From Romanomermis culicivorax (Eukaryota > Nematoda > Enoplea > Mermithida > Mermithidae), in contig CAWUHX010000022.1 of assembly GCA_963922205.1 (NCBI GenBank), forward strand, positions 682,001-746,000: DNA of 64,000 bases. Reading direction: 5' to 3'. Below are positions 1 to 64,000 of the stretch, piece after piece. The position numbers were made by a program, and so were the translations under genes. Each line of letters opens with the position of its first letter. Position 1 is the stretch's first letter. The notes below the pieces were generated by a model. It did not search any database. It saw only the letters and a list, made by a program, of their open reading frames with translations, and was not told the origin of the DNA.

Positions 1-119
1 TGCCAGACTTAAGGTCGATTTTCCAGCCTCGCCATGTCACATTTTACGCCATGTCACGTGTATGACATGTTTATCTTGGGAGAGCTGGGGAGGTTTGGGT
101 ATCTCATCAGGTAATACCG

Positions 120-540
120 TGTTTTAGACGTCACATTGATGGTGAACCATATCAGATTGATCCTATTACAGTGAGTAATAGGCTGTGACTCCTGATGGAT
201 ACTGGCATTTTCCCCAGGCTTCCCAAGTTGGCGTTGGGGCCTAACCTGGCAAATGGTAGCTATAGAGAGGTCTATAGTTGGTTCTCTGGTGTTGTCCTTG
301 GGGTCTTGCTGTAGGGTAATGGACAATGCTGCCAGGCTAGGTGCGACAATCCCCGAGTCCTACTCAGTGAGAGTGGGGACAGGGTCACCCGTAAAATGAC
401 CTAATTTGTGGGACCCGATGATGAACCAGACAGCCCCTTTTAGCCCGAACCTGAGAGGTGGAGGCCCTACTTATCTGTGGGAGCCTTGGGAAACCGACTT
501 AGGAAGGATTTTCCAACAAATAACCCACAAATAACAATAA
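120..540 (+). pseudogene. Possible retroelement remnant with a DTG motif
   Basis: One plus-strand frame stays mostly open for about 420 nt, with only a few stops. It contains LLMDTG (the DTG codons are 198-206), followed by a long tract without a recognised family match. DTG after a hydrophobic stretch is the active-site pattern of retroviral-type aspartic proteases, so a decayed retroelement is possible. No reverse transcriptase or integrase is visible beside it and the window starts just upstream. A chance DTG is equally possible. Confidence 0.2.
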
Positions 541-663
541 TCCCCTGAGAAGACGCACCTAGTCCTGTTTCTCAAGCGATTACGACGCAACGGGCCGCAA
601 GTCCCTGGATGCTTTCGGTCTTCTGGCACTGGGAGCGGGGATACGATCCTCAAAACGTCCTAG

Positions 664-719
664 TGGCGAGCGGCGGCGAGCGGCGGCGAGCGGGAGGGAG
701 CGGGAGCGAGCGGGAGGCG
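664..719. repeat. Short GC-rich tandem repeat
   Basis: Imperfect tandem copies of GGCGGCGAGC and GGGAGCGAGC lie in an otherwise AT-rich region. No coding capacity is evident. Confidence 0.7.
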
Positions 720-799
720 AAACTCCAACGTTTAATTCACGAACCGGGGCGGTCGGACACCTGGCACTGATGGGCAGCGGGTTACTGTAGACGGTGAGC

Positions 800-907
800 C
801 GCGGACGCAGTAAGAAATGCAAGGGTATGCAAATTTATTTAAAATAATAGGCGGCGGACGCAGTCGAGTATAAAAAAAATATGCAAATTGAGAAGGGCCG
901 CGGACGC
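800..907 (+). repeat. Duplicated GCGGACGC / ATGCAAAT block
   Basis: GCGGACGC occurs at 801, 854 and 900, about 50 bp apart. Octamer motifs ATGCAAAT lie at 827-834 and 881-888, and TATAAAAA at 869-876. The arrangement is a roughly 53-bp unit duplicated about twice. The octamer and TATA strings are seen directly. A promoter role is only inference, and no downstream gene was found. Confidence 0.45.
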
Positions 908-954
908 GAAGTTACAACCGGACGAAAGCTTGGTGAACCCAAGAATGAGCGAAA

Positions 955-1500
955 AACTAAAGAAACATGTCCTTTTAAGGACATGTTTGGCTACAGCTGC
1001 AGCTTGGGCGGAGTTTCTCGGCGCTCAAGCTAACTTCTGCAGCTAGACGCGATGCAGAAGATGCCTATGAGCACATAGACATTTTTTCGTTCACATGCGT
1101 TTAGCACTGAGGCCGGCTGCAGTGCCTATGCTAAGCATATAAACGTCTTTAGCTAAAACTTCTTAGCTAGTCGTTTTTGCGTAACAAAAACGACGCTAAT
1201 TTTGATGATAAGAGGTGCGTGAAGCGCACCAAAAATAGCCATGTGCTCGTGGAGCACGACTGGCGGAAGTTTTTAGCTAAAGGGCCTACTGTAGCCCGCG
1301 TTTGTAAAGAAATAAAAATACAACAAAACGAAACATAGAAATGCATGAAAAATATAAAAACGAACGTAAAATGCATGTGTAAAAATGAAATAAACGAAAG
1401 CATGATCGAGTAATAAACAAAACATGAAAAAATAACAAAATGTCGGCATGATCGGGATCACGTGACGTTGGAGAATTGAGCAGCACGTGACAGTGTCCAC
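955..1500. repeat. Hairpin-rich dispersed repeat, copy 1
   Basis: Successive short inverted repeats are visible: AAACATGTCC with GGACATGTTT, CGTTTTTG with CAAAAACG, GGTGCG with CGCACC, GTGCTC with GAGCAC, and GGGC with GCCC. An A-rich stretch with many ACGAAAC-like words follows. A second diverged copy lies at about 52080-52445, sharing GATAAGAGGTGC, the A-rich tail and the order of hairpins. No ORF of interest is present, so this is probably a non-autonomous transposon or an old structured repeat. Confidence 0.5.
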
Positions 1501-1724
1501 ACGTTCGGAAATGCATTGCAATAAAAATTCAGTTTCTTCCACATCAAAATTAAAATTTCGCTCTCGATTTTTGGCCGAAATTTCCATTTTTTACGAAAAA
1601 AGAACAGACGCAGACGGAGATATGTTCGAAAAAATGAACTGTCGAAAGTTTTCTGTGTTTTTGTGTTTTGTTGTTTGTTTTTTTTTGAGCAAGTCTACTC
1701 TTGCCCAAAGGTCAGATTGGATTT

Positions 1725-1910
1725 TAACACGAGTTAAATTTTTTAACACGTGTTAAGAAAACTTAACACGGATTAGCCAAGCGGCCGCTAATCTGCGTTT
1801 GTGCATACCGCTTAACTTTAATCCGTGTTAGCAATTTAATACGTGTTAACTAACACGGATTAAGTCCCTAACACGTGTTAAAGTTAGCGGCCTTCGTGCA
1901 TACGGGCCCT
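1725..1910. repeat. Cluster of TTAACACGTGTTAA-like palindromes
   Basis: At least seven copies of TAACACGTGTTA, TAACACGGATTA or close variants lie within about 180 bp in both orientations. GCGGCC, TGTGCATACCG and TTCGTGCATACGGGCCC also occur. Repeated subterminal words next to a GGGCCC-type end resemble the subterminal repeats of hAT non-autonomous elements. The outer ends and a target duplication were not resolved. Confidence 0.5.
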
Positions 1911-4900
1911 ATTGTTTTTATCATACTTCTACTTTTTTGTCATATCATTTCTTTCCATCTTGCCAAATATTTTTATGCCTAAAACTTACTAAAAACATTC
2001 TTCTTTCCTAATTCTATTTTTTTATCATAATATTTTCTGAATCATAATCGTCCAATTTCTTTCTTTCACTATTCTATCTAGCCACCTCCGCCCCAACTTA
2101 CTAGCTTTCATTGCATCACGTGACTAGCATTTATGATAGTTTTTATGTATCTTTTTCGATATATAAACGACATTTCTCGTTCATTTTTCAGTCGGTTTTC
2201 GCTCCCTTCGCTTTTCCCATTTCCTCGACTGGCCACTGTCTTTCCCTTCCCCTGTCCCATCTGTCCGCCTATAATTTCTGCCCGTTCCAATATTTTCTGC
2301 TCGTTTTATGTCATTATTCTATTGCATATTCTATCGTCTTTTTATATTTTGTATATAAAACTATTCTGTATGTTTTACATATAAACGTCCTCAATAAATT
2401 ACAAAACCCAAATCGGTCCAATCGTCTTTTGGGTTCATGGGAAATATAGAAACGTCCATCCCAACCGATATATAACTAAGAATCGTTCATTCTCATCGTT
2501 TATCGAATACCATCTCGAGTCGACTACAGTAAAACAATTGAAGTCCAAATACTCATTACAATTTCTCATCATTCTCGGTTCTATGATTCATAAGACTCGA
2601 GTATAGACTTCGTTCAATTCTTAAATAGCACACATTCTGAAATCACTCTGTCATTTTCTCACAGAATAAAAACCACAGGTAAGTTCCTCATTTCGAACAG
2701 CCCTGCAGTAAATAAACGTTCGATCCCGCCAGTCCTGCTACAGTAACCTGTAATCTATGTAATACAAACCCCATACCAAAAACCTTACAAAAAATAGAAA
2801 AATAAAAAGCGCAAAAGAATAATAAAAATCAATCATTCCTGCATGGTGCAGATAGAAGCTTGCAAAAAAGCCTAGTCTAAAGATTTTGGGCTCTTGCTTC
2901 AATTTGCTTCTCATTCCAACGATTAATAGCTCTTGAATTGCTGAGAAATATCAATTCATGTAAATTGATTTTGAAAAATTGAATATATCGACTATTCATT
3001 CACATAGTGCTATATACAGGATCCAGATCTGATCTGGGTCCGGTTGGGCCTGCTGTTTAGGACCCAGATTCAAAGTGAATTCATCCTTTCCCTAATATTC
3101 GGGGAATCGGAACGTTCAGGGAATAGGGACTAATGCATTTTTCGGGGAAATAGGAAATTTATTCATTATTCGGGGAATCGGGACCTACGGGGAATATGGA
3201 CTTTCGGACAATCGCAATATTTGCGGAAAAGGGACGTTGGGGGAATAAAGACACAATCGAAATGTGCGAATACACTTGCTGTAGGAATATGTTTACACCT
3301 ACTTTGCATATTCATAATTTTTACAAATTCATGCTTCCATTTCAAATCGAGTGATCAACTTCCTAGTAAATCTTCCTGGAAAATTAAGTAATCAATTTGG
3401 CAAAATAATTTGACAAGTGTCAGAATTCACCATTCAAGTGAAAAATATGATCTAACTACATATATGGATGTCACAGTATGCAACAATATGTAACAACAAC
3501 AGTATGCTGCAACATTAGAACACATAACTTGTTCGAAAATTTCGGTTCAGTTGAAACTTTACAAAAACCTATTCATAGTTCAAAGGTAGTACCGCGCGGC
3601 GCCGCTTTTTAGTATGGATAGAACAACCGGCGCCCGCGGTGAAGTATGACAGAGCCTTTAGGTGTCAAACACGGCCCCATCCAGTTCCAAAAGTGGGCAT
3701 CGTGGTGGTTTTTCTATAATTTTGGCATGAAATTTAGCACTCTTCTACAGTATAAAGTTTTCAACTCCATGGAAATTGCGTACAAAGTTAAACCTACCGA
3801 GGCGCGCCGTTTATTATTTTCTTTGTTCGTTCGGTGCGCCGTTTATTAAAATTTTGCGCTTCATCAGGCCACATTTTATCGAATATTGTTTTTTATTTTT
3901 TCGTGGAATTTCAACAAGCAACGTTTCATCCTCAAACAAGCACATATAATTTAAATCAGAATATAACTCAATCAAATTTTCATTATATTCTTCTTCAGAA
4001 CCATGATCATTGAGAGTAATTTCTTAAATACAAAGAGTACTTCTTTCTATTTTCGTGACTTGTAAGATTCATCTAAACACTGCATTTCAAAGAGACTGCG
4101 CAAAAAATCAATAGAAAACACTGAAAATCACTGCAGTCAAAATGGACTTCAAAAAGCATGTCATTCCTCAAATAAGCGCCTTTTATTCGAATAGATACAG
4201 TACTTTTTGGGCGGCCGTTGCGTCTCTCAAACGAGATAAATTGACTACAGTAAATAGGCTTCCCAAAAACAATGAATTTTATCTGAATGGCGGAGCTACC
4301 GCTGACCGGTTAGACAGTTTATTTTTTCGACGAACATGTATGGAGCTTCATATCAATTTTATTTAATGGCGGAAATCATTGTAAAGACAGCATAATGAAT
4401 CACGTGGGTTCAAAACACAGGATGCTATAGCGCGAAAGTGCGAACCATATATGCACATGCGGGGTTTCTGACGGGGTCTAGAGACTCTCGAAAATCATTC
4501 TTTATTCCCTGCAGATTTGGCCTGACCCCGGTACAAGACGACTTTTGGATACAAAATTCAAAATTTTCTTAGATTTTTCAAACAAATTACGTTCTCTGAC
4601 CCCTGACAGATTTTTCGTCTTGCGCATACAAGGTACGAACAAAATTTTAATTTGACATTCCAGCTAAACATGTAAAACTTAGTTCACAAAAATGAATAAT
4701 GATGAGTCAGCTCACAATGCGATACAAAATCTCAGAAGCAACATGAGCTGTTGCAATTCACATTTCATGGAACGTATAAGAACAGACCTTTTTCGCATAT
4801 GTTTGCCCGCATCGTGCAAGCTCCTCCGGAAAAGTTTTCGCATCGAGAAATTTTCTTCTGTTCCAAGTGGAAATCATGCAAAAATGATAATGAATTGTAG

Positions 4901-5604
4901 ACTCAAAAAACCATCAAATCCAACTACCCAAGTGTTGTCTTCTAAATGTATGTTGTTATTTTGAAATTACAAAGTCACGAACAATATTATTTCGGAATTA
5001 ATCAGCAAAAAAAACTTTTGTAACTAATTAACCAGAGTATTCTCGAAATTTCGAGCTTTTCGAATAATGTCAACATAAAGAACTAAGGAGAACGTGAAGC
5101 GCAGGACGATAAGTAAACTAGCTACGGCGGCACTGGAGGTAAGTCATGTCTTCTTTTAAATCGCATGGAATATCGAATAAATGTAAGATGAATCTCAAAG
5201 GTTAGAAAGTACACGGCAAACAATTGATGGAAACGGAATATTTTTAGCAAGTATTTTTTGGAGTTCTGCAGTTTACTTCTACAGTTTTAGGGTTCAACGA
5301 AAATCGCAAAAATATTCTTTTCCTTCACGAAGTATAAAACGTACATTTTTTTTGCCAACTTCTTTGACAAATTTGGGAGTTCTTCTACTATTCAGACCAA
5401 ACTCTCTAACTTTTTAAACCTAAGAATTATTGCCCGGGTCTCCGTGAATTGCTGACATTATGAGAAGCGGATTATGTATCTACGCTTTAAAATTTTGCAA
5501 CCAATACTCTAAACAGGCTTACAAACTAATCCGTTTGAATGAGATGCATTAACAACTGGGTATGCGTGGAAATATACAGTGGCGATATTCACGGACGCGT
5601 GACT
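1911..5604. other. AT-rich non-coding stretch, no gene recognised
   Basis: Only short ORFs without family resemblance occur here. Two strong splice-donor-like strings are present on the plus strand, CCACAGGTAAGT near 2676 and TGGAGGTAAGT near 5140. Between 3098 and 3250 there are six or more degenerate copies of CGGGGAATAGGGAC. The stretch may contain untranslated or decayed exons, but nothing could be assigned. Confidence 0.5.
3098..3250. repeat. Degenerate CGGGGAAT repeats
   Basis: Roughly six to eight copies of the word GGGGAAT followed by A/C-GGGAC occur in 150 bp with irregular spacing (for example GGGGAATCGG, GGGGAATAT, GGGAATAGGGAC). Confidence 0.5.
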
Positions 5605-8600
5605 TCATTTTTTCTCTTCGTTGGAACAAAAATAATATTTCCTAACTTGCTCCAATGCATCGCACCATTCGTAGGCTTTGCTAACCGGATCTTGCAAATA
5701 ATATGTTCTGTTCGGCTGCAGAAATAATACGAAAATGTCAATCGGAAATGAAAAATGAAAAAACTAACCGTATGAACGAAAAATATTTGGAAATTTTTTC
5801 CTTCGATTCGCATTTCTTTACTCCTAAAGTAAAAAGACAAATAATATAAAGTTTGAGCAAAACATTTCGTGATTATACCACGGAATTTGTCCTTTGAATT
5901 CCATGTTAGCCGGATCGACGTAATAAAGATGAGGACCTTCGGTCAAAAGGAACATTCTTCTCCTGGCAAACAGACCCTGACGAGAATGAAATAGATTTTT
6001 CAAGAACAAAAATATCGAGTCAACAGTCAGGAGGAAAAGAGGTTTTAAAAAGCACTATAATGAGGTTTCATTTCTGTGGCTTATTTTTGACAATATTTTG
6101 ATTTTCTTATGTACCTTCCTTTTATCAAGTAGGCCCATTTTAATAATCAAGTTGTCTTCGACAAATCTATGATAAACGTTTTCTTTCCTTTGTTGTTCCA
6201 TCCGTTTTCCCCGATCGGCTTGACTAATATTCAAGATATGTTGGGGTTCCGAAGATGTGTTACTGAAAATAGAAATTTTGATGGTACAAAATATTGAGCC
6301 AGTACAAGTACTGAAAATTGACGCATCACTCGTATTGAGGTATTGTTATTGACTAGAAAATACAATTTTTTCTTGATTTCTATGATATAAATATAATATT
6401 TTCAATAGAATACCCTTTTCTTATCTCGAATTCGTGTTTCATAATGAAATTCGATGCAAAGACGAAATCAAACTATGACTTAAGATTTAAATAGGTTTAT
6501 GTATTTTAAGGCTTTGTGCAGAATTTTTTTCGGTGATTTCTGCACTGGTGCAGAATTTTTGAGTCATGTGTTTGATCGCATATATTGTTCTATAATGTGT
6601 CAGTCATTGATTTTGAACTTTTAAAATCAATTATTTTTCTTATTTTAAGACTTTAAGATGTCTAGTCAATAAAAGAATGAATAAAATTTTGATGATATGT
6701 GTACGCACCAAACATCCTCCCATTCAAGCCCCAATAGCCGAGTAATCTGTTTGTCATCTAAACCGGACTGCAAATTTTCCGGAACCTGAAAAAAGCGAGG
6801 ACGTTTAATGTATTAATGCCCGATTCCATTTTCAAGATTAATGTCCTAAATGACCTTGTAATGGCTATGGAAAGACTGCGAGCCACTCGTTGCGGGCAAA
6901 TAAGGTAAAATATCAGGCGGCCTTTGATTAGGCAAATTAGACCAATCAATACCGTCGAAAAATTCGTGTTTTTTCAGCTTATCTACGCCTCCATTGCGTT
7001 CATCTCCCAACCTTTCGCTGGGCTTTAATTTCTGAAATGACTTTCATTCATATCACCTTAAAACTTGAGAGACGTATTACGCAAGCATGCACGACAGTAA
7101 GCAGAAAAGAGAATTTTCTCAGAAAGTTTTAATTCTTAATTTATGACAATAATACACCAATATTTCTAAAAAATCGAAGACGTCAACAACTTCATCAGTT
7201 CATTAATCAAACTCGAAAAATATGAGTTAGGCGCAAAAGTCCGGAGATGAAACAACGGGAATGGAAAAATTGTCATATATTTTGTTTCAATTGAGATAAA
7301 ATAATATCTTTTGAATGTTAAAAATTCAGTTAAAACTACTGTGAAACTAATGTCGAATGAAGATTTTAACCTGACACGTTTAAAATCTATCAAATTTCGG
7401 AGAGCCTGATACACTACGATTTTTGGCATTTTATTAAGTAATACAATACGTTCCGAAACCAGAGGTCTTACTCAGCTTTACCAATAAATCTTGCACAAAT
7501 TTCATGGACGTATCAAGGAATCCGTCGGGGAAGGAATAATCTAACTTTTGAATTTTCTGCATTTTCAAATACTCATTTCTGTAAACAAAGAAAGAATAGC
7601 CGTATTAGAAGTTATTATTGATGCGAAACTTTTAACCTACGGCGCTCTAAATGGAGGAAGACCCGACAGCATTTGATACACGATACAACCTAACGCCCAG
7701 TAGTCGCAGCTAAGCATAAATTAGATAACCATATGAAACAAAAATAACATTAACTCAATAACTTATCACCTGAAACCAGCTTCTTGACCATTTATAACTT
7801 CCGGACTAACGTATTCGGCCGTTCCAACAAACGAGCATTGTCGTTTCTTTCTTTCCAAAATTTCTTGATTCGGAGGTAGTAATGGTGTTGGCCCTAAAGG
7901 TCCGTCTATACTACACATCAGCGGCACGGCAACCACCAATCAGAATCCGGTGCCCGAGATCGTGACCAAACACATTTTACAGCACGATCTGATTGGTCAC
8001 GCACACCGTGACGTGGAATATAAATAGATTCTAACACACCAAAAAAATCAGTCGTATATCAGTTGAAAACGTACCCTCACGCAACTTATCGAATCGACAG
8101 CATATTTTACTGCACCATATGGACGGAAAGCAAGGGAAAATTTCAACTATTCAATCAAAAATGACTTTTCTGGAGCTAAAGTGGGCCGAAAAGAGTTCTT
8201 TTTTGCGCTTAGCTAGCATTGAAATAAAAACTATCAATCGCGGTGCATACGAGTAATTGTTAAGCGTTCAGACTAGGTACGTAATTTCAAAATTCAGCCA
8301 CCAACGGAGCACAGGGAGGTTAGGGAAATTTCTTTATGGGTGGGTTTAACGATTTCCTAAAATTCTAGGAGAGTCATTGAAAAAAACAAATTTTGATTCT
8401 ACCGCCTAAAAAGTCCCAAAAAGAATTAAAATACAGTAATTTTTGTATGAAAAACATTAAAATATGTATTTAATGACCTAAGCACCAAAAATAATGTTTT
8501 TGACTTTTTTGTTACATAAATTGAAATTTCCTAATAAAAAATTGACAAGTTTTACCTTTTCGGTCATAAGGAACGTGCTTCCTGTGGTCGGTAATCTCAA

Positions 8601-10401
8601 TTCAGAAATACGATTTTTAAAAATCCAGGAGGATTAACCGCACAGCAAGCCATATGACCGACGATTTTTAGGGGATGAACTCTTACAGGTTAATCAATTG
8701 TTTTGAACAAGAACTTCAGCCCATAATTGAGGTCGTAATATTGCGTCATGCGCTTATAATGGTCACCAAATTCAGCAAATTTAGGGGGTCATTGAACGGT
8801 AAAATTTCGAGTCTTTCGTATAAAAAGTCCGAGAAATGGGTCAGAAATAGTAATTGTCCAAAACAGCATTATGGTACAAACATACCTGTAAGACCTCCGA
8901 CCAGTTGGGGGGGGGGGGGGTAAATCCGAAATTTTGGGGGAGGGGGTAGGAAAAAGTCGAAATTTTTCCCAAAAAAGGCCAAAAAACATACACTTTTTTG
9001 AAAATTTTTTTAATTTTTTCCAAACTGGGGGGGGGGAAATGATTTTGGGTATAGGGTTGGCCGAGTTGGGGGGGAGGGCCCCCCCCAACCCCCCCAAGTA
9101 CAGGTATGGGTACAAAAAAACTACGTTTTTGATCTTTTTTTGTTCAAAAATTCCTGTTTTTAGGACAATTTTCGGCTAAACTTTGAACTTTTTGCGTTAA
9201 ATAGACAGCCTCAAACGCCATTTTACCGTCGCCAATAAAAAAAACTTACGATCCGCTTCATTTTCAAGGATTTTGGTCGATCCGAAATCCGACACTAAAA
9301 TGTGCATTTCGTCATTGAGAAGTATATTCTCTGGTTTCAAATCTCTGAATGAAATTAGAAATTTTGGTTAATGACTTGGACACGGCTACGGTAATGGACA
9401 CTTTATTGACTAATTCAGTCAGCCTGAAGAATTTCACAAAATTTTCAATTTTTAATATAATTTTGACAAGATGTAAGTCACTATTTTTCGATGAGTTGAT
9501 TCAATTTTTTAAGAGAATTTGTAGAATCAAAGCAGCCTATTCGAGAAGCTGGGCGAAGGTGAAAAACTCATAACATGATGGTCCAACTGATTAGAATAGG
9601 AAAAACCTCTAACCTATGAATGATATTTAATTTGTGCATATGTTCCAGAGCGGCTACAATTTCAGCGGCGTAAAAGCGAGTGACATCTTCGTCGAAAGAT
9701 CCCAATTTGTTTAGATACGTCAGAAGTTCACCGTTTCCGGCCAAATCCATTACAAAGTCTAACGTAAAAATGTAAACAGATACAATAGGAATTTAGGCGA
9801 AACGCCACATAAATAATAAATATTACATAGCCGATCCCTATCCTGGAAAGCATAATTAAGTTTAACAATGAACGGGTGCGGATGTCGCGTCAAAATAGCC
9901 ATTGCATGTCGTTCACGATAAACATTCTCAGATTTCTTCTCTCTCAAGATTAATCGTATTTCGCAAACTTTGACTAAAAAGGTTCAATAACTAAACTTCT
10001 AATCCACAGTCACCATAAAGGATGGAAATTTTGAATCATTAGTTTTCACGACATTCATTATCAATTATTTTATACGAGAAATTACGAATAAAACTACGGA
10101 TCTCTGAAGCTAAACAAATTTAGAAAAGCTATTTCTCCAACGACCGAAAATAGTGTCGTAACTTACTAGCGTGCTGCTTGCCAGTGCAAACCTCTTTGAC
10201 TCGATAAACGGTTGAAAAAGAACCTTCGCCGATCATTTTAAGAAAAATAAAATCGTCGGCAGTTCTTTTATTCGAATTAATCGGCGGTTTAAATTCATCG
10301 GCGCCGTCTAACGTTGACAACGAAGCCGACGAAGATGAGCCATTTTCGGAGCAATTTAGAAAAGAAGACGCTGGCGAAATATCACCATATCGATAGTCCA
10401 T
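5605..10401 (-). CDS. PDPK1: 3-phosphoinositide-dependent protein kinase 1 (PDK1)
   Basis: This AGC-family serine/threonine kinase phosphorylates activation loops of AKT, S6K, SGK and PKC at the PIP3-bearing plasma membrane. Thirteen coding exons (minus strand): 10401-10167, 9973-9827, 9758-9614, 9344-9250, 7893-7770, 7709-7641, 7578-7482, 7031-6855, 6785-6709, 6262-6115, 5976-5879, 5823-5769, 5715-5605. They sum to 1578 nt, giving 525 residues against 556 in human. All introns are GT-AG and phases join without a stop. Visible motifs are GEGSFS (58-63), the catalytic lysine in AIK (about 80), HRDLKPEN (175-182), DFG (195-197), [12 protein letters not shown] with Ser about 228 equivalent to human Ser241, and a C-terminal PH domain from about 428 with RKGLFARRR and [13 protein letters not shown]. 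An in-frame TAA lies just upstream of the ATG, supporting this start unless a 5' exon is spliced at CTTCAG. The protein ends soon after the PH-domain helix. It appears intact. Confidence 0.96.
7936..8052 (+). promoter_or_regulatory. Promoter-like block inside PDK1 intron 4
   Basis: On the strand opposite PDK1 there is CCAAT (7936-7940), inverted CCAAT (ATTGG, 7992-7996), GTGACGTGG (8009-8016), TATAAATA (8019-8026) and TCAGT (8048-8052). The A of TCAGT is 31 nt from the start of the TATA string, the spacing expected for a TATA/initiator core promoter. An ATG at 8119 opens a 45-codon ORF without recognised similarity. The arrangement is seen directly; activity is inference. Confidence 0.35.
8881..9108 (+). 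mobile_element. hAT-type MITE with G/C tracts (in PDK1 intron 4)
   Basis: This 228-bp element has terminal inverted repeats CATACCTGTA / TACAGGTATG and is flanked by the perfect 8-bp duplication GGTACAAA (8873-8880 and 9109-9116). Interior landmarks are GACCTCCGACCAGTTGG, long G runs, TTTCCCAAAAAAGGCC, CCAAACTGGGG, and a GGCC-centred G/C palindrome near the right end. An 8-bp duplication and short inverted ends fit the hAT superfamily. It sits in intron 4 and leaves the splice sites intact. Confidence 0.9.
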
Positions 10402-11138
10402 GAACTGAAGTTCAAAATTATATTAAAATAAACAACTTGAAGCCAACTGTGACACCGTTAGGAGCTAATAGATACTCGAGGCACATCAGTGATCTATGAT
10501 GACTGAAAGTTCAGATAATGCGTTTTTTAAGATTTTGGGTAAAAAATTGTGTAACATGCATACATGTAATCGCGGGAGTACTACAGGAAAACCACGGAAA
10601 TCATTGGTCATTGGCTAAGCATGCTGGTGATCTCCCCAAGATTTGTCATTTATATGGAAAGTAGGGCTAACTGTACTAATACCAACTTTTTCGATGAAAA
10701 GGTAGCTAAATGTTAATCTTCTGGTAGAAAATACTCACTTTTAAACAAAAAGTAGCAGACCATTTTTTCGTCGATTCGCACCATAAATAGATAGATTTAT
10801 GATTTTTTAGACAAAAATTAATATTTTTTGATGGTTTTTCGGACCCTTTGACGGAAGATTAGACAGATTATAAAGTCATCGATTGAATTTTATTATCTTC
10901 AAATATAAAATGATATGAGTAAAAAATTTATTATACGACGGTTTTAACTAAACGCGAAAGGCGCTATAGCTAAAGAAATTAGCGAACTGAGAAAGGTATC
11001 AGATTAACCTTTTTGAGTCTATGAGAAAATTTTTTTGCACTTTTGGCGTTTACAGCACTTTCATCGACTCTAAATTTAGGTGGTTCAACCGTTCATCATG
11101 ATGTAATGTAGTATCATAACCTAGTATCCCTTTAGTCA
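10402..11138. other. Upstream flank of PDK1, no gene recognised
   Basis: AT-rich sequence immediately 5' of the PDK1 start. It may contain the PDK1 promoter and a 5' untranslated exon, but no TATA or initiator arrangement could be assigned with confidence. Confidence 0.5.
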
Positions 11139-11140
11139 GG

Positions 11141-11600
11141 GCCGTAGCCAGGAATTTTTTAAGGGTGGTGGCGGACCGAGCAAAAAAAATTTTTTCCGGC
11201 GCATAGCGCTGGGAAAATTTTCAGGTTTTTACATTATAAAAGACTGGAAGCGAATCTTCATAACAACAATGAAAACAAAATGGAATCCAATCAAACTAAT
11301 GGGTCTTGATACGTTTCTTATTTCGACGCGTGGCGCCGGGAAAATGTTTGGATTTTTGCGTTCCAAAATCCTGGAAATGAATGTTCGCAACAATTGCTCA
11401 TGGATAGAAGCTCTAAATATACAGTCTTAGGATGACGTTTTTATCCTTTTTCAATGCGGATTGCGGAGATTCACATTTCAAAACGTTTGGAAAACTTTAA
11501 ACGAAGCGAAAGAATAAAATTTCAAGAAGTAATGAAATCTCGAATATCAACAAATTATTGACTCTTAACTAGTGAAAAAATAGATGAAGTAATTCCATTG
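11141..11600 (+). mobile_element. Left end of a CAGGGCCGTAGCCAGG-type element
   Basis: The string CAGGGCCGTAGCCAGGAATT resembles one end of hAT-type elements and matches the start of the MITE at 16965. A copy of the GCGCCGG-AAAATTT repeat follows at 11190-11350. I did not find the matching right end, so the extent is uncertain. Confidence 0.35.
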
Positions 11601-11609
11601 ATAGAAACG

Positions 11610-11890
11610 GTTGAAGGCCAATCAGTAAGTGGAAGTATATATGCTAACGGCCGCGCCGGATAGAAAACAATGACTGTTATACACATGAACGGCGCGAAGC
11701 GACGGAAAATTTTGAGGTTTTGACATTCTCAAGTTCCCCAAAATGGATCGTTTCGGTTTTGGACTAAAAAAATTGATTTTTTCGAGTACAAAATTTTGTT
11801 GTTAATAAGAACTATGCTTAAAATTTTTTCCTCATTTCGAAATTTTTTTTTCAAAAGGCCCTATTTGAGGAAAGGACGGTGTTCCAAGCG
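11610..11890 (+). repeat. GCG-hairpin dispersed repeat, copy A
   Basis: Shared landmarks in order are ATGCTAACGGCCGCGCC-GATAGAAAAC, GGCGCGAAGCG-CGGAAAATTTTGAG, AAGT-CCCCAAAATGGATC, GGTTTTGGA, TTTTTTCCTCATTTCGAAATTTTT, and AAAGG-CCCTATTTGAGGA. Other copies are at 11905-12005 (partial), 13935-14225 (reverse), 23885-24140 and 35395-35565. No coding capacity is evident. Confidence 0.65.
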
Positions 11891-11904
11891 CGGCAACTGT
11901 TGAA

Positions 11905-12005
11905 ACTTAATTAGCAAGTGGAAGTTGATATGCTAATGGCCACGCTTGATAAAAAACAATGGCCGTTATACCTATTGACCGGCAGGAAACGCCGGAGAAT
12001 TTTGA
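11905..12005 (+). repeat. GCG-hairpin dispersed repeat, partial copy
   Basis: Carries the first part of the unit (TTAGCAAGTGGAAGTTGATATGCTAATGGCC, then GATAAAAAACAATGGCCG and CCGGCAGGAAACGCCGG) and stops where LINE sequence begins. Confidence 0.55.
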
Positions 12006-12009
12006 GATT

Positions 12010-12180
12010 TTTCTCAATGATGGACATGAAATCAGCACTCCTCCTAAATACGGCCTTGCCCTTAGTGAATCTCTGTTGAATTTTCTCAATTCTCTTAATA
12101 TCTAGCTTGAGATTGGGATTCCAAACTACAATGGCAAATTCTAATAAACTAACATAAGTAAGGAAACCTTCTGTAAGTAC
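12010..12180 (-). pseudogene. LINE reverse-transcriptase C-terminal fragment
   Basis: One minus-strand frame reads YVSLLEFAIVVWNP, then LDIKRIEKIQQRFTK. This is the conserved stretch after the RT fingers in CR1/Jockey-type non-LTR retrotransposons (consensus YVRPxLEYASxVWNP and IERVQRRFTK). Flanking frames are broken, so this is a dead fragment. Confidence 0.75.
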
Positions 12181-12299
12181 ATTTTTATTTCTACTGAAGA
12201 AACAATGAAGTATCAGATTTTCCTTGAATGACCTTTTTCGGAAATTAAGGTACCAGTCATCGTAACACCTATGTCTGTAACTTATGTTGTACTTGAGAT

Positions 12300-13930
12300 A
12301 TTACCATACTCAAGATACTAATTTATACATGGATTGTTTTTACCAAGATTCAGAACATTACATTTATTGAATGCTGGTACTCAATCTATTCCTTTGGACG
12401 TTTTTTTGTCTAGTTCAGATAATAAAACAACTGAGTTGACTGAATGGTTAAAAGCTTTGAGACTATACACAAAAATAACCAATTCACTAACGAGGTCGTG
12501 ACTTCGATATTGCAGACTTTACTTTAACTCTTTAAGTTACAATTGTTCAAAATGAAGAAATCCAAATCAAACAGACAGTCGGAATAACCAATCTCCAGCA
12601 AACTCTAAATGATGATATAAAAAAATACGAAAAAAGATATAAAAAAAGGAATGAAATATAGTGTTAAAAGCCTTAGGAAAATCAATATATGTACATAACA
12701 TTTATTAGTTACTTTTTTCATCAAGTGAATGAAACCATATTTCTACAATGCAACAAGTGCGGCGCACGAGACACATTTCTTGAAACCACAACGTTTTGAT
12801 GACTAAAAATTCAGATTTTCAAATCAATTACTAATTGATTCCATGACCTTGCATGAAATGCAGCACAAAGAAATTGTTCAGTAATTTTCAACCGATGTAG
12901 AATATCCTTTTTTAAATTGGAACAATAATCGCTTCACGTCAAAAATTAGGTATATCTTCTTCAGTCCTGTAGGTGACTTCAAAGATGGTTGACAATGGTT
13001 CAGAGAACAAGGTGGTTTTTAATAAAAGAATGCACATCAATTGTCTGGACCTAGTAATAACGATGGTTTGAGATTTTTTAGCGCTGAAGGGACTGTGAGG
13101 AAATCAAAACTACTCTAGACTCCAAACTCAAATTTGTTATCAGAAGTAAGAGTAAGATCAGTAGGATTAATGGCAATTATGTCCAGGGTCAGGAATAGCA
13201 GCAGATGCAGAAAATTTCATATTCATGTACGTCTTGACAGAATTGACGTAAGTTGTCAGCTTTAACGAGATTCTCCTCTTTCATAATTTGACGTCTCTCA
13301 GTTTCTGATCTGATTTTGTTTCTAGCTTTTTTATTTTGTACGGTTGAGAATCGAGGGGATTTTTCTACCAAAATAGCTTCTCTTTCTCTAACTTTCTGAG
13401 GAAAAGAAGTTTCTCCCCTCTACGACATTTTTTCGTGAAGACATAAAATTCTATTCATTGCAGCAAAACAGATGGAAAATTGATATAAGAATCATTTATC
13501 TTAGAACACAAGGAGATATTAAAGACTATTTCACTTTGCTAAAAAAGATAGACAAGGAAACATAATCTACTTTACGAAAGTCATGATACAAAAAGTATAA
13601 ATTTTCATGCAAGAACTTACCACGTATAAAGAAAATATTTCACATTACAGAATATGAGATAATGAAAATTTTCATTCCTAGTAGGAGTGTTTGTGTATGA
13701 ATCAAGCCCGTATCAGCGAGAATATGATGCAACAACCAGTATATAGCGGATATTTATTCATATTTACACGAGAGAAAATGTGGCATGTTGAAATCGCCAA
13801 GGTAAATACAAGAATATCAAATATTGTATTTCATCAGCAGTGTATTTAAACTATGGAAGAATTTCTTTTAGTCTCTGATAGATTTTTGTTTTTTTTGGCC
13901 CCGATCTGATCAACAAAATTTATTATACGT
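12300..13930. other. AT-rich stretch, one possible exon, otherwise nothing recognised
   Basis: No domain was recognised. At 13411-13192 (minus) a strong acceptor TTTTCCTCAG opens a charged 72-codon frame, beginning KVREREAILVEKSPRF and ending in TGA. It could be a terminal exon of an unknown gene or chance. The rest shows only short ORFs. Confidence 0.4.
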
Positions 13931-13934
13931 TCCC

Positions 13935-14225
13935 AAATTCAATCTTCAATGTAGAGAAAAATCATTTGCATTTCCATGCGCCAGAACGTGGTACTTTTTC
14001 CAGAAAAAAACACCAACACCAGCGTTTTTCCTCACATCGGTATTTTGACGAAAATTTTTTTCGGCATGGTTCACATTGTGAAAAAAATGTTGGGAGGCCA
14101 AAACCAGAAGGATGCATTTTGGTGAACTTAAGGAAGTCAAAATTTCAAAAAATTTTCTCGCCAAGCGCCGAGCGCGAGTACACTAGTCACTGTTTTCTAT
14201 CAGGCGCGGTCGCTAGCATATCTAT
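13935..14225 (-). repeat. GCG-hairpin dispersed repeat, reverse copy
   Basis: The reverse complement carries ATGCTAGCGACCGCGCC, GATAGAAAACAGTGACT, the AAAATTTTTTGAAATTTTGACTT block, AAGTTCACCAAAATGCATC, and a terminal CTGGCGCATGG. The order matches the copies at 11610 and 23885. Confidence 0.6.
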
Positions 14226-14920
14226 GAAATGAAATGAAAAATATTTATTGCATTTACACTAAGCTGAGAGAAAATACAAAAGAAGAACGGAATTACGGAG
14301 AAGATATAATGACGAATAAAAAAATGGAAACTTTGATCAATAAAATCAGAAGAAAAATGGTCGAAAAATTTGGAAAAACACTGCAACAAAAGGATTCTCA
14401 CATGCTCCCCCCGATACAGTTTCAAAATCCAACAGCTTACTTTTTGCCTTGAATGTGTTTAAACTTGGAGAATTTACTATCAAATGATAAACAATTCTAG
14501 ATATCGAAAAAACTGACAAATAATGGCATGGACCGATTTGACTGTCAACTTGAAATCTTGATTTCAGCGCGTACTAGTGTTGTTAATACATAAGAGGTCG
14601 CGGACTTTGAATTTATTTTCCTCTGAATTACGCTGAACCTGGTGCAAAGAACGAAATGAAATTTACGAGTTTCAAACTCAAATAAACCTGATTTTTGACG
14701 TCCTTCTTGATATGACAAACCTGATTTAAGACCAAAAATACTCCAAATAAATCTTCGACATAACGGACGTCCACTATCTAAACAATGCGTGTTTTCACTG
14801 AATATATCGTCAATTCTCGCCTAGAAGGCAACGCCTCTTTGGAATAATGTGAGCAAGCAATTCATGCCTTATAATATATTTTTAAATTGTAGAAAATACA
14901 ATTCATCATCTCCATTTTGC
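14226..14920. other. AT-rich stretch, nothing recognised
   Basis: Only short low-complexity ORFs occur. No repeat copy shared with the rest of the window was noticed here. Confidence 0.4.
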
Positions 14921-14924
14921 TTCG

Positions 14925-15290
14925 AATGCAAACTTGAGCTGCTTGTATTTTAATTCGCGTAGTTTATGCAATCAAATTCTCTATCTAAATTTACTTCTGA
15001 AATCGAATAAATATGATTTTCTTTTTATAACAGAAACTTGTTTAAACAGTAATGTTTTTGATGTATAACTGATCCAAAACCTCTCACGTAACATTCTCAG
15101 GCAAGATCCCGTTAACAAAGGAGGTGGAGGCGTCGCAATAATTCACAAATCTGGATTACGGGTCAGACTGATTGCCTTACTTATATTTCGCAGTTGATCT
15201 GAAATATTAGTTATAGATTTCTTTACATCTGATCAGATACAGCGTACAGGATAATCTTAAGTTATCGTCTCCCTAATGCTTCTTTCTCTG
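14925..15290 (+). pseudogene. LINE endonuclease fragment
   Basis: The plus strand reads NSRSLCNQILYLNLLL, KYDFLFITETCLNSN and, after a frameshift, DPVNKGGGGVAIIHKSGLRV, then YRLPNAS. These are the N-terminal and central blocks of the apurinic-like (EEP) endonuclease domain of CR1/Jockey-type LINEs (ITETWL, GGGVAI, YRPP). Stops and frameshifts show it is dead. Confidence 0.75.
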
Positions 15291-15599
15291 TACTGAATAA
15301 TTTTTTTGCGTACACGTAAAAGGGCTTATTTTGCAAATATTTGCGAATGCCCTTGATAATTGCAAATTTTAATTTACCGGGTATCAAACGAAAGAAACGA
15401 ATATTTTGATAAACATGTTGTAACTTCTTTATTTAGTTTTTTAACGGATTCAGACTTGTATATCTAGTGCAGCCACCAAGCCTGAGATAAAACAAACTTA
15501 ATCTTGTTTCAACTTTGCACCCTGATCTAGCCAAAGATCATACTCTCCTTGAACCATTCTAAACTAGTGATCATTAAAATTTCATTTGTTTTACAAACC

Positions 15600-16390
15600 A
15601 ACTGATGCCTAATATGATCTTCAAAAAGGAAACTAACAGATGGTAGAGGCTGCTTCGGCAAAATATGACTGGCATACGAGTTATTCCAGATGTCCAAATG
15701 TTGAAGATTTCACACCGCTTTCACGATAATTCTAAAGACAAAGATAAAAATCTATTCCATTGAAAAAAATTGTAGTCTCTTTGATGAAACTGGCACCAGG
15801 TCTCTCGCATACGGATTTTGCCCGGGAATGACAGACGAACCTGAATTGTATTAGAACTTTGGATTTGCATGACCCATATAAAGAGTAGTGCTCTTTCCTG
15901 CAGATATTTCAAGTTGTTATGTTTTGGATCAATTACAAATTTGATCGAGATCATCTTGGAGAACCTCGTATTAAGAATTTTGACGTCATCTGCAAAAAAT
16001 AGGCATCATATTTCAGTTTGTCTGGGAAGTCATTTATAAACAAAAGGTAAACAGTCGGACCTACAAGGACGCCAGTGTTTAAGGTTCAATAGACTTTTCG
16101 GTGCGATTTGAAAAAAACAAACAATTAAAAAAAATCTAGAAATCCGGTGACGCCGTAGTTTTAGAACTTAAGGGCAAGCTTTATAAAAATCAATTTGAAC
16201 TAGATCTACAGAAGTGCCTGAATCGATAAGTTTAGTCTATGTATTTTTACATATGAACAACTGGGTTTCACACGATTTTTTTTTGTAAAAACCCGTATTG
16301 ATAAGGAGTTAACAATGAATTTCTTTTAAGGTATTCCATAATAGAAGAACTGATATTGCTTTTCCTAATTTTACAAGCTACACAACAAAG
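15600..16390 (-). pseudogene. LINE reverse-transcriptase fragment
   Basis: The minus strand encodes IMEYLKRNSLLTPYQYGFLQKK (16340-16268), matching the RT block before motif A. Further on it reads LVGPTVYLLFINDFPD (about 16065), matching the motif-B tail GPxLFLLFINDLPD. A poor YADD-equivalent block follows. Motif A is missing or scrambled. It is probably the same LINE family as the fragment at 12010. Confidence 0.7.
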
Positions 16391-16964
16391 AGAAATCAGC
16401 CGAATGTTTGAGCTAGATGAAGAATCAAAATGCTTGAAAAAGCACAGAACACTTAAATAAAGCGTTAGAGCAGACATGCAAAGCAAGAATTTTTCAGCGG
16501 GGAGCAGTGTTTTTTTTCTGCACCGGGCTTTCTGCATAGTGTAGAAAAGCCAAGAAAAAGTTTCTGCACTGCGGTTTTCTCCTGTTACTACTGTTTTTTC
16601 CCCGGCCTTTTCTTCGAATGGGGGGAAGGGGTCAAAATTTGTTGCCCCATTTTCCCGAAGTCGTTTTTCGCTTGAAAATGCTCATAGACGCTTTTATATA
16701 TTTTTGAGCTTTTTCAAACCTTCTGCTGTTTTTTAGAGACTTAATACATTCAAATTAAAGGAAGTATTTGAAATTTTTGAGTTTGATCGAAGTCTAATCT
16801 ACAAGCATTGTCGAACATTGTCGAAAAATTTCACAAAATTATTTTAAAAAGTCTAATCATCTGCATTTTATCATAATTTTTTAGTAAATTTTCAATTGTC
16901 AAAAAGCTTTTTTAGATTAGCTATTGAACTGAAGAAAATGATTATATGTACTCGTACATATAGT

Positions 16965-17151
16965 CAGGCCTGTAGCCAGGAAGTTCTTTCGGGAGGGGGT
17001 ACACATTTCTTGGAGGCCAAGATTTCACTGAATTGACTGAAAAATTGACATTTCTGACTTGACTTCTTCTTGAAAAAAAAACCAAAGGTTACCTTTGCTT
17101 TTTTAACACGTGAAAAATTTCAGCCCTCCAACCTGCCTGCCTACAGGCCTG
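16965..17151. mobile_element. hAT-type MITE, 187 bp
   Basis: Ends are CAGGCCTGTAGCC and CCTGCCTACAGGCCTG. The flanking octamers are CATATAGT (16957-16964) and CATATATT (17152-17159), a one-mismatch 8-bp duplication. Confidence 0.75.
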
Positions 17152-17178
17152 CATATATTAACCGTGTAATGTTCATTA

Positions 17179-17788
17179 CAGGTTTTTTTAGCACGAGTCC
17201 CATTAGCATTTGCGCTAATGAAAAACAATTTCATTAGCACAGTTAGCACAGCGGTTGACAAATGTTACTTTGTTGGTGTCAAACTAATAGTTTTTAAGTT
17301 CTGATAACCTGCTTTTATTGTATTAACTCATGAAATCATGCTTGATATTGGTACTTTTAAGAGGAATAAGACTCTAACGTGATTCTAATTAAATCAGCTC
17401 ATTTTTACATTAAGCACTTGATTAGTTGACCGACAACTAAATATTCAGTAGTCAGTTTGATAGTAATACTTTTAGGAAACACGAAATTCGCATTCTGTTT
17501 GGATAAAAGTTTACATGTTTTCATTGTATCTGGAACTGCACTTCAACTTCAATACATGTTATCGTTTGATTTTTTTTCAGAAAACGTACAATTATATATG
17601 ACTTGCCTGAACTTTAGCATATGTCAAAACAGCTGTTTTCAAATCACCTAAGTAGTGTCAAAGAGGTTAGAGCTGGAACGAATTCGGATACAAATTTCTC
17701 TCTTCCTGTCATTAGCATGCGTGCTAACGTCCAAAACTTTCCATTAGCACGGCTCTGGTTTCATTAGCACCGTGTTAAAAAAACCCTG
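17179..17788. mobile_element. hAT-type MITE with CATTAGCAC subterminal repeats, 610 bp
   Basis: Ends are CAGGTTTTTTTAGCACG and, inverted, CAGGGTTTTTTTAACACGG. A perfect 8-bp duplication GTTCATTA flanks it (17171-17178, 17789-17796). Both subterminal regions carry repeated CATTAGCAC / GTGCTAATG words, typical of transposase binding regions in hAT elements. The interior has no transposase. Confidence 0.88.
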
Positions 17789-17796
17789 GTTCATTA

Positions 17797-18629
17797 CAGG
17801 CCATTTAAATTACAAAATAAAAACTTCAAAATGAGTTGAAAAATTGAATGAAAAAAGAGCACTCTTCCATACGACATGCAATAAGATTGCATAAAAAGTT
17901 TATGATACAGACTGTATATACATATACAGTGTATTATACAGTTTTATATAGAACTTTTTCTATTAAAAACACAATATTTGTAAAAAAATTGCATTGGCAG
18001 GTTTTGGCCGGCTTTTTTAACTTTTGGTCAATTTTTAGGACACCTTTATCCGGTTTTCATTTTCCAATCAGGCAACATTGCTTTACACCAACATGAGTTT
18101 ACACTACATAGTTCTTAGGCTTAGGGTTGTTCTAGTTCATTTGCGTTATTTTTATTACAAATTAACGTATACTTCTTGTGTTGAAATAGGTCAATCTTCA
18201 GCAGCATAAATTATTATTTCGACACTGAAACATCATTTTCACGACGCCGCGCTGCTGCTGCTGACAGCTTTCTTCGGTCGGTGGCAGTATCCGTACCGAC
18301 GCGATTCGAATGAAATGCAAGAAAACTTGCTTTTGGTGGGTTTTCTGATAAAGTAAAACTAATCTATTGATTTTGGAGTGAGAAACCAAAAATTTATCAG
18401 TGCAACCAAAATTTTGGAGTCAGAAATCTATAAAAATGAGGAAAAAATTGAGAAAATTCTGGTTATGTTAGTCGACATGAGCTCATGAAGAATAAATTGG
18501 TGTTCTACAGGAGCGAGTAAAGCATGTTAACGAAAGAGTTTTCATTAATTTATCCGCTATTAACATTTCTGTGGTTCTGATTAAAATCAACCAATTTTAT
18601 TTAGTTCTTGGTCCGGAGCGCCGGAAAAA
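17797..18629. other. AT-rich stretch, nothing recognised
   Basis: Short ORFs only, with a TATA-rich segment near 17920-17960. No domain or shared repeat was recognised. Confidence 0.4.
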
Positions 18630-19830
18630 TTTTTGAACTTTCACCTTTTAAGACACGATTTCTGAGAGATTTTACTTTCCCTATGATAAGTTGAAAATTA
18701 ATTATAACTCAGAATCAGATATTTGGGGTAGTTTCGCGCGCTGAGTTCCATGGTATCATTCGTTTTGCTTGTGAACGAAAATTCGCGCCGCTACAGTATG
18801 CCAAAGTTTTCAAATTGATGATTTTTTTGCATTTTTCAGTGCTCTTGCCAGCCAAGCGATATTTCAAGACCGGATTAATCTTATTTGATGAAAGTATATT
18901 CATTTTACAGAGGAGAGAATAAGATCTCTTCTGATGTAACATTTACAGTAAATAATTGCATATTACACTTTTTCATAAAGTTTAGAGTGTCAAAAATGAG
19001 CCATCTAAATAGGAAAAATTTTGCTTATGGGCACTCCCGAGCACCTTCCCTTTGGAAGCCGCAGAATTTTATTTTCTTATATTGTATTTTAAGCATTTTT
19101 ACTGCATTGTTTAAATTTTCATCAAAATTTTTGTACCGTTTTGGGCGCTGCACTGTTCTGAAGAAGGCATGCTTATGAAAATTTCATAGAAATCATTGTA
19201 TTTGTCAGCTAGCTCTCCTAACCCTTGGGCCTTGATATGTTTTTATTACCTATACTGTAGAATTCAAATAAGTCACGGACTATAGTTTAATGTGATAATT
19301 GTTTCACAAGCAACATTTTAGACTCTGCAAGAAAGTTTGAACAGTCAAAAATTAGTGCAAAAATGAAGAAAAATCCTGCTTAGAGGTACTTCCGAGCACC
19401 TTCACCTGCGATGCCCCAGAACTTTATTTTTTCATTATTTTGTTCACGCATTCCTACAGTAGATGTGACAGCAGCATCGCGATTCGAACACTCCTTGAGC
19501 AGCTAACATAGATCCGAAGAAGGCAAAATCCTGAAAATTGCTAAAAAACAAATTTTATTTGCATTTTTGTGTTACCATGGAGTAGGTTCATTATATCAAT
19601 ACTGGAACCGGAAAATACATTTAAAAAGTCACTACTTTTCCGACATGTTGTAGAAAAACAGTGATTTATGATTTTAGCTGCATTTTCATCTACTTGATCA
19701 ATTTTGTTCAATTCTGTCGAGTCACTGATCTAAACGGATGATACAAGGCCCCGCCTAATCAAACCTCACAAAGTTTATGTCATTCACCTGAAAAAGATTA
19801 ATCATAACGCTCGCTGTGTGAATTGTTGCA
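18630..19830 (+). repeat. Left arm of a large inverted repeat
   Basis: This segment is found again in inverted orientation at about 22443-23540. Matching points are GAACGAAAATTCGCGCCGCTA (18772) with the complement of TAGCAGCGCGAATTTTCGTT (about 23370); GTAAAT-ATTGCATATTA with its counterpart near 23200; AGAGGTACTTCCGAGCACCTT (19383) with its counterpart near 22880; and GATGATACAAGGCCCCGCC (19737) with GGCGGGGGGCTTGTATCATC (22497). By eye the arms are about three-quarters identical and each has private insertions. Confidence 0.75.
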
Positions 19831-19978
19831 GTTAACTTCAGATCGGAATTAAACAGAATACATTTTGTGTCTGCGTCTGATCTAAACATATTAGAGTGAA
19901 AAGATAAAAACACGTGCGCCAACCATAGATGTACGGCCATCATTTAAGGAAATTGTCTTTTAATCTTACAGCAATGTG

Positions 19979-20785
19979 CACTGTACCAAAGATGTAGCAT
20001 ACCCTGAACGAAGCAACATAAGTATAGAAACCCCAGCTTTAAAATCAACAGGATCTCTGCAAATTCGGAAAAACATGCAAAAATAGGCAAAAACCTGGAA
20101 TCTAAAAAACTGTTGGGCCTAAAATCTAGATATTTTGCAGGAGTGATTGGGGCTGAGTTTCATCAGTAAATTTATGAGAAAACTTCAAACAGGTTACTCT
20201 GTATGAGACGATAATAACCCAAACTTCGAGTAAAAACTTTTCTTAGTACTGCACTCGTAATTAGCCTAATTTAAAAATGAAGATACATATATATATAAAA
20301 TATTGTTGACCATCAGTCCTACCCATATGCTGAAAAGATGCTGCAGAATCCACGAACCAGAAGTACAGCACCTTCAAACAGACGAAATTTTCTATACCAC
20401 TCGAGTCATTCAGGTTATCCTAACCATATCTCGAGTGGCTAATAACCTGACGTTTCCAAAATTTTACAATAACATCAACATTGTATCAGTGAAATAGTGT
20501 ATATTCACCTTTTGATGCTGATCAAGTGGCAACAGCTTGGTTCTCAAAGACCTAAGGCAAAGGTTTGATGCAATGACATCGTCATATCATTGAAAATTCA
20601 GTGATGAAATTCGGCCGCATGCAGACATACAAAATATCTAGATTTTTGGCTCAACAGTTCTCAAGATTCAGGGGGGATGTTGCCTATTTTTACATGTTTT
20701 TTCAAATTTGCAGAAACTCTGTTGATTTTAAGGCCCGGTATACTTATATTGCTCATTCAGGGTACCCTACATCTTTGGTACAGTG
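19979..20785. mobile_element. Non-autonomous DNA transposon with about 160-bp inverted ends
   Basis: CACTGTACCAAAGATGTAG (19979-19997) is inverted as CTACATCTTTGGTACAGTG (ending 20785). The match continues inward through TACCCTGAA, ATAAGTATA, AAAATCAACA and AAATCTAGATATTT for about 160 bp. Length is about 807 bp and no transposase is present. A clear target duplication was not identified. It lies in the spacer between the arms of the large inverted repeat. Confidence 0.7.
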
Positions 20786-20880
20786 AAGTTTATTGTAGGA
20801 TCATAATTAATTTTTGTTAAATGGTGGCATCCCCTATGTATTTGTATGACGCCAACGTGCCACTAATAATCAATTGAAAG

Positions 20881-21082
20881 CATACCTGTACTTGGGGGAT
20901 GGGTTGGGGGGGACCCCCCAACTTGGCCAATCCTGTACCCAAAATCATTCCCCCCAACCCACCCCAGTTTGGAAAAAATTGAAAAATTTTCAAAAAAGTG
21001 TATGTTTTTTGGCCTTTTTTTGGGAAAAATTTCGACTTTTTCTTACCCCCCCCCCCAACTGGTCGGAGGTCTTACAGGTATG
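20881..21082 (-). mobile_element. G-tract MITE, inverted copy
   Basis: Ends CATACCTGTA / TACAGGTATG, perfect 8-bp duplication ATTGAAAG (20873-20880, 21083-21090). The interior is the reverse of the element at 8881 (GGCCTTTTTTTGGGAAAAATT, CCAACTGGTCGGAGGTC), with the same C/G tracts. Confidence 0.9.
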
Positions 21083-22007
21083 ATTGAAAGTCGCTGAAGT
21101 TGAGAAGTGGTCTCCTACAGTTCATATTGCAGTAAATTTTAGATCAGAATTGAGCCAAATACATCCCTCAAGTTTGTCTAATGAAAAAATATCAATGAAA
21201 AAAATATGAAAAGAACGTGTCCGTCAAAGTGTCAGTGTACTGCATTCTTTTTGAAATGATCGAAGCAGGATTGGAACCTAAATTTTATTCAAAATTATGG
21301 AAGACTCGTTAAGTCTATTGAATAAATTTTTCCTTCATGATACGGACTCCTTGATGATCGTTCTTTCTATTCTAACCATTTCAAAATGTTCGAAATTGAT
21401 TTCATAGCCTCTAGTAAGGTGACTTCGATCAATTCTAATTGATAGTGGACCAGGTAATGGGAAACTATTGCCTGATCATGATAATGACATTTCAACTTGA
21501 CTATTTTTTACTTTACATTAAGATAGATGTCAAATGATTGTGTCAGCAAATACAGCGAATCCCTAATGTAAAGAAAACAAAAATTTGTTACATCAAATTA
21601 ATATGTGTCGATTCTTGTATGTATGTATGTATGACAGTCTGACTAAAAAGAAATTACCAATCGCAATAAGAAAATAATTTAGTTTTCAGTGAAAAATTTG
21701 CTGCTTATGTTAGCTGTGCAATGCTATTGGTAATTACGGTATTTCCATCTTCAAATTTTTGTAAATAAAAACACTAAGTACTCATTTCTTTTAAAATAAG
21801 CCATCTAACAGAAATCTTTCCATGATTTTCTGTATGACTAGAAAAAATCTTCAGTGCTGATTTAGAAAAGAATCTCGAGAGCAAATAACCTATGTTGCAC
21901 GTCTTCAATCCTTGAAGATGGATCATACCCCTAGATGTATATGACAAATGTAAAATGACTCGCAAATACAGGTATCAAACTGCTATTCACGCAGCGAGTG
22001 TTATGAT

Positions 22008-22442
22008 CATACATGTAATTGGGGGGGGGAAGTGCTATGGGAACACCCCCAGAAATCGCCGACCATATGGCTAGCCATTGGGCGATCCCCCCCAGGATTT
22101 TCCAATCCTATGGCTAGCCATATGGTAGCCCTAGGGACCCCCATAGTTTTAGTCGGAAAAATACTCAAAAATGTCATTTTTTCCATGAAAAATGTCTATT
22201 TTTGAACAAAAAATGGTCAAAAACGTCAATTTTCTCGGCGCTTCGCGCCATAAGTACATATTTTATCATTTTTTAGAGAAAAATTTCTAATTTTTAAACC
22301 GTTTTTCGGACATTTTTCATGGAAAAAATCGAATTTTTTCCCTTCGGGAACCCCTCCCCCCAAAATTTTGGGAATTACTGACCCCCCGCCCTAAAAAAGT
22401 GCTCCAACCCCCCCCAGAGCTCGGAGCTCCGTTACATGTATG
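22008..22442. mobile_element. hAT-type MITE, second G-tract subfamily, 435 bp
   Basis: Ends CATACATGTAA and TTACATGTATG, perfect 8-bp duplication GTTATGAT (22000-22007, 22443-22450). The interior holds GCTAGCCATATGG palindromes and the GGCGCTTCGCGCC hairpin. It inserted at the inner end of the right arm of the large inverted repeat. Confidence 0.9.
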
Positions 22443-23540
22443 GTTATGATTAATCTATTTTAGGTGAATGACATAGACTTTGTGAGGTTAGATTAGGCGG
22501 GGGGCTTGTATCATCCTTTTAGATCAGTGACTTGATTGAATTAGTTTGGTGAAAATTGATTGGGCGAGGGGTGCTTGTATCATCCTTTTAGATCAGTGAC
22601 TCAACGGAATTGAATAAAATTTATCAATTAGACAGATAAAAATGCAGTTAAAATCATCTTTTTTCAGGGGGGGCGGTGCTCAAAATTAAATATTTTTCCA
22701 AAAAAAATCAAATTTTCAAAAATTTTTCAAATTTGCCTATAGGTATACAGAAAAAAATCGTATTTCAAAAGTTGGGGGGAGGGGGCAGCCACACCCGCCC
22801 ACCTAAATCCGCTCTTGCATCTACTGTAGGAATGTGTGAACAAAATAATAGGAAAATAAAATTCTGGGGCATCCCAGGTTAAGGTGCTCCGGAGTGCCTC
22901 TAAGCAGGATTTTTCTTCATTTTTGCACTAATTTTTGACTGTCCAAACTTTCCTGCCGAGTGTAAACTGTTTGCTTGTGAAACAATTAATACATCAAACT
23001 ATAGTCTGTAATACTTATTTGATAATTCTGCAGTATAGGTGATAAATATATCTCAAGGGGTAGACAAGGGCCAGCTGGCAAATACAATGATTTCTATTAA
23101 ATTTTCATAAGTATGCCTTCTTCAGAGCTCCCAAAACGGTACAAAAATTTTGATGAAAATTTAACCAATACCACACTTCAAACTTTATGAAAAAGTTTAA
23201 TATGCATTTATTTACTGTAAACATTACATCAGAAGAGAGCTTATTCCCTCCTCTGCAAAATGAATATTCATTCATCAAATAAGACCAATCCTATCTTGAA
23301 ATATCGTTTGGCTAACAAGACCACTGAAAAACGCAAAAAAATCATAAATTTTCAAACTTTGGCATACTCTAGCAGCGCGAATTTTCGTTTACAAGAAAAA
23401 CGAATGGCACCATGGAACTCAGCACACGGAACTACCCAAAATATTTGATTTTGAGATAACAATTATTTTCAACTTATTATAGGAATACTTAAAAAAAGGT
23501 AGAATCTCTCAGAAAGCGTGTCTTAAAACGCTAGAAAATA
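22443..23540 (-). repeat. Right arm of a large inverted repeat
   Basis: Inverted counterpart of 18630-19830 (see that entry for match points). It carries a private G-rich insertion at about 22662-22797 and a local duplication of the GCTTGTATCATCCTTTTAGA segment (22504 and 22572). No ORF of note is present. Confidence 0.75.
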
Positions 23541-23884
23541 AACCTTCACAACGTTGAGAAATAAATTAAAATCAAATTGATGAAGTGTAATTCGTCCCCC
23601 ATTCCGGCGCGTAGCACCATAAAAATGTTTTGATTTTTATATTCTGAAACGCTGGAAAATAAATCTGTCCATATTCGTGAACAGAAGTTCTGAACCCGCA
23701 GTCTAGAATGATGTTTCCAATTTCCACTTTCAATAAACGCAAAAGTTCAGGTTGAAAACGTTTAAAAAATTACCAGCATCGAGAAAAAAAATTGGGAGAA
23801 TTGACGAAAAATCTCTATTTTCGGCGGCATAATTGACTGTTAACGATTAGAAAATGAAACGAGCTAACTTGATTGATAGAAACT

Positions 23885-24140
23885 GTTGAGCATTAATTAG
23901 TAAGTCGAAGTAGATATGCTAACGGCCGCACCTGATAGAAAATAGTTATTATTATACCCACAACCGGCGCGAAGCGCCGGAAAATTTTAAGATATCGACC
24001 CTTTCAAGTCCACCAAAACGGATCTTTTCGGTTTTGAATTCCCCAAAATTTTTTCCACAATGAGAACTAAACCCAAAATTTGTTTCCTCATTTAGAAATT
24101 TTTTCCTCAAAAGACCCTTTTTGAGGATAAAAATGGTGGT
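23885..24140 (+). repeat. GCG-hairpin dispersed repeat, copy B
   Basis: Carries ATTAGTAAGTCGAAGTAGATATGCTAACGGCCGC, GATAGAAAATAG, the perfect hairpin CCGGCGCGAAGCGCCGG, AAGTCCACCAAAACGGATC, TTTTGAATTCCCC, TTTCCTCATTTAGAAATTTTTTCC and CAAAAGACCCTTTTTGAGG. This is the best-preserved order of the unit. Confidence 0.65.
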
Positions 24141-24570
24141 TGGGTTAGGGTTAACCAATTTGGGGGTGGGAGTTCCCTCCCCCCCAACCCCGCCCCAATC
24201 ACGAGTATGGGCCATCATCGATTTGCCCATAAAATAGTCAAAAATATGCAAATTTTGCAAAAAATTGTCACAGGACACCCTGTTAGCAGTTTAAATATTC
24301 GATTTTATAGAAAACTACTAACATATTCGTAATCAGCGTCATGAGTTTAGTCCGAAATATACAAATTTTAAAAAATTTTGGAAAAAAATTCTGTTACCCC
24401 ATTGACTCCATAAGTGCCAAAAATTGAATCAATCTGAACTTCCTGAACAATTTTGGAGTTATTTAAATTTTCTCAGCATTCCATTTCTCATTGAGTCGTC
24501 GCGAATTATTCTCTCGAACAGTTTTTCTTATATCTCACTAACACGGTTAGTTGAAAAATAGGTTTGGCCC
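24141..24570. other. Repeat-flanking stretch, nothing coding
   Basis: A G/C-tract segment resembling the right end of the G-tract MITE family lies at 24135-24205 (GGTTGGGTTAGGGTTAACC, CCCCCCAACCCC). It is followed by plain AT-rich DNA. Confidence 0.4.
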
Positions 24571-24714
24571 CATACCTGTAAGAGGTCCGACCAGTTGGGG
24601 GAGAGGGGACCGAAAATTTTGGAGTGGTGGTCCCGAAATTTACAAAATTTTAGGGAGGGGTCGAAAGACCCCAGTCGAAAAAATTTCGAAAGTTTTCCCA
24701 AAAAAGGCCAAAAA

Positions 24715-25343
24715 AGCTACTTTTTTCCTGATGCTCTCATTTGTATTGACGCCGATTATGAGGCATTACGCTGTGATAGAAAAGGTCAGAATGGAGGTGG
24801 CGTTGCAGCTGTATATCGGGAAAATTTAAAGTTCAAAGTGTCAAAAATACCCCCCGAAAAATCTTTACCTGATGTTGTAACATTTGAAGTTATTTTGACT
24901 GATGTTAAACTTAAATTCATATTCTGTTATAGACCACCCAGATATGACATTGAACTTATGGGTAAATTTATACCGCTTTTTGAATTTTGTGTTGCAGATA
25001 ATTTCAAATGTATAATTCTTGGAGATTTTGATCTACCATCTTTGAAAAAGTGTGGATATACTTCTCATATTGACAATTTTACCTTTCCATTGCATAATTG
25101 TTTGACAAGAAATGGTTTTGAGCAATTTGTAACAAAACTAACTCGTGGCCATAATTTTTTTTGGACTTAGTATTCTGTAATTTCCCTGGTCTTGTGAATA
25201 ATTGCACGACAGGGGAAAATTTTTCCACGAGTGACCATTGTACTGTCAATTTTAGGATCAATGTTAGAATCAAGAATAAACTCATTTATGATGATAAATT
25301 TGATTTCAGGAAAGCTGATTACGAATCTCTTCAAATTTATTAG
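24715..25343 (+). pseudogene. LINE endonuclease domain (5'-truncated)
   Basis: Reads GQNGGGVAAVYREN, then FCYRPPRYD, ILGDFDLPSL, and after one frameshift DLVFCNFPGLVNN and SDHCTVNF. These are the second half of an EEP-type endonuclease, including the catalytic SDH motif. In LINEs this enzyme nicks target DNA to prime reverse transcription. The N-terminal catalytic blocks are absent. Confidence 0.85.
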
Positions 25344-26038
25344 GCAAAAGTCGATTGGACATATTTGTTTGAACAATGCATTACTGTCAATGACTTCTAC
25401 ATCTTTTTTTAGAACTAATGAAGAAATTAATACTGAAATTTGTTCCCAAAAAAAAAAATTCTCAAAAACCTCTAATTTGCCACTTTTTGAAATTGAAATC
25501 AATAATTAAAAACTTGTGGAAAAATTATGTTAAAAATCGTTAGCAATGCTAACAAAAATAGACTCAAACAATTCTAAAGTCTTGAAAACTGCAATGATCA
25601 AATATTATGCTAGAAAGGAAGAATGTTTGCTAAAATCGCAATCAAGGATTTTTACAGATTTATCAGTAATAAAACTCAGTTGAGACACACTATCCCTGTT
25701 ATTGTTTCTGGTGAGTCTGATACTGATGATAAAATGAAAAAAAGAAATATTCAACCAATATTTTGGATCTGTACTTATCTTGGACAATGAAAAATCCCTG
25801 AATATCCTCAAAAGCAGTTTAATAAAGATTTACATATCAAACAAATTTGATTTCTTAAGAGTAATATTGACTCTAAAATATTTGAAGCCTACACTGTCTC
25901 TTGGTTCTGATGGTCTGTGTGCCTTTTTCCTGAAAAAATTATATCAAGTTTTGGCAGAACATTTGAGAACAATTTTTGAAATTCCATTTAGAACTGGATA
26001 ATTACCAGATATTTGGAAAACATCAAATGTATAGTACC

Positions 26039-27500
26039 TAGGGCTTTTCTGAGATCTCAATCTCGACAAATCTCAGTATTTTTCACATCTCGATTTCGTA
26101 TATTCGATTTCCGCAGATCTCGATCTCGGTATTTTTAAAGATTTTATCCGAGATATTATTCGAGATTTTTTACATAATTTAGAAAATAATAAGATGTATT
26201 AATTTTAATTTTTTAAAGATTTTTTGAGAAGGGTCAACACGTCAACTTTCTCAACTTTTTTAAACGTTTGTTCTTTTTTTTATGTGAATTCAATTCAAAA
26301 GCTTCATGGAAGTATTTTTGGAAAAGTTCTACGCTTCTGACTCATTGCTTTTTGGTCATATTTATGAAAGGTTATGAACAAATAAATGGTTTAAAATTTT
26401 TCGAATGATAAATTTCTAGAAATGACGATTTATGAACACAAAATTTAAATCTGATTTTTGAAATATATGATCAGAATGATTATCAGAATGCTTTAAAAAG
26501 CTCAAAAACACTTAAATAAAGCATCTGTGAGCCTTTTCAAGCGAAAAAACGAGGATTTTAAGATTTTAAAGGATTTATGTAAAATTTGATCCCTTTCCAC
26601 ATTTGTGGGAAAAGGTTCGTGGAAAAAAAACAGTGGACCAAAGTGGATAAGTGCCATTATTTTAATTATCATTATTATGTATTTCTTAACTTAGGCGCAG
26701 CTTTAAACATGTATGCCTTCATTTATCACTCAATCTATAATAGTTTTTATCATGCTAAACGTATTATATCATGTTTTGACTGCTAATCTCCAATATTTTA
26801 TCATGATATTTAATGAAAATTCACATTTTTTCCTTGACGCAGTTTTTGAGAAAGATCAATACTTCAAGTCCCTAAGCTTTTTGTAGTGATTATTTCCTTC
26901 CTAACGTTAAATCAATTTAAAAGCTTTATGGAAGTAGTTTTTGGAAATTTCTACTACTCTTGCTCATATCTTTTCAGCCAAGTTCATGAGAGTTTGCGCT
27001 AAAGTGCATGCATAATTGCATAAAATTTTCAATGATCAAATGATTTATATTTTTTGGTATTATGTCTAGTGCATGGTCAGAAAATGTCGTTCTAGCACAT
27101 GTTTATCGCTTTTAAACATGAACATATTATAGATTAAGATTAGATGTTTTATCTTGCACTGTTTTCTTAAAGAATTTGAATAATTTGATGAAAACCAAAG
27201 TTAATGTCGATTACGTTTGGTGGCTAACTAAAAATTGATAAAATGTGGATTTCTGGGAGCTTGACAATGTTGTGCATCACGTAAATTGAAATTAGGCCTG
27301 GAAAACCTCTCTGGGCGAAATATATTGTAAAAAAATTGTATATAGAAAAGAAAATCGTATATAGAAAAGAATTGTAGAAAATCTCGATCTCGATCTCGCT
27401 TGATATCGAATAAAATAAAATTTAAATCTCGATCTCCAACATACTGGAGTTCCATTCTCGATCTCGACTTCTCCAAAAATTTGATCTCGGAACAGCCCTA
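26039..27500. mobile_element. Non-autonomous hAT element, 1462 bp
   Basis: Ends TAGGGCTTTTCTGAGATC and, inverted, TAGGGCTGTTCCGAGATC. A perfect 8-bp duplication ATAGTACC flanks it (26031-26038, 27501-27508). Both subterminal regions carry repeated ATCTCGATCTCG words. The interior has no transposase but includes a segment (26520-26640) shared with 33509-33640. Confidence 0.9.
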
Positions 27501-27508
27501 ATAGTACC

Positions 27509-27953
27509 TATTTTCAAAAAAAGGACCCAGCAAAGGTAGAAAACTATAGACCAGTTTCTTTATGTTATGTCTCATGCAAGGTTATGGAAAGTATTATAAA
27601 GGTAGACCTGATGGCTTATTTTGAGTCAAATAATTTTCTGAATGATACACAATTTGGATTTAGAAAGAAAAAATCATGTGTTCTTCAGCTTTTAAGTTGT
27701 AAAACATCATGGGCTAAAAATTTGGATAAAAAAGTAGCAACAGATTCAAATTATATCGACTTTCAAAAAGCATTTGATACTGTTTCTCATGAAAAACTGG
27801 TCGGAAAATTAGCTTCCTATGGCATATCTGGTTTTTTATTGAGATGGTTACTTGGTTTTTTATTTAATAGGACTCAACAGGTAAAAATTGGCAATTGCTT
27901 CTCTAATCCAATTAAGGTTATTTGTGGGGTTCCTCAGGGTAGTGTATTGGGAC
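27509..27953 (+). pseudogene. LINE reverse transcriptase, N-terminal half
   Basis: Shows ENYRPVSL, FGFRKKKSC, motif A with DFQKAFDTVSHEKL, FNRTQQVKI and motif B GVPQGSVLG. The catalytic aspartate of motif A is present (DFQKAFD). The hAT element at 27954 cuts the frame directly after GSVLG. Reading resumes at 29775 with the GPTLF of the same motif. Confidence 0.92.
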
Positions 27954-29766
27954 TAGTGATGGACCGATGCATCGGCCGATTGTTGCGTTTTTCTGCTATC
28001 AGCCGATTATTTGGCAACTTTTTGTTACAATGAATGCAGGTGCATATGCATAAAAAACAGATTGTTCACATACATATTTTACAGTTACCTTAGTAAATAC
28101 ATTATTTTTTTGTGAAAATGGTTGTTTTAATGTCTGGCATATTTGCCCTGTATTGCTATTGATGAACTAGATAACAAGAATTTGACAAGCTATGGATGGG
28201 ATATTTTAGCTGTCGCGGTAAGAATATACTTTAATACATGTATAATGTATCCACACCTTAGATAATTATGTTTTGGCAGCTTGTCAATTTGTTAAAACCT
28301 TTTGCAGAAACTGTAAAAATCTATGAATCTAAAAACGCCTGTATTTGGGAGGAAATAGCTGAAGAAAAGTAAGCTAGATTTTGTGCCTAAAATTTTTTGA
28401 AAAACATAAATTAAAGAATCGTATGATTAAGAATTTTACGACTCAATCCACAATTTCAACTTTCCTGGATTGGGTTTATTGAAGGAGGAATTGTCGGGGA
28501 AAATGAATCAATATTTTTATAGAAATGATAATCGAGCCCACTTTAAACCCATTGAAGACAATAGGCTTCATGCTTTGGCATCTTTACTAGATCCTAGATT
28601 AAAAAAATGGATTGAAATTTGAAATATAACACATATTGATCATACAAATCAAAATTAAATAATTTAGGCTTTCTGTGATCCTCAAGCAGAAGACAAAGCT
28701 GAACTATAGTCTGTTTTCTATAAAATGATTCCGAATAGAAAACTGACACAAATCAGTATCATTGTCAAAATCGTTTACATAAAGCCCTTATTCTAAATTT
28801 TTCACTCAAAAAATTGTTAAAGGTTAGGTCAGTATGCTCACCAATGTCCATTTCTATATAATATATAGTTCATCAAAAAATCGTGAAAATCTAGAATACT
28901 ACTTACATTTCACTTTCATTATTTAGAGCATTTCAAGAAAAAACGACTACACTTTGGCTAGAATGGTTGTCGATCAAGAACAACAAAATCAACGCTTTTC
29001 TGAAAATATGGTTCAAAAATTTGAATGAATCTTCAAACTCATTCTCCAAACTTTCTCAGTAAGCCACAATTGATACTAATGTAAAAAATTCAAGCATTTA
29101 CACAAAATTGACCAATTTCCGGTACTATTTGGGCATTGCAAGTTTATCAAATGAGCTGTAGCCCGAAAAATATGCAATGTCAACATTTGAGCAAGCAAAA
29201 GCCATTGTTTTGGAATACATTACTAGAATAGTGGAAGTAAAATGCTGCAACAAAACCAGAATTAGCTAATGTGAGTCAAAATAGTGTGCAGTTGAAAATG
29301 AGTTTCATTATGAAAAAACTTTCTTTAGCCTTCCATGAAATTTTCATCAGCTCCAATTGGGTCAGTAGCTAGTGAATGATCATTTTAAAAAGTAAAAGAT
29401 GTTAGAAGTGGAAAAAGATTCCGTTTATTGCTGAGATTGGATTCAATAGTGCAAACTGGAAAAACAAGCTGAAGTTGAAGAAGCTTCTAGTGAACTCAGC
29501 AATCAAAGTGAAGGTAGTACAACAGATGCCCTTGTTGATGACCAATTGGATGAATGAAATGTTGTTAATTGTTCAATGTTGAAAATGTCAGCAGAACTTT
29601 GTGAATAATTCATAATAATTTCAAATTTATTACAGTGTAGCAACTTCAGGTTGCATTTTGTACATGTTAGAGCCGATGCATCAGCAATCGGCTGATGCCA
29701 TCTGTGACCCTGGCTGATGCATGGGCATCGGCGGATGGCAAACTTTTGGCCATCGGTCCATCACTA
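27954..29766 (+). mobile_element. hAT element with transposase relic, 1813 bp
   Basis: Ends TAGTGATGGACCGATG and CATCGGTCCATCACTA are perfectly inverted over 16 bp. A perfect 8-bp duplication ATTGGGAC flanks it (27946-27953, 29767-29774). Subterminal repeats of GCATCGGCCGAT and CGGCTGATGC type lie near both ends. The interior contains decayed hAT transposase blocks: KPFAETVKIYES near 28295, KPIEDNRLHALASLLDPRLKK near 28546, AFCDPQAEDKAE near 28672 and PEKYAMSTFEQAK near 29165. Introns or deletions separate them. Confidence 0.92.
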
Positions 29767-29774
29767 ATTGGGAC

Positions 29775-30311
29775 CAACATTGTTCTAAATTTTCATAAAT
29801 GATATATTTGATGGTATTAGCAGTGAAAATAATCTTTTTACTGATGATGTGAATATATTCAATGCTACAGAAAATGCTAAAGTACTACAAGGCGACCTTG
29901 TCAAAGCTTATGAATGGTCATTGAAATGGCAATCATCTACCTCTCTGGAAAAATGCTCTGTTTTGTATCTTGGGAGTAATAAGCCCAAAATTATTATATA
30001 AACGATTTTCTGAATCCTACTATTCCAGAGATGGAAGGATCTTGGTGTTATGTTCAATGAAAAATTGTGAGCAACTGCCCATTGTAATTATGTGATTGAA
30101 AAAAACATCTAGGGTGGCAAATTTGATTTTAAAATGTTTTCACACTAACTTCAATGAATTAAAAATCAGGGCTTTTGAATCCTATGTTCTCCTTATTCTG
30201 GAATATGGTTCACTACTCTGGAATTCTTGTCTGATTGGGGATACTAAATTGGTTGAAAAAGTTGAACGAAGGTTTACAAAAAGACTTTTTTGGTTATAAA
30301 GATTTAAGCTA
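29775..30311 (+). pseudogene. LINE reverse transcriptase, motif C and thumb
   Basis: Reads GPTLF, then FINDIFDGISS, the catalytic motif LFTDDVNIF (an FADD variant), WQSSTSLEKCSVLYLG, and after frameshifts FESYVLLILEYGSLLWNS and VEKVERRFTKRLF. The order is as in CR1/Jockey RTs. Confidence 0.9.
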
Positions 30312-31921
30312 CAGTACGGGACAAATTTGTTGCAGCACCAGTAATCTTTTGGTGAATGTCTTGGCAATATACTGGGTCTTTACTGGTAGAAATTTCGAGA
30401 TGAAATGGTGGATTACTGGTGCTTTACTAGTTGATAAGTTTGGCGGCCATGACGCATTACTAGTGGATTACTGGTAACATACTTCAATAAAATACACGCA
30501 TACTATTTATACGCAAATAATCAATACAATGTCCATAGTTTTGGCCTTCATTCTGCTTTGCATTTTTCTCCTTAACAAAAATACGGACGTCCGCCATCCT
30601 CATGAATATTAATGAATCGAAAAGCATTTAGTTGTTTTCTTGCCTGAAAGTTGTGTAATGAAAAAAGACCAGCAAGGAGGAATGGGCTTTTATTGTGACC
30701 ATTTCAGCTACTGAGCATTTCAGCTACTGAATACTTCCAGTTAAATATGAACTGATACTTGCTTTGTAAGTTTTAGTTTAGACGCGTTTAAAGATGCATA
30801 CTATAATGTCATCAAATCAGAAAGATAATGACCATCAATTTTCAGATAGAAGGAATTTGTGCAGTTTTTGTGTGACTTTTCTTTTCTTTTCAAATTTTTT
30901 TCGGTTTCCTACTTGGGAAAGGTGAACATTGAGCAGGCTGTGTTTAGACAAATGACAGTCCATGTGAAGAGTTTTTTTGACAATTTTTGACTTAAAGTTC
31001 GTTATGCTTATGGTTCCTTTTGAGAACCATAGTGAAAGCTATTTTTAGCTTTCATCAAAAAGACAATTACACATTAAAGTGCATTAAAGTTTGAAGCATA
31101 CTGAGATGTGGTCTATTTTTAAATGTAGAAAAACCATAATTCTTTCTTGTTTTCAACCCGAATTTTCCAAATAAATATACTTAAAGGTTGATGTTCTATC
31201 ATGTTCATGTGTATAAACAATAGCGGGTATTTAATTTCTGATGTGTGTCTCGATTTGGCCAGAAGCACATTTCATCAACTGAGACTGATACAGTCTTTGT
31301 TTATGGAAGTTTTCTGTAATTTCAGGCATCAATACTATTTTAGTTATAATTTTTCATGTAAAGTGTAAACAAATCAGTTCAAGTAATACTTTAATAGTAG
31401 AATTAAAAATGTACATTTTGATTGCTTTTGGAAAAGTTATCAATTCAAAATAAAAACAGATAAATACAAATAAATGAGTGGTGGATAAATCAAGACATAG
31501 ATGAAAACACTACATTGATGCATGCAGTGTCTGTTTAATTTCACTAAAATTGTACAGTAGCTTCAATGCTAAGTGGCAGAATGCCGACAATAAAACGCCA
31601 TTTCTCCTTTTTGCTTCATTTATATTCATGAGGATGGTGGATGCCCATATTTTTGTGAAGGAGAAAAACGCAAAGCAGATAGAAGGCTAAAAATTTGGAC
31701 ATTGTATTGATTATTTGCATATAAATAGTATGCGTACATATTTTATTGAAGTATGTTACCAGTAATCCACCAGTAATGCATCATGGCCACCAAACTTGTC
31801 AACTAGTAAAGCACCAGTAATCCACTATTTCATCTCGAAATTTCTACCAGTAAACACCCAGTATATCCCCAAGGCATCCACCAAAAGATTACTGGTGCTG
31901 CAATGAATTTGTCTCGCACTG
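30312..31921. mobile_element. TA-flanked non-autonomous element with about 300-bp inverted ends
   Basis: Length 1610 bp. TA dinucleotides flank it (30310-30311 and 31922-31923). The ends CAGTACGGGACAAATT and CAGTGCGAGACAAATT begin an inverted match of about 300 bp, reaching CGCCATCCTCATGAATAT (30593) and ATATTCATGAGGATGG (31622). Internal repeats of GATTACTGGTG / CACCAGTAATC occur. There is no transposase. TA duplication and CAGT ends fit Tc1/mariner-type mobilisation. Confidence 0.88.
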
Positions 31922-31923
31922 TA

Positions 31924-32240
31924 TAAGGAGCGCCTCGATAAATCTGGCCTTGATGACCTTGCATTGAGACGTGTGTGTATCAACTTATCTTACATGTTCT
32001 TAATTTTGAAATTTAAAGTTATTCCACCTGATTTATTTTTCACCTTGAGTCCATTCAATTATCGCATGTCCAACTTATTTAAATTGTGTAAATTGAAATA
32101 AGTCTAATGCTTTAAAACATGATTTTCGCTTGCAAAATATTGATGTTTGGAATTCCTTACCCAATGATATCATTTGTTCGAACAATATGCCTTGTTTTCA
32201 GTCTAAATTGAGTTATTTTTTAAAGCTCAATTCGCACGTG
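31924..32240 (+). pseudogene. LINE C-terminal block
   Basis: Reads YKERLDKSGLDDLALRR (compare the LINE consensus ERLxxLGLxSLExRR), FKVIPPDLFF, and later VWNSLPNDIICSNN, FQSKLSYFLKLN. This continues directly from 30311 across the TA-flanked insertion. The reading frame ends shortly before the 3' tail. Confidence 0.88.
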
Positions 32241-32410
32241 CTTTTGTCAGGTCCATGAGCTTTTCTGTATTATTCGTATTTACTCTTGTATTTATTGGCA
32301 TTTAATAAATTTCTTTCTTTCAATTTTTCCTAGTTTGGTGGGGGGTTGGGTATAGGGTTGACCAAAGTTGTGGTGGGCATCTCCCCAGCCCTCCCCCAAT
32401 TACAGGTATG

Positions 32411-33298
32411 TTGGGCACGATTTTTACAAAAAATTAATGCGTAAGCATTAAACATTAACTTTTTAGCAAACTTTAGGCCTAAAACCTTCCCGCAGTTTTC
32501 AGTATGTTTCTAGTAGAAAAATTTTGTTGTGCTATTGGCACAAAGTTTTTAGCTTCTTGTGCCAATTGGCACAAATATATGTGCAGAAAAATATGCTGAA
32601 CTCCTGAGTCCATCTACGAAGCATTAAAGAGCGAGATCCATCATCAATTTGATTGGTGAAAAAATTTAATACTTTCAATTGATTGGTCGAAAACTTGTAG
32701 TCTACTCCTTCCTAACCATGAATCCAAGCCTAAGCCTAAGCCTAAGCCAGAAAATTTGCCAGAAACAACTCACATAAATTAATCAGTAGAGAAATTAAAA
32801 TTCTTTATACCATTGCTACAGTAATAGCGAATTAAAAAATATTTCGGTTAATTACATATATCTCAGCAAAGAAACAACCAATTTAAGCGTACGATAGTGA
32901 ATCTTGCATAATTATCAATTGTCTTCAACATAGCCTTGCGACATTTTAATATCACTCCCGTTTTTTCATTTCGGTATCATAGTTTACTGTAGCCAAAAAT
33001 TTCAAATACTGCCTTCTTGATAGTTACGGAACTTTTCAGAGCAGACTTTCTCATTTGGCATGAATCAGGTTACGTCTTATTGAACTCTATCACACGAAAC
33101 ATAGATTTTCTGATAGGAAAAAGAATGCTGATTCTGAATCTACTTTTGTTTTTTTCCGATGTGTAGTATATTTAGAACTATGTGTTCCAGAATACGAACT
33201 ATTCAATTATCACCTGAATCGACGTGAACTGTAAAAATCAATAAATTTTTTCAACCAATCAAAACGATGACAGGTGTTGCTTCGCAATGCTTTCCAGT
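32411..33298. other. AT-rich stretch with a short GCCTAA run
   Basis: No gene was recognised. At 32727-32749 there are three and a half copies of GCCTAA, the complement of TTAGGC. TTGTGCCAATTGGCACAA (32557-32574) is a perfect 18-bp palindrome. Confidence 0.5.
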
Positions 33299-33507
33299 CA
33301 TACCTGTAAGACCTCCAACCATTTGGAGGGGGGGGGTTAATCCGGAATTTTAGGGGGGGGGGGGTAGAAAAAGTCAAAATTTTTCCCAAAAAGGCCAAAA
33401 AACATACAATTTTTTGCAAATTTTTTCAATTTTTTCCAAACTGGGGGGGGGGGGGTTGGGTGATGTTTAGTACATGGTTGGCCAAACCTCACCTAAGTAC
33501 AGGTATG
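33299..33507 (+). mobile_element. G-tract MITE copy
   Basis: Starts CATACCTGTAAGACCTCC and ends GTACAGGTATG, with the same interior as the copy at 8881. The flanking octamers (TTTCCAGT and TCTGTAAG) do not match, so one flank was rearranged after insertion. Confidence 0.85.
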
Positions 33508-33881
33508 TCTGTAAGCACTTTTAAGCGAAAAAACGAGGATTTCGAGACGCAAAAAATTTTTTCCCCACGTGGAAAAAAAATTTGATACCTTTCCACATTT
33601 GTGGAAAGAAGTTCGTGAAAAAAAACAATGGGCCGAATAAAGGCTGTGGCTATCTGCCACCTGTATAGCCCGGCGGATATACAGATTGCAGTCTGTTTAG
33701 ACAAGCGGCTATACAGCACTGTTTTTTTCCTCGAAGATTTTTTCCACATGAAAACCGTAACCAAAATTTTTTTCCTCATTTTCCAAAAATTTTCCTCATT
33801 TTTAAAAACGTTTATCAGGTGGCTACGGATGCTTTTTTATGAATTTTAGGAGCATACCCAAGCATTTTGTTGTCTTTGGAG

Positions 33882-35017
33882 CAGGGTTGGCAAAAACCAA
33901 ACTTTTGAAATTTCGACTTTTTGGTTTTTTAGTGGTTTTTTGGTTTTTCTATGGTTTTTAGTGGTTTTTTCTGGTTTAATTCTTTAGAATGTTTGGTACA
34001 TAAAAATAACTATGTAAAAAACTGCTGGAAGCTCCCTGTATCATCTAAGACTAGTTAGGGAGCCGTAAAATGGCAGCTAGAAGTATTAATCTTATGGGAA
34101 GTGTCATTTTATGCTATAGGAAATCCCTATTTAGCAATAGAAATACAGTAATAGTGGGCACATAAAAAAGGAACCATGAGTGAAGAACACAAGAAAAGTA
34201 AAAATGGAACAGAACATGCGATATGTAAGGGGCAAATTCAAAGAAAAGAAGAAAAATTACAAATAAAGAGAAATATACAATACACAATGTACATAATCAA
34301 AACTCAAAAGAAATCAACTACAGAATTGTATCAATGCATCACATATTTACACATGCACAGAAAAGTTGACATGACACAATTTTTAAGTATACCGTTTTCG
34401 ATAAAAGGGTTTTAAATTGATAGATTATTCAAAAGCTCCTCTCTTTGTTAACCTACAGTATGCTTAACTGATTTGTATAAAATTTTATCATTGTTGTCTC
34501 ATTTATATTTTGAAATTTCGAGCTAAGAAAATTAAAAAGCTTACCGTAACAATAAATTCGGTATATTAAATTCAATCATGTTTTATAACATTTTGATGAT
34601 GATATGGATCAAGAGGTGTCACCCCGTATGGTCGAATTACACTCCACGAAAGATTTAGCATCTACTTTTTTGTGAGCAAATTATAGCAAAGTTGACTCAT
34701 GTACTAAATGTGTGATTGCAAGATAGATACAAAGGATATCGATTGATTTATATTACATCCTTTGAGTACGAAATGTATCATAAAAATACGACTTTTTTCT
34801 ACTTTGTAGTGAAGTCAATTCAACTAATTTAATTGTTTTGTTGATTTAGATAGACACCAATACATGCCTAGAAGATCTACTAATGTGAAAAAACAGTTTC
34901 CCAATGATTTTGGAAAAAAACCAAAAAAACCAAAAAACCAGAGATTTTCCAATTTTCTGGTTTTTTTAAAAAACCAAAAAAACCAAAAACCAAAAAACCA
35001 AAGCCTTGCCAACCCTG
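33882..35017. mobile_element. hAT-like element with GGTTTTTTGG-rich ends
   Basis: Ends CAGGGTTGGCAAAAACC and GCCTTGCCAACCCTG are inverted. Both subterminal regions are built of repeated TGGTTTTTTGG / CCAAAAAACC words. The flanking octamers CTTTGGAG and CTTTTTGG match only partly. Length is 1136 bp. No transposase was recognised. Confidence 0.65.
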
Positions 35018-35019
35018 CT

Positions 35020-35379
35020 TTTTGGCAAATTTTTTAAATTTTTTCTCAACTGGGGCGGGGGTTGGGGGGGGGGGGGTAAATGATTTTGGGTACTTGGGTT
35101 GGCCAAGTTGGGGGGGGGCCCCCCCCCCAACCCCTCGCCCATGTACAGGTATGCTGTAAGACCTCCGACCAGTTGGGGAGGGGGGGGGGTAAAACCGAAA
35201 TTTGGGGGAGGGGTAGAAAAAAGTCGAAATTTTTCCCAAAAAAGGCCAAGAAACATACACTTTTTTGCAAATTTTTTCCAAACTGGGGAGGGATTTGGAG
35301 GGGGGTAAATGATTTTGGGTACAGGGTTGGCCAAGTTGGGGGGGGGGTCCCCACTCCCCCCAAGTACAGGTAAGGTATG
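35020..35379 (+). mobile_element. Two tandem G-tract MITE copies
   Basis: The first copy lacks its left half and runs from TTTTTTCTCAACTGGGG to TACAGGTATG (35150). The second follows at once with CTGTAAGACCTCCGACC (35151) and ends CAAGTACAGG (about 35370). Both have long G and C runs and the TTTCCCAAAAAAGGCC block. Confidence 0.8.
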
Positions 35380-35394
35380 GTCAAGATTGTACCC

Positions 35395-35565
35395 GTCGTG
35401 ACCGGCGCGAAGCGCCGAAAATTTTGAGATTTTGACTCTTTTAAGTCCACCAAAGCGCATCTTTTCAGTTTTGAATTCCCCAAAAAACGATATCCAAATT
35501 TTTTTCCTCATTCCGAAATTTTTTTCCTCAAAAGACCCCATTGGAGGAAAAAAAACGGTGCTATG
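35395..35565 (+). repeat. GCG-hairpin dispersed repeat, copy C
   Basis: GACCGGCGCGAAGCGCCG, AAAATTTTGAGATTTTGACTC, AAGTCCACCAAAGCGCATC, TTTTGAATTCCCC, TTTCCTCATTCCGAAATTTTT and CAAAAGACCCCATTGGAGG occur in the same order as at 23885. The first part of the unit is missing. Confidence 0.65.
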
Positions 35566-35879
35566 CTATACAGATTGTGTTTTGCTAATACATATATGCG
35601 TATATATACAGTAAACTGTGGCATCAAGTTAAGAAACATTAAAACCTGTCGACAAAAATCAAATTGACAGTTTCGCAAAGTATAGAATTGATAGTCCCGC
35701 AAGTACATAAGTATATTGAAACTAGTGTAATGATTTTCATGGGGAAAAATTACTTTACTCGAATATCAGAACCCAAAAATAACATTTTTCAAATTGTAGT
35801 AGCTTTCCACCTCATCATCGTGCAGATGTTACAAACGAAAAATCGGTTTAATAAGCCTATCTTTATGATTTTTTGGTGG

Positions 35880-36113
35880 AAGAAATTTTCGATTGCGAGG
35901 AGTTTAATGGATGCGGTCACTTTACACAAAGATCATTCAAGGTGTAAACAAGCGTATTTTTGTGGTTTTTTGGTGGGACGGGTTTTCGACCACGGGGAAT
36001 TCAATAGATGAGGTCGCTTTACACAAAAGAGTATCCCGCGATGTAAACAAGCATATTTCCGCGAATTTTTAGGTGAAGGGTTTTCTGACCTTGCGGAATT
36101 TAATGGACGCAGT
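35880..36113 (+). repeat. Tandem repeat of about 98 bp, left part
   Basis: Units share GGAATTTAATGGATGCGGTCACTTTACACAAA, GTGTAAACAAGC and TTTTTGGTG-GGGTTTTC. Unit starts are near 35896, 35993 and 36093. The array is interrupted at 36113 by the LTR element and resumes at 43659. Confidence 0.75.
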
Positions 36114-36146
36114 TGTAATGTAGATGCTAATGCATCAGTGTAAATA
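36114..36146 (+). repeat. 5' LTR remnant of element 1
   Basis: The first 33 bp are identical to the start of the 3' LTR at 42797 (TGTAATGTAGATGCTAATGC and onward). The match ends abruptly in a T-run, marking an internal deletion. Confidence 0.9.
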
Positions 36147-36149
36147 TTT

Positions 36150-37222
36150 TTTTTGTTGAGGATTTTTTGTTGAAGGCATGCAGAACGAAATCAGGGAAGC
36201 AATTAACCCTAAAAGAAATGTCTGATGAAGCAGCTTACATTGAACAGCAAATTCTTAGAAGTGAATTAAAATCCAACAACCTACCGTTCTTACCTCCAAA
36301 ACCTGAACCCATCTTTTCATTAACAAACAACGCTGACCAACAAGGCCTTTTGCATCAGTTAGAACAGCAAGTAAAAGACTTAGAGTTGCAGATCAAACAA
36401 AAATCACAACCCCCACCACAGAGTAACTACAACAGTTTTAGCAACAACAACACTTTTAGTAGCAACAATGGTTACAGAAACAACAGCAGTTTTAGACAAC
36501 CCACATGCTTTCAATGCAGGCAACTCGGTCATGTAGCTTGAAACTGTAATTCAATTGGGACACAAAAATCATGTGAAATTTTTTTTCGTAATAATCATGT
36601 TACATGCGATTGTAAAAGCCGATGTATTCATTGTTCCCAAACAGGCCATAGATCTGACCACTGCGTATCAAAAACTTACTCCAACATTCTGTGCTTTTTG
36701 TGTAAACAGAGACGTTGCACAAGCAGGTATTGCCCCAACCAACAGAGTTGTGATGTCCAAAATTGTATCGAAGATAGGCAACCCCAACCCCTAATGAACA
36801 TTGATGACCCTGCTCTTTACTCCACACTGCCCACTATACATAGCCGCCCCCAGCATACTTCAGGAACTAAAATGCGGGCCTCTCACCGACGTAGTGAAGA
36901 AGAATACATCTTCGATTTGGACCTCCCCTACTGGTGCAGTATGTCACCACCCCCCACACCAGAGACCGACACCACCCCCAAGCCGCTACCTACCATTCCC
37001 ACCACATACAAAATCCCCAGAAAACGTTCATGTGCTTCGCCTACCACCCTTGAACTGCCAACCAGGAAAGGCCGAAACGTTTTTTCTTTACTCCACAGCC
37101 TAACACCTGAACCGTACAAATTCCTCCCCGTAAAACCCTACTCCCTACCCCAAAAAGTATGCAAATCCCTACCCCATCATGCAACCCAACTTCTCAAACT
37201 CTACAGACTATTCATATTGTAA
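36150..37222 (+). pseudogene. gag of element 1 (C-terminal part)
   Basis: Gag forms the particle core. The capsid is lost to the 5' deletion. What remains is a helical segment (SDEAAYIEQQILRSELK, then LEQQVKDLELQIKQK, a likely coiled coil) and an asparagine/serine-rich linker. The nucleocapsid-like cluster follows: CFQCRQLGHVA-stop-NC is CX2CX4HX4C with one TGA, CIHCSQTGHRSDHC is a second CCHC knuckle, and CFLCKQRRCTSRYC is a third Cys-rich motif. A proline-rich tail of about 150 residues ends at 37222. Its last 89 nt overlap the open env frame, which lies in +1. Confidence 0.85.
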
Positions 37223-39007
37223 ACCAACCAACCCCACCACCGAGACCTACACAACACTGAGGAGGTGCCCGCCAAATCGCCCCGATTGCAAAAAACAACA
37301 CCACCCCACCTCCAATAAAAACTATTATTGGTGTCTTTGTTGCCTTGTATTTTGTATAATAATCCCAACATCATGTCATGTACAATTTCAGCTCTGTGGA
37401 ACTTCATTGAGCGGTCATTCAGTCAGCATACAAAAAACTGTATCATGCGTGCCCCCTTCCACAGTAGACAAACCAGTACAGACATTCAGAAAAATCTATA
37501 TTCCCTCCACCAAACTTCACATAACAGATGCATACAAGTGTAGCATTCGCAAAAGAAATATTTGTACCAATACTGGATTTTTTTGCTCAAAAGGCATTGT
37601 TTTCGATCAAACGGAATTGGAAAATCTAACCCCACATGTTTGTAAGACAATCATTATAGATAAAGAGCACAATAGTCAAAAATTGTACAAGACCAAACCA
37701 GGATTTTGGTCCACAAACAACTCCCTAAGCTTCGAATACACATGGTGTTGTACAGACCATTGTACGTCTGTAACTAACGTCATCATAGAAATTAGACAAA
37801 TAGCATCATGGAATGGGAAATCAAGGATAGGTACATTAGGTGACCTGGGGTCATGCAAACCAACATCAGGTCATTGTGTAACAGCCGACGGGGCCATTAT
37901 CTGGAATGAGACAAAATTTGAAAACTTATGCCCTTTCAAATACAAAAAGATGTACCCCATAAAACTAACACAAACTCACATGACAATTGAGAAACTACAT
38001 GGCCCATTCTCTATCAAAAATGTCCTCTTTTCCAACCCCAACTGCCCCAAAATCCAAGACAGTGTCCTAACCAAACAAGGTATTGTCGTACAGTTAGACA
38101 AAAGAATGCCACACTGCAATGCCTTTTTAACCCCACTAGTCAATGAAACCCAGACTACATTATACGATTTTGACGATTTTGAACCCATCAATGCAAAACT
38201 AAATTTCCTAGCAGGCAAAACTCAGGAATTCGAAATTCAAATTTTCAAAAACATCTGGAATGAGTTATGCAGACAGGCACAACGTCATCTTGACTTAGTC
38301 TGGCAAATTTTGCGCCTTGATGCAACTCTTGGGGCACGTGCATTCCTACAAAGGACGGACATAACAGCAGAATTCACAGGTGATGCCCTCACAGTCTGGT
38401 CCTGTAAGCAGGTAAACGCGTCAAAAGTCTTTTACAGACACAAAATCAATGGAACTTGCTACAAACTCCTACCTATCCTTGTGGGGACCGACATTACGTT
38501 CTCAAATCCAGGATGAGGAAATCATTTGACCCCTTCTCCCAAACTGTTGACTGCCACCACATGCATGTTGCCCTATACAAACAAAATAATACATGGCTCA
38601 GCAAAACAGGATTCCCACATGTCACTGATCTGCCCTTAGAAATCTTATGGAATCAAAACTTCTCCCTCTTTTATTTCAACACACCAGCACTTTTTCAAGA
38701 CCAACTTGCAACAATACTGACAAACTTACTCTTTTTAAAGCAATACATCTACAAAACCCACACCCTTGAAAGCATCATTAACAAACTTACTAATTACACC
38801 ACCCAAATGTCTCTCAACTCAGATACAGTATACAATAGGATCTCAGGCAGTGGTCAAGCAATCAGCAACATACTTTCCGATGCCCGTCAAGGCATAAAAC
38901 ATTTCATAACAGGCACTACCCAAAGCCTCACGTATGGATTGAATAACTTACTCAAGGGACCCTTGCAAATCATTATCAACCTGGCCGTCATCACTTTCAT
39001 TGTATAA
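37134..39007 (+). pseudogene. Envelope-like glycoprotein of element 1, between gag and protease
   Basis: The env frame opens at 37134 and has an ATG at 37179. About 46 residues later there is a hydrophobic stretch (WCLCCLVFCIII) that could be a signal or anchor. A cysteine-rich ectodomain with many N-x-S/T sites follows (CCTDHCTSVTNV, GARAFLQRTDITAEFTG, CYKLLPILVG), then a membrane-proximal helix region and a C-terminal hydrophobic segment ending at a TAA (39005). One frameshift lies near 38500. It aligns by eye along its length with the env of element 2. The pattern of a CYxxLPxxxG motif after a long Cys-rich region and a single C-terminal anchor recalls glycoproteins of chuvirus-like negative-strand viruses; that assignment is tentative. 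Decayed. Confidence 0.8.
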
Positions 39008-39660
39008 GTCTTTTACTCCTTCCTTATTTTGTGAAAATATTTCCCTTCCCCAAAGCATCATATTGCCAATGAACATGCATATGAAATACCTTTACACAAC
39101 AGGCGTTTACATGAGACTATCCCTCCCTCAACCAGCCACACCCTCTTAGAATTAGCCAATCGTCGTGAGGCCCAAACTCAACAGAAATACATCCTTGTCT
39201 ACATTGATACTCCAAGGACCCCAGCAATTGAACTTACAAATCAAATCCATCAATCTGGGTCCAATAAATTTCCACCAACCATACTTGAGAAACATACCCC
39301 TCACATTCCAATCACGCTCAAGGGGAAGCTATTCACCAAAGGCATGATTGACACTGGTGCCATGTACTACCTCATTCATTCTCGAATTGCTGAAGCCTTA
39401 CAGCTAGACATGAAACCCCCATTAGTTCAAGCAAAAGCAGCAAACAACCTTCCCATCCACTTCGTAGGAACAACCATTCTTACAGTAACTGCCAAACTAT
39501 CTAAGAAACTATAATGGTACGTGTCCAGAAAGATTGCACAGCAGACGTCCTTCTGGGAAAAAATTTCCTCAGCTGATTCTCAGAATATACCATCCACAAT
39601 CAAAAGTCTCAAGTCAAATTTGGGGATGTCATACTCACCTGCGAAAGTCTAGAATACAGC
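39008..39660 (+). pseudogene. Aspartic protease domain of element 1
   Basis: It continues in the env frame with only stops between them. GMIDTGAMYYLIHS (DTG codons 39350-39358) is the retropepsin active site. After a frameshift comes VLLGKNFL, the second conserved block of the fold (compare LGxxFL). One protease copy is present here, corresponding to the second of the two in element 2. It would process the Gag and Pol polyproteins. Confidence 0.82.
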
Positions 39661-39687
39661 TCCCTGTCGACCACTGGCAGAACCTAT

Positions 39688-40930
39688 TTGGATGAGAAAT
39701 TAGAACTACCACCACAAATTGTTACTGAATTCACTTTCCCCTTACCAAAATCATACCTACACATCAACCAACTCGAATTGACCCCAAAAGCCAGACAGAA
39801 TGCTAAAGTTCATTTCGCTGCTTGCATATCAGAAAACCAAAACAGTCGCATACACATTTCCATCTTAAATACGCAGGACACCCCCAGACCCTTTACCCTG
39901 GCACATGCATCTGCCCAGTTACCAGGTTCATTCCAAAAGAAAACTCCCCCACCAAACTAGCCCCTCCTACACCAAACCAGCCCAACAGTTTTGATACATT
40001 TACATGGTTAAAAAAACCGTCAATTTGGCTTCAAGCAACCCCACTGAAGTGGAGAATAATCAACTCCTATGCTCTCTATCCAAATACCCCACATTATATG
40101 CTAATTTCAAGATGGACATAGGTAGAACCACACTCGTCTCCCATACCGTTGACACCAACAGCTCCCAACCTGTACACAGACATCTTTTTCAGACATCCCC
40201 AAAAGAAAAACAAATAATACAAGCAGAGGTCGAACAACTTGCAGCAGCAGGTGTAATTAGCCAGAGCAATTCCCCATGGTGTACAAACACAGTTTTAGTC
40301 TCCAAAAAAGATGGTGGACATCATCTATGCATTGACTTCCGGTGCCTCAATAAAGTGATCAAAAAAGATACTTACCCCTTGCCTCGCATCGATGAAATCC
40401 TAGACACCCTGCATGGAACGGAATATTTTACATCCCTCGACCAGTCCAATGCCTATTACTCCATTCCTATTGCAGAAGGTGACAGAGAAAAAACCGCCTT
40501 TAACTGCTCAGCTGGGCAATACCAGTTCAATTACCTCCCCTTTGGCCTCACAAATGCCCCTGCCACATTCCAAAGATTAATGGACATTATCCTTTTGGGA
40601 TTGCAATAGAACACCTGTCTCATCTACCTGGATGATGTCTTAGTCTTACCAAATCTCATGCTCAAATGTTAGAACACTTAGACATCATTTTCATTCATTT
40701 TTCAAAAGCTGGACTCAAACTCAATATACAGAAATGTAAATTTTGACAACCCCAGATACAATATTTAGGCAATGTTATCTCTCAGCAGGGTATTTCTCTA
40801 GACCCAAACAAAGTACAATCCATTTTTGACGTACCTACACCCCAAAGCTCAAAAGAAGTCAAGTCATTTCTCGGCTTACCCTCGTATTACCGCAGATTTA
40901 TCCCCAAAGAAAAACTCTGAATTTTCATGG
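39688..40930 (+). pseudogene. Reverse transcriptase of element 1
   Basis: Metaviridae-type RT. Seen are VEQLAAAGVISQSNSPW, VSKKDGGHHLCIDFR, NKVIKKDTYPLPRID, motif A region FTSLDQSNAYYSIPI, FNYLPFGLTNAPATFQRLM, then after one TAG the catalytic YLDD (40625-40636). The thumb region is frameshifted (LGLPSYYRRFIP equivalent at about 40873). The catalytic aspartates of YLDD are intact. Confidence 0.92.
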
Positions 40931-41400
40931 GGCCCTGAACAACAGAATGTCTTCATTGAACTCGAATAGTTGATCATTCATGCACCAGTCCTCCAACACC
41001 CCCATTTTACAAAGCCTTTCATTTTGCAAGCTGATGCATCAAAGCTTGGAATTGGCGCAATTCTAAGCCAACTGGATACTAAAGGTCATGATCGCCACAT
41101 CGCTTTTGGGAGCCGCACATTAAAACCTGCAGAATGCAACTACCCTATAACGGAATTGGAAACCCTTGCTGTAGTTGAGTTCATCAAGCATTTTCGCCTC
41201 TATCTTTTCCAACAACATGTCATTGTCCACACAGACCATACTGCAGTCCAGGCAGTCCTCCAAAAAGAAAACCCCTCCCCTCACATGGCCCATTGGTGAC
41301 TAGCCCTCTCTGGTATTCAACTTGACATTCGGCCTAAGAAAGGTACTGCTAACCGAAATGCAGACGCCATCTCTCATTTCCCATCTGACAGGGCAAAACA
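40931..41400 (+). pseudogene. RNase H domain of element 1
   Basis: Reads PFILQADASKLGIGAILSQ, SRTLKPAECNYPITELETLA, VVEFIKHFRLYLF, VIVHTDHTAVQAVL, then RNADAISHFP. This is the gypsy-type RNase H that removes the RNA strand. ADAS replaces the usual TDAS and a TGA lies after HMAHW. Confidence 0.9.
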
Positions 41401-42765
41401 ATCTTTTGATATTGAACACCTTGAAACCCACCCTGAAATATCAACTATTAACTCCAATCTTGAAGCCGAAGCCACTGAGCGGGAGGAACAACAGAAAATT
41501 TTTGCAGAACTCCAACGCACTGATCCAACCATCAAAACTATCTTAGCTAAAATCACCCTAAAACATCCCCTTACAATGATTAAATTCGCAGTTCACCACA
41601 ATATTCTATTTTGTATAATTGACAAGCAACCCAAACTATACGTCCCAAAATCACAGATACATGATGTCATTTGCATCTCATCACCACAGCAAGTTTACAG
41701 GCCATTTTGCCTCCTGGAAGACCCTCCACCATCTCGGACAAAAATATTTTTGGCCACAAATGAGTCGTGATGTCACATGTTACTGCAAAACTTGTCACCC
41801 CTGCCAGACCCACAAAGCCCTCAGGCACAGAATACATGCTAGTCTTGTCCCTATATAACCCACAGGCCCATTTGACATAGTCGGTGTTGATTGCATGGGG
41901 CCGTTACCCATACCTGAGGAAGGAAACTGATTCATTGTCCTATTTACCGATTATTTCACCAAGTATGTCGAGGCCTTCCCAACCCCCAACATCACAGCAG
42001 CAACAATCGCCGAGTTATTCGTTAATAAAATTGTTTGCCGTCATGGCTCTCCAAAAATCATCCACTGTGATCGTGGATCAGATTTCCTCTCTGATCTTTT
42101 TACCCGAATCACTGACTTGTGCAATACTCACAAAGTTCACACAACTCCGTATCACCCCATTGCCAATGGGGAAGTGGAACCTTGCAACCAGACCCTCACC
42201 GCTGGTATACATATGTATATCAACTCGAAACATACTGATTGGGACACTTATTTACCCTTTGCCGTTTTTTGATCAACATTCATAAAAATGATAGCACTTC
42301 ATACCCCCCCCCCCATTCGAATTTCTCCATGGTAGACAACCCAATTTACCATCCCATGCAGCGTTAAATTTTCTCCCCACCTCCTATATGGTTGATCTTG
42401 ATGACTACGCTCTCCCCATCAAATCCCATTTCACCGGAACTCTCTCAACCATTCAGAAGAATTTACAAAAAGCCCAAACCCAATATACAGTTCAGTACAA
42501 TAAACATGCCCATGATATCCACTATGAATCAGGTGATCTCATTTTATATAAAAATCATTCGTGTAAACAAGGGCTCACTCCTAAATTCTTAACCCACCAA
42601 AATGGGCCCTATACAGTCACAAATTTCTTGTACCCTAATATTACCCTCAGACATCCCCTCAAGAATACCACTTTTAGGGTACATGTATACGAAACGACCC
42701 CATTCTACCACCAAATAGCTCCTACCGAAACTACCCCAACCCCTTCTCACCCTCGAACCCCTTGA
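41400..42765 (+). pseudogene. Integrase of element 1
   Basis: An HHCC zinc domain (GHFASWKTLHHLG, CYCKTCHPCQTHK) is followed by the DDE core: VGVDCMGPLP, IIHCDRGSDFLSDLF and PYHPIANGEVEPCNQTL give D, D and E. The C-terminal GPY-type segment reads GDLILYKN, LTPKFLTHQNGPYTV. Several frameshifts and stops separate these blocks. Confidence 0.92.
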
Positions 42766-42783
42766 ACAAGGACATTCAACTTC

Positions 42784-42796
42784 AGAAGGAGGAAAA
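42784..42796 (+). other. Polypurine tract of element 1
   Basis: AGAAGGAGGAAAA lies immediately before the TG of the 3' LTR, as expected for the plus-strand primer. Confidence 0.8.
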
Positions 42797-43658
42797 TGTA
42801 ATGTAGATGCTAATGCATCAGTGTAAATACATAATGTACACTATGTGATATTCATTAATAACAATAAATTCATTTTAGAATCTATCATCTCAAGGGTGTC
42901 TGGATTTCACATCCAGACATTCCTATAAATTTATGTGAAGTACTCTGTTTTGATCGTCCCACACCCCGGTAGCTATTATTGACCCAATTAAAGACGCTCT
43001 AATTAATTTGCACATCAGCAGCTGGTCCCCTAGAATCCACATGAAAGTACACATTCCACAGCTATATTAATTCTCCATTAAAACCGTAAACACACCTGCA
43101 TGTAGTAAAAAGTAGAAGCCCAGCCAGACACCAGTCTCAAATGGAACAGTAGCCACAGTTCCTACAAAAACATGCATACACATGAGAAATAGATACAGAA
43201 GCATACACAGAAGCACAGAGATGTGGTTAAGTCCACCATAGGCCAAGTAGCAAGCATAAGAGAAGAGTGAAAAGCATACAGTACTAGGAAAGCATTGGAA
43301 GGCATGGCTGAACAATTATACAGGATACAGAAGCAGAAGAAGCAAGAAGTAGCAATTGGTGGAAGAAGATTTCCGAAACGGACCTTCCACGAACCAAGGG
43401 AGTGGTTAAAAAGAAGCAGTATTTAAAGAAAAGCAAGGCGTGATTCCGTCAGATTTTGTGAAAGCATGTTTTTATGCGAGACTTGCTGTGAAACTAAAAG
43501 TGTATTCTTATATCGTCAACATAGAAGCAATCCTCGATTTATCATTCATTATTATTTTGTCGTATTACCGTTGCCATTCCTATCACGGCATCCCCGTGGA
43601 CCATGTAAAGTGCAGCATCAGGATCAAGTAAAAGTATAATTAGAATCTGAGCGTTACA
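42797..43658 (+). repeat. 3' LTR of element 1 (862 bp)
   Basis: Starts TGTAATG and ends GTTACA, with CAGT duplicated outside. AATAAA occurs at 42863-42868. The remainder has no ORF of note. Confidence 0.88.
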
Positions 43659-43770
43659 CAGTCACTTCACACAAAAAATCGCCCTTTGTGTAAACAAAGG
43701 TATTTTTTCAATTTTTTGGGTTAAGGGTTCTAGACCAAGGGGAATCCAACAGATATGGTTACTTTACATT
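43659..43770 (+). repeat. Tandem repeat of about 98 bp, right part
   Basis: Resumes the array cut at 36113 (CAGTCACTTCACACAAA, GTGTAAACAAAGG, GGGAATCCAACAGATATGGTTACTTTACA). Removing the element and one CAGT restores the roughly 98-bp register. Confidence 0.75.
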
Positions 43771-44899
43771 CTGTTTACAGCGTCTTTTACTTTTACCGAA
43801 AGTGAGAATTTGTAGTTTTTTATTGTTTCTTTGATGTGAAGATGACCAAATTTAAAACTTGCTTCTATAAAGGTTTTCATGCATCCTTGAGGCCCAAAAA
43901 GAGGTGGACTAGTTTACTAGAAAATGCCCCTGAAAAAAGTGGTGGACTGGTTAGAAAAGTATTTCTCTACATTTGGGTGAAGTAAAATATTAGCTTGCAT
44001 ATCATTTTCAACCAGAAAAATTTTACTGTGGTTGATACAATGCTATAGGAGGACAAAATGCACGAAGCTGCAGAACAAACTTTTCCACGGACATGAAAAA
44101 ATTTTTTAATGGGAAAGAATAAAAATCCAATATTACAAAAGTGGATTTTTCAAACTTTAACTCAAGTTTTCAAAAATCTAGTCCACTCCTTTTTCTAGCT
44201 TGGCAACTATCCAAGCGAGTTCTTTCTCCTCCTACTACTGCCCCATTGGAGCATTTTCTAATAAACTAGTTACAAAATGTGCATGCTTTGACAGTGCAAC
44301 AAATCTGTTTTTCAGTTTATTACAAAAGAGTTGCAGTATGTTTCTTTACACTGGATGTTAAAACCTGTTTGGTTAACAATCTAAAATAAAATTTATTTGA
44401 AAATCGATCATCAGCATTCAATGATCAAGGTCAACGTCAGCAACTGAATTTATTTTTTGAATAGCGATCAATGATGTCCACACTGAAAATTCTGAGTGAA
44501 ATGACTATTCATACACTTTGGGAGTTAATGGGGAGTCATGACCTCGGCAGACTCTTGCTGACCATCAGATTCTGTTCCCCAGCATTGGCCAAGAAAATTA
44601 TGAAGGAAAATGAAAGAAAAAAACGTCATAAGAAAGAAAGTTATGCTGCAGCATGCAACACTTTTTCTGAACAAAGCATACTTGATTCCAAAAGAGTAAC
44701 ATCAACTTTAAGAAGTGCTGACCCAGCCCATAGTTTCTCTATTTGACTTCAGATAGACGAAATTTCTGCTTGGATGTTAGAAAACCATTCTTTTGGTTAT
44801 CAAGAACTCGTCGAATGATGGAAATATAATTTCTTGTTAATGGAATATAGGTATTGTTTTCAAATCGTATAGCCAGATCAAATGTGCCTTCATCTTTAA
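43771..44899. other. AT-rich stretch, nothing recognised
   Basis: A 91-codon ORF at 44471-44746 (plus) is rich in K and E but has no recognised domain, and I do not call it a gene. CTAGTCCACT / AGTGGACTAG words near 43905-43950 and 44170 are inverted, suggesting another short element. Confidence 0.4.
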
Positions 44900-45140
44900 C
44901 AATTTTTCCTAATTAATAGCAGCAAAAATCAGTACTGTTGTCAAAATGGTTTACATTGAGTTTTTACTGTAAAAATTTTCACTCGAATAATTGTTGAAGG
45001 TTTGGTCAGTATGCTCATAGATTTCCGGTCCTGTATTATATATTGTTTATCAGAAATCTGAGATACTACTGCTTTCTCATTTTCATTATTTAGAAGCATT
45101 TCAAGAAAAAACAGGCTATACATCTACTTTGATTATCGAG
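44900..45140 (+). pseudogene. Relic related to the hAT element at 27954
   Basis: Non-coding similarity to 28745-28960 is visible over about 200 bp: TTGTCAAAATNGTTTACAT, TTTCACTC-AA-AATTGTT-AAGGTT-GGTCAGTATGCTCA, TTTCATTATTTAGA-GCATTTCAAGAAAAAAC. The last part contains an acceptor-like TTATTTAG, so it may be an intron/exon junction of the old transposase gene. No ends were found. Confidence 0.6.
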
Positions 45141-46985
45141 CAATGTTTCTTTTGTAACATCACTGTACAATCAACTGAAGAAAAAATGATGTGATGGGAA
45201 AATTGTTATTTTTGAATTGTGATAATCAAGATACGTAATACTTATCTTATGAATATCCTCTACTGTAGTATTAATGTACCTATGAACTCACAGGACTTTG
45301 TCGTGTCAATTTCATACTCTGCTGCTGGTTTTGAAGTTTGTACTTTGCATATCACAGTTTACTGTACATATCTGCAAGAAAAACACAGTCTGTATAGTCG
45401 CTTGTCCATGAGTCTGTATAGCCACAGCCCAGAATAAACTCGAGTTTTCTTGTAATACAGTAAATGTATGGATATTGATAGTTGTGTGCCAAATTTTCAA
45501 ACCTGCAGATCTTAAGCTTCTAAGAATGACTATATTAATAGAACAATAGTCACTCCTGCTGACACCAAGTGACCTCAGATGTCATTACGATATCTTTATG
45601 AAGTCTTGATGAAGATTTCCAGCAATTGGCCACTGATTGATCAGTGTAAGGGCACTTTTGGCTGCTCCGATGGTTCTTCATCATTCGCATCAATATCGGC
45701 ATTGTTTGAGTAATCATTGGTCACTCCAATGACACCACTTCATCCACTTCCTCTAGCCTTAGTTTATCATGGTGGAAATAAAATTCACCACCTGGTCGAC
45801 CAAAATGCTAGTTATTCTGCAGGATGTTATTAATTTTGAGCACAATTTCGTCAGGAAATCGAATTTACTGTGGATATGTCATACACACTGCAAAAAATGT
45901 AGTCTGCATATCCCCTTGGCCAAACAGAACGTAATCTGAGGCGAGTTCTCATCAGGGTTCAAAGTAAAAAAAATTATGCGAATTATTTTACATAATCTTC
46001 CCTTCCTTCTATTGTTGCAAAGTTTTCTAAATTGTTCACCTTTATCCCATCCATCATTTCTTGTACCATAATTGTATTTGTTTGTATTTCAATTTTGAAC
46101 TGACAGGAATAAATTCTTTTTTCCATTCAACTGAAAATAAACTAGTAGTAACACTGTCCCATATAGGTCGTATGGTTAAGCATATCCCTATATTTTGTGT
46201 ATGACCTATAATTTGTCATTTTTGGTCGATTTATAGGTTGTATGGTAAGCATATACCCTCGATTTTTGTCGATTTATAGGTGGTATGATTAGGCATACAT
46301 GTCCTGGAGTTACCCTAATAGTAGAATTACTGTAATTTTTGGATTATGGTAATAGTAGAGTTAGGGTAATAGTCGTGTTACTGTTGGTGGAAAAGGAAAA
46401 TTGATGATTAACAGAAAATGGAAAAAGGAAAACTAAAATGAACAAAAAAATGAAAAAGAAAAAAAGAAAGCATGTATAAAAAACGACTTCCTCCTTGGGC
46501 AGAGGAAGTCTTTCAAAAATTTGCACCCCCGGACCCCCTTTGACAAAAGGGTGCCACCTACAGGTGTAAATATGGTCAGAGGTCCCATTCCTGAACAATT
46601 ATTCTAGTCAGCAGTTGTCAAACTGGTCAGTAATTGTCTGTTCTATAAGTAAAATCTCGAAAAAGTCTATACGCAATGAAACATTATTCCTATGGGTGCA
46701 TGTGTGTAAAGTTGATTGCCTGTGGTAAAGTGACCAAAAAAAGGTCTTTTATAAAAAAATGACCAGAATGAGTCAGGTATAGAAAATGTGTAGAAAATTT
46801 GGGGATCTTGGAGGGTTCAAAAAAAATCTTTATAAAGAATAACTTTTAAAATCAATGTATCAATTTTGTTCTATTATAAAATAATTATTTAGTCCAACCA
46901 CAAGGAAATGTACGAAAATTACATTTCAAAATGTGTTTGTCATGTACCAGTTTTATGGGTAACAACTTTAGGATCTTGCTGGTGC
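45141..46985. other. AT-rich stretch with a small tandem repeat
   Basis: No gene was recognised. Between 46165 and 46300 there are three copies of ATAGGTNGTATGGTTAAGCATAT, with spacers containing CGATTTTTGTCGATTT. A short copy of the CTGTATAGCC-ACAGCC motif (45396-45430) recurs inverted near 33650-33715. Confidence 0.4.
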
Positions 46986-46989
46986 TCAA

Positions 46990-49900
46990 TGTGAAGACTG
47001 CACTATTTACTTCTTCTCATCCATTGTTTTTTACAAAAGCAAAAATCATTTGGCGTAGTGAATAAAAACTAAGTTTTTTCATAGCATCTGATGACAAAGT
47101 GATACCTCGAACCTTGATAATGTGATGATATTGTTTGGTAGATGGGGTGTACAGTCTGTAAGCATAATTCTTAGGACCTCCACTAAGGAATTCAGTAATG
47201 TAGGATCCTGGACCATATTCAAGTAACTCATCAGTCATTTTGCCCAAGCACCAACCTGTCAGTACTTGATATTGTTGTTTGTCAACTGATGACAAGTAAA
47301 TAATGCTGTCCATATCAAAATACAATACTCAACTTTTTAATTGTTCGATGTAAGAATATAACTTTAGTCGAGCCTGAGCAGTCATATGAGCTGCTATAAT
47401 GACGTTAGTATTACTCATAACCTCAGCAAAATCATCATGTTGACAGTCGGTCATTGACACCAGTTGGTCATTGATTAATCTAACATTTTTATTAATGTTG
47501 ACAATGTAAGGTAGCCAAAGCTCTCTTTTCAGGATTTTTCGAAATTTTCAAGGGGTCTAATGAAATATTCTCTTGGTTGTAGACCTGTATTTCATATTCA
47601 CATTTTGCTCATCCATCTGAGCTCTAGCAGGGTAACCTTCACTCTCTTACAAAAATTACAATCAAGTTCTGTCACATTTATGTAATATAAAACTTACTAG
47701 TTTCATTTTCATAAATGCATTGACATATTGAGTGAATAATCCACCATCAGGCTTTTTGGTTGGATGATATTGTTTAACATTATCCTAATGCCAAACTTCA
47801 AAAGTCTCGAGGATCTAAAACAAAAATAAAAATATTTGTATACAAAAGGCAAATTATCATTTCAGTTACAATATACCATATTTCCTTTCTATAAGGCTTA
47901 TAATTCTATCATAACCCATGTACCAGCTAATGGTCGATCTTGGTTGTTGTGCTCCATGTGGTCTTTTGTGAGGCATGTGTACAAGTTTTGCATAAAGGGA
48001 ACAACAATTTACCACCATATCCATATGGTAGAACAGGATGTAAAAGTTTGCGAGGTGCTAAAACCATACATTTGATCAATCCCTCATAAGGTTGGGAAGT
48101 TGAGCTGACCTCTACAAAACCTTCAGTAAGGATTTTTGGATGACCTGTGGGATATTTCCCATATTTGTTGACGAATGGGTATAAACTGCACACATCCACA
48201 TAATTGATCTTTTCTAGATGTGTTCCATCCTCACTGTACTTAATTTTGTGGTATAATTTTATGGCATTAGTAGGATCAACAAAGAAAGCTAAAAACAACA
48301 ACAAAACTTTTGCCAAAATGAAGAAGAATATATTTTAAAATTTTACTTTCTTGAGGGTTTTAGGTTCAGGTATTTCAACTGTAGCAAAAAATGTTTTCAT
48401 TTCAGGATTTGAATGAATTTCTTGTAACAGTTCACATTCCCAAATTTCAACTAGGTTATAACCAACGGATCAAAGTTCCATAGTACAATTAAATGTGCAC
48501 TCATATGCATTGCTTGCTTTTGTATCATTATCAGCTGTTAATTTATGCTTATTTTTCATACATTTTGGACAACCATGCCAATAACAACCGTAAAATTCAT
48601 AAACAGTTGTTTCTTTAACAAATAGATATCAAAATTTTTAAAATTTTGACAAAATTACCTGATAAACCATCAACTCTGTATTTTACAATTTGAACTTCAC
48701 CACCATTAAGTTTATGTCTAATATACAGTTTTTCATTTTTATAGGTTTACCATTTTAAGGCGATAACAGACTGCCTTTCTTCTTTACCATAACCTTTGTA
48801 CGGTATTACTTCAATACTGTTCGGTTCCAAGAGTAAATTACAGAAAACATAATAACAAGCGCTGGCGATAGTTATTGATTTTTCAAAAGGATCAGCATCT
48901 GTTTCCTCCACAAAAATATCCCTAAATTTCATACAACAGGGTCATAAAACCTGCACATTGCTACCACAGTAATCAACTAGATCCTTGTCAAAATTAAATT
49001 GACACCCCTAAACAAGGACATTCTACTAAAATGCAAAAAACTTATGTAATTTTACAAACTTACTGTTTCAATATTTTTATTATACCATTCCAACAATGCT
49101 GCACAAGCTGCAGGTTTCATGGCATTGTAATCGTATATGTCAGGCGTTGGGTATGGTCTGATATATCCATAATTTTCCTTTCTATTAAAGAAATTCGGTA
49201 AATATCCTTTACATATTTCATTTATCCCAAATGTTTTTGGTAGAGCTGCTAGAGGCATTGGAAAAAAAGTTCAAAGACTCACTAATTTTTATTGATCTGC
49301 TTTGATGCACATTAATTCTAACCCTGGATAAATAAAATAAATAAATGAAAATGAAAAACTGTAAAACAAGTCACTAATTTACCCTTATTAATGATGTTTA
49401 GTTTATGATGACCATTACAATACAAAAATTACATTATAAACTGTCCACTGAATCCTCGAGAATTATGTGCTACAGCTGTAATGTTTCTCATATCTTTTCC
49501 AAAAAGCTACTCACAGAAATCATTTAGACATGTAGATCCTATGAATATGCGCTCGCATTGACCATACATATTGCAAAAAATATCTCCTTCACTTTGACCA
49601 CACTGATCGCATACAGTATGAACAAGATATAAATTTGGTTAATGTTCAAATACGTCACCTAGTTCCATTTGTCATAAAACTTTTTCCTCGGTATTCTCAA
49701 AATCATAAAAAACAAATTTTTGATTAATCCGACACTTATCAATAATTCCTGTGTCATCATGAAGTAGACAAGTATTGTCATCATTAACACCATCATCATT
49801 TGTTTCAAATACATCTTCCTCAACTTGTTCATTACCAACAGGTTGCATAAAACATAAATGTCCTAAAATTTGAAAATTTTAAGCAAAAATAAGAATAATT

Positions 49901-51392
49901 ATATCTTATCTGATACCTTTTTTTGGTACACTCTTTCCACATGTTTTGCATTCAAAATAACCACAATGATGAGTTATATAATGGGCTCATTGAATTAATG
50001 TATCGCATTGTTCGCACACTTTGAAATAATCACACATAATTTTCCCAGTTTGTTGATGTTTTGATTGTTTTTTTCGATTAAAAACAAATTTGTGTCAAGC
50101 AAAACATTCATTGTTTTTAAAATATCAGTGACAATGTTTGCATTTTCGACTGTTAAACTGATCACATGGAAGTGTATTGTAACACAAAGGGCAAAAGTTT
50201 TTGCATCTATGTTCCACTTTGTTATTGCAGGCTAAATCCCAATAAGGACAAAAGTAACTGTGGTCAAAAAACCAGGCATTTTTGTAATGACTGAGTAATG
50301 ATTGTCATAGTGATGAATATTCAAAACATGCATTGCTTTAGGTCCTTAAAACTCTAGATGTGTACATGATAACAGAAAAGTAAAAACATGATATGTTTTT
50401 GTTTTTATTATGTTTTAAATATTGATGAGCATTGTGAATATCCTAAAATTAAAAAAGAAAATGAGCAAAGAAAAATGAAATGAAATAAAAAGTTTTTAAA
50501 ATGGTTAAAATGCAATCAAGTAAGTAAGTAAGTAAGTAATTTAATTAGCTTACTGTGACCCTCAGGTGGTGTTACAACAATAGTACCAATTGTAGCTTGT
50601 CGACTATCAATTTGAATTTGCTTGTTTGATTGAAGAACAGCATTAAGAGTGTTTAGGATCAAATCACCTGTTAAAGCATGTTTTGGTCTAAAAGGTATCA
50701 AAATGCGACCTTTTGTCAAATCTGGATGGTCAAAAGAAAACCCAATAAGCGCATTATCATCAACATTCTCTGAAATTTGCTCAATAATGTGTTGAAATGT
50801 TGGTGCAAGTTGAGCATTTAAATCATCCATACATTCAGTGTGACAAAAGTTCAAAGAGTACTTGCAACCTTCAGTATTAAAACATCTAATATTTATGGTA
50901 CTGGGTTGACTTAATTCAAAAAAATTATCCTTAACAAAAGATGAGCTTCTTATACCACCACCGCCAATTTGAACTGGTTCATAAATTTCTTATTCATCGG
51001 AACTGTGTGGTGTATAACTTTCTTCTTCTTCTTCTTCTTCTTCTTCTTCTTCTTCTTCTTCTTCTTCTTCTTCTTCTTCTTCTTCTTCTTCTTCTTCTTC
51101 TTCTTCTTCTTCTTCTTCTTCTTCTTCTTCTTCTTCTTCTTCTTCTTCTTCTTCTTCTTCTTCTTCTTCTTCTTCTTCTTCTTCTTCTTCTTCTTCTTCT
51201 TCTTCTTCTTCTTCTTCTTCTTCTTCTTCTTCTTCTTCTTCTTCTTCTTCTTCTTCTTCTTCTTCTCTATTATTCTCTGAATTTTCATCCACAACCAGTT
51301 CCTCTTAATCAGAAGTAATATCCTCTAAAAATTCCACAGGTATGTCGTCCTTGTTCAAAGTGATATCCTCATAAATAGGTTTCATTATAAAG
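46990..51392 (-). pseudogene. Decayed protein-primed DNA polymerase B (Polinton/virus type)
   Basis: Order on the minus strand: an acidic N-terminus with a poly-Glu run (51292-50990); a conserved N-terminal region with FSFDHPDLTKGRILIPFR (about 50745); Cys-rich segments; an exonuclease region FVFYDFENTEEK (about 49710) and AVAHNSRGFSGQF (about 49480), the latter lacking the usual Asp; LPKTFGINEICKGYLP and ALLEWYNKN (49250-49060); ITIASACYYVF (48860); YVDVCSLYPFVNK (motif A, about 48200); GLFTQYVNAFMK (47730); NTNVIIAAHMTAQARLKLY (47420); YFDMDSIIY (motif C, Thr to Met); GPGSYITEFLSGGPKNYAY (47200). Introns with GT-AG ends lie at about 48345-48282 and 47695-47645. The motif-B region (LNSxWGK) is deleted after ALATL (about 47515). 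In-frame stops confirm a pseudogene. No integrase, ATPase or capsid gene is nearby. Confidence 0.85.
51018..51266. repeat. Perfect (TTC)n microsatellite, about 82 units
   Basis: About 247 bp of uninterrupted TTC/GAA. On the minus strand, in the polymerase pseudogene frame, it encodes a poly-glutamate run. The poly-Leu, poly-Phe and poly-Lys frames over it are artefacts. Confidence 0.98.
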
Positions 51393-52079
51393 ATTATCGA
51401 AACTGGAACTAGAAAAAACTAGAAAACACAGCTATTTACCAAAATTTTATACAGTAATCATGAAAAATATTTTATAAATAGCAAAAACTATTAATTCTAC
51501 AGTAGAGTTTTTATTAATTTTTATGACCCTGTCACAGTAATTTTCTTTCTTACTATGGGAAAGCTTTAAAGACCTCTATAACTCATGAACATGTGTCCGT
51601 ATCATTTCTTTAGCTTATTTTACCAGCATATAACCAGTTAAAATGAGTTGAAACACCTGTTCTACAGTACAACTCTAGTATTTTTGTTTTGATTCTTAAT
51701 ACTATAAAAGAACTGTAATAGCTGTCTATAATTCTGTTGCACCATCTTTTCTTTTTATGGAGAAAAGCTTAAAAGACCATTATAACTCATGTGCACGTTG
51801 CTATATCATTTCTCTAGTTTTGACCTTGAAGATTACTATAACCCACAAACACAATTATTTTCTCTGGGTTCTATATGTATATGACAGAAAAACAGTTACT
51901 GTAGGATATATGACCAGAATATTTATTATGCTTATAACCCTGCCTCCTACGTAGACGTCAAAATAACATACTACTGCAGGATATATGGTGAGAATATTTA
52001 TGATGCTTATAATCCACGTCTTACTCTCTAAATTTTTAAACAATTTATAGATTTCTCATTTTTGCTGGTAGAAAGAATT
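51393..52079. other. AT-rich stretch, nothing recognised
   Basis: A local duplication of TACTGNAGGATATATGNNGAGAATATTTATNATGCTTATAA is seen at about 51897 and 51973. No gene was recognised. Confidence 0.45.
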
Positions 52080-52445
52080 TCCAACTAAGCGTTTCACGTT
52101 GCAAAACATCGCTAGTTTTTACTGATAAGAGGTGCACGTTGTGCTCCAATTACAGCGATGAGCTTGGAGAGCTTATCTTTAACGGAAATTCTTGACTAGC
52201 GGGTTACATGCCGTAGTCTACGTGTATAACAAAAAATAAAAAATCGAAACGGAAATAAAAGTGCACAAATGAAACAGAAACGAAACATGAAAAGTACACA
52301 CAGAAAATGCATCTAAAAATTATAAAAAGGAAACGTAAAATTGACACAAATTACTGTAACACAAAACGTGGCGAAGAACATAACAAAAAAGTATGATGTG
52401 AATCACATGATGCTAGGCGAAATTCCTCAGCACATGACATGTGGG
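52080..52445. repeat. Hairpin-rich dispersed repeat, copy 2
   Basis: Diverged copy of 1150-1500: GATAAGAGGTGC, a TAGCGGGTTACATGCCGTAG segment, and the A-rich tail with GAAACGAAACATGAAAA, ending near CAGCACATGACATG. It lies just outside the 3' side of element 2. Confidence 0.5.
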
Positions 52446-52570
52446 TCTTTCGAAAAAAGGCATCCTCGCCCTTGTGTTTTTAAGTGCGGCATGTCCGTGG
52501 AGGTATATTGTTCAGGTAGATGTGATGGCAGGCGGACGATGGTCCAGTAGTTTTTCAGTGCGTTTTGGCT

Positions 52571-52690
52571 CGTGGAGTTATGTCAATGGTGCATGGAGTT
52601 GCTGAGGTCAATTGAAAATGCGTGGAGTTGCTGACATCAATTGATCCGTTTGGTGATGCATGAAGTTGCGGATTGTCGATTGATTTGTGG
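52571..52690. repeat. Tandem GTGGAGTTGCTGACATCAATTGA units
   Basis: Four imperfect units begin near 52571, 52591, 52621 and 52658. The core GAGTTGCTGACATCAA resembles the TTGCTGACGTCAA units at 63704-63975, on the same strand. This may be a trace of the two LTRs of element 2, but I could not align full LTRs. Confidence 0.4.
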
Positions 52691-53029
52691 AATCTGTAAC
52701 GAGACTAAAAGAAAAAATTTTAGGGGCGAGATGTAGGCTATCGCACAGATGTGCCTGTGATATGAGGTGATACCCTAGTTTAGATGCATTGATCACTGCT
52801 CATTCTCTTCTTTACACTGCTGTTCCAGTATGGAGCAGGAGCAGGTATTCCCTGAGGGGCACAGCGGTCCTTCGAAAAAGGAAGACCTCGTCCGTAAGTC
52901 GACTAAAGAAGAGAAGAACTACTTGATTACGAGTTGGAGACCTCTGCATCAAGATGTGGGTCAACGAGATCTTGTGTAAAATCTCAGCTTGTTGATGGAA
53001 TCAACAAAGGTGCTGTCTCGATTATCTGT

Positions 53030-54370
53030 GAAGTGGAAGGTATCTTCTCTGCTTCAACAGGCTGATCAGGTGACACGTAGCGTCTAAGCTGATTGACATG
53101 CACAGTATCTTCTTAATCAGCCTCAAGCTGAATGGTGACATTGGGATATGTCACATTCATAACAAAGTAGGGCCCATTGTAGATGGGCAGCAATTTAGGC
53201 GTAATACCATGTTTGCCGGCGGTGCGCAGTTTGAGCACTTGATCACCAACTTTGTATGAGACATCTCCTGCCATGCGATCATAGGACCAAGCCTAAGCGG
53301 CCTGTGATCTCTCAATTCGGCTCTGGATCAAGGTCAAGGCATTTGTAAAATGCTGTTTGACCTCCATATCATATGTGGAAACATCAATGATATGGGCGGG
53401 AGGGTTGAATGAGAGGGCCACATCAACAGGGAGCATGGGCATACGCTCATACATGAGCTCAGAGGGGGAATATCCTGTGGACTCATTCATGCTAATGTTG
53501 ACGGTGAACACAGAATACAGCAGGTGTTCATCCCAATCAGTATGACCTTGGTGGACATACATATGTAGCCATGTAGCTAGCGTCTGATTAGCTCTTTCCA
53601 CTTCTCTGTTTGTCATTGGGTGATAAGCGGTGGAGTGGATTTTCTCAGTTGAACAAATGGCAGTGATTTCAGTCATCAGTTTGGACATGAAATCAGTACC
53701 ACGATCAGACTGAGGAATCTGCGGTGCCCCATGTCTGCAGTCAATTTGTGTAACAAAAAGGTGTGCTATGGTTTGCGCAGTAATGTCTGGAGCAGCGAGA
53801 GCTTCAACCCATTTGGTAAAGTAGTCGATAAAGACTAAAATAAAATGGTTGCCACTTTCACTAGTGGTCATTGGTCCCATACAGTCGACACCTACTCGAT
53901 GAAATGGCCCCGTAATGGTAATTGGTTTCAGAGCTGCTCGGGCCTTTTGTCGAGTAGGTTTATTCCCTTGGCAAAGATCACACCACTGACAAAAGTATTT
54001 TACGTCGGCACTGAGGGAAGGCCGGTGGTACCTGCGGGCTATAAGCCTTGCGGTACGTTTTGCACCAAAGTGTCCAGCAAGAATGTCATTATGGTGAGCC
54101 TCAATAATGGTAGTAACCATTGATCAAGGAATGACATTCTTGTTGGACTCGCCTGTCCACTTCTGAAGGATGTTATCCAACAGGTGGTAGCCATTAACGT
54201 CATTCTGGTCACTGTAGGGTTTTAGTGACCTAAGAATGGAGACTAGTTCCGGATCCTCAAATTGAGCTGCGAGAAGGTCATGGTGCTGCACATCCTGTGA
54301 TATCTTAGCATAAGACTCTGACCTCGCCAGGCGCTGCGCACCATCGGTGGTCATTTGGAATGATCTCGCC
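53030..54370 (-). pseudogene. Integrase of element 2
   Basis: HHCC zinc domain (AHHNDILAGHFGAKRTARLI, CQWCDLCQGNK), then the DDE core: VGVDCMGPMT, QSDRGTDFMSKL and TNREVERANQTL supply D, D and E. Typical flanking blocks FIDYFTKWVEA and HSTAYHPM are present. A single TGA (about 54121) precedes the main open frame 54120-53293. After a TAG the C-terminal GPY-type domain follows (GDQVLKLRTAGKHGITPKLL, YNGPYFVMNV, VHVNQLRRY), ending near 53030. Confidence 0.94.
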
Positions 54371-54440
54371 AGCCGCTGTGCACCATTAGAGATCATTTGA
54401 GATGATCTCACCAGGGGCTGAGCTCCATCAGAGATCATCA
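54298..54440 (-). repeat. Three 14-residue repeats in the RNase H-integrase linker
   Basis: The protein reads MISDGAQPLVRSSQ, MISNGAQRLARSFQ and MTTDGAQRLARSES in tandem (42-nt period). It is an expansion of a linker outside the catalytic folds. Confidence 0.85.
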
Positions 54441-54479
54441 TAGTCTTTCCCTCGGGTCTGTATAGGGGAGTCTCGTCGA

Positions 54480-54900
54480 TACTCTCCCCGGCAAGGTAAT
54501 TAGGATCAGGCAGGTGTGATAATGCGTCAGCATTACCATTAGACTGACCTTTTCGCGGCTGAATCGTCAGTTTGAATTCAGCGAGCGCGAGGCCCCACTG
54601 AGCTATCTGGGCTGAAGGGTTAGGTTTCTCCAACACAGCCTTAACAGCAGTATGATCAGCCTGAATGACCACCTCATGTTGAAAGAGGTAAGGCCGAAAG
54701 TGCTTGACAAAATGGACAACAGCAAGAGTCTCTAACTCTGTAATAGTATAGTTCTTCTCAGCTGCGGTTAACCCTCTACTGGCGTATGCGACAGGATGGT
54801 CTTATCCATCATTGTCCAACTGGCTCAGAACTGCTCCTATCCCCGAAATACTTGCATCGGTTTGAAGGATGAAGGATTTCATAAAGTCCGGATGGCGCAG
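54480..54900 (-). pseudogene. RNase H domain of element 2
   Basis: FILQTDASISGIGAVLSQL, then past one stop the ELETLAV and VKHFRPYLFQ blocks, and VVIQADHTAVKAVLEKPN. NGNADALSHLPDPN closes the domain. This is gypsy-type RNase H with the first catalytic Asp in TDAS. Confidence 0.9.
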
Positions 54901-55780
54901 AATAGGAGGGTTCGTCAACAGCCTTCGGAGTTCGTTGAATGCCCCTTGCTGAGGTTTTGACCACAAAAAGGTAACTTCCTTCCGTAAGAGCTTCGTCAGC
55001 GGCTCGCTGAGCTGGGCCCAACCAGGGATGAAACGCCTGTAGTATGACACAAGACCTAGAAAAGATTTGATGTCTTTGGCGTTTTCTGGATTGGGTAGAT
55101 ACTGGACGGCAGCCAATTTGACTTTATCCAGTTCTAGGCCATTCTGTGAGATACGGTAGCCTAGATATTCTACCTCAGAGTGTGAAAACTTGCACTTGCT
55201 CAGTCTGAGCTTCATTCCACCCTGACGGAGATGCATAAACACATCCGTCAGTCGCTCAAGCATCTGTATGTGAGAGTTCCTGAACACCAAGATGTCATAG
55301 AGATAGGTCAATGCTGTACGCCACTGCAATCCCGTGAGAAGCTGGTCCGTGAGGCGTTGGAACGTCCCAGGGGCCTTGCAGAGACCAAAAGGCAGATAGT
55401 TGAACTCATAGAGGCCAGTAGGGGTATTAAACGCCGTTTTCTCTTTGTCTGCCTTGGCAATAGGTATAGACCAGTAGGTGTTAGCCTGATCAAGGGTAGT
55501 AAAGTATTTCATACCCTTGAGTGTGTTGAGGATGTCATCAATCCGTGGGAGAGGATAGACATCTTTTTTCATGACCTTGTTAAGACCACGAAGGTCAACA
55601 CACATCCGGTGTGACCCATTTTTTTTGCGCACCTGGATGGTATTCGTAGCCTAGGGGGAAGCACTAGGCTGGATAATACCTTTTTCCTGGAGCGCTCTGA
55701 CTTCTTGTATAATGAGCTCCTTTTCCTTGGGCGCCGTGCGGTGCTGATCTCATGGTGCACGAGGTCAGTGGAACCTGTGT
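54802..55780 (-). pseudogene. Reverse transcriptase of element 2
   Basis: LVHHEISTARRPRKR precedes the domain. KKNGSHRMCVDLRGLNKV, DVYPLPRIDDIL, FTTLDQANTYWSIPI, FNYLPFGLCKAPGTFQRL and KCKFSHSEVEYLGYRIS are clear Metaviridae RT blocks. The catalytic box reads YLYD (55305-55294), so the first of the two essential aspartates is a tyrosine and this copy would be inactive. The thumb block DIKSFLGLVSYYRRFIP is intact. A frameshift lies near 55700. Confidence 0.94.
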
Positions 55781-56289
55781 CCTTCTCATCAATAGCATAG
55801 AGGTCAGTGAATGCGACCAGTAGGTTAAGTAACGCTGTCTTGTCCTGTGCGGAAATATTGGGGGATATCACAGCATTCGCTTCCATCCACTTCTGGTCAA
55901 GAATGGTATCAAACTTGACTGCGGATCCCCGTGAGGCAACAGTGTGCATCTGCACATGACTGATGGTCATGTGCGGGTAGAGAACCACTGAGTGTGTACT
56001 AGGGTTAACTACCTGTAAGGGTATGCGACCATTAGTCACAGTACTCACAGTACCAGTAAAATATATGCTGCTTTGTTGTCCCAGGAGGGGCTTAGGGAAG
56101 AAAGCTACCTTGGGCACATTCACATATAATAAGGGTACAGGTGCAGTAAATTGCATCAGCAAGCCAGGTTCAAGGACAATCAACTCTTGCAAGGGCAGTG
56201 CACCATGAGCAGAGGGAGGGTTGTCAATGAGGCCCTCACACAGAACCTGAAGCTCCTTGAACTGAAGAAAAGATTTCTCCCAGTTCAGG

Positions 56290-56690
56290 CTGACACAATT
56301 GAACCGTCGGAGGAAGTTATTCCCCAAGACTAGTCCAGCTGAGCAATTCTCTTGAATTTGGACCTGAATCCGTTCAGAGAAATCAGTCACTGTTACCGTG
56401 ACATAGGCAGTGCCTAGCAGTAGAATCGGAGACCCATTGTTTGCTATGGGGCGAGCCCTAGTCTCTGTGAGTACCAAGTCGGGTAACTGGACCACCAACT
56501 TGTGATCCAGGAGCCAGAAAACTGCTCCTGTATCAATCAGAGCTTTGGCTTCCATCCAATTGTTCAGGAGAACTCTGATATGAGGGGTCCTCATTTCAGT
56601 AGGGTAGAAGGCTGACACTACATGACCTGGATCAGGTGTAGGATCACCAATACTCGACTCTGGCGCATCCGTTCGCTTTGGTATTGGCAA
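56290..56690 (-). pseudogene. Second aspartic protease domain of element 2
   Basis: RVLLNNWMEAKALIDTGAVF (DTG at 56534-56526) and GLVLGNNFLRRFN (about 56330) are the two hallmark blocks of retropepsins. An SPILLLGTAYVTVTV strand lies between them. It matches the single protease of element 1 in position, directly before the RT. A proline/serine-rich linker (56785-57160) separates it from the first protease. Confidence 0.85.
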
Positions 56691-57229
56691 ATTGGTGCAT
56701 CGGAGTAACCCTACCAGAGCATAACCAACCGATGATTTCGGATTAGTCCGAGGAGTGGGATGAACCTGAACAGTAAGTATGTGATCAGATTGCTCTCCTG
56801 AGCTCTGAGTAGCGCCCTAGTGATTCGACTTCTGTATCAGAGAGTGGTGACACCTCTAGCACAGGGGATGCAGGTGCATCTGAATCACTAGGCTTGGGGA
56901 ACTGGCCCTTTTCTAGTGTAACCGGAGAATTTCCACACGGGGGTCTAGGGCAACTTGACCCAGACCTGGCCATTAAATGACGACTGGTCCATCTGGAAGA
57001 TGTCCGACTACCTCTAGTCGACCCATGTGATGAGGTGACAGAGGAAGCCCGTGAGGGTGGCTAAGAAATGGAGGAAGTCCTTGATCTTGATCCAGACCCT
57101 GACCTGTGGGAGGCCCTTGATAGTGAACATGTGTTCTCCCACCAGGGTTCGACCTGATCAATCTCAGCCGCTGTCAAGAGAAGCGGCAGTTCTACTGCAT
57201 TCAACCGACAGACATGTTGTTGGTAATCA

Positions 57230-57600
57230 AATGTGATATTCTGGAATTGTTCTAGAAAGTCCAATCCAAGAATCAGATTGACCGGTGCCCAGAAAGGAGA
57301 GGTAGCCTTACACACATGGAGATTTATATTTCACTCTTGTGTGTGGCTGACGGGTTCCAGGCAACATGATCTCATATGGTCCCGATAGGAGAGTATGGAC
57401 GTCTTTCGCATTGATAGTCATCAATGGGTTAAAGTCCTGATGTTGCTGGAAGGCCATCGCGGCCTTCAGACTTTCTTTAATCAAGGCTTTGTGAAGGCGT
57501 TGACTAATGATGGTCCGTGGACAACCAGTGTCAAGGAAAGCTGGAGTTTCCTTGGCGTTAACCAGGAGGACAAAACACGGAGTGATTCTGTCTAACTGAG
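57230..57600 (-). pseudogene. First aspartic protease domain of element 2, fused to env
   Basis: PCFVLLVNAKETPAFLDTGC (DTG at 57532-57524) followed by PRTIISQRL is a retropepsin active site. After a one-base frameshift near 57310 comes VNLILGLDFLEQF, the second block of the fold. The first half is in one open frame with the env anchor and tail (58318-57308). Element 1 has no room for this domain, so it is either a gain in element 2 or a loss in element 1. Confidence 0.8.
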
Positions 57601-57689
57601 TCGGCACATCGTTCTGCACATAGTGAAAACCGACCCAACATTGAACTTTCCGGAGGAGGTTCAATGGAGAGTATTGGCTAACAAACCGA

Positions 57690-59605
57690 ACCTGTCTTTT
57701 TCGCAGGTGGTAGCTGAGATAATAGGAGAACCCAACGTAGAGGAGATATCCTGTACTGGCCAGCACTGCCAGGGTGATGAGGGTGTTAAAGATCAACTGC
57801 ACCGGGCCACTCAGAAGAAACTGTAAGCCCTGTATGAGATTGTGCTGTTGACCAGTAATCATGTGGTTTGCTGCCAGACCAACACCCTCCAGAGAGGTTT
57901 TGATGTCAGTCCCTACCCTTGCAACTGCCTGATAGAGAGAATCTGGTTGTAGGGATAGACCAGTGGTAAAGTTTACCAACCAGTTTAAGACTGCTTCAAT
58001 TTGCTCAGTCTTGTAAATGTATTGTTTAAAGAAAGCAAAACTCCAAGGGGTCAACGCCAACTGATCGTGAAAGAGCGCAGGAGCTTCAAAGTGAGTGATG
58101 TTAAAGCACTCTTCCCAGAAAAGTTCAAGCTGAATGTGGCTCACATACACCGTGCCAGACACAGTGAACCAGCCCGAGCGATTTGGGAAAATCCCCGTAA
58201 AGTGATGGTCGCACGGAACTTTTGGACTGAATTTAATGAGATCTGGGCCCATAGGGGTGGCAAAGTAAATGGTACTGCCAACCTGTATGGGTAGATACTT
58301 GTAACAGGTGTCCCCCACCCAGTATGAATGGTAGACATAAGTGGCATTGACCTTTTGACACGGCTATATTGTCAGTGCTTCACCTGTGAATTCAGCTGTC
58401 AGGTCATTCCTTTGCAGAAAGGCCCGGGCTCCTAGTGTAGGGTCAAAACGAAGCAACTGCCAAGGCATACCAAGGTAGCGTTGAGTGTGAGAACAAAGCT
58501 CAAGCCATGTGAACCGAAAATTGTTAATTTCCGACTCTTTGATCTGCTGAGCCAGGTAGTTCAATTTGGCATTGATGGGGTCAGGACCTGGGTCCTTTGC
58601 CAATCCGAACAACCTTTGGGTCATATTAAATCTTCCGTAGATGTGTAGAAGAAGACCCTGATCTGTTCCTACTGTGTTTAACCTGAGGTCGGCACACAAC
58701 CGAAAGATGCAAGAGTTTCCTGGGATCTTCAGGGCAACTTGCAAATCATCGATGATGATATGGTTCCCTGACACAGACGCAGTGTAATTGCCCTGAGGAT
58801 GATAATGACACTGTGCTGTAAAGTTTGTTGCAGGCCAAACGATTACCCCGTCCAGAGTAATACATTGACCAGCAGTGGGACTGCATCCACCTACATCACC
58901 TAAGGTACTTAGAGCTGTAGTGCCATCCCACAAAGCGACCTGTCCCTCCTCAATGAAGAGGTTAGTCACCGTCTTGCAGATGTCACTGCAGCACCATGAG
59001 TACATCACTTCCAGCGTTTGGTTAGTGCTATAAAAGCCAGGGCGTATTTCTACAAGCTTTTGTAAACCAAACACCTTCGTGCGATGTGCTAGTGTACAAG
59101 CCGCAGGCGCTAGATGCTGAGTGGTAATGATGTCTGCAGTAATGCCCCTAGATCCAAAAAAACCAATGTTGGTGCACACCTTATGGTTTCGCAAAGTGCA
59201 CTTTCACGCTACAGTAGTGATTGGATCAGAACTAGGAACATACACTGTAACATTCATGCGCCGGGGACTCCATGAAGATTTTGGTCACTTGCATTCAACT
59301 TTTTGAGGTAGCTCAAGTGGATGACCGCTTCTTGAAAGACCACAAAATTGGTACTGAGGAGCGTGTATTACAGAGCTTATTCCTAAGAACAGTAGTGTTA
59401 TGAAGGCCCAATTTATTATGTACAAGCTATTTACAAACGGTGCTCGTAAATATACACCAAGATGTACAGTGTCCGCCAGTTGGGCGGGTTCATTCTTCGC
59501 CATCGTTGTCAGACGATATGGGTTCCTCACTGGGGAAGTCGATGACCAAGCCTTGGCACGGGTGAACTTCGCGAAGAACACCAATCTTTGGGGACCGCGG
59601 GGCGG
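57690..59605 (-). pseudogene. Envelope-like glycoprotein of element 2, between gag and protease
   Basis: The frame opens at 59605, with the first ATG at 59503. A hydrophobic segment WAFITLLFLGISSVI follows and could be a signal or anchor. The ectodomain is Cys-rich with many N-glycosylation sequons (YSWCCSDICKTVTN, GGCSPTAGQCITLDG, GARAFLQRNDLTAEFTG, CYKYLPIQVG). Near the C-terminus is a membrane span (about 57802-57725, LIFNTLITLAVLASTGYLL) and a basic tail HLRKRQ. Two TGA and one TAG interrupt a single frame; there is no frameshift within env. The frame runs straight on into the first protease. In an infectious element this would mediate cell entry. The relationship to chuvirus-like glycoproteins is a suggestion only. 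Confidence 0.82.
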
Positions 59606-61950
59606 TTACCATCAGGAATAGTGACGCCTCAATGATGCTGACGTCGTCGTTGACAGTGCGCAACGTCTCTCCAAAGGCATTGGCGATCGTGGGCGGTGGT
59701 TTTGCGGCAGCCGCTGGTTGCTGCTGGGCAATCGCCTCCAGTGTTTGGGCTCCTGTCCTTGTCATTGACAGTAACTGCTGTGGGCTGCCCGTTGCAGCTC
59801 ACCTGTTCCACAGAGCGGCGGATGGCTTCCGCTGCCGGCGACGACAGTTCACCCTCAAACAGGATCTTGTCCATTGGGGTGGCGTGAATAGTTCCGTCAG
59901 CAATAAACTTGAGCACTTGTCGAGCTACTCCGGGCCCTAATATCCGCAATGCCGCTGGCGCCAGTAGCACCACGTCAGCGGCTGTAAGCGCCTCAACCTC
60001 GAACCGCTCATTGAGTAGCACCCATGGGAGGTGGGGATACTTTTTGGCCAAATCCGTTGACCAAATGGTCTGCATCGCGTTGGTGAGGGATGAGGAATCT
60101 GTAAATGAGAGATCATTAAAGCCGGTGACTTATAAGGATATCTGATGTTCAGACCTGAAATGTCAGAAAAAGAAGGTAGTGTACCTAGCAGATTCATCGA
60201 TTCCAATTGACCGAGGACCTCCAATGCAGAGTCCATAGGAATTCTGGGCAGCGGTCCTTGGGCGACAAAACGGGCCGGAGGAGCCGGTGTACCTTCCATC
60301 CGTCGATATGACGCAACTACGCTGATGTTGCCAGCCATTTTCGGCATCTTTGAAGGGTTTATGTTGACCGGCTTCGCGTATTTTAGCGGTGGCAGCAGCA
60401 AGGCTGACAATGGAGTCAATGCCGAAACCACTGCGGCAGCTGAAAACCCAATACTGATTACACAAACAGGATAACACAATTGTGAATGATCCGCCAGGTG
60501 TTCAGCCGGAACTTCATCATCCAGATCAAACAGATCTGGGTGAGGAAGACCGTCAGTAGCCCCTACGGCATTATTTTGCCCCGGGGTTGGCCGATATTGG
60601 TTCCCTGTCCGGTGGGGAGGTGGATTAGCATATCTCCCAAAATTCCCACTTGCCCCCTGAGGAGAGTAACCAGATTTACCAAAGTTAGTCTCACCAGGCA
60701 TTGTCAGGTTCTGATGTGGGCGGGCCCTGGCCCCGTGCACTCGTATTTGTCAGCAATGCAGACAGGGTCTGTCACATCAGTCAGTCGGGTGCGCCCTCCT
60801 TCGACAAAAATAGCAACAGCCGGGGCCGGTGGTGTTGCTAGGGCTGGTGCTGTCGGGATGTTGGGCCTGGCAACTAGTGTTGTTGTGGGTGCAGCGTCCT
60901 TGGTACGAGCACATCTGTAAATGTGCCCCTGATGGGCGATTGCCAGCGTTTTTGGACATGCGCTGATGGCATCCTTGACGGCATCAGATTTCCCGGAGGG
61001 GGCACCATTTGCTGAGCAGTTAGTCTCCCAATGTGAGCTGTAAGCCGGGCCATCTCCTATTGTAGATGTCAAATCTTGTCCGACGGCGTTGCCGACGGAC
61101 CTTGAGCGGTGCCCCTTTGATTTGACATTGACCTGACGTTGTCGGGGGTCCTCTGTTCCGAAGAGAAAACAGCATTAGATGGGGCAGTATACCTAACCTC
61201 ATCCCCAAAAATCTGTGATTCTGCGTAGCAAGCTGCTTTGAGAGTCTCTTCAAGAGTTGTGAACTCCCTGAACTTAATACTATCTCGAAGGACTGGTTTC
61301 AACTCTCGCAGAAAGATAGGTTTAATAATCGAATCCCTAACGTCAGTCGCGAGATCCGGATAAGCCACCCTGGACAGTCTCTTAAATGCTCAAGATAGAC
61401 TATCACGGACTCAGTCGGCTTCTGCAGGTGATCTTGGATCAACTGCTGATGCAGATCTGAGTCACGCCCTACTGGAAAGTCTTTCCTTAGAAAAGTGGTG
61501 AACTCTTCGTAGGGGGTAGGCTGTGGAGTACCACTGCTAAAGTCCCGGTAGGATGCAAGAGCAGGACCTGTTAGGCAAGACTCCAGAAACCGGATTTTAT
61601 ATGCATGATCCGTTTCTGTTACCCCTTGAAGTGTAGAGAAACGGGTCAAGTGAGATATAAAATCCATTATGACTCACCAAAAGTGCCCGAAAAGGCAGGA
61701 GGGGCCATGAAGCTGGACACAGGAGGGTGCCTTCTGCCATTCATAGCCTCCAGCTTTTGGTTGAGCGGTCCAAGGGCATTCTCAAATGCAGCTTGGACCT
61801 TATCCTCAATCTCTGAAGGTAGATCAACCTCTGACTTCATAGTTGAGAGTTCGTCTTCCTGTAAGGTGGCTAAGACTGATAATCATGCCTGTGAAGCTAT
61901 TCGATCAAACTGAATAGAGAGGGGCTCACTGGTCTGATTAAAACTAGAAC
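59490..61950 (-). pseudogene. gag of element 2
   Basis: N-terminal region from about 61860 (EIEDKVQAAFENALGPLNQK, PPAFSGTFGE), then a retrotransposon-Gag capsid (FISHLTRFSTLQG, FLESCLTGPALASYRD, YEEFTTFLRKDFP, YLEHLRDC, and after a frameshift VRDSIIKPIFLRELKP). A Cys-rich nucleocapsid follows (CSYQGRCTHNNTSC near 60911; CYFCRRRAHPTD-stop-C, a CX2CX4HX4C knuckle). The 60740-59490 part is a long extra region (GNFGRYANPPPH, HPDLFDLDDEVP, KYPHLPWVLLNERFEVEALT) without recognised family, ending SSDNDGEE at 59490. It overlaps the open env frame by 116 nt; env is in +1. Confidence 0.85.
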
Positions 61951-61959
61951 TGAGATGGC

Positions 61960-63500
61960 AGGAACATCTAGGTGTCTCTATTTTGTGAAAATGAGGTAAG
62001 TATTACTCTTGTGGTCTCATGACAAAGAGGCGTGGGAATTACTAGATTGTTTACGTGACGGCGTTTTTGAGGCTTTAACACTTGTTCTTTACAATAACTA
62101 GCGACCACTCAATGATGGGGCTAGAAAAGAACAAGGTTTTAGCCCTCAGAACAGCCAGAGAGAGAGAGAGAAATAGGTTGACTCAGAAGGGAATTTATCT
62201 GGTCACCTATGTGTAAAGTGTGTAAAGAGAGGGAAAATTATACGTCCACAAAATTTGAGATAAAGAAATGGGGCTAGACCTGGTTATTTTAAACCAAAAA
62301 GTGAATAAATTTAAATGAAATGGTGGTTTCCCAACCGAAAAGAAGGACAATGTAAGGACTCTAGTACCGATAAACCCACCCAAAAGGGAATTTTATTTGG
62401 AGGTTAAGTCCGTTGTTCTAGTTTACAAAACCTTGGATATGGGAGAGCTCGTAAGCGACAAAGTCCTACTCACCAGGAGTAGCATTTGAACTAGCTTAAG
62501 AATTAATAAGTAAAATGGGGACAACTTAAAGTAAACTTAGTGGGTGTAAATAGATAGGGACAAAATTAGTTTACATACTAGACTACGCAAAGGGGATGCG
62601 CAATTACGCAATCCACCTCACTCACTAGGAGCAATTGCAATCTCTGAAAAGTGTGATGACTAGACAGGAGGTTCCCAAGGGGACGACATTCGCATGTATT
62701 CTACAACTGTGCCCAAAATGGGAATGTGCGTTTTGAACAGAACGGGAACTCTCCAGGAGCATTATATACAGCTGGTGGCCTGGATTCCAGTCACTGAGAT
62801 GAAGTGTGGATCGCTAGGTCACCAGTTGGAGGCAAGAGCACCAGGTACCAAGGTGCAATTCTGACACACTCAGTCAGTAAATGGGTGGCATGGGGGTCCT
62901 TGGCCCAGCTGTGCCTAATGGAGGTGGGGATATGCAGGCTTCCTTCTATGATTTGAGGCTAGGCTCAAAGCATCTCGAGATCAGGGGTACAGTCTGTCTC
63001 GATTAAATGAGTGTAAAGTGAGGAGCTAAGGCGGACTTAGTTGTAATGTGTTTAGGCAGACTCGAACACCTTCGCTAAGGCGGACTAGCGGCATATTATG
63101 CTATATGGACAACCAATGGAGGCGGACTCAGGATTAACAGCGACTCTAGTGCAGACATTGTTAGGCCAGCTAATGAAGGCGTTTGAGTGTAAAAATGATT
63201 ACAGAGGGGCCTTTTACACTTTAGGCAGTACGGACTGCAAATGCCTAATGGTTGCGTAAGTTGAACCACCAACCCAGCTGAGGCGGAGTGTAAACCCGTT
63301 CAAACCTACAGTTAAAGCTTTGAAGGTAGTCACATGCTGATTAATCGGTGCCGCTACCCTGGCAGACATTCTGATCAGTATCACTGACTGAGTGCATCTC
63401 AGGTTGAGTTAGCATGTCAACTGATGTTTCCCAGGCACCAGTGATATGCAGACACAACCCTTGGATAAGAGCCATAGGTGAGAAGGTAATATTACAGCAA
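61960..63500 (-). other. 5' leader of element 2, no gene
   Basis: Lies upstream of gag. An (AG)n run is at 62158-62173. From 63010 to 63310 AAGGCGGACT and variants recur about five times. I did not identify a primer binding site or an LTR end. Confidence 0.4.
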
Positions 63501-63539
63501 TCACCTAGGACTCAAGTGGCATCTTGTAAACCCACAGTA

Positions 63540-63980
63540 ACCCGGTGCTGACATCAAAAGATGTGATATACACTACCACACACTCGGTGCTGACCTCAGG
63601 TAACTGGGATGTAAGAGCCCTAGTCTCATATTGCAGTATGTACACCAAAAGTAAGAGCCTACAGCTACAGACCTCTTACGGCAATACCGAGCATCGCGGT
63701 TGCTGACGCCAGAATAAGACTGTAAAGTCTCAATTCTGATACTGGAATAGAAAGATTATCATTGTGGACATCAGTAGGTAGGGCCCCAAGCCCAGCAACC
63801 CTGCTACGGCAACACGGAGCATTGCCATTTGCTGATGTCAAAAGGTAATAGCTTAGTATCAACTACCCTACAGCAATGATATGAGATGCAGTTGTTGCAG
63901 ACGTCAGATGTGCGGTTTGTAAGGTCTCACATCTCCGAACAACAACATGGAGCATTGTTGTTGCTGACGTCAAAGACTGA
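63540..63980. repeat. Tandem units of about 130 bp with a TGACGTCA core
   Basis: Cores lie at 63549 (TGACATCA), 63591 (TGACCTCA), 63704 (TGACGCCA), 63833 (TGATGTCA), 63899 (AGACGTCA) and 63965 (TGACGTCA). A longer unit, GGAGCATTG-TTGCTGACGTCAAA preceded by ACGGCAA-AC, repeats with 129-132 bp spacing for the last three main copies. It may be part of the LTR of element 2. Confidence 0.65.
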
Positions 63981-64000
63981 AGCTGGTATAACCCACCAGT

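What the first reader, a model, noticed from the sequence alone, without database searches (positions are those of the whole stretch)
36114..62000. Two LTR retroelements with env between gag and pol
Both the plus-strand element (36114-43658) and the minus-strand element (about 52.6-62 kb) read gag, env, protease, RT, RNase H, integrase. The copies are diverged, oppositely oriented and flanked by different DNA, so a single rearrangement cannot explain both. Known retroviruses, errantiviruses and env-bearing BEL/Pao elements carry env after pol. I know of no described lineage with gag-env-pol order.
Basis: partly seen in the sequence, partly recalled or inferred. Interest (0 to 1): 0.92.

Follow-up and report, generated by a model that had tools for sequence, protein, structure and literature searches.

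The report
Worm retroelements with mid-placed envelope gene
Two broken virus-like elements in what is probably a nematode (mermithid) genome carry a virus envelope gene between their capsid and enzyme genes rather than at the end; the order is rare but has been reported before, in giant flatworm elements.

Summary
E1 (36114-43658, +) is one LTR insertion with 4-bp target duplications; joining its flanks restores the tandem repeat it landed in. Inside, in order: gag zinc knuckles, envelope, protease, RT, RNase H, integrase, then the 3' LTR 31 bases later. E2 (-, about 61.8-53.1 kb) is collinear; its LTRs were not found. The envelope matches Pfam Monjiviricetes_fusion (above cutoff in E1, below in E2). 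First and second codon positions of env are conserved between the elements while third positions are near random, as in pol, so env was maintained in this place for a long time. Related proteins occur in Romanomermis culicivorax. The claim that no such lineage is described is wrong: Burro elements of planarians have env in frame between gag and protease (PMC6431247). What differs here is the phylum, the ordinary size and the gB/Monjiviricetes-type match. A possible extra: GT and AG lie exactly where an R. culicivorax protein model skips env, so splicing might remove it; untested. Both copies are broken; the host-genome and structure tools gave no answer.

The parts
36110..36113 (.). E1 left target-site duplication CAGT
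   Evidence: Identical 4 bases at 43659-43662; joined flanks restore the tandem unit
36114..36146 (+). E1 5' LTR remnant (first 33 nt)
   Evidence: 33 of 33 identical to 42797-42829
36200..37222 (+). E1 gag, C-terminal/nucleocapsid part; one in-frame stop inside the first zinc knuckle
   Evidence: CCHC motifs at 36506 and 36623; zf-CCHC 13.9 bits, below cutoff 20.8. The left edge is approximate
37134..39007 (+). E1 env: ORF 37134-38516 and, in another frame, 38408-39007; hydrophobic stretches near 37332 (N-terminal) and 38948 (C-terminal)
   Evidence: PF24664 Monjiviricetes_fusion 7e-8, above cutoff; Glycoprotein_B 20.6 bits, below cutoff; hydropathy
39035..39960 (+). E1 aspartic protease region (two ORFs)
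   Evidence: Asp_protease_2 5e-4, below cutoff; tblastx to E2 PR2; blastp to E2 PR2
39995..40905 (+). E1 reverse transcriptase
   Evidence: RVT_1 8.4e-20; best solved chain Ty3 RT; 72 of 109 identical to E2 RT
40907..41383 (+). E1 RNase H
   Evidence: RT_RNaseH 7.2e-33; tblastx to E2
41676..42765 (+). E1 integrase and C-terminal part, several frames
   Evidence: rve 1.6e-7, 31.9 bits against a cutoff of 32.6; tblastx to E2
42784..42796 (+). E1 polypurine tract AGAAGGAGGAAAA
   Evidence: Read from the sequence
42797..43658 (+). E1 3' LTR, TG...CA
43659..43662 (.). E1 right target-site duplication CAGT
59490..61840 (-). E2 gag, broken over several frames; likely start codon at 61840; CCHC at 60815
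   Evidence: Ty3_capsid 17.8 bits and Retrotrans_gag 18.1 bits, both below cutoff; CCHC
57600..59605 (-). E2 env, one frame interrupted by stops; hydrophobic stretches near 59422 and 57796
   Evidence: PF24664 15.2 and 19.3 bits, below cutoff; tblastx to E1 env; tblastn of P0001, P0002, P0003 and P0005
57064..57598 (-). E2 extra protease-like stretch (AFLDTG.. then ILGLDFL.. in another frame), the first part in frame with env
   Evidence: gag-asp_proteas 16.6 bits, E 0.013, below cutoff, for 57311-57598; no match at E up to 5 for 57064-57330
56091..56816 (-). E2 main aspartic protease (ALIDTGA..)
   Evidence: gag-asp_proteas 5e-4, below cutoff; tblastx to E1 protease
55024..55740 (-). E2 reverse transcriptase
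   Evidence: RVT_1 2.1e-30; best solved chain Ty3 RT, 3.2e-57
54127..54984 (-). E2 RNase H
   Evidence: RT_RNaseH 4.8e-22
53128..54123 (-). E2 integrase
   Evidence: Integrase_H2C2 2.2e-15, above cutoff; rve 5.2e-7, 30.3 bits, below cutoff 32.6
57596..59467 (-). Candidate env-sized intron: GT at 59467, AG ending at 57596, 1872 nt (a multiple of 3)
   Evidence: R. culicivorax protein P0004 passes from the residue before 59467 to the residue after 57596. Splicing not shown

Best explanation
The two copies are decayed members of one old Ty3/gypsy-type LTR retroelement lineage in a mermithid-like nematode. An ancestor took up a Monjiviricetes/gB-type fusion glycoprotein gene between the end of gag and the protease. 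Shown: the order gag-env-PR-RT-RH-IN in both copies, E1 being a single LTR insertion, and past selection on env in place. Inferred: Env was a membrane glycoprotein (N-terminal hydrophobic segment, ectodomain, C-terminal hydrophobic segment) that let the particles enter cells, as in errantiviruses and Burro. Also inferred: Env was made from the same reading frame as the protease that follows, with gag and pol left on the cytosolic side of the membrane and the parts separated by proteases.
For: E1 bounded by TSD, LTR ends and a restored empty site; env, gag knuckles and pol inside it; 31 bases between the IN frame and the 3' LTR; E1 x E2 collinear. Codon positions 1/2/3 identical in three env stretches.54/.59/.34.65/.75/.32.51/.64/.26, like pol (for example RT .70/.78/.36, IN .61/.75/.31); third bases agree at 26 of 103 shared four- or six-fold residues in env and 48 of 201 in PR and pol. 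RT of both closest to Ty3 among solved chains. Env relatives P0001 and P0005 are annotated R. culicivorax, and P0001-P0003 match PF24664 above cutoff. E2 env frame runs on into a protease-like stretch.
Against: Only two copies, both broken. E2 has no LTR pair. E2 env and gag family matches are below curated cutoffs. E1 has no capsid part. No intact copy, transcript, particle or RT tree was available. Two 9-base matches lie near the two env edges of E1 (37248/39093 and 37311/39260) and none in E2; they were not tested against chance.
Confidence: 0.8

Rival explanations
1. Env is expressed by alternative splicing around it. The unspliced RNA gives Gag and Env, and removing an env-sized intron joins gag to the protease so that Gag-Pol is made.
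For: R. culicivorax protein P0004 joins the gag linker to the protease stretch exactly across env; in E2 the skipped part starts with GT and ends with AG, is 1872 nt (a multiple of 3), and both sides lie in one frame.
Against: P0004 is a database protein of unknown evidence, probably a gene prediction. An env-less copy or a predictor's artefact would look similar. The E2 skipped part has 3 in-frame stops, and E2 gag is in a different frame from env. Not testable in E1. No RNA data.
Confidence: 0.2
2. Both copies are chance products: an independent viral glycoprotein gene inserted separately into two gag-pol elements.
For: Glycoproteins of related viruses are often found in arthropod genomes near LTR fragments (PMC10084718, passages).
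Against: Same position, collinear on both sides, and the two env genes share a pattern of constraint like pol. No 9-base direct repeats at the E2 env edges.
Confidence: 0.04
3. The middle ORF is a membrane protein of the element that is not an entry protein.
For: E2 alone matches the glycoprotein family only below cutoff; no fold could be predicted.
Against: E1 and three relatives exceed the curated cutoff; signal-like and anchor-like hydrophobic segments and N-glycosylation motifs are present.
Confidence: 0.08

Closest known systems
Burro (GYPSM1) giant gypsy-like elements of planarians (PMC6431247, section 7 read whole)
   Same: Env between gag zinc knuckles and protease; env reported to match fusion glycoproteins of mononegaviruses; gypsy-like pol
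   Different: Over 30 kb with a polyprotein of 4,873 aa or more, and extra BIR, ankyrin, BCL2-like and dUTPase-like motifs; Env reported as like gypsy Env. Here E1 spans 7.5 kb, none of those extra domains was found in the ORFs scanned, the env match is Monjiviricetes/gB type, and the host is probably a nematode
Errantiviruses (gypsy, ZAM and others)
   Same: Ty3/gypsy pol with a captured fusion protein
   Different: Env is a third ORF of F type (PMC12992720 passages); its place after pol is recalled. Here env precedes pol
Anakin BEL/Pao elements with chuvirus glycoprotein (PMC7642597, passages)
   Same: Captured chuvirus/gB-like glycoprotein in an LTR element
   Different: BEL/Pao pol. The passages seen do not state the env position in Anakin; for Roo, Tas and Cer-7 they place env downstream of the polyprotein
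Atlas virus and other nematode belpaoviruses (PMC9094657, passages)
   Same: Nematode LTR element with Env from a negative-strand RNA virus, made within one polyprotein
   Different: Gag-Pol-Env order, class II Env, BEL/Pao pol
Lokiretroviruses (PMC9040795, passages)
   Same: Env similar to Mononegavirales fusion glycoproteins
   Different: Dual RNase H, vertebrate hosts (host recalled), closer to retroviruses

Membership tests
Ty3/gypsy (Metaviridae) | Domain order PR-RT-RH-IN | tested here: met
Ty3/gypsy (Metaviridae) | RT closest to Ty3-type RT | tested here: inconclusive
   Ty3 is the best solved chain for both, but no clade tree was made and no BEL RT was compared
Ty3/gypsy (Metaviridae) | LTRs TG..CA with 4-6 bp TSD | tested here: met
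   E1: TG..CA, 4-bp CAGT. E2: no LTR pair found
Burro-like gag-env-pol elements | Env between gag and protease | tested here: met
Burro-like gag-env-pol elements | Gag-Env-Pol in one open frame | tested here: inconclusive
   E2 env runs in frame into a protease-like stretch, but gag is in another frame and both copies are broken
Burro-like gag-env-pol elements | Giant size with extra domains (BIR, ankyrin, MATH, dUTPase) | tested here: not met
   E1 spans 7.5 kb; no such family at E up to 1 in the ORF pieces scanned; stretches without long ORFs were not scanned
Errantivirus | Env as third ORF after pol | tested here: not met
   E1: 31 bases between IN frame and 3' LTR
Errantivirus | F-type (baculovirus-like) Env | tested here: not met
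   Best family is PF24664, then Glycoprotein_B; no F-type family listed
BEL/Pao with env | BEL/Pao-type pol families | tested here: not met
   Pol pieces match RVT_1, RT_RNaseH, RT_RNaseH_2, Integrase_H2C2, rve and gag-asp_proteas; no BEL-type family (names recalled) is in the lists
Class III fusion glycoprotein | gB/VSV-G type fold | not testable with these tools
   Structure prediction was busy and then switched off; sequence match only

The most novel reading that the evidence does not exclude
A nematode retrovirus lineage in which the envelope gene sits inside the gag-pol coding unit as a removable intron: unspliced RNA makes Env, and splicing env out fuses Gag to protease and Pol. This would reverse the usual retroviral rule that splicing makes Env and leaving the RNA unspliced makes Gag-Pol.
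Probability: 0.15. Interest if true: 0.8.

Novelty: new variant of a known kind. Interest (0 to 1): 0.5.

Why it matters
Nearly all env-bearing LTR elements put env last, where a spliced RNA can make it without disturbing Gag and Pol. A maintained env between gag and pol in a second animal phylum, in an ordinary-sized element, would show that the planarian Burro case is not a one-off and that capture of a fusion protein does not depend on the 3' slot. It would also add a gypsy-type element to the hosts of Monjiviricetes/gB-type glycoproteins. A 2023 survey of arthropod-integrated glycoproteins saw no clear capture by Gypsy elements (PMC10084718, passages).

Tried and rejected
Host-genome search for more copies: the same request 10 times, never answered. 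Structure of env: 5 busy answers and then switched off. Six scans of viral contigs with env, RT and IN pieces and P0003: 0 of 6 gave a confirmed relative. One scan of prokaryote genome contigs with P0002: none. E2 LTR pair: not above shuffles; E1 LTR against E2 flanks: below the shuffle maximum for both flanks. No further copy in the window: tblastx and blastn of E1 and E2 (with flanks) against 1-36000 and 43701-52000 gave, apart from self overlap, flank-repeat matches only; the tblastx tables were cut at 25 rows, so weak matches below could be missed. Rfam at gathering cutoffs: 0 matches. A solved-structure search with E1 env gave only an irrelevant E 0.42 match.

Literature: 10 searches. 'gag-env-pol' with 'retrotransposon' gave 0 papers, and six phrasings gave 0. 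The Burro precedent surfaced through 'between gag and pol' and was read. A bioRxiv paper on envelope-carrying elements across metazoans (seen only as a reference) is not held, so a further precedent there cannot be excluded. Terms and coordinates were faulty and were corrected.

Rejected: a single rearrangement; a recent env insertion; env after integrase.
Full report
What is there. E1 is a single LTR insertion. Its LTR begins TGTAATG at 36114; the first 33 nt of the 5' LTR remain and are identical to the start of the 3' LTR (42797-43658, ending GTTACA). CAGT flanks both ends, a purine tract precedes the 3' LTR, and joining the flanks gives the local roughly 97-bp tandem unit running through the junction. 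A deletion removed the rest of the 5' LTR and most of gag. Inside, reading 5' to 3', are the gag nucleocapsid with CCHC motifs, env, protease, RT, RNase H and integrase. The last integrase frame stops at 42765, 31 bases before the LTR, so env cannot have been after integrase in this copy.

E2, on the other strand, has the same order over about 61.8 to 53.1 kb and is collinear with E1 by tblastx. It is GC-richer (about 0.48 against 0.42), broken by stops and frameshifts, and its LTRs could not be found. All 3 CCHC motifs in six frames of the window lie in the two gag regions upstream of env, though 2 of the 3 contain a stop.

The middle gene. E1 env passes the curated cutoff of Pfam PF24664, Monjiviricetes_fusion (31.3 against 27 bits), with a below-cutoff match to herpesvirus glycoprotein B. 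E2 env matches the same family below cutoff. Protein searches with E1 env and an env alignment found 4 distinct relatives: two R. culicivorax proteins (P0001, P0005), one from a bacterial bin (P0002) and one unnamed metagenome protein (P0003). The E2 env-protease ORF found one more R. culicivorax protein, P0004, through its protease-like part. P0001, P0002 and P0003 pass the PF24664 cutoff; P0005 was not scanned. Both copies have an N-terminal and a C-terminal hydrophobic stretch. That this is a class III fusion fold is inference; no structure could be predicted.

Was env functional in this place? Comparing matched stretches codon by codon, env positions 1, 2 and 3 agree at .54/.59/.34.65/.75/.32 and .51/.64/.26. 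The PR and pol stretches run from .43 to .70.67 to .79 and .28 to .36. At residues shared by both and coded by four or six codons, third bases agree at 26 of 103 in env and 48 of 201 in PR and pol, near the random level. So silent sites are saturated while the protein is kept: env was under selection in the ancestors of both copies. It shares the position and the divergence of pol, which argues against recent or independent insertion. Two 9-base repeats near the E1 env edges and none in E2 do not suggest a target duplication, but were not tested against chance.

Relatives and host. The RT pieces are 66% identical to each other (72 of 109), and their best solved relative is Ty3. P0004 is 80% identical to E2 over 64 residues, so the window probably comes from R. 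culicivorax or a related mermithid nematode (taxonomy). This is not proved, because the host genome could not be reached.

How it may work. Most likely (inferred) Env was produced together with the following protease frame: in E2 the env frame runs on into a protease-like stretch with LDTG. A chain Gag (cytosol), hydrophobic segment, ectodomain (lumen), hydrophobic segment, protease-Pol (cytosol) is topologically consistent. An alternative is splicing. P0004 passes from the gag linker to the protease stretch exactly across env; in E2 that skipped part begins GT (59467) and ends AG (57596), is 1872 nt long and keeps frame. P0004 may be only a gene prediction or an env-less copy, so I give this 0.15 to 0.2. 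E2 also seems to hold two protease-like domains; the first is weak by Pfam (E 0.013, below cutoff) and its second half, in another frame, matched nothing.

Comparison with the known. It is described: the Burro elements of planarians have env between the gag knuckles and protease in one polyprotein, with matches to mononegavirus glycoproteins, and the review calls it the first case (PMC6431247, section 7 read whole). The present elements work like Burro in order but lack its giant size, and none of its extra domains was found in the ORFs scanned. Errantiviruses, Atlas and other belpaoviruses have env after pol (PMC12992720 and PMC9094657, passages; the errantivirus position is recalled). For Tas the two papers seen disagree on the env source: phlebovirus in PMC7642597, herpesvirus gB in PMC9094657.

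Verdict. Observation confirmed; the claim of a wholly new gene order not supported. It is a new variant of a known kind, of medium interest, with a bolder splice reading that is testable with public data.

Noticed in passing
57064-57598 (-) and 55569-56816 (-): E2 appears to carry two aspartic-protease-like stretches in tandem, the first in the env frame; E1 shows only the second.
   Followed up: partly
47930-48334 (-) and 47020-47328 (-): Fragments of a B-type DNA polymerase: PF03175 2.6e-8 for the first; the second looks like it by eye (an FDMDS motif, recalled) but Pfam gave no such match. Possibly a Maverick/Polinton remnant.
   Followed up: partly
27485-28033 (+): Reverse transcriptase ORF (RVT_1 7.9e-18) that looks non-LTR; a weak endonuclease-like match lies at 24562-25167.
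   Followed up: partly
30310-31923: Inverted repeat with arms of 185 and 136 nt (92% and 87% complementary) around about 1 kb.
   Followed up: no
8886-9109, 20883-21058, 33304-33485, 35030-35375: A dispersed G-rich repeat family with several copies in the window.
   Followed up: no
50990-51300: Long simple repeat that reads as poly-Leu, poly-Phe, poly-Lys or poly-Glu in different frames.
   Followed up: no
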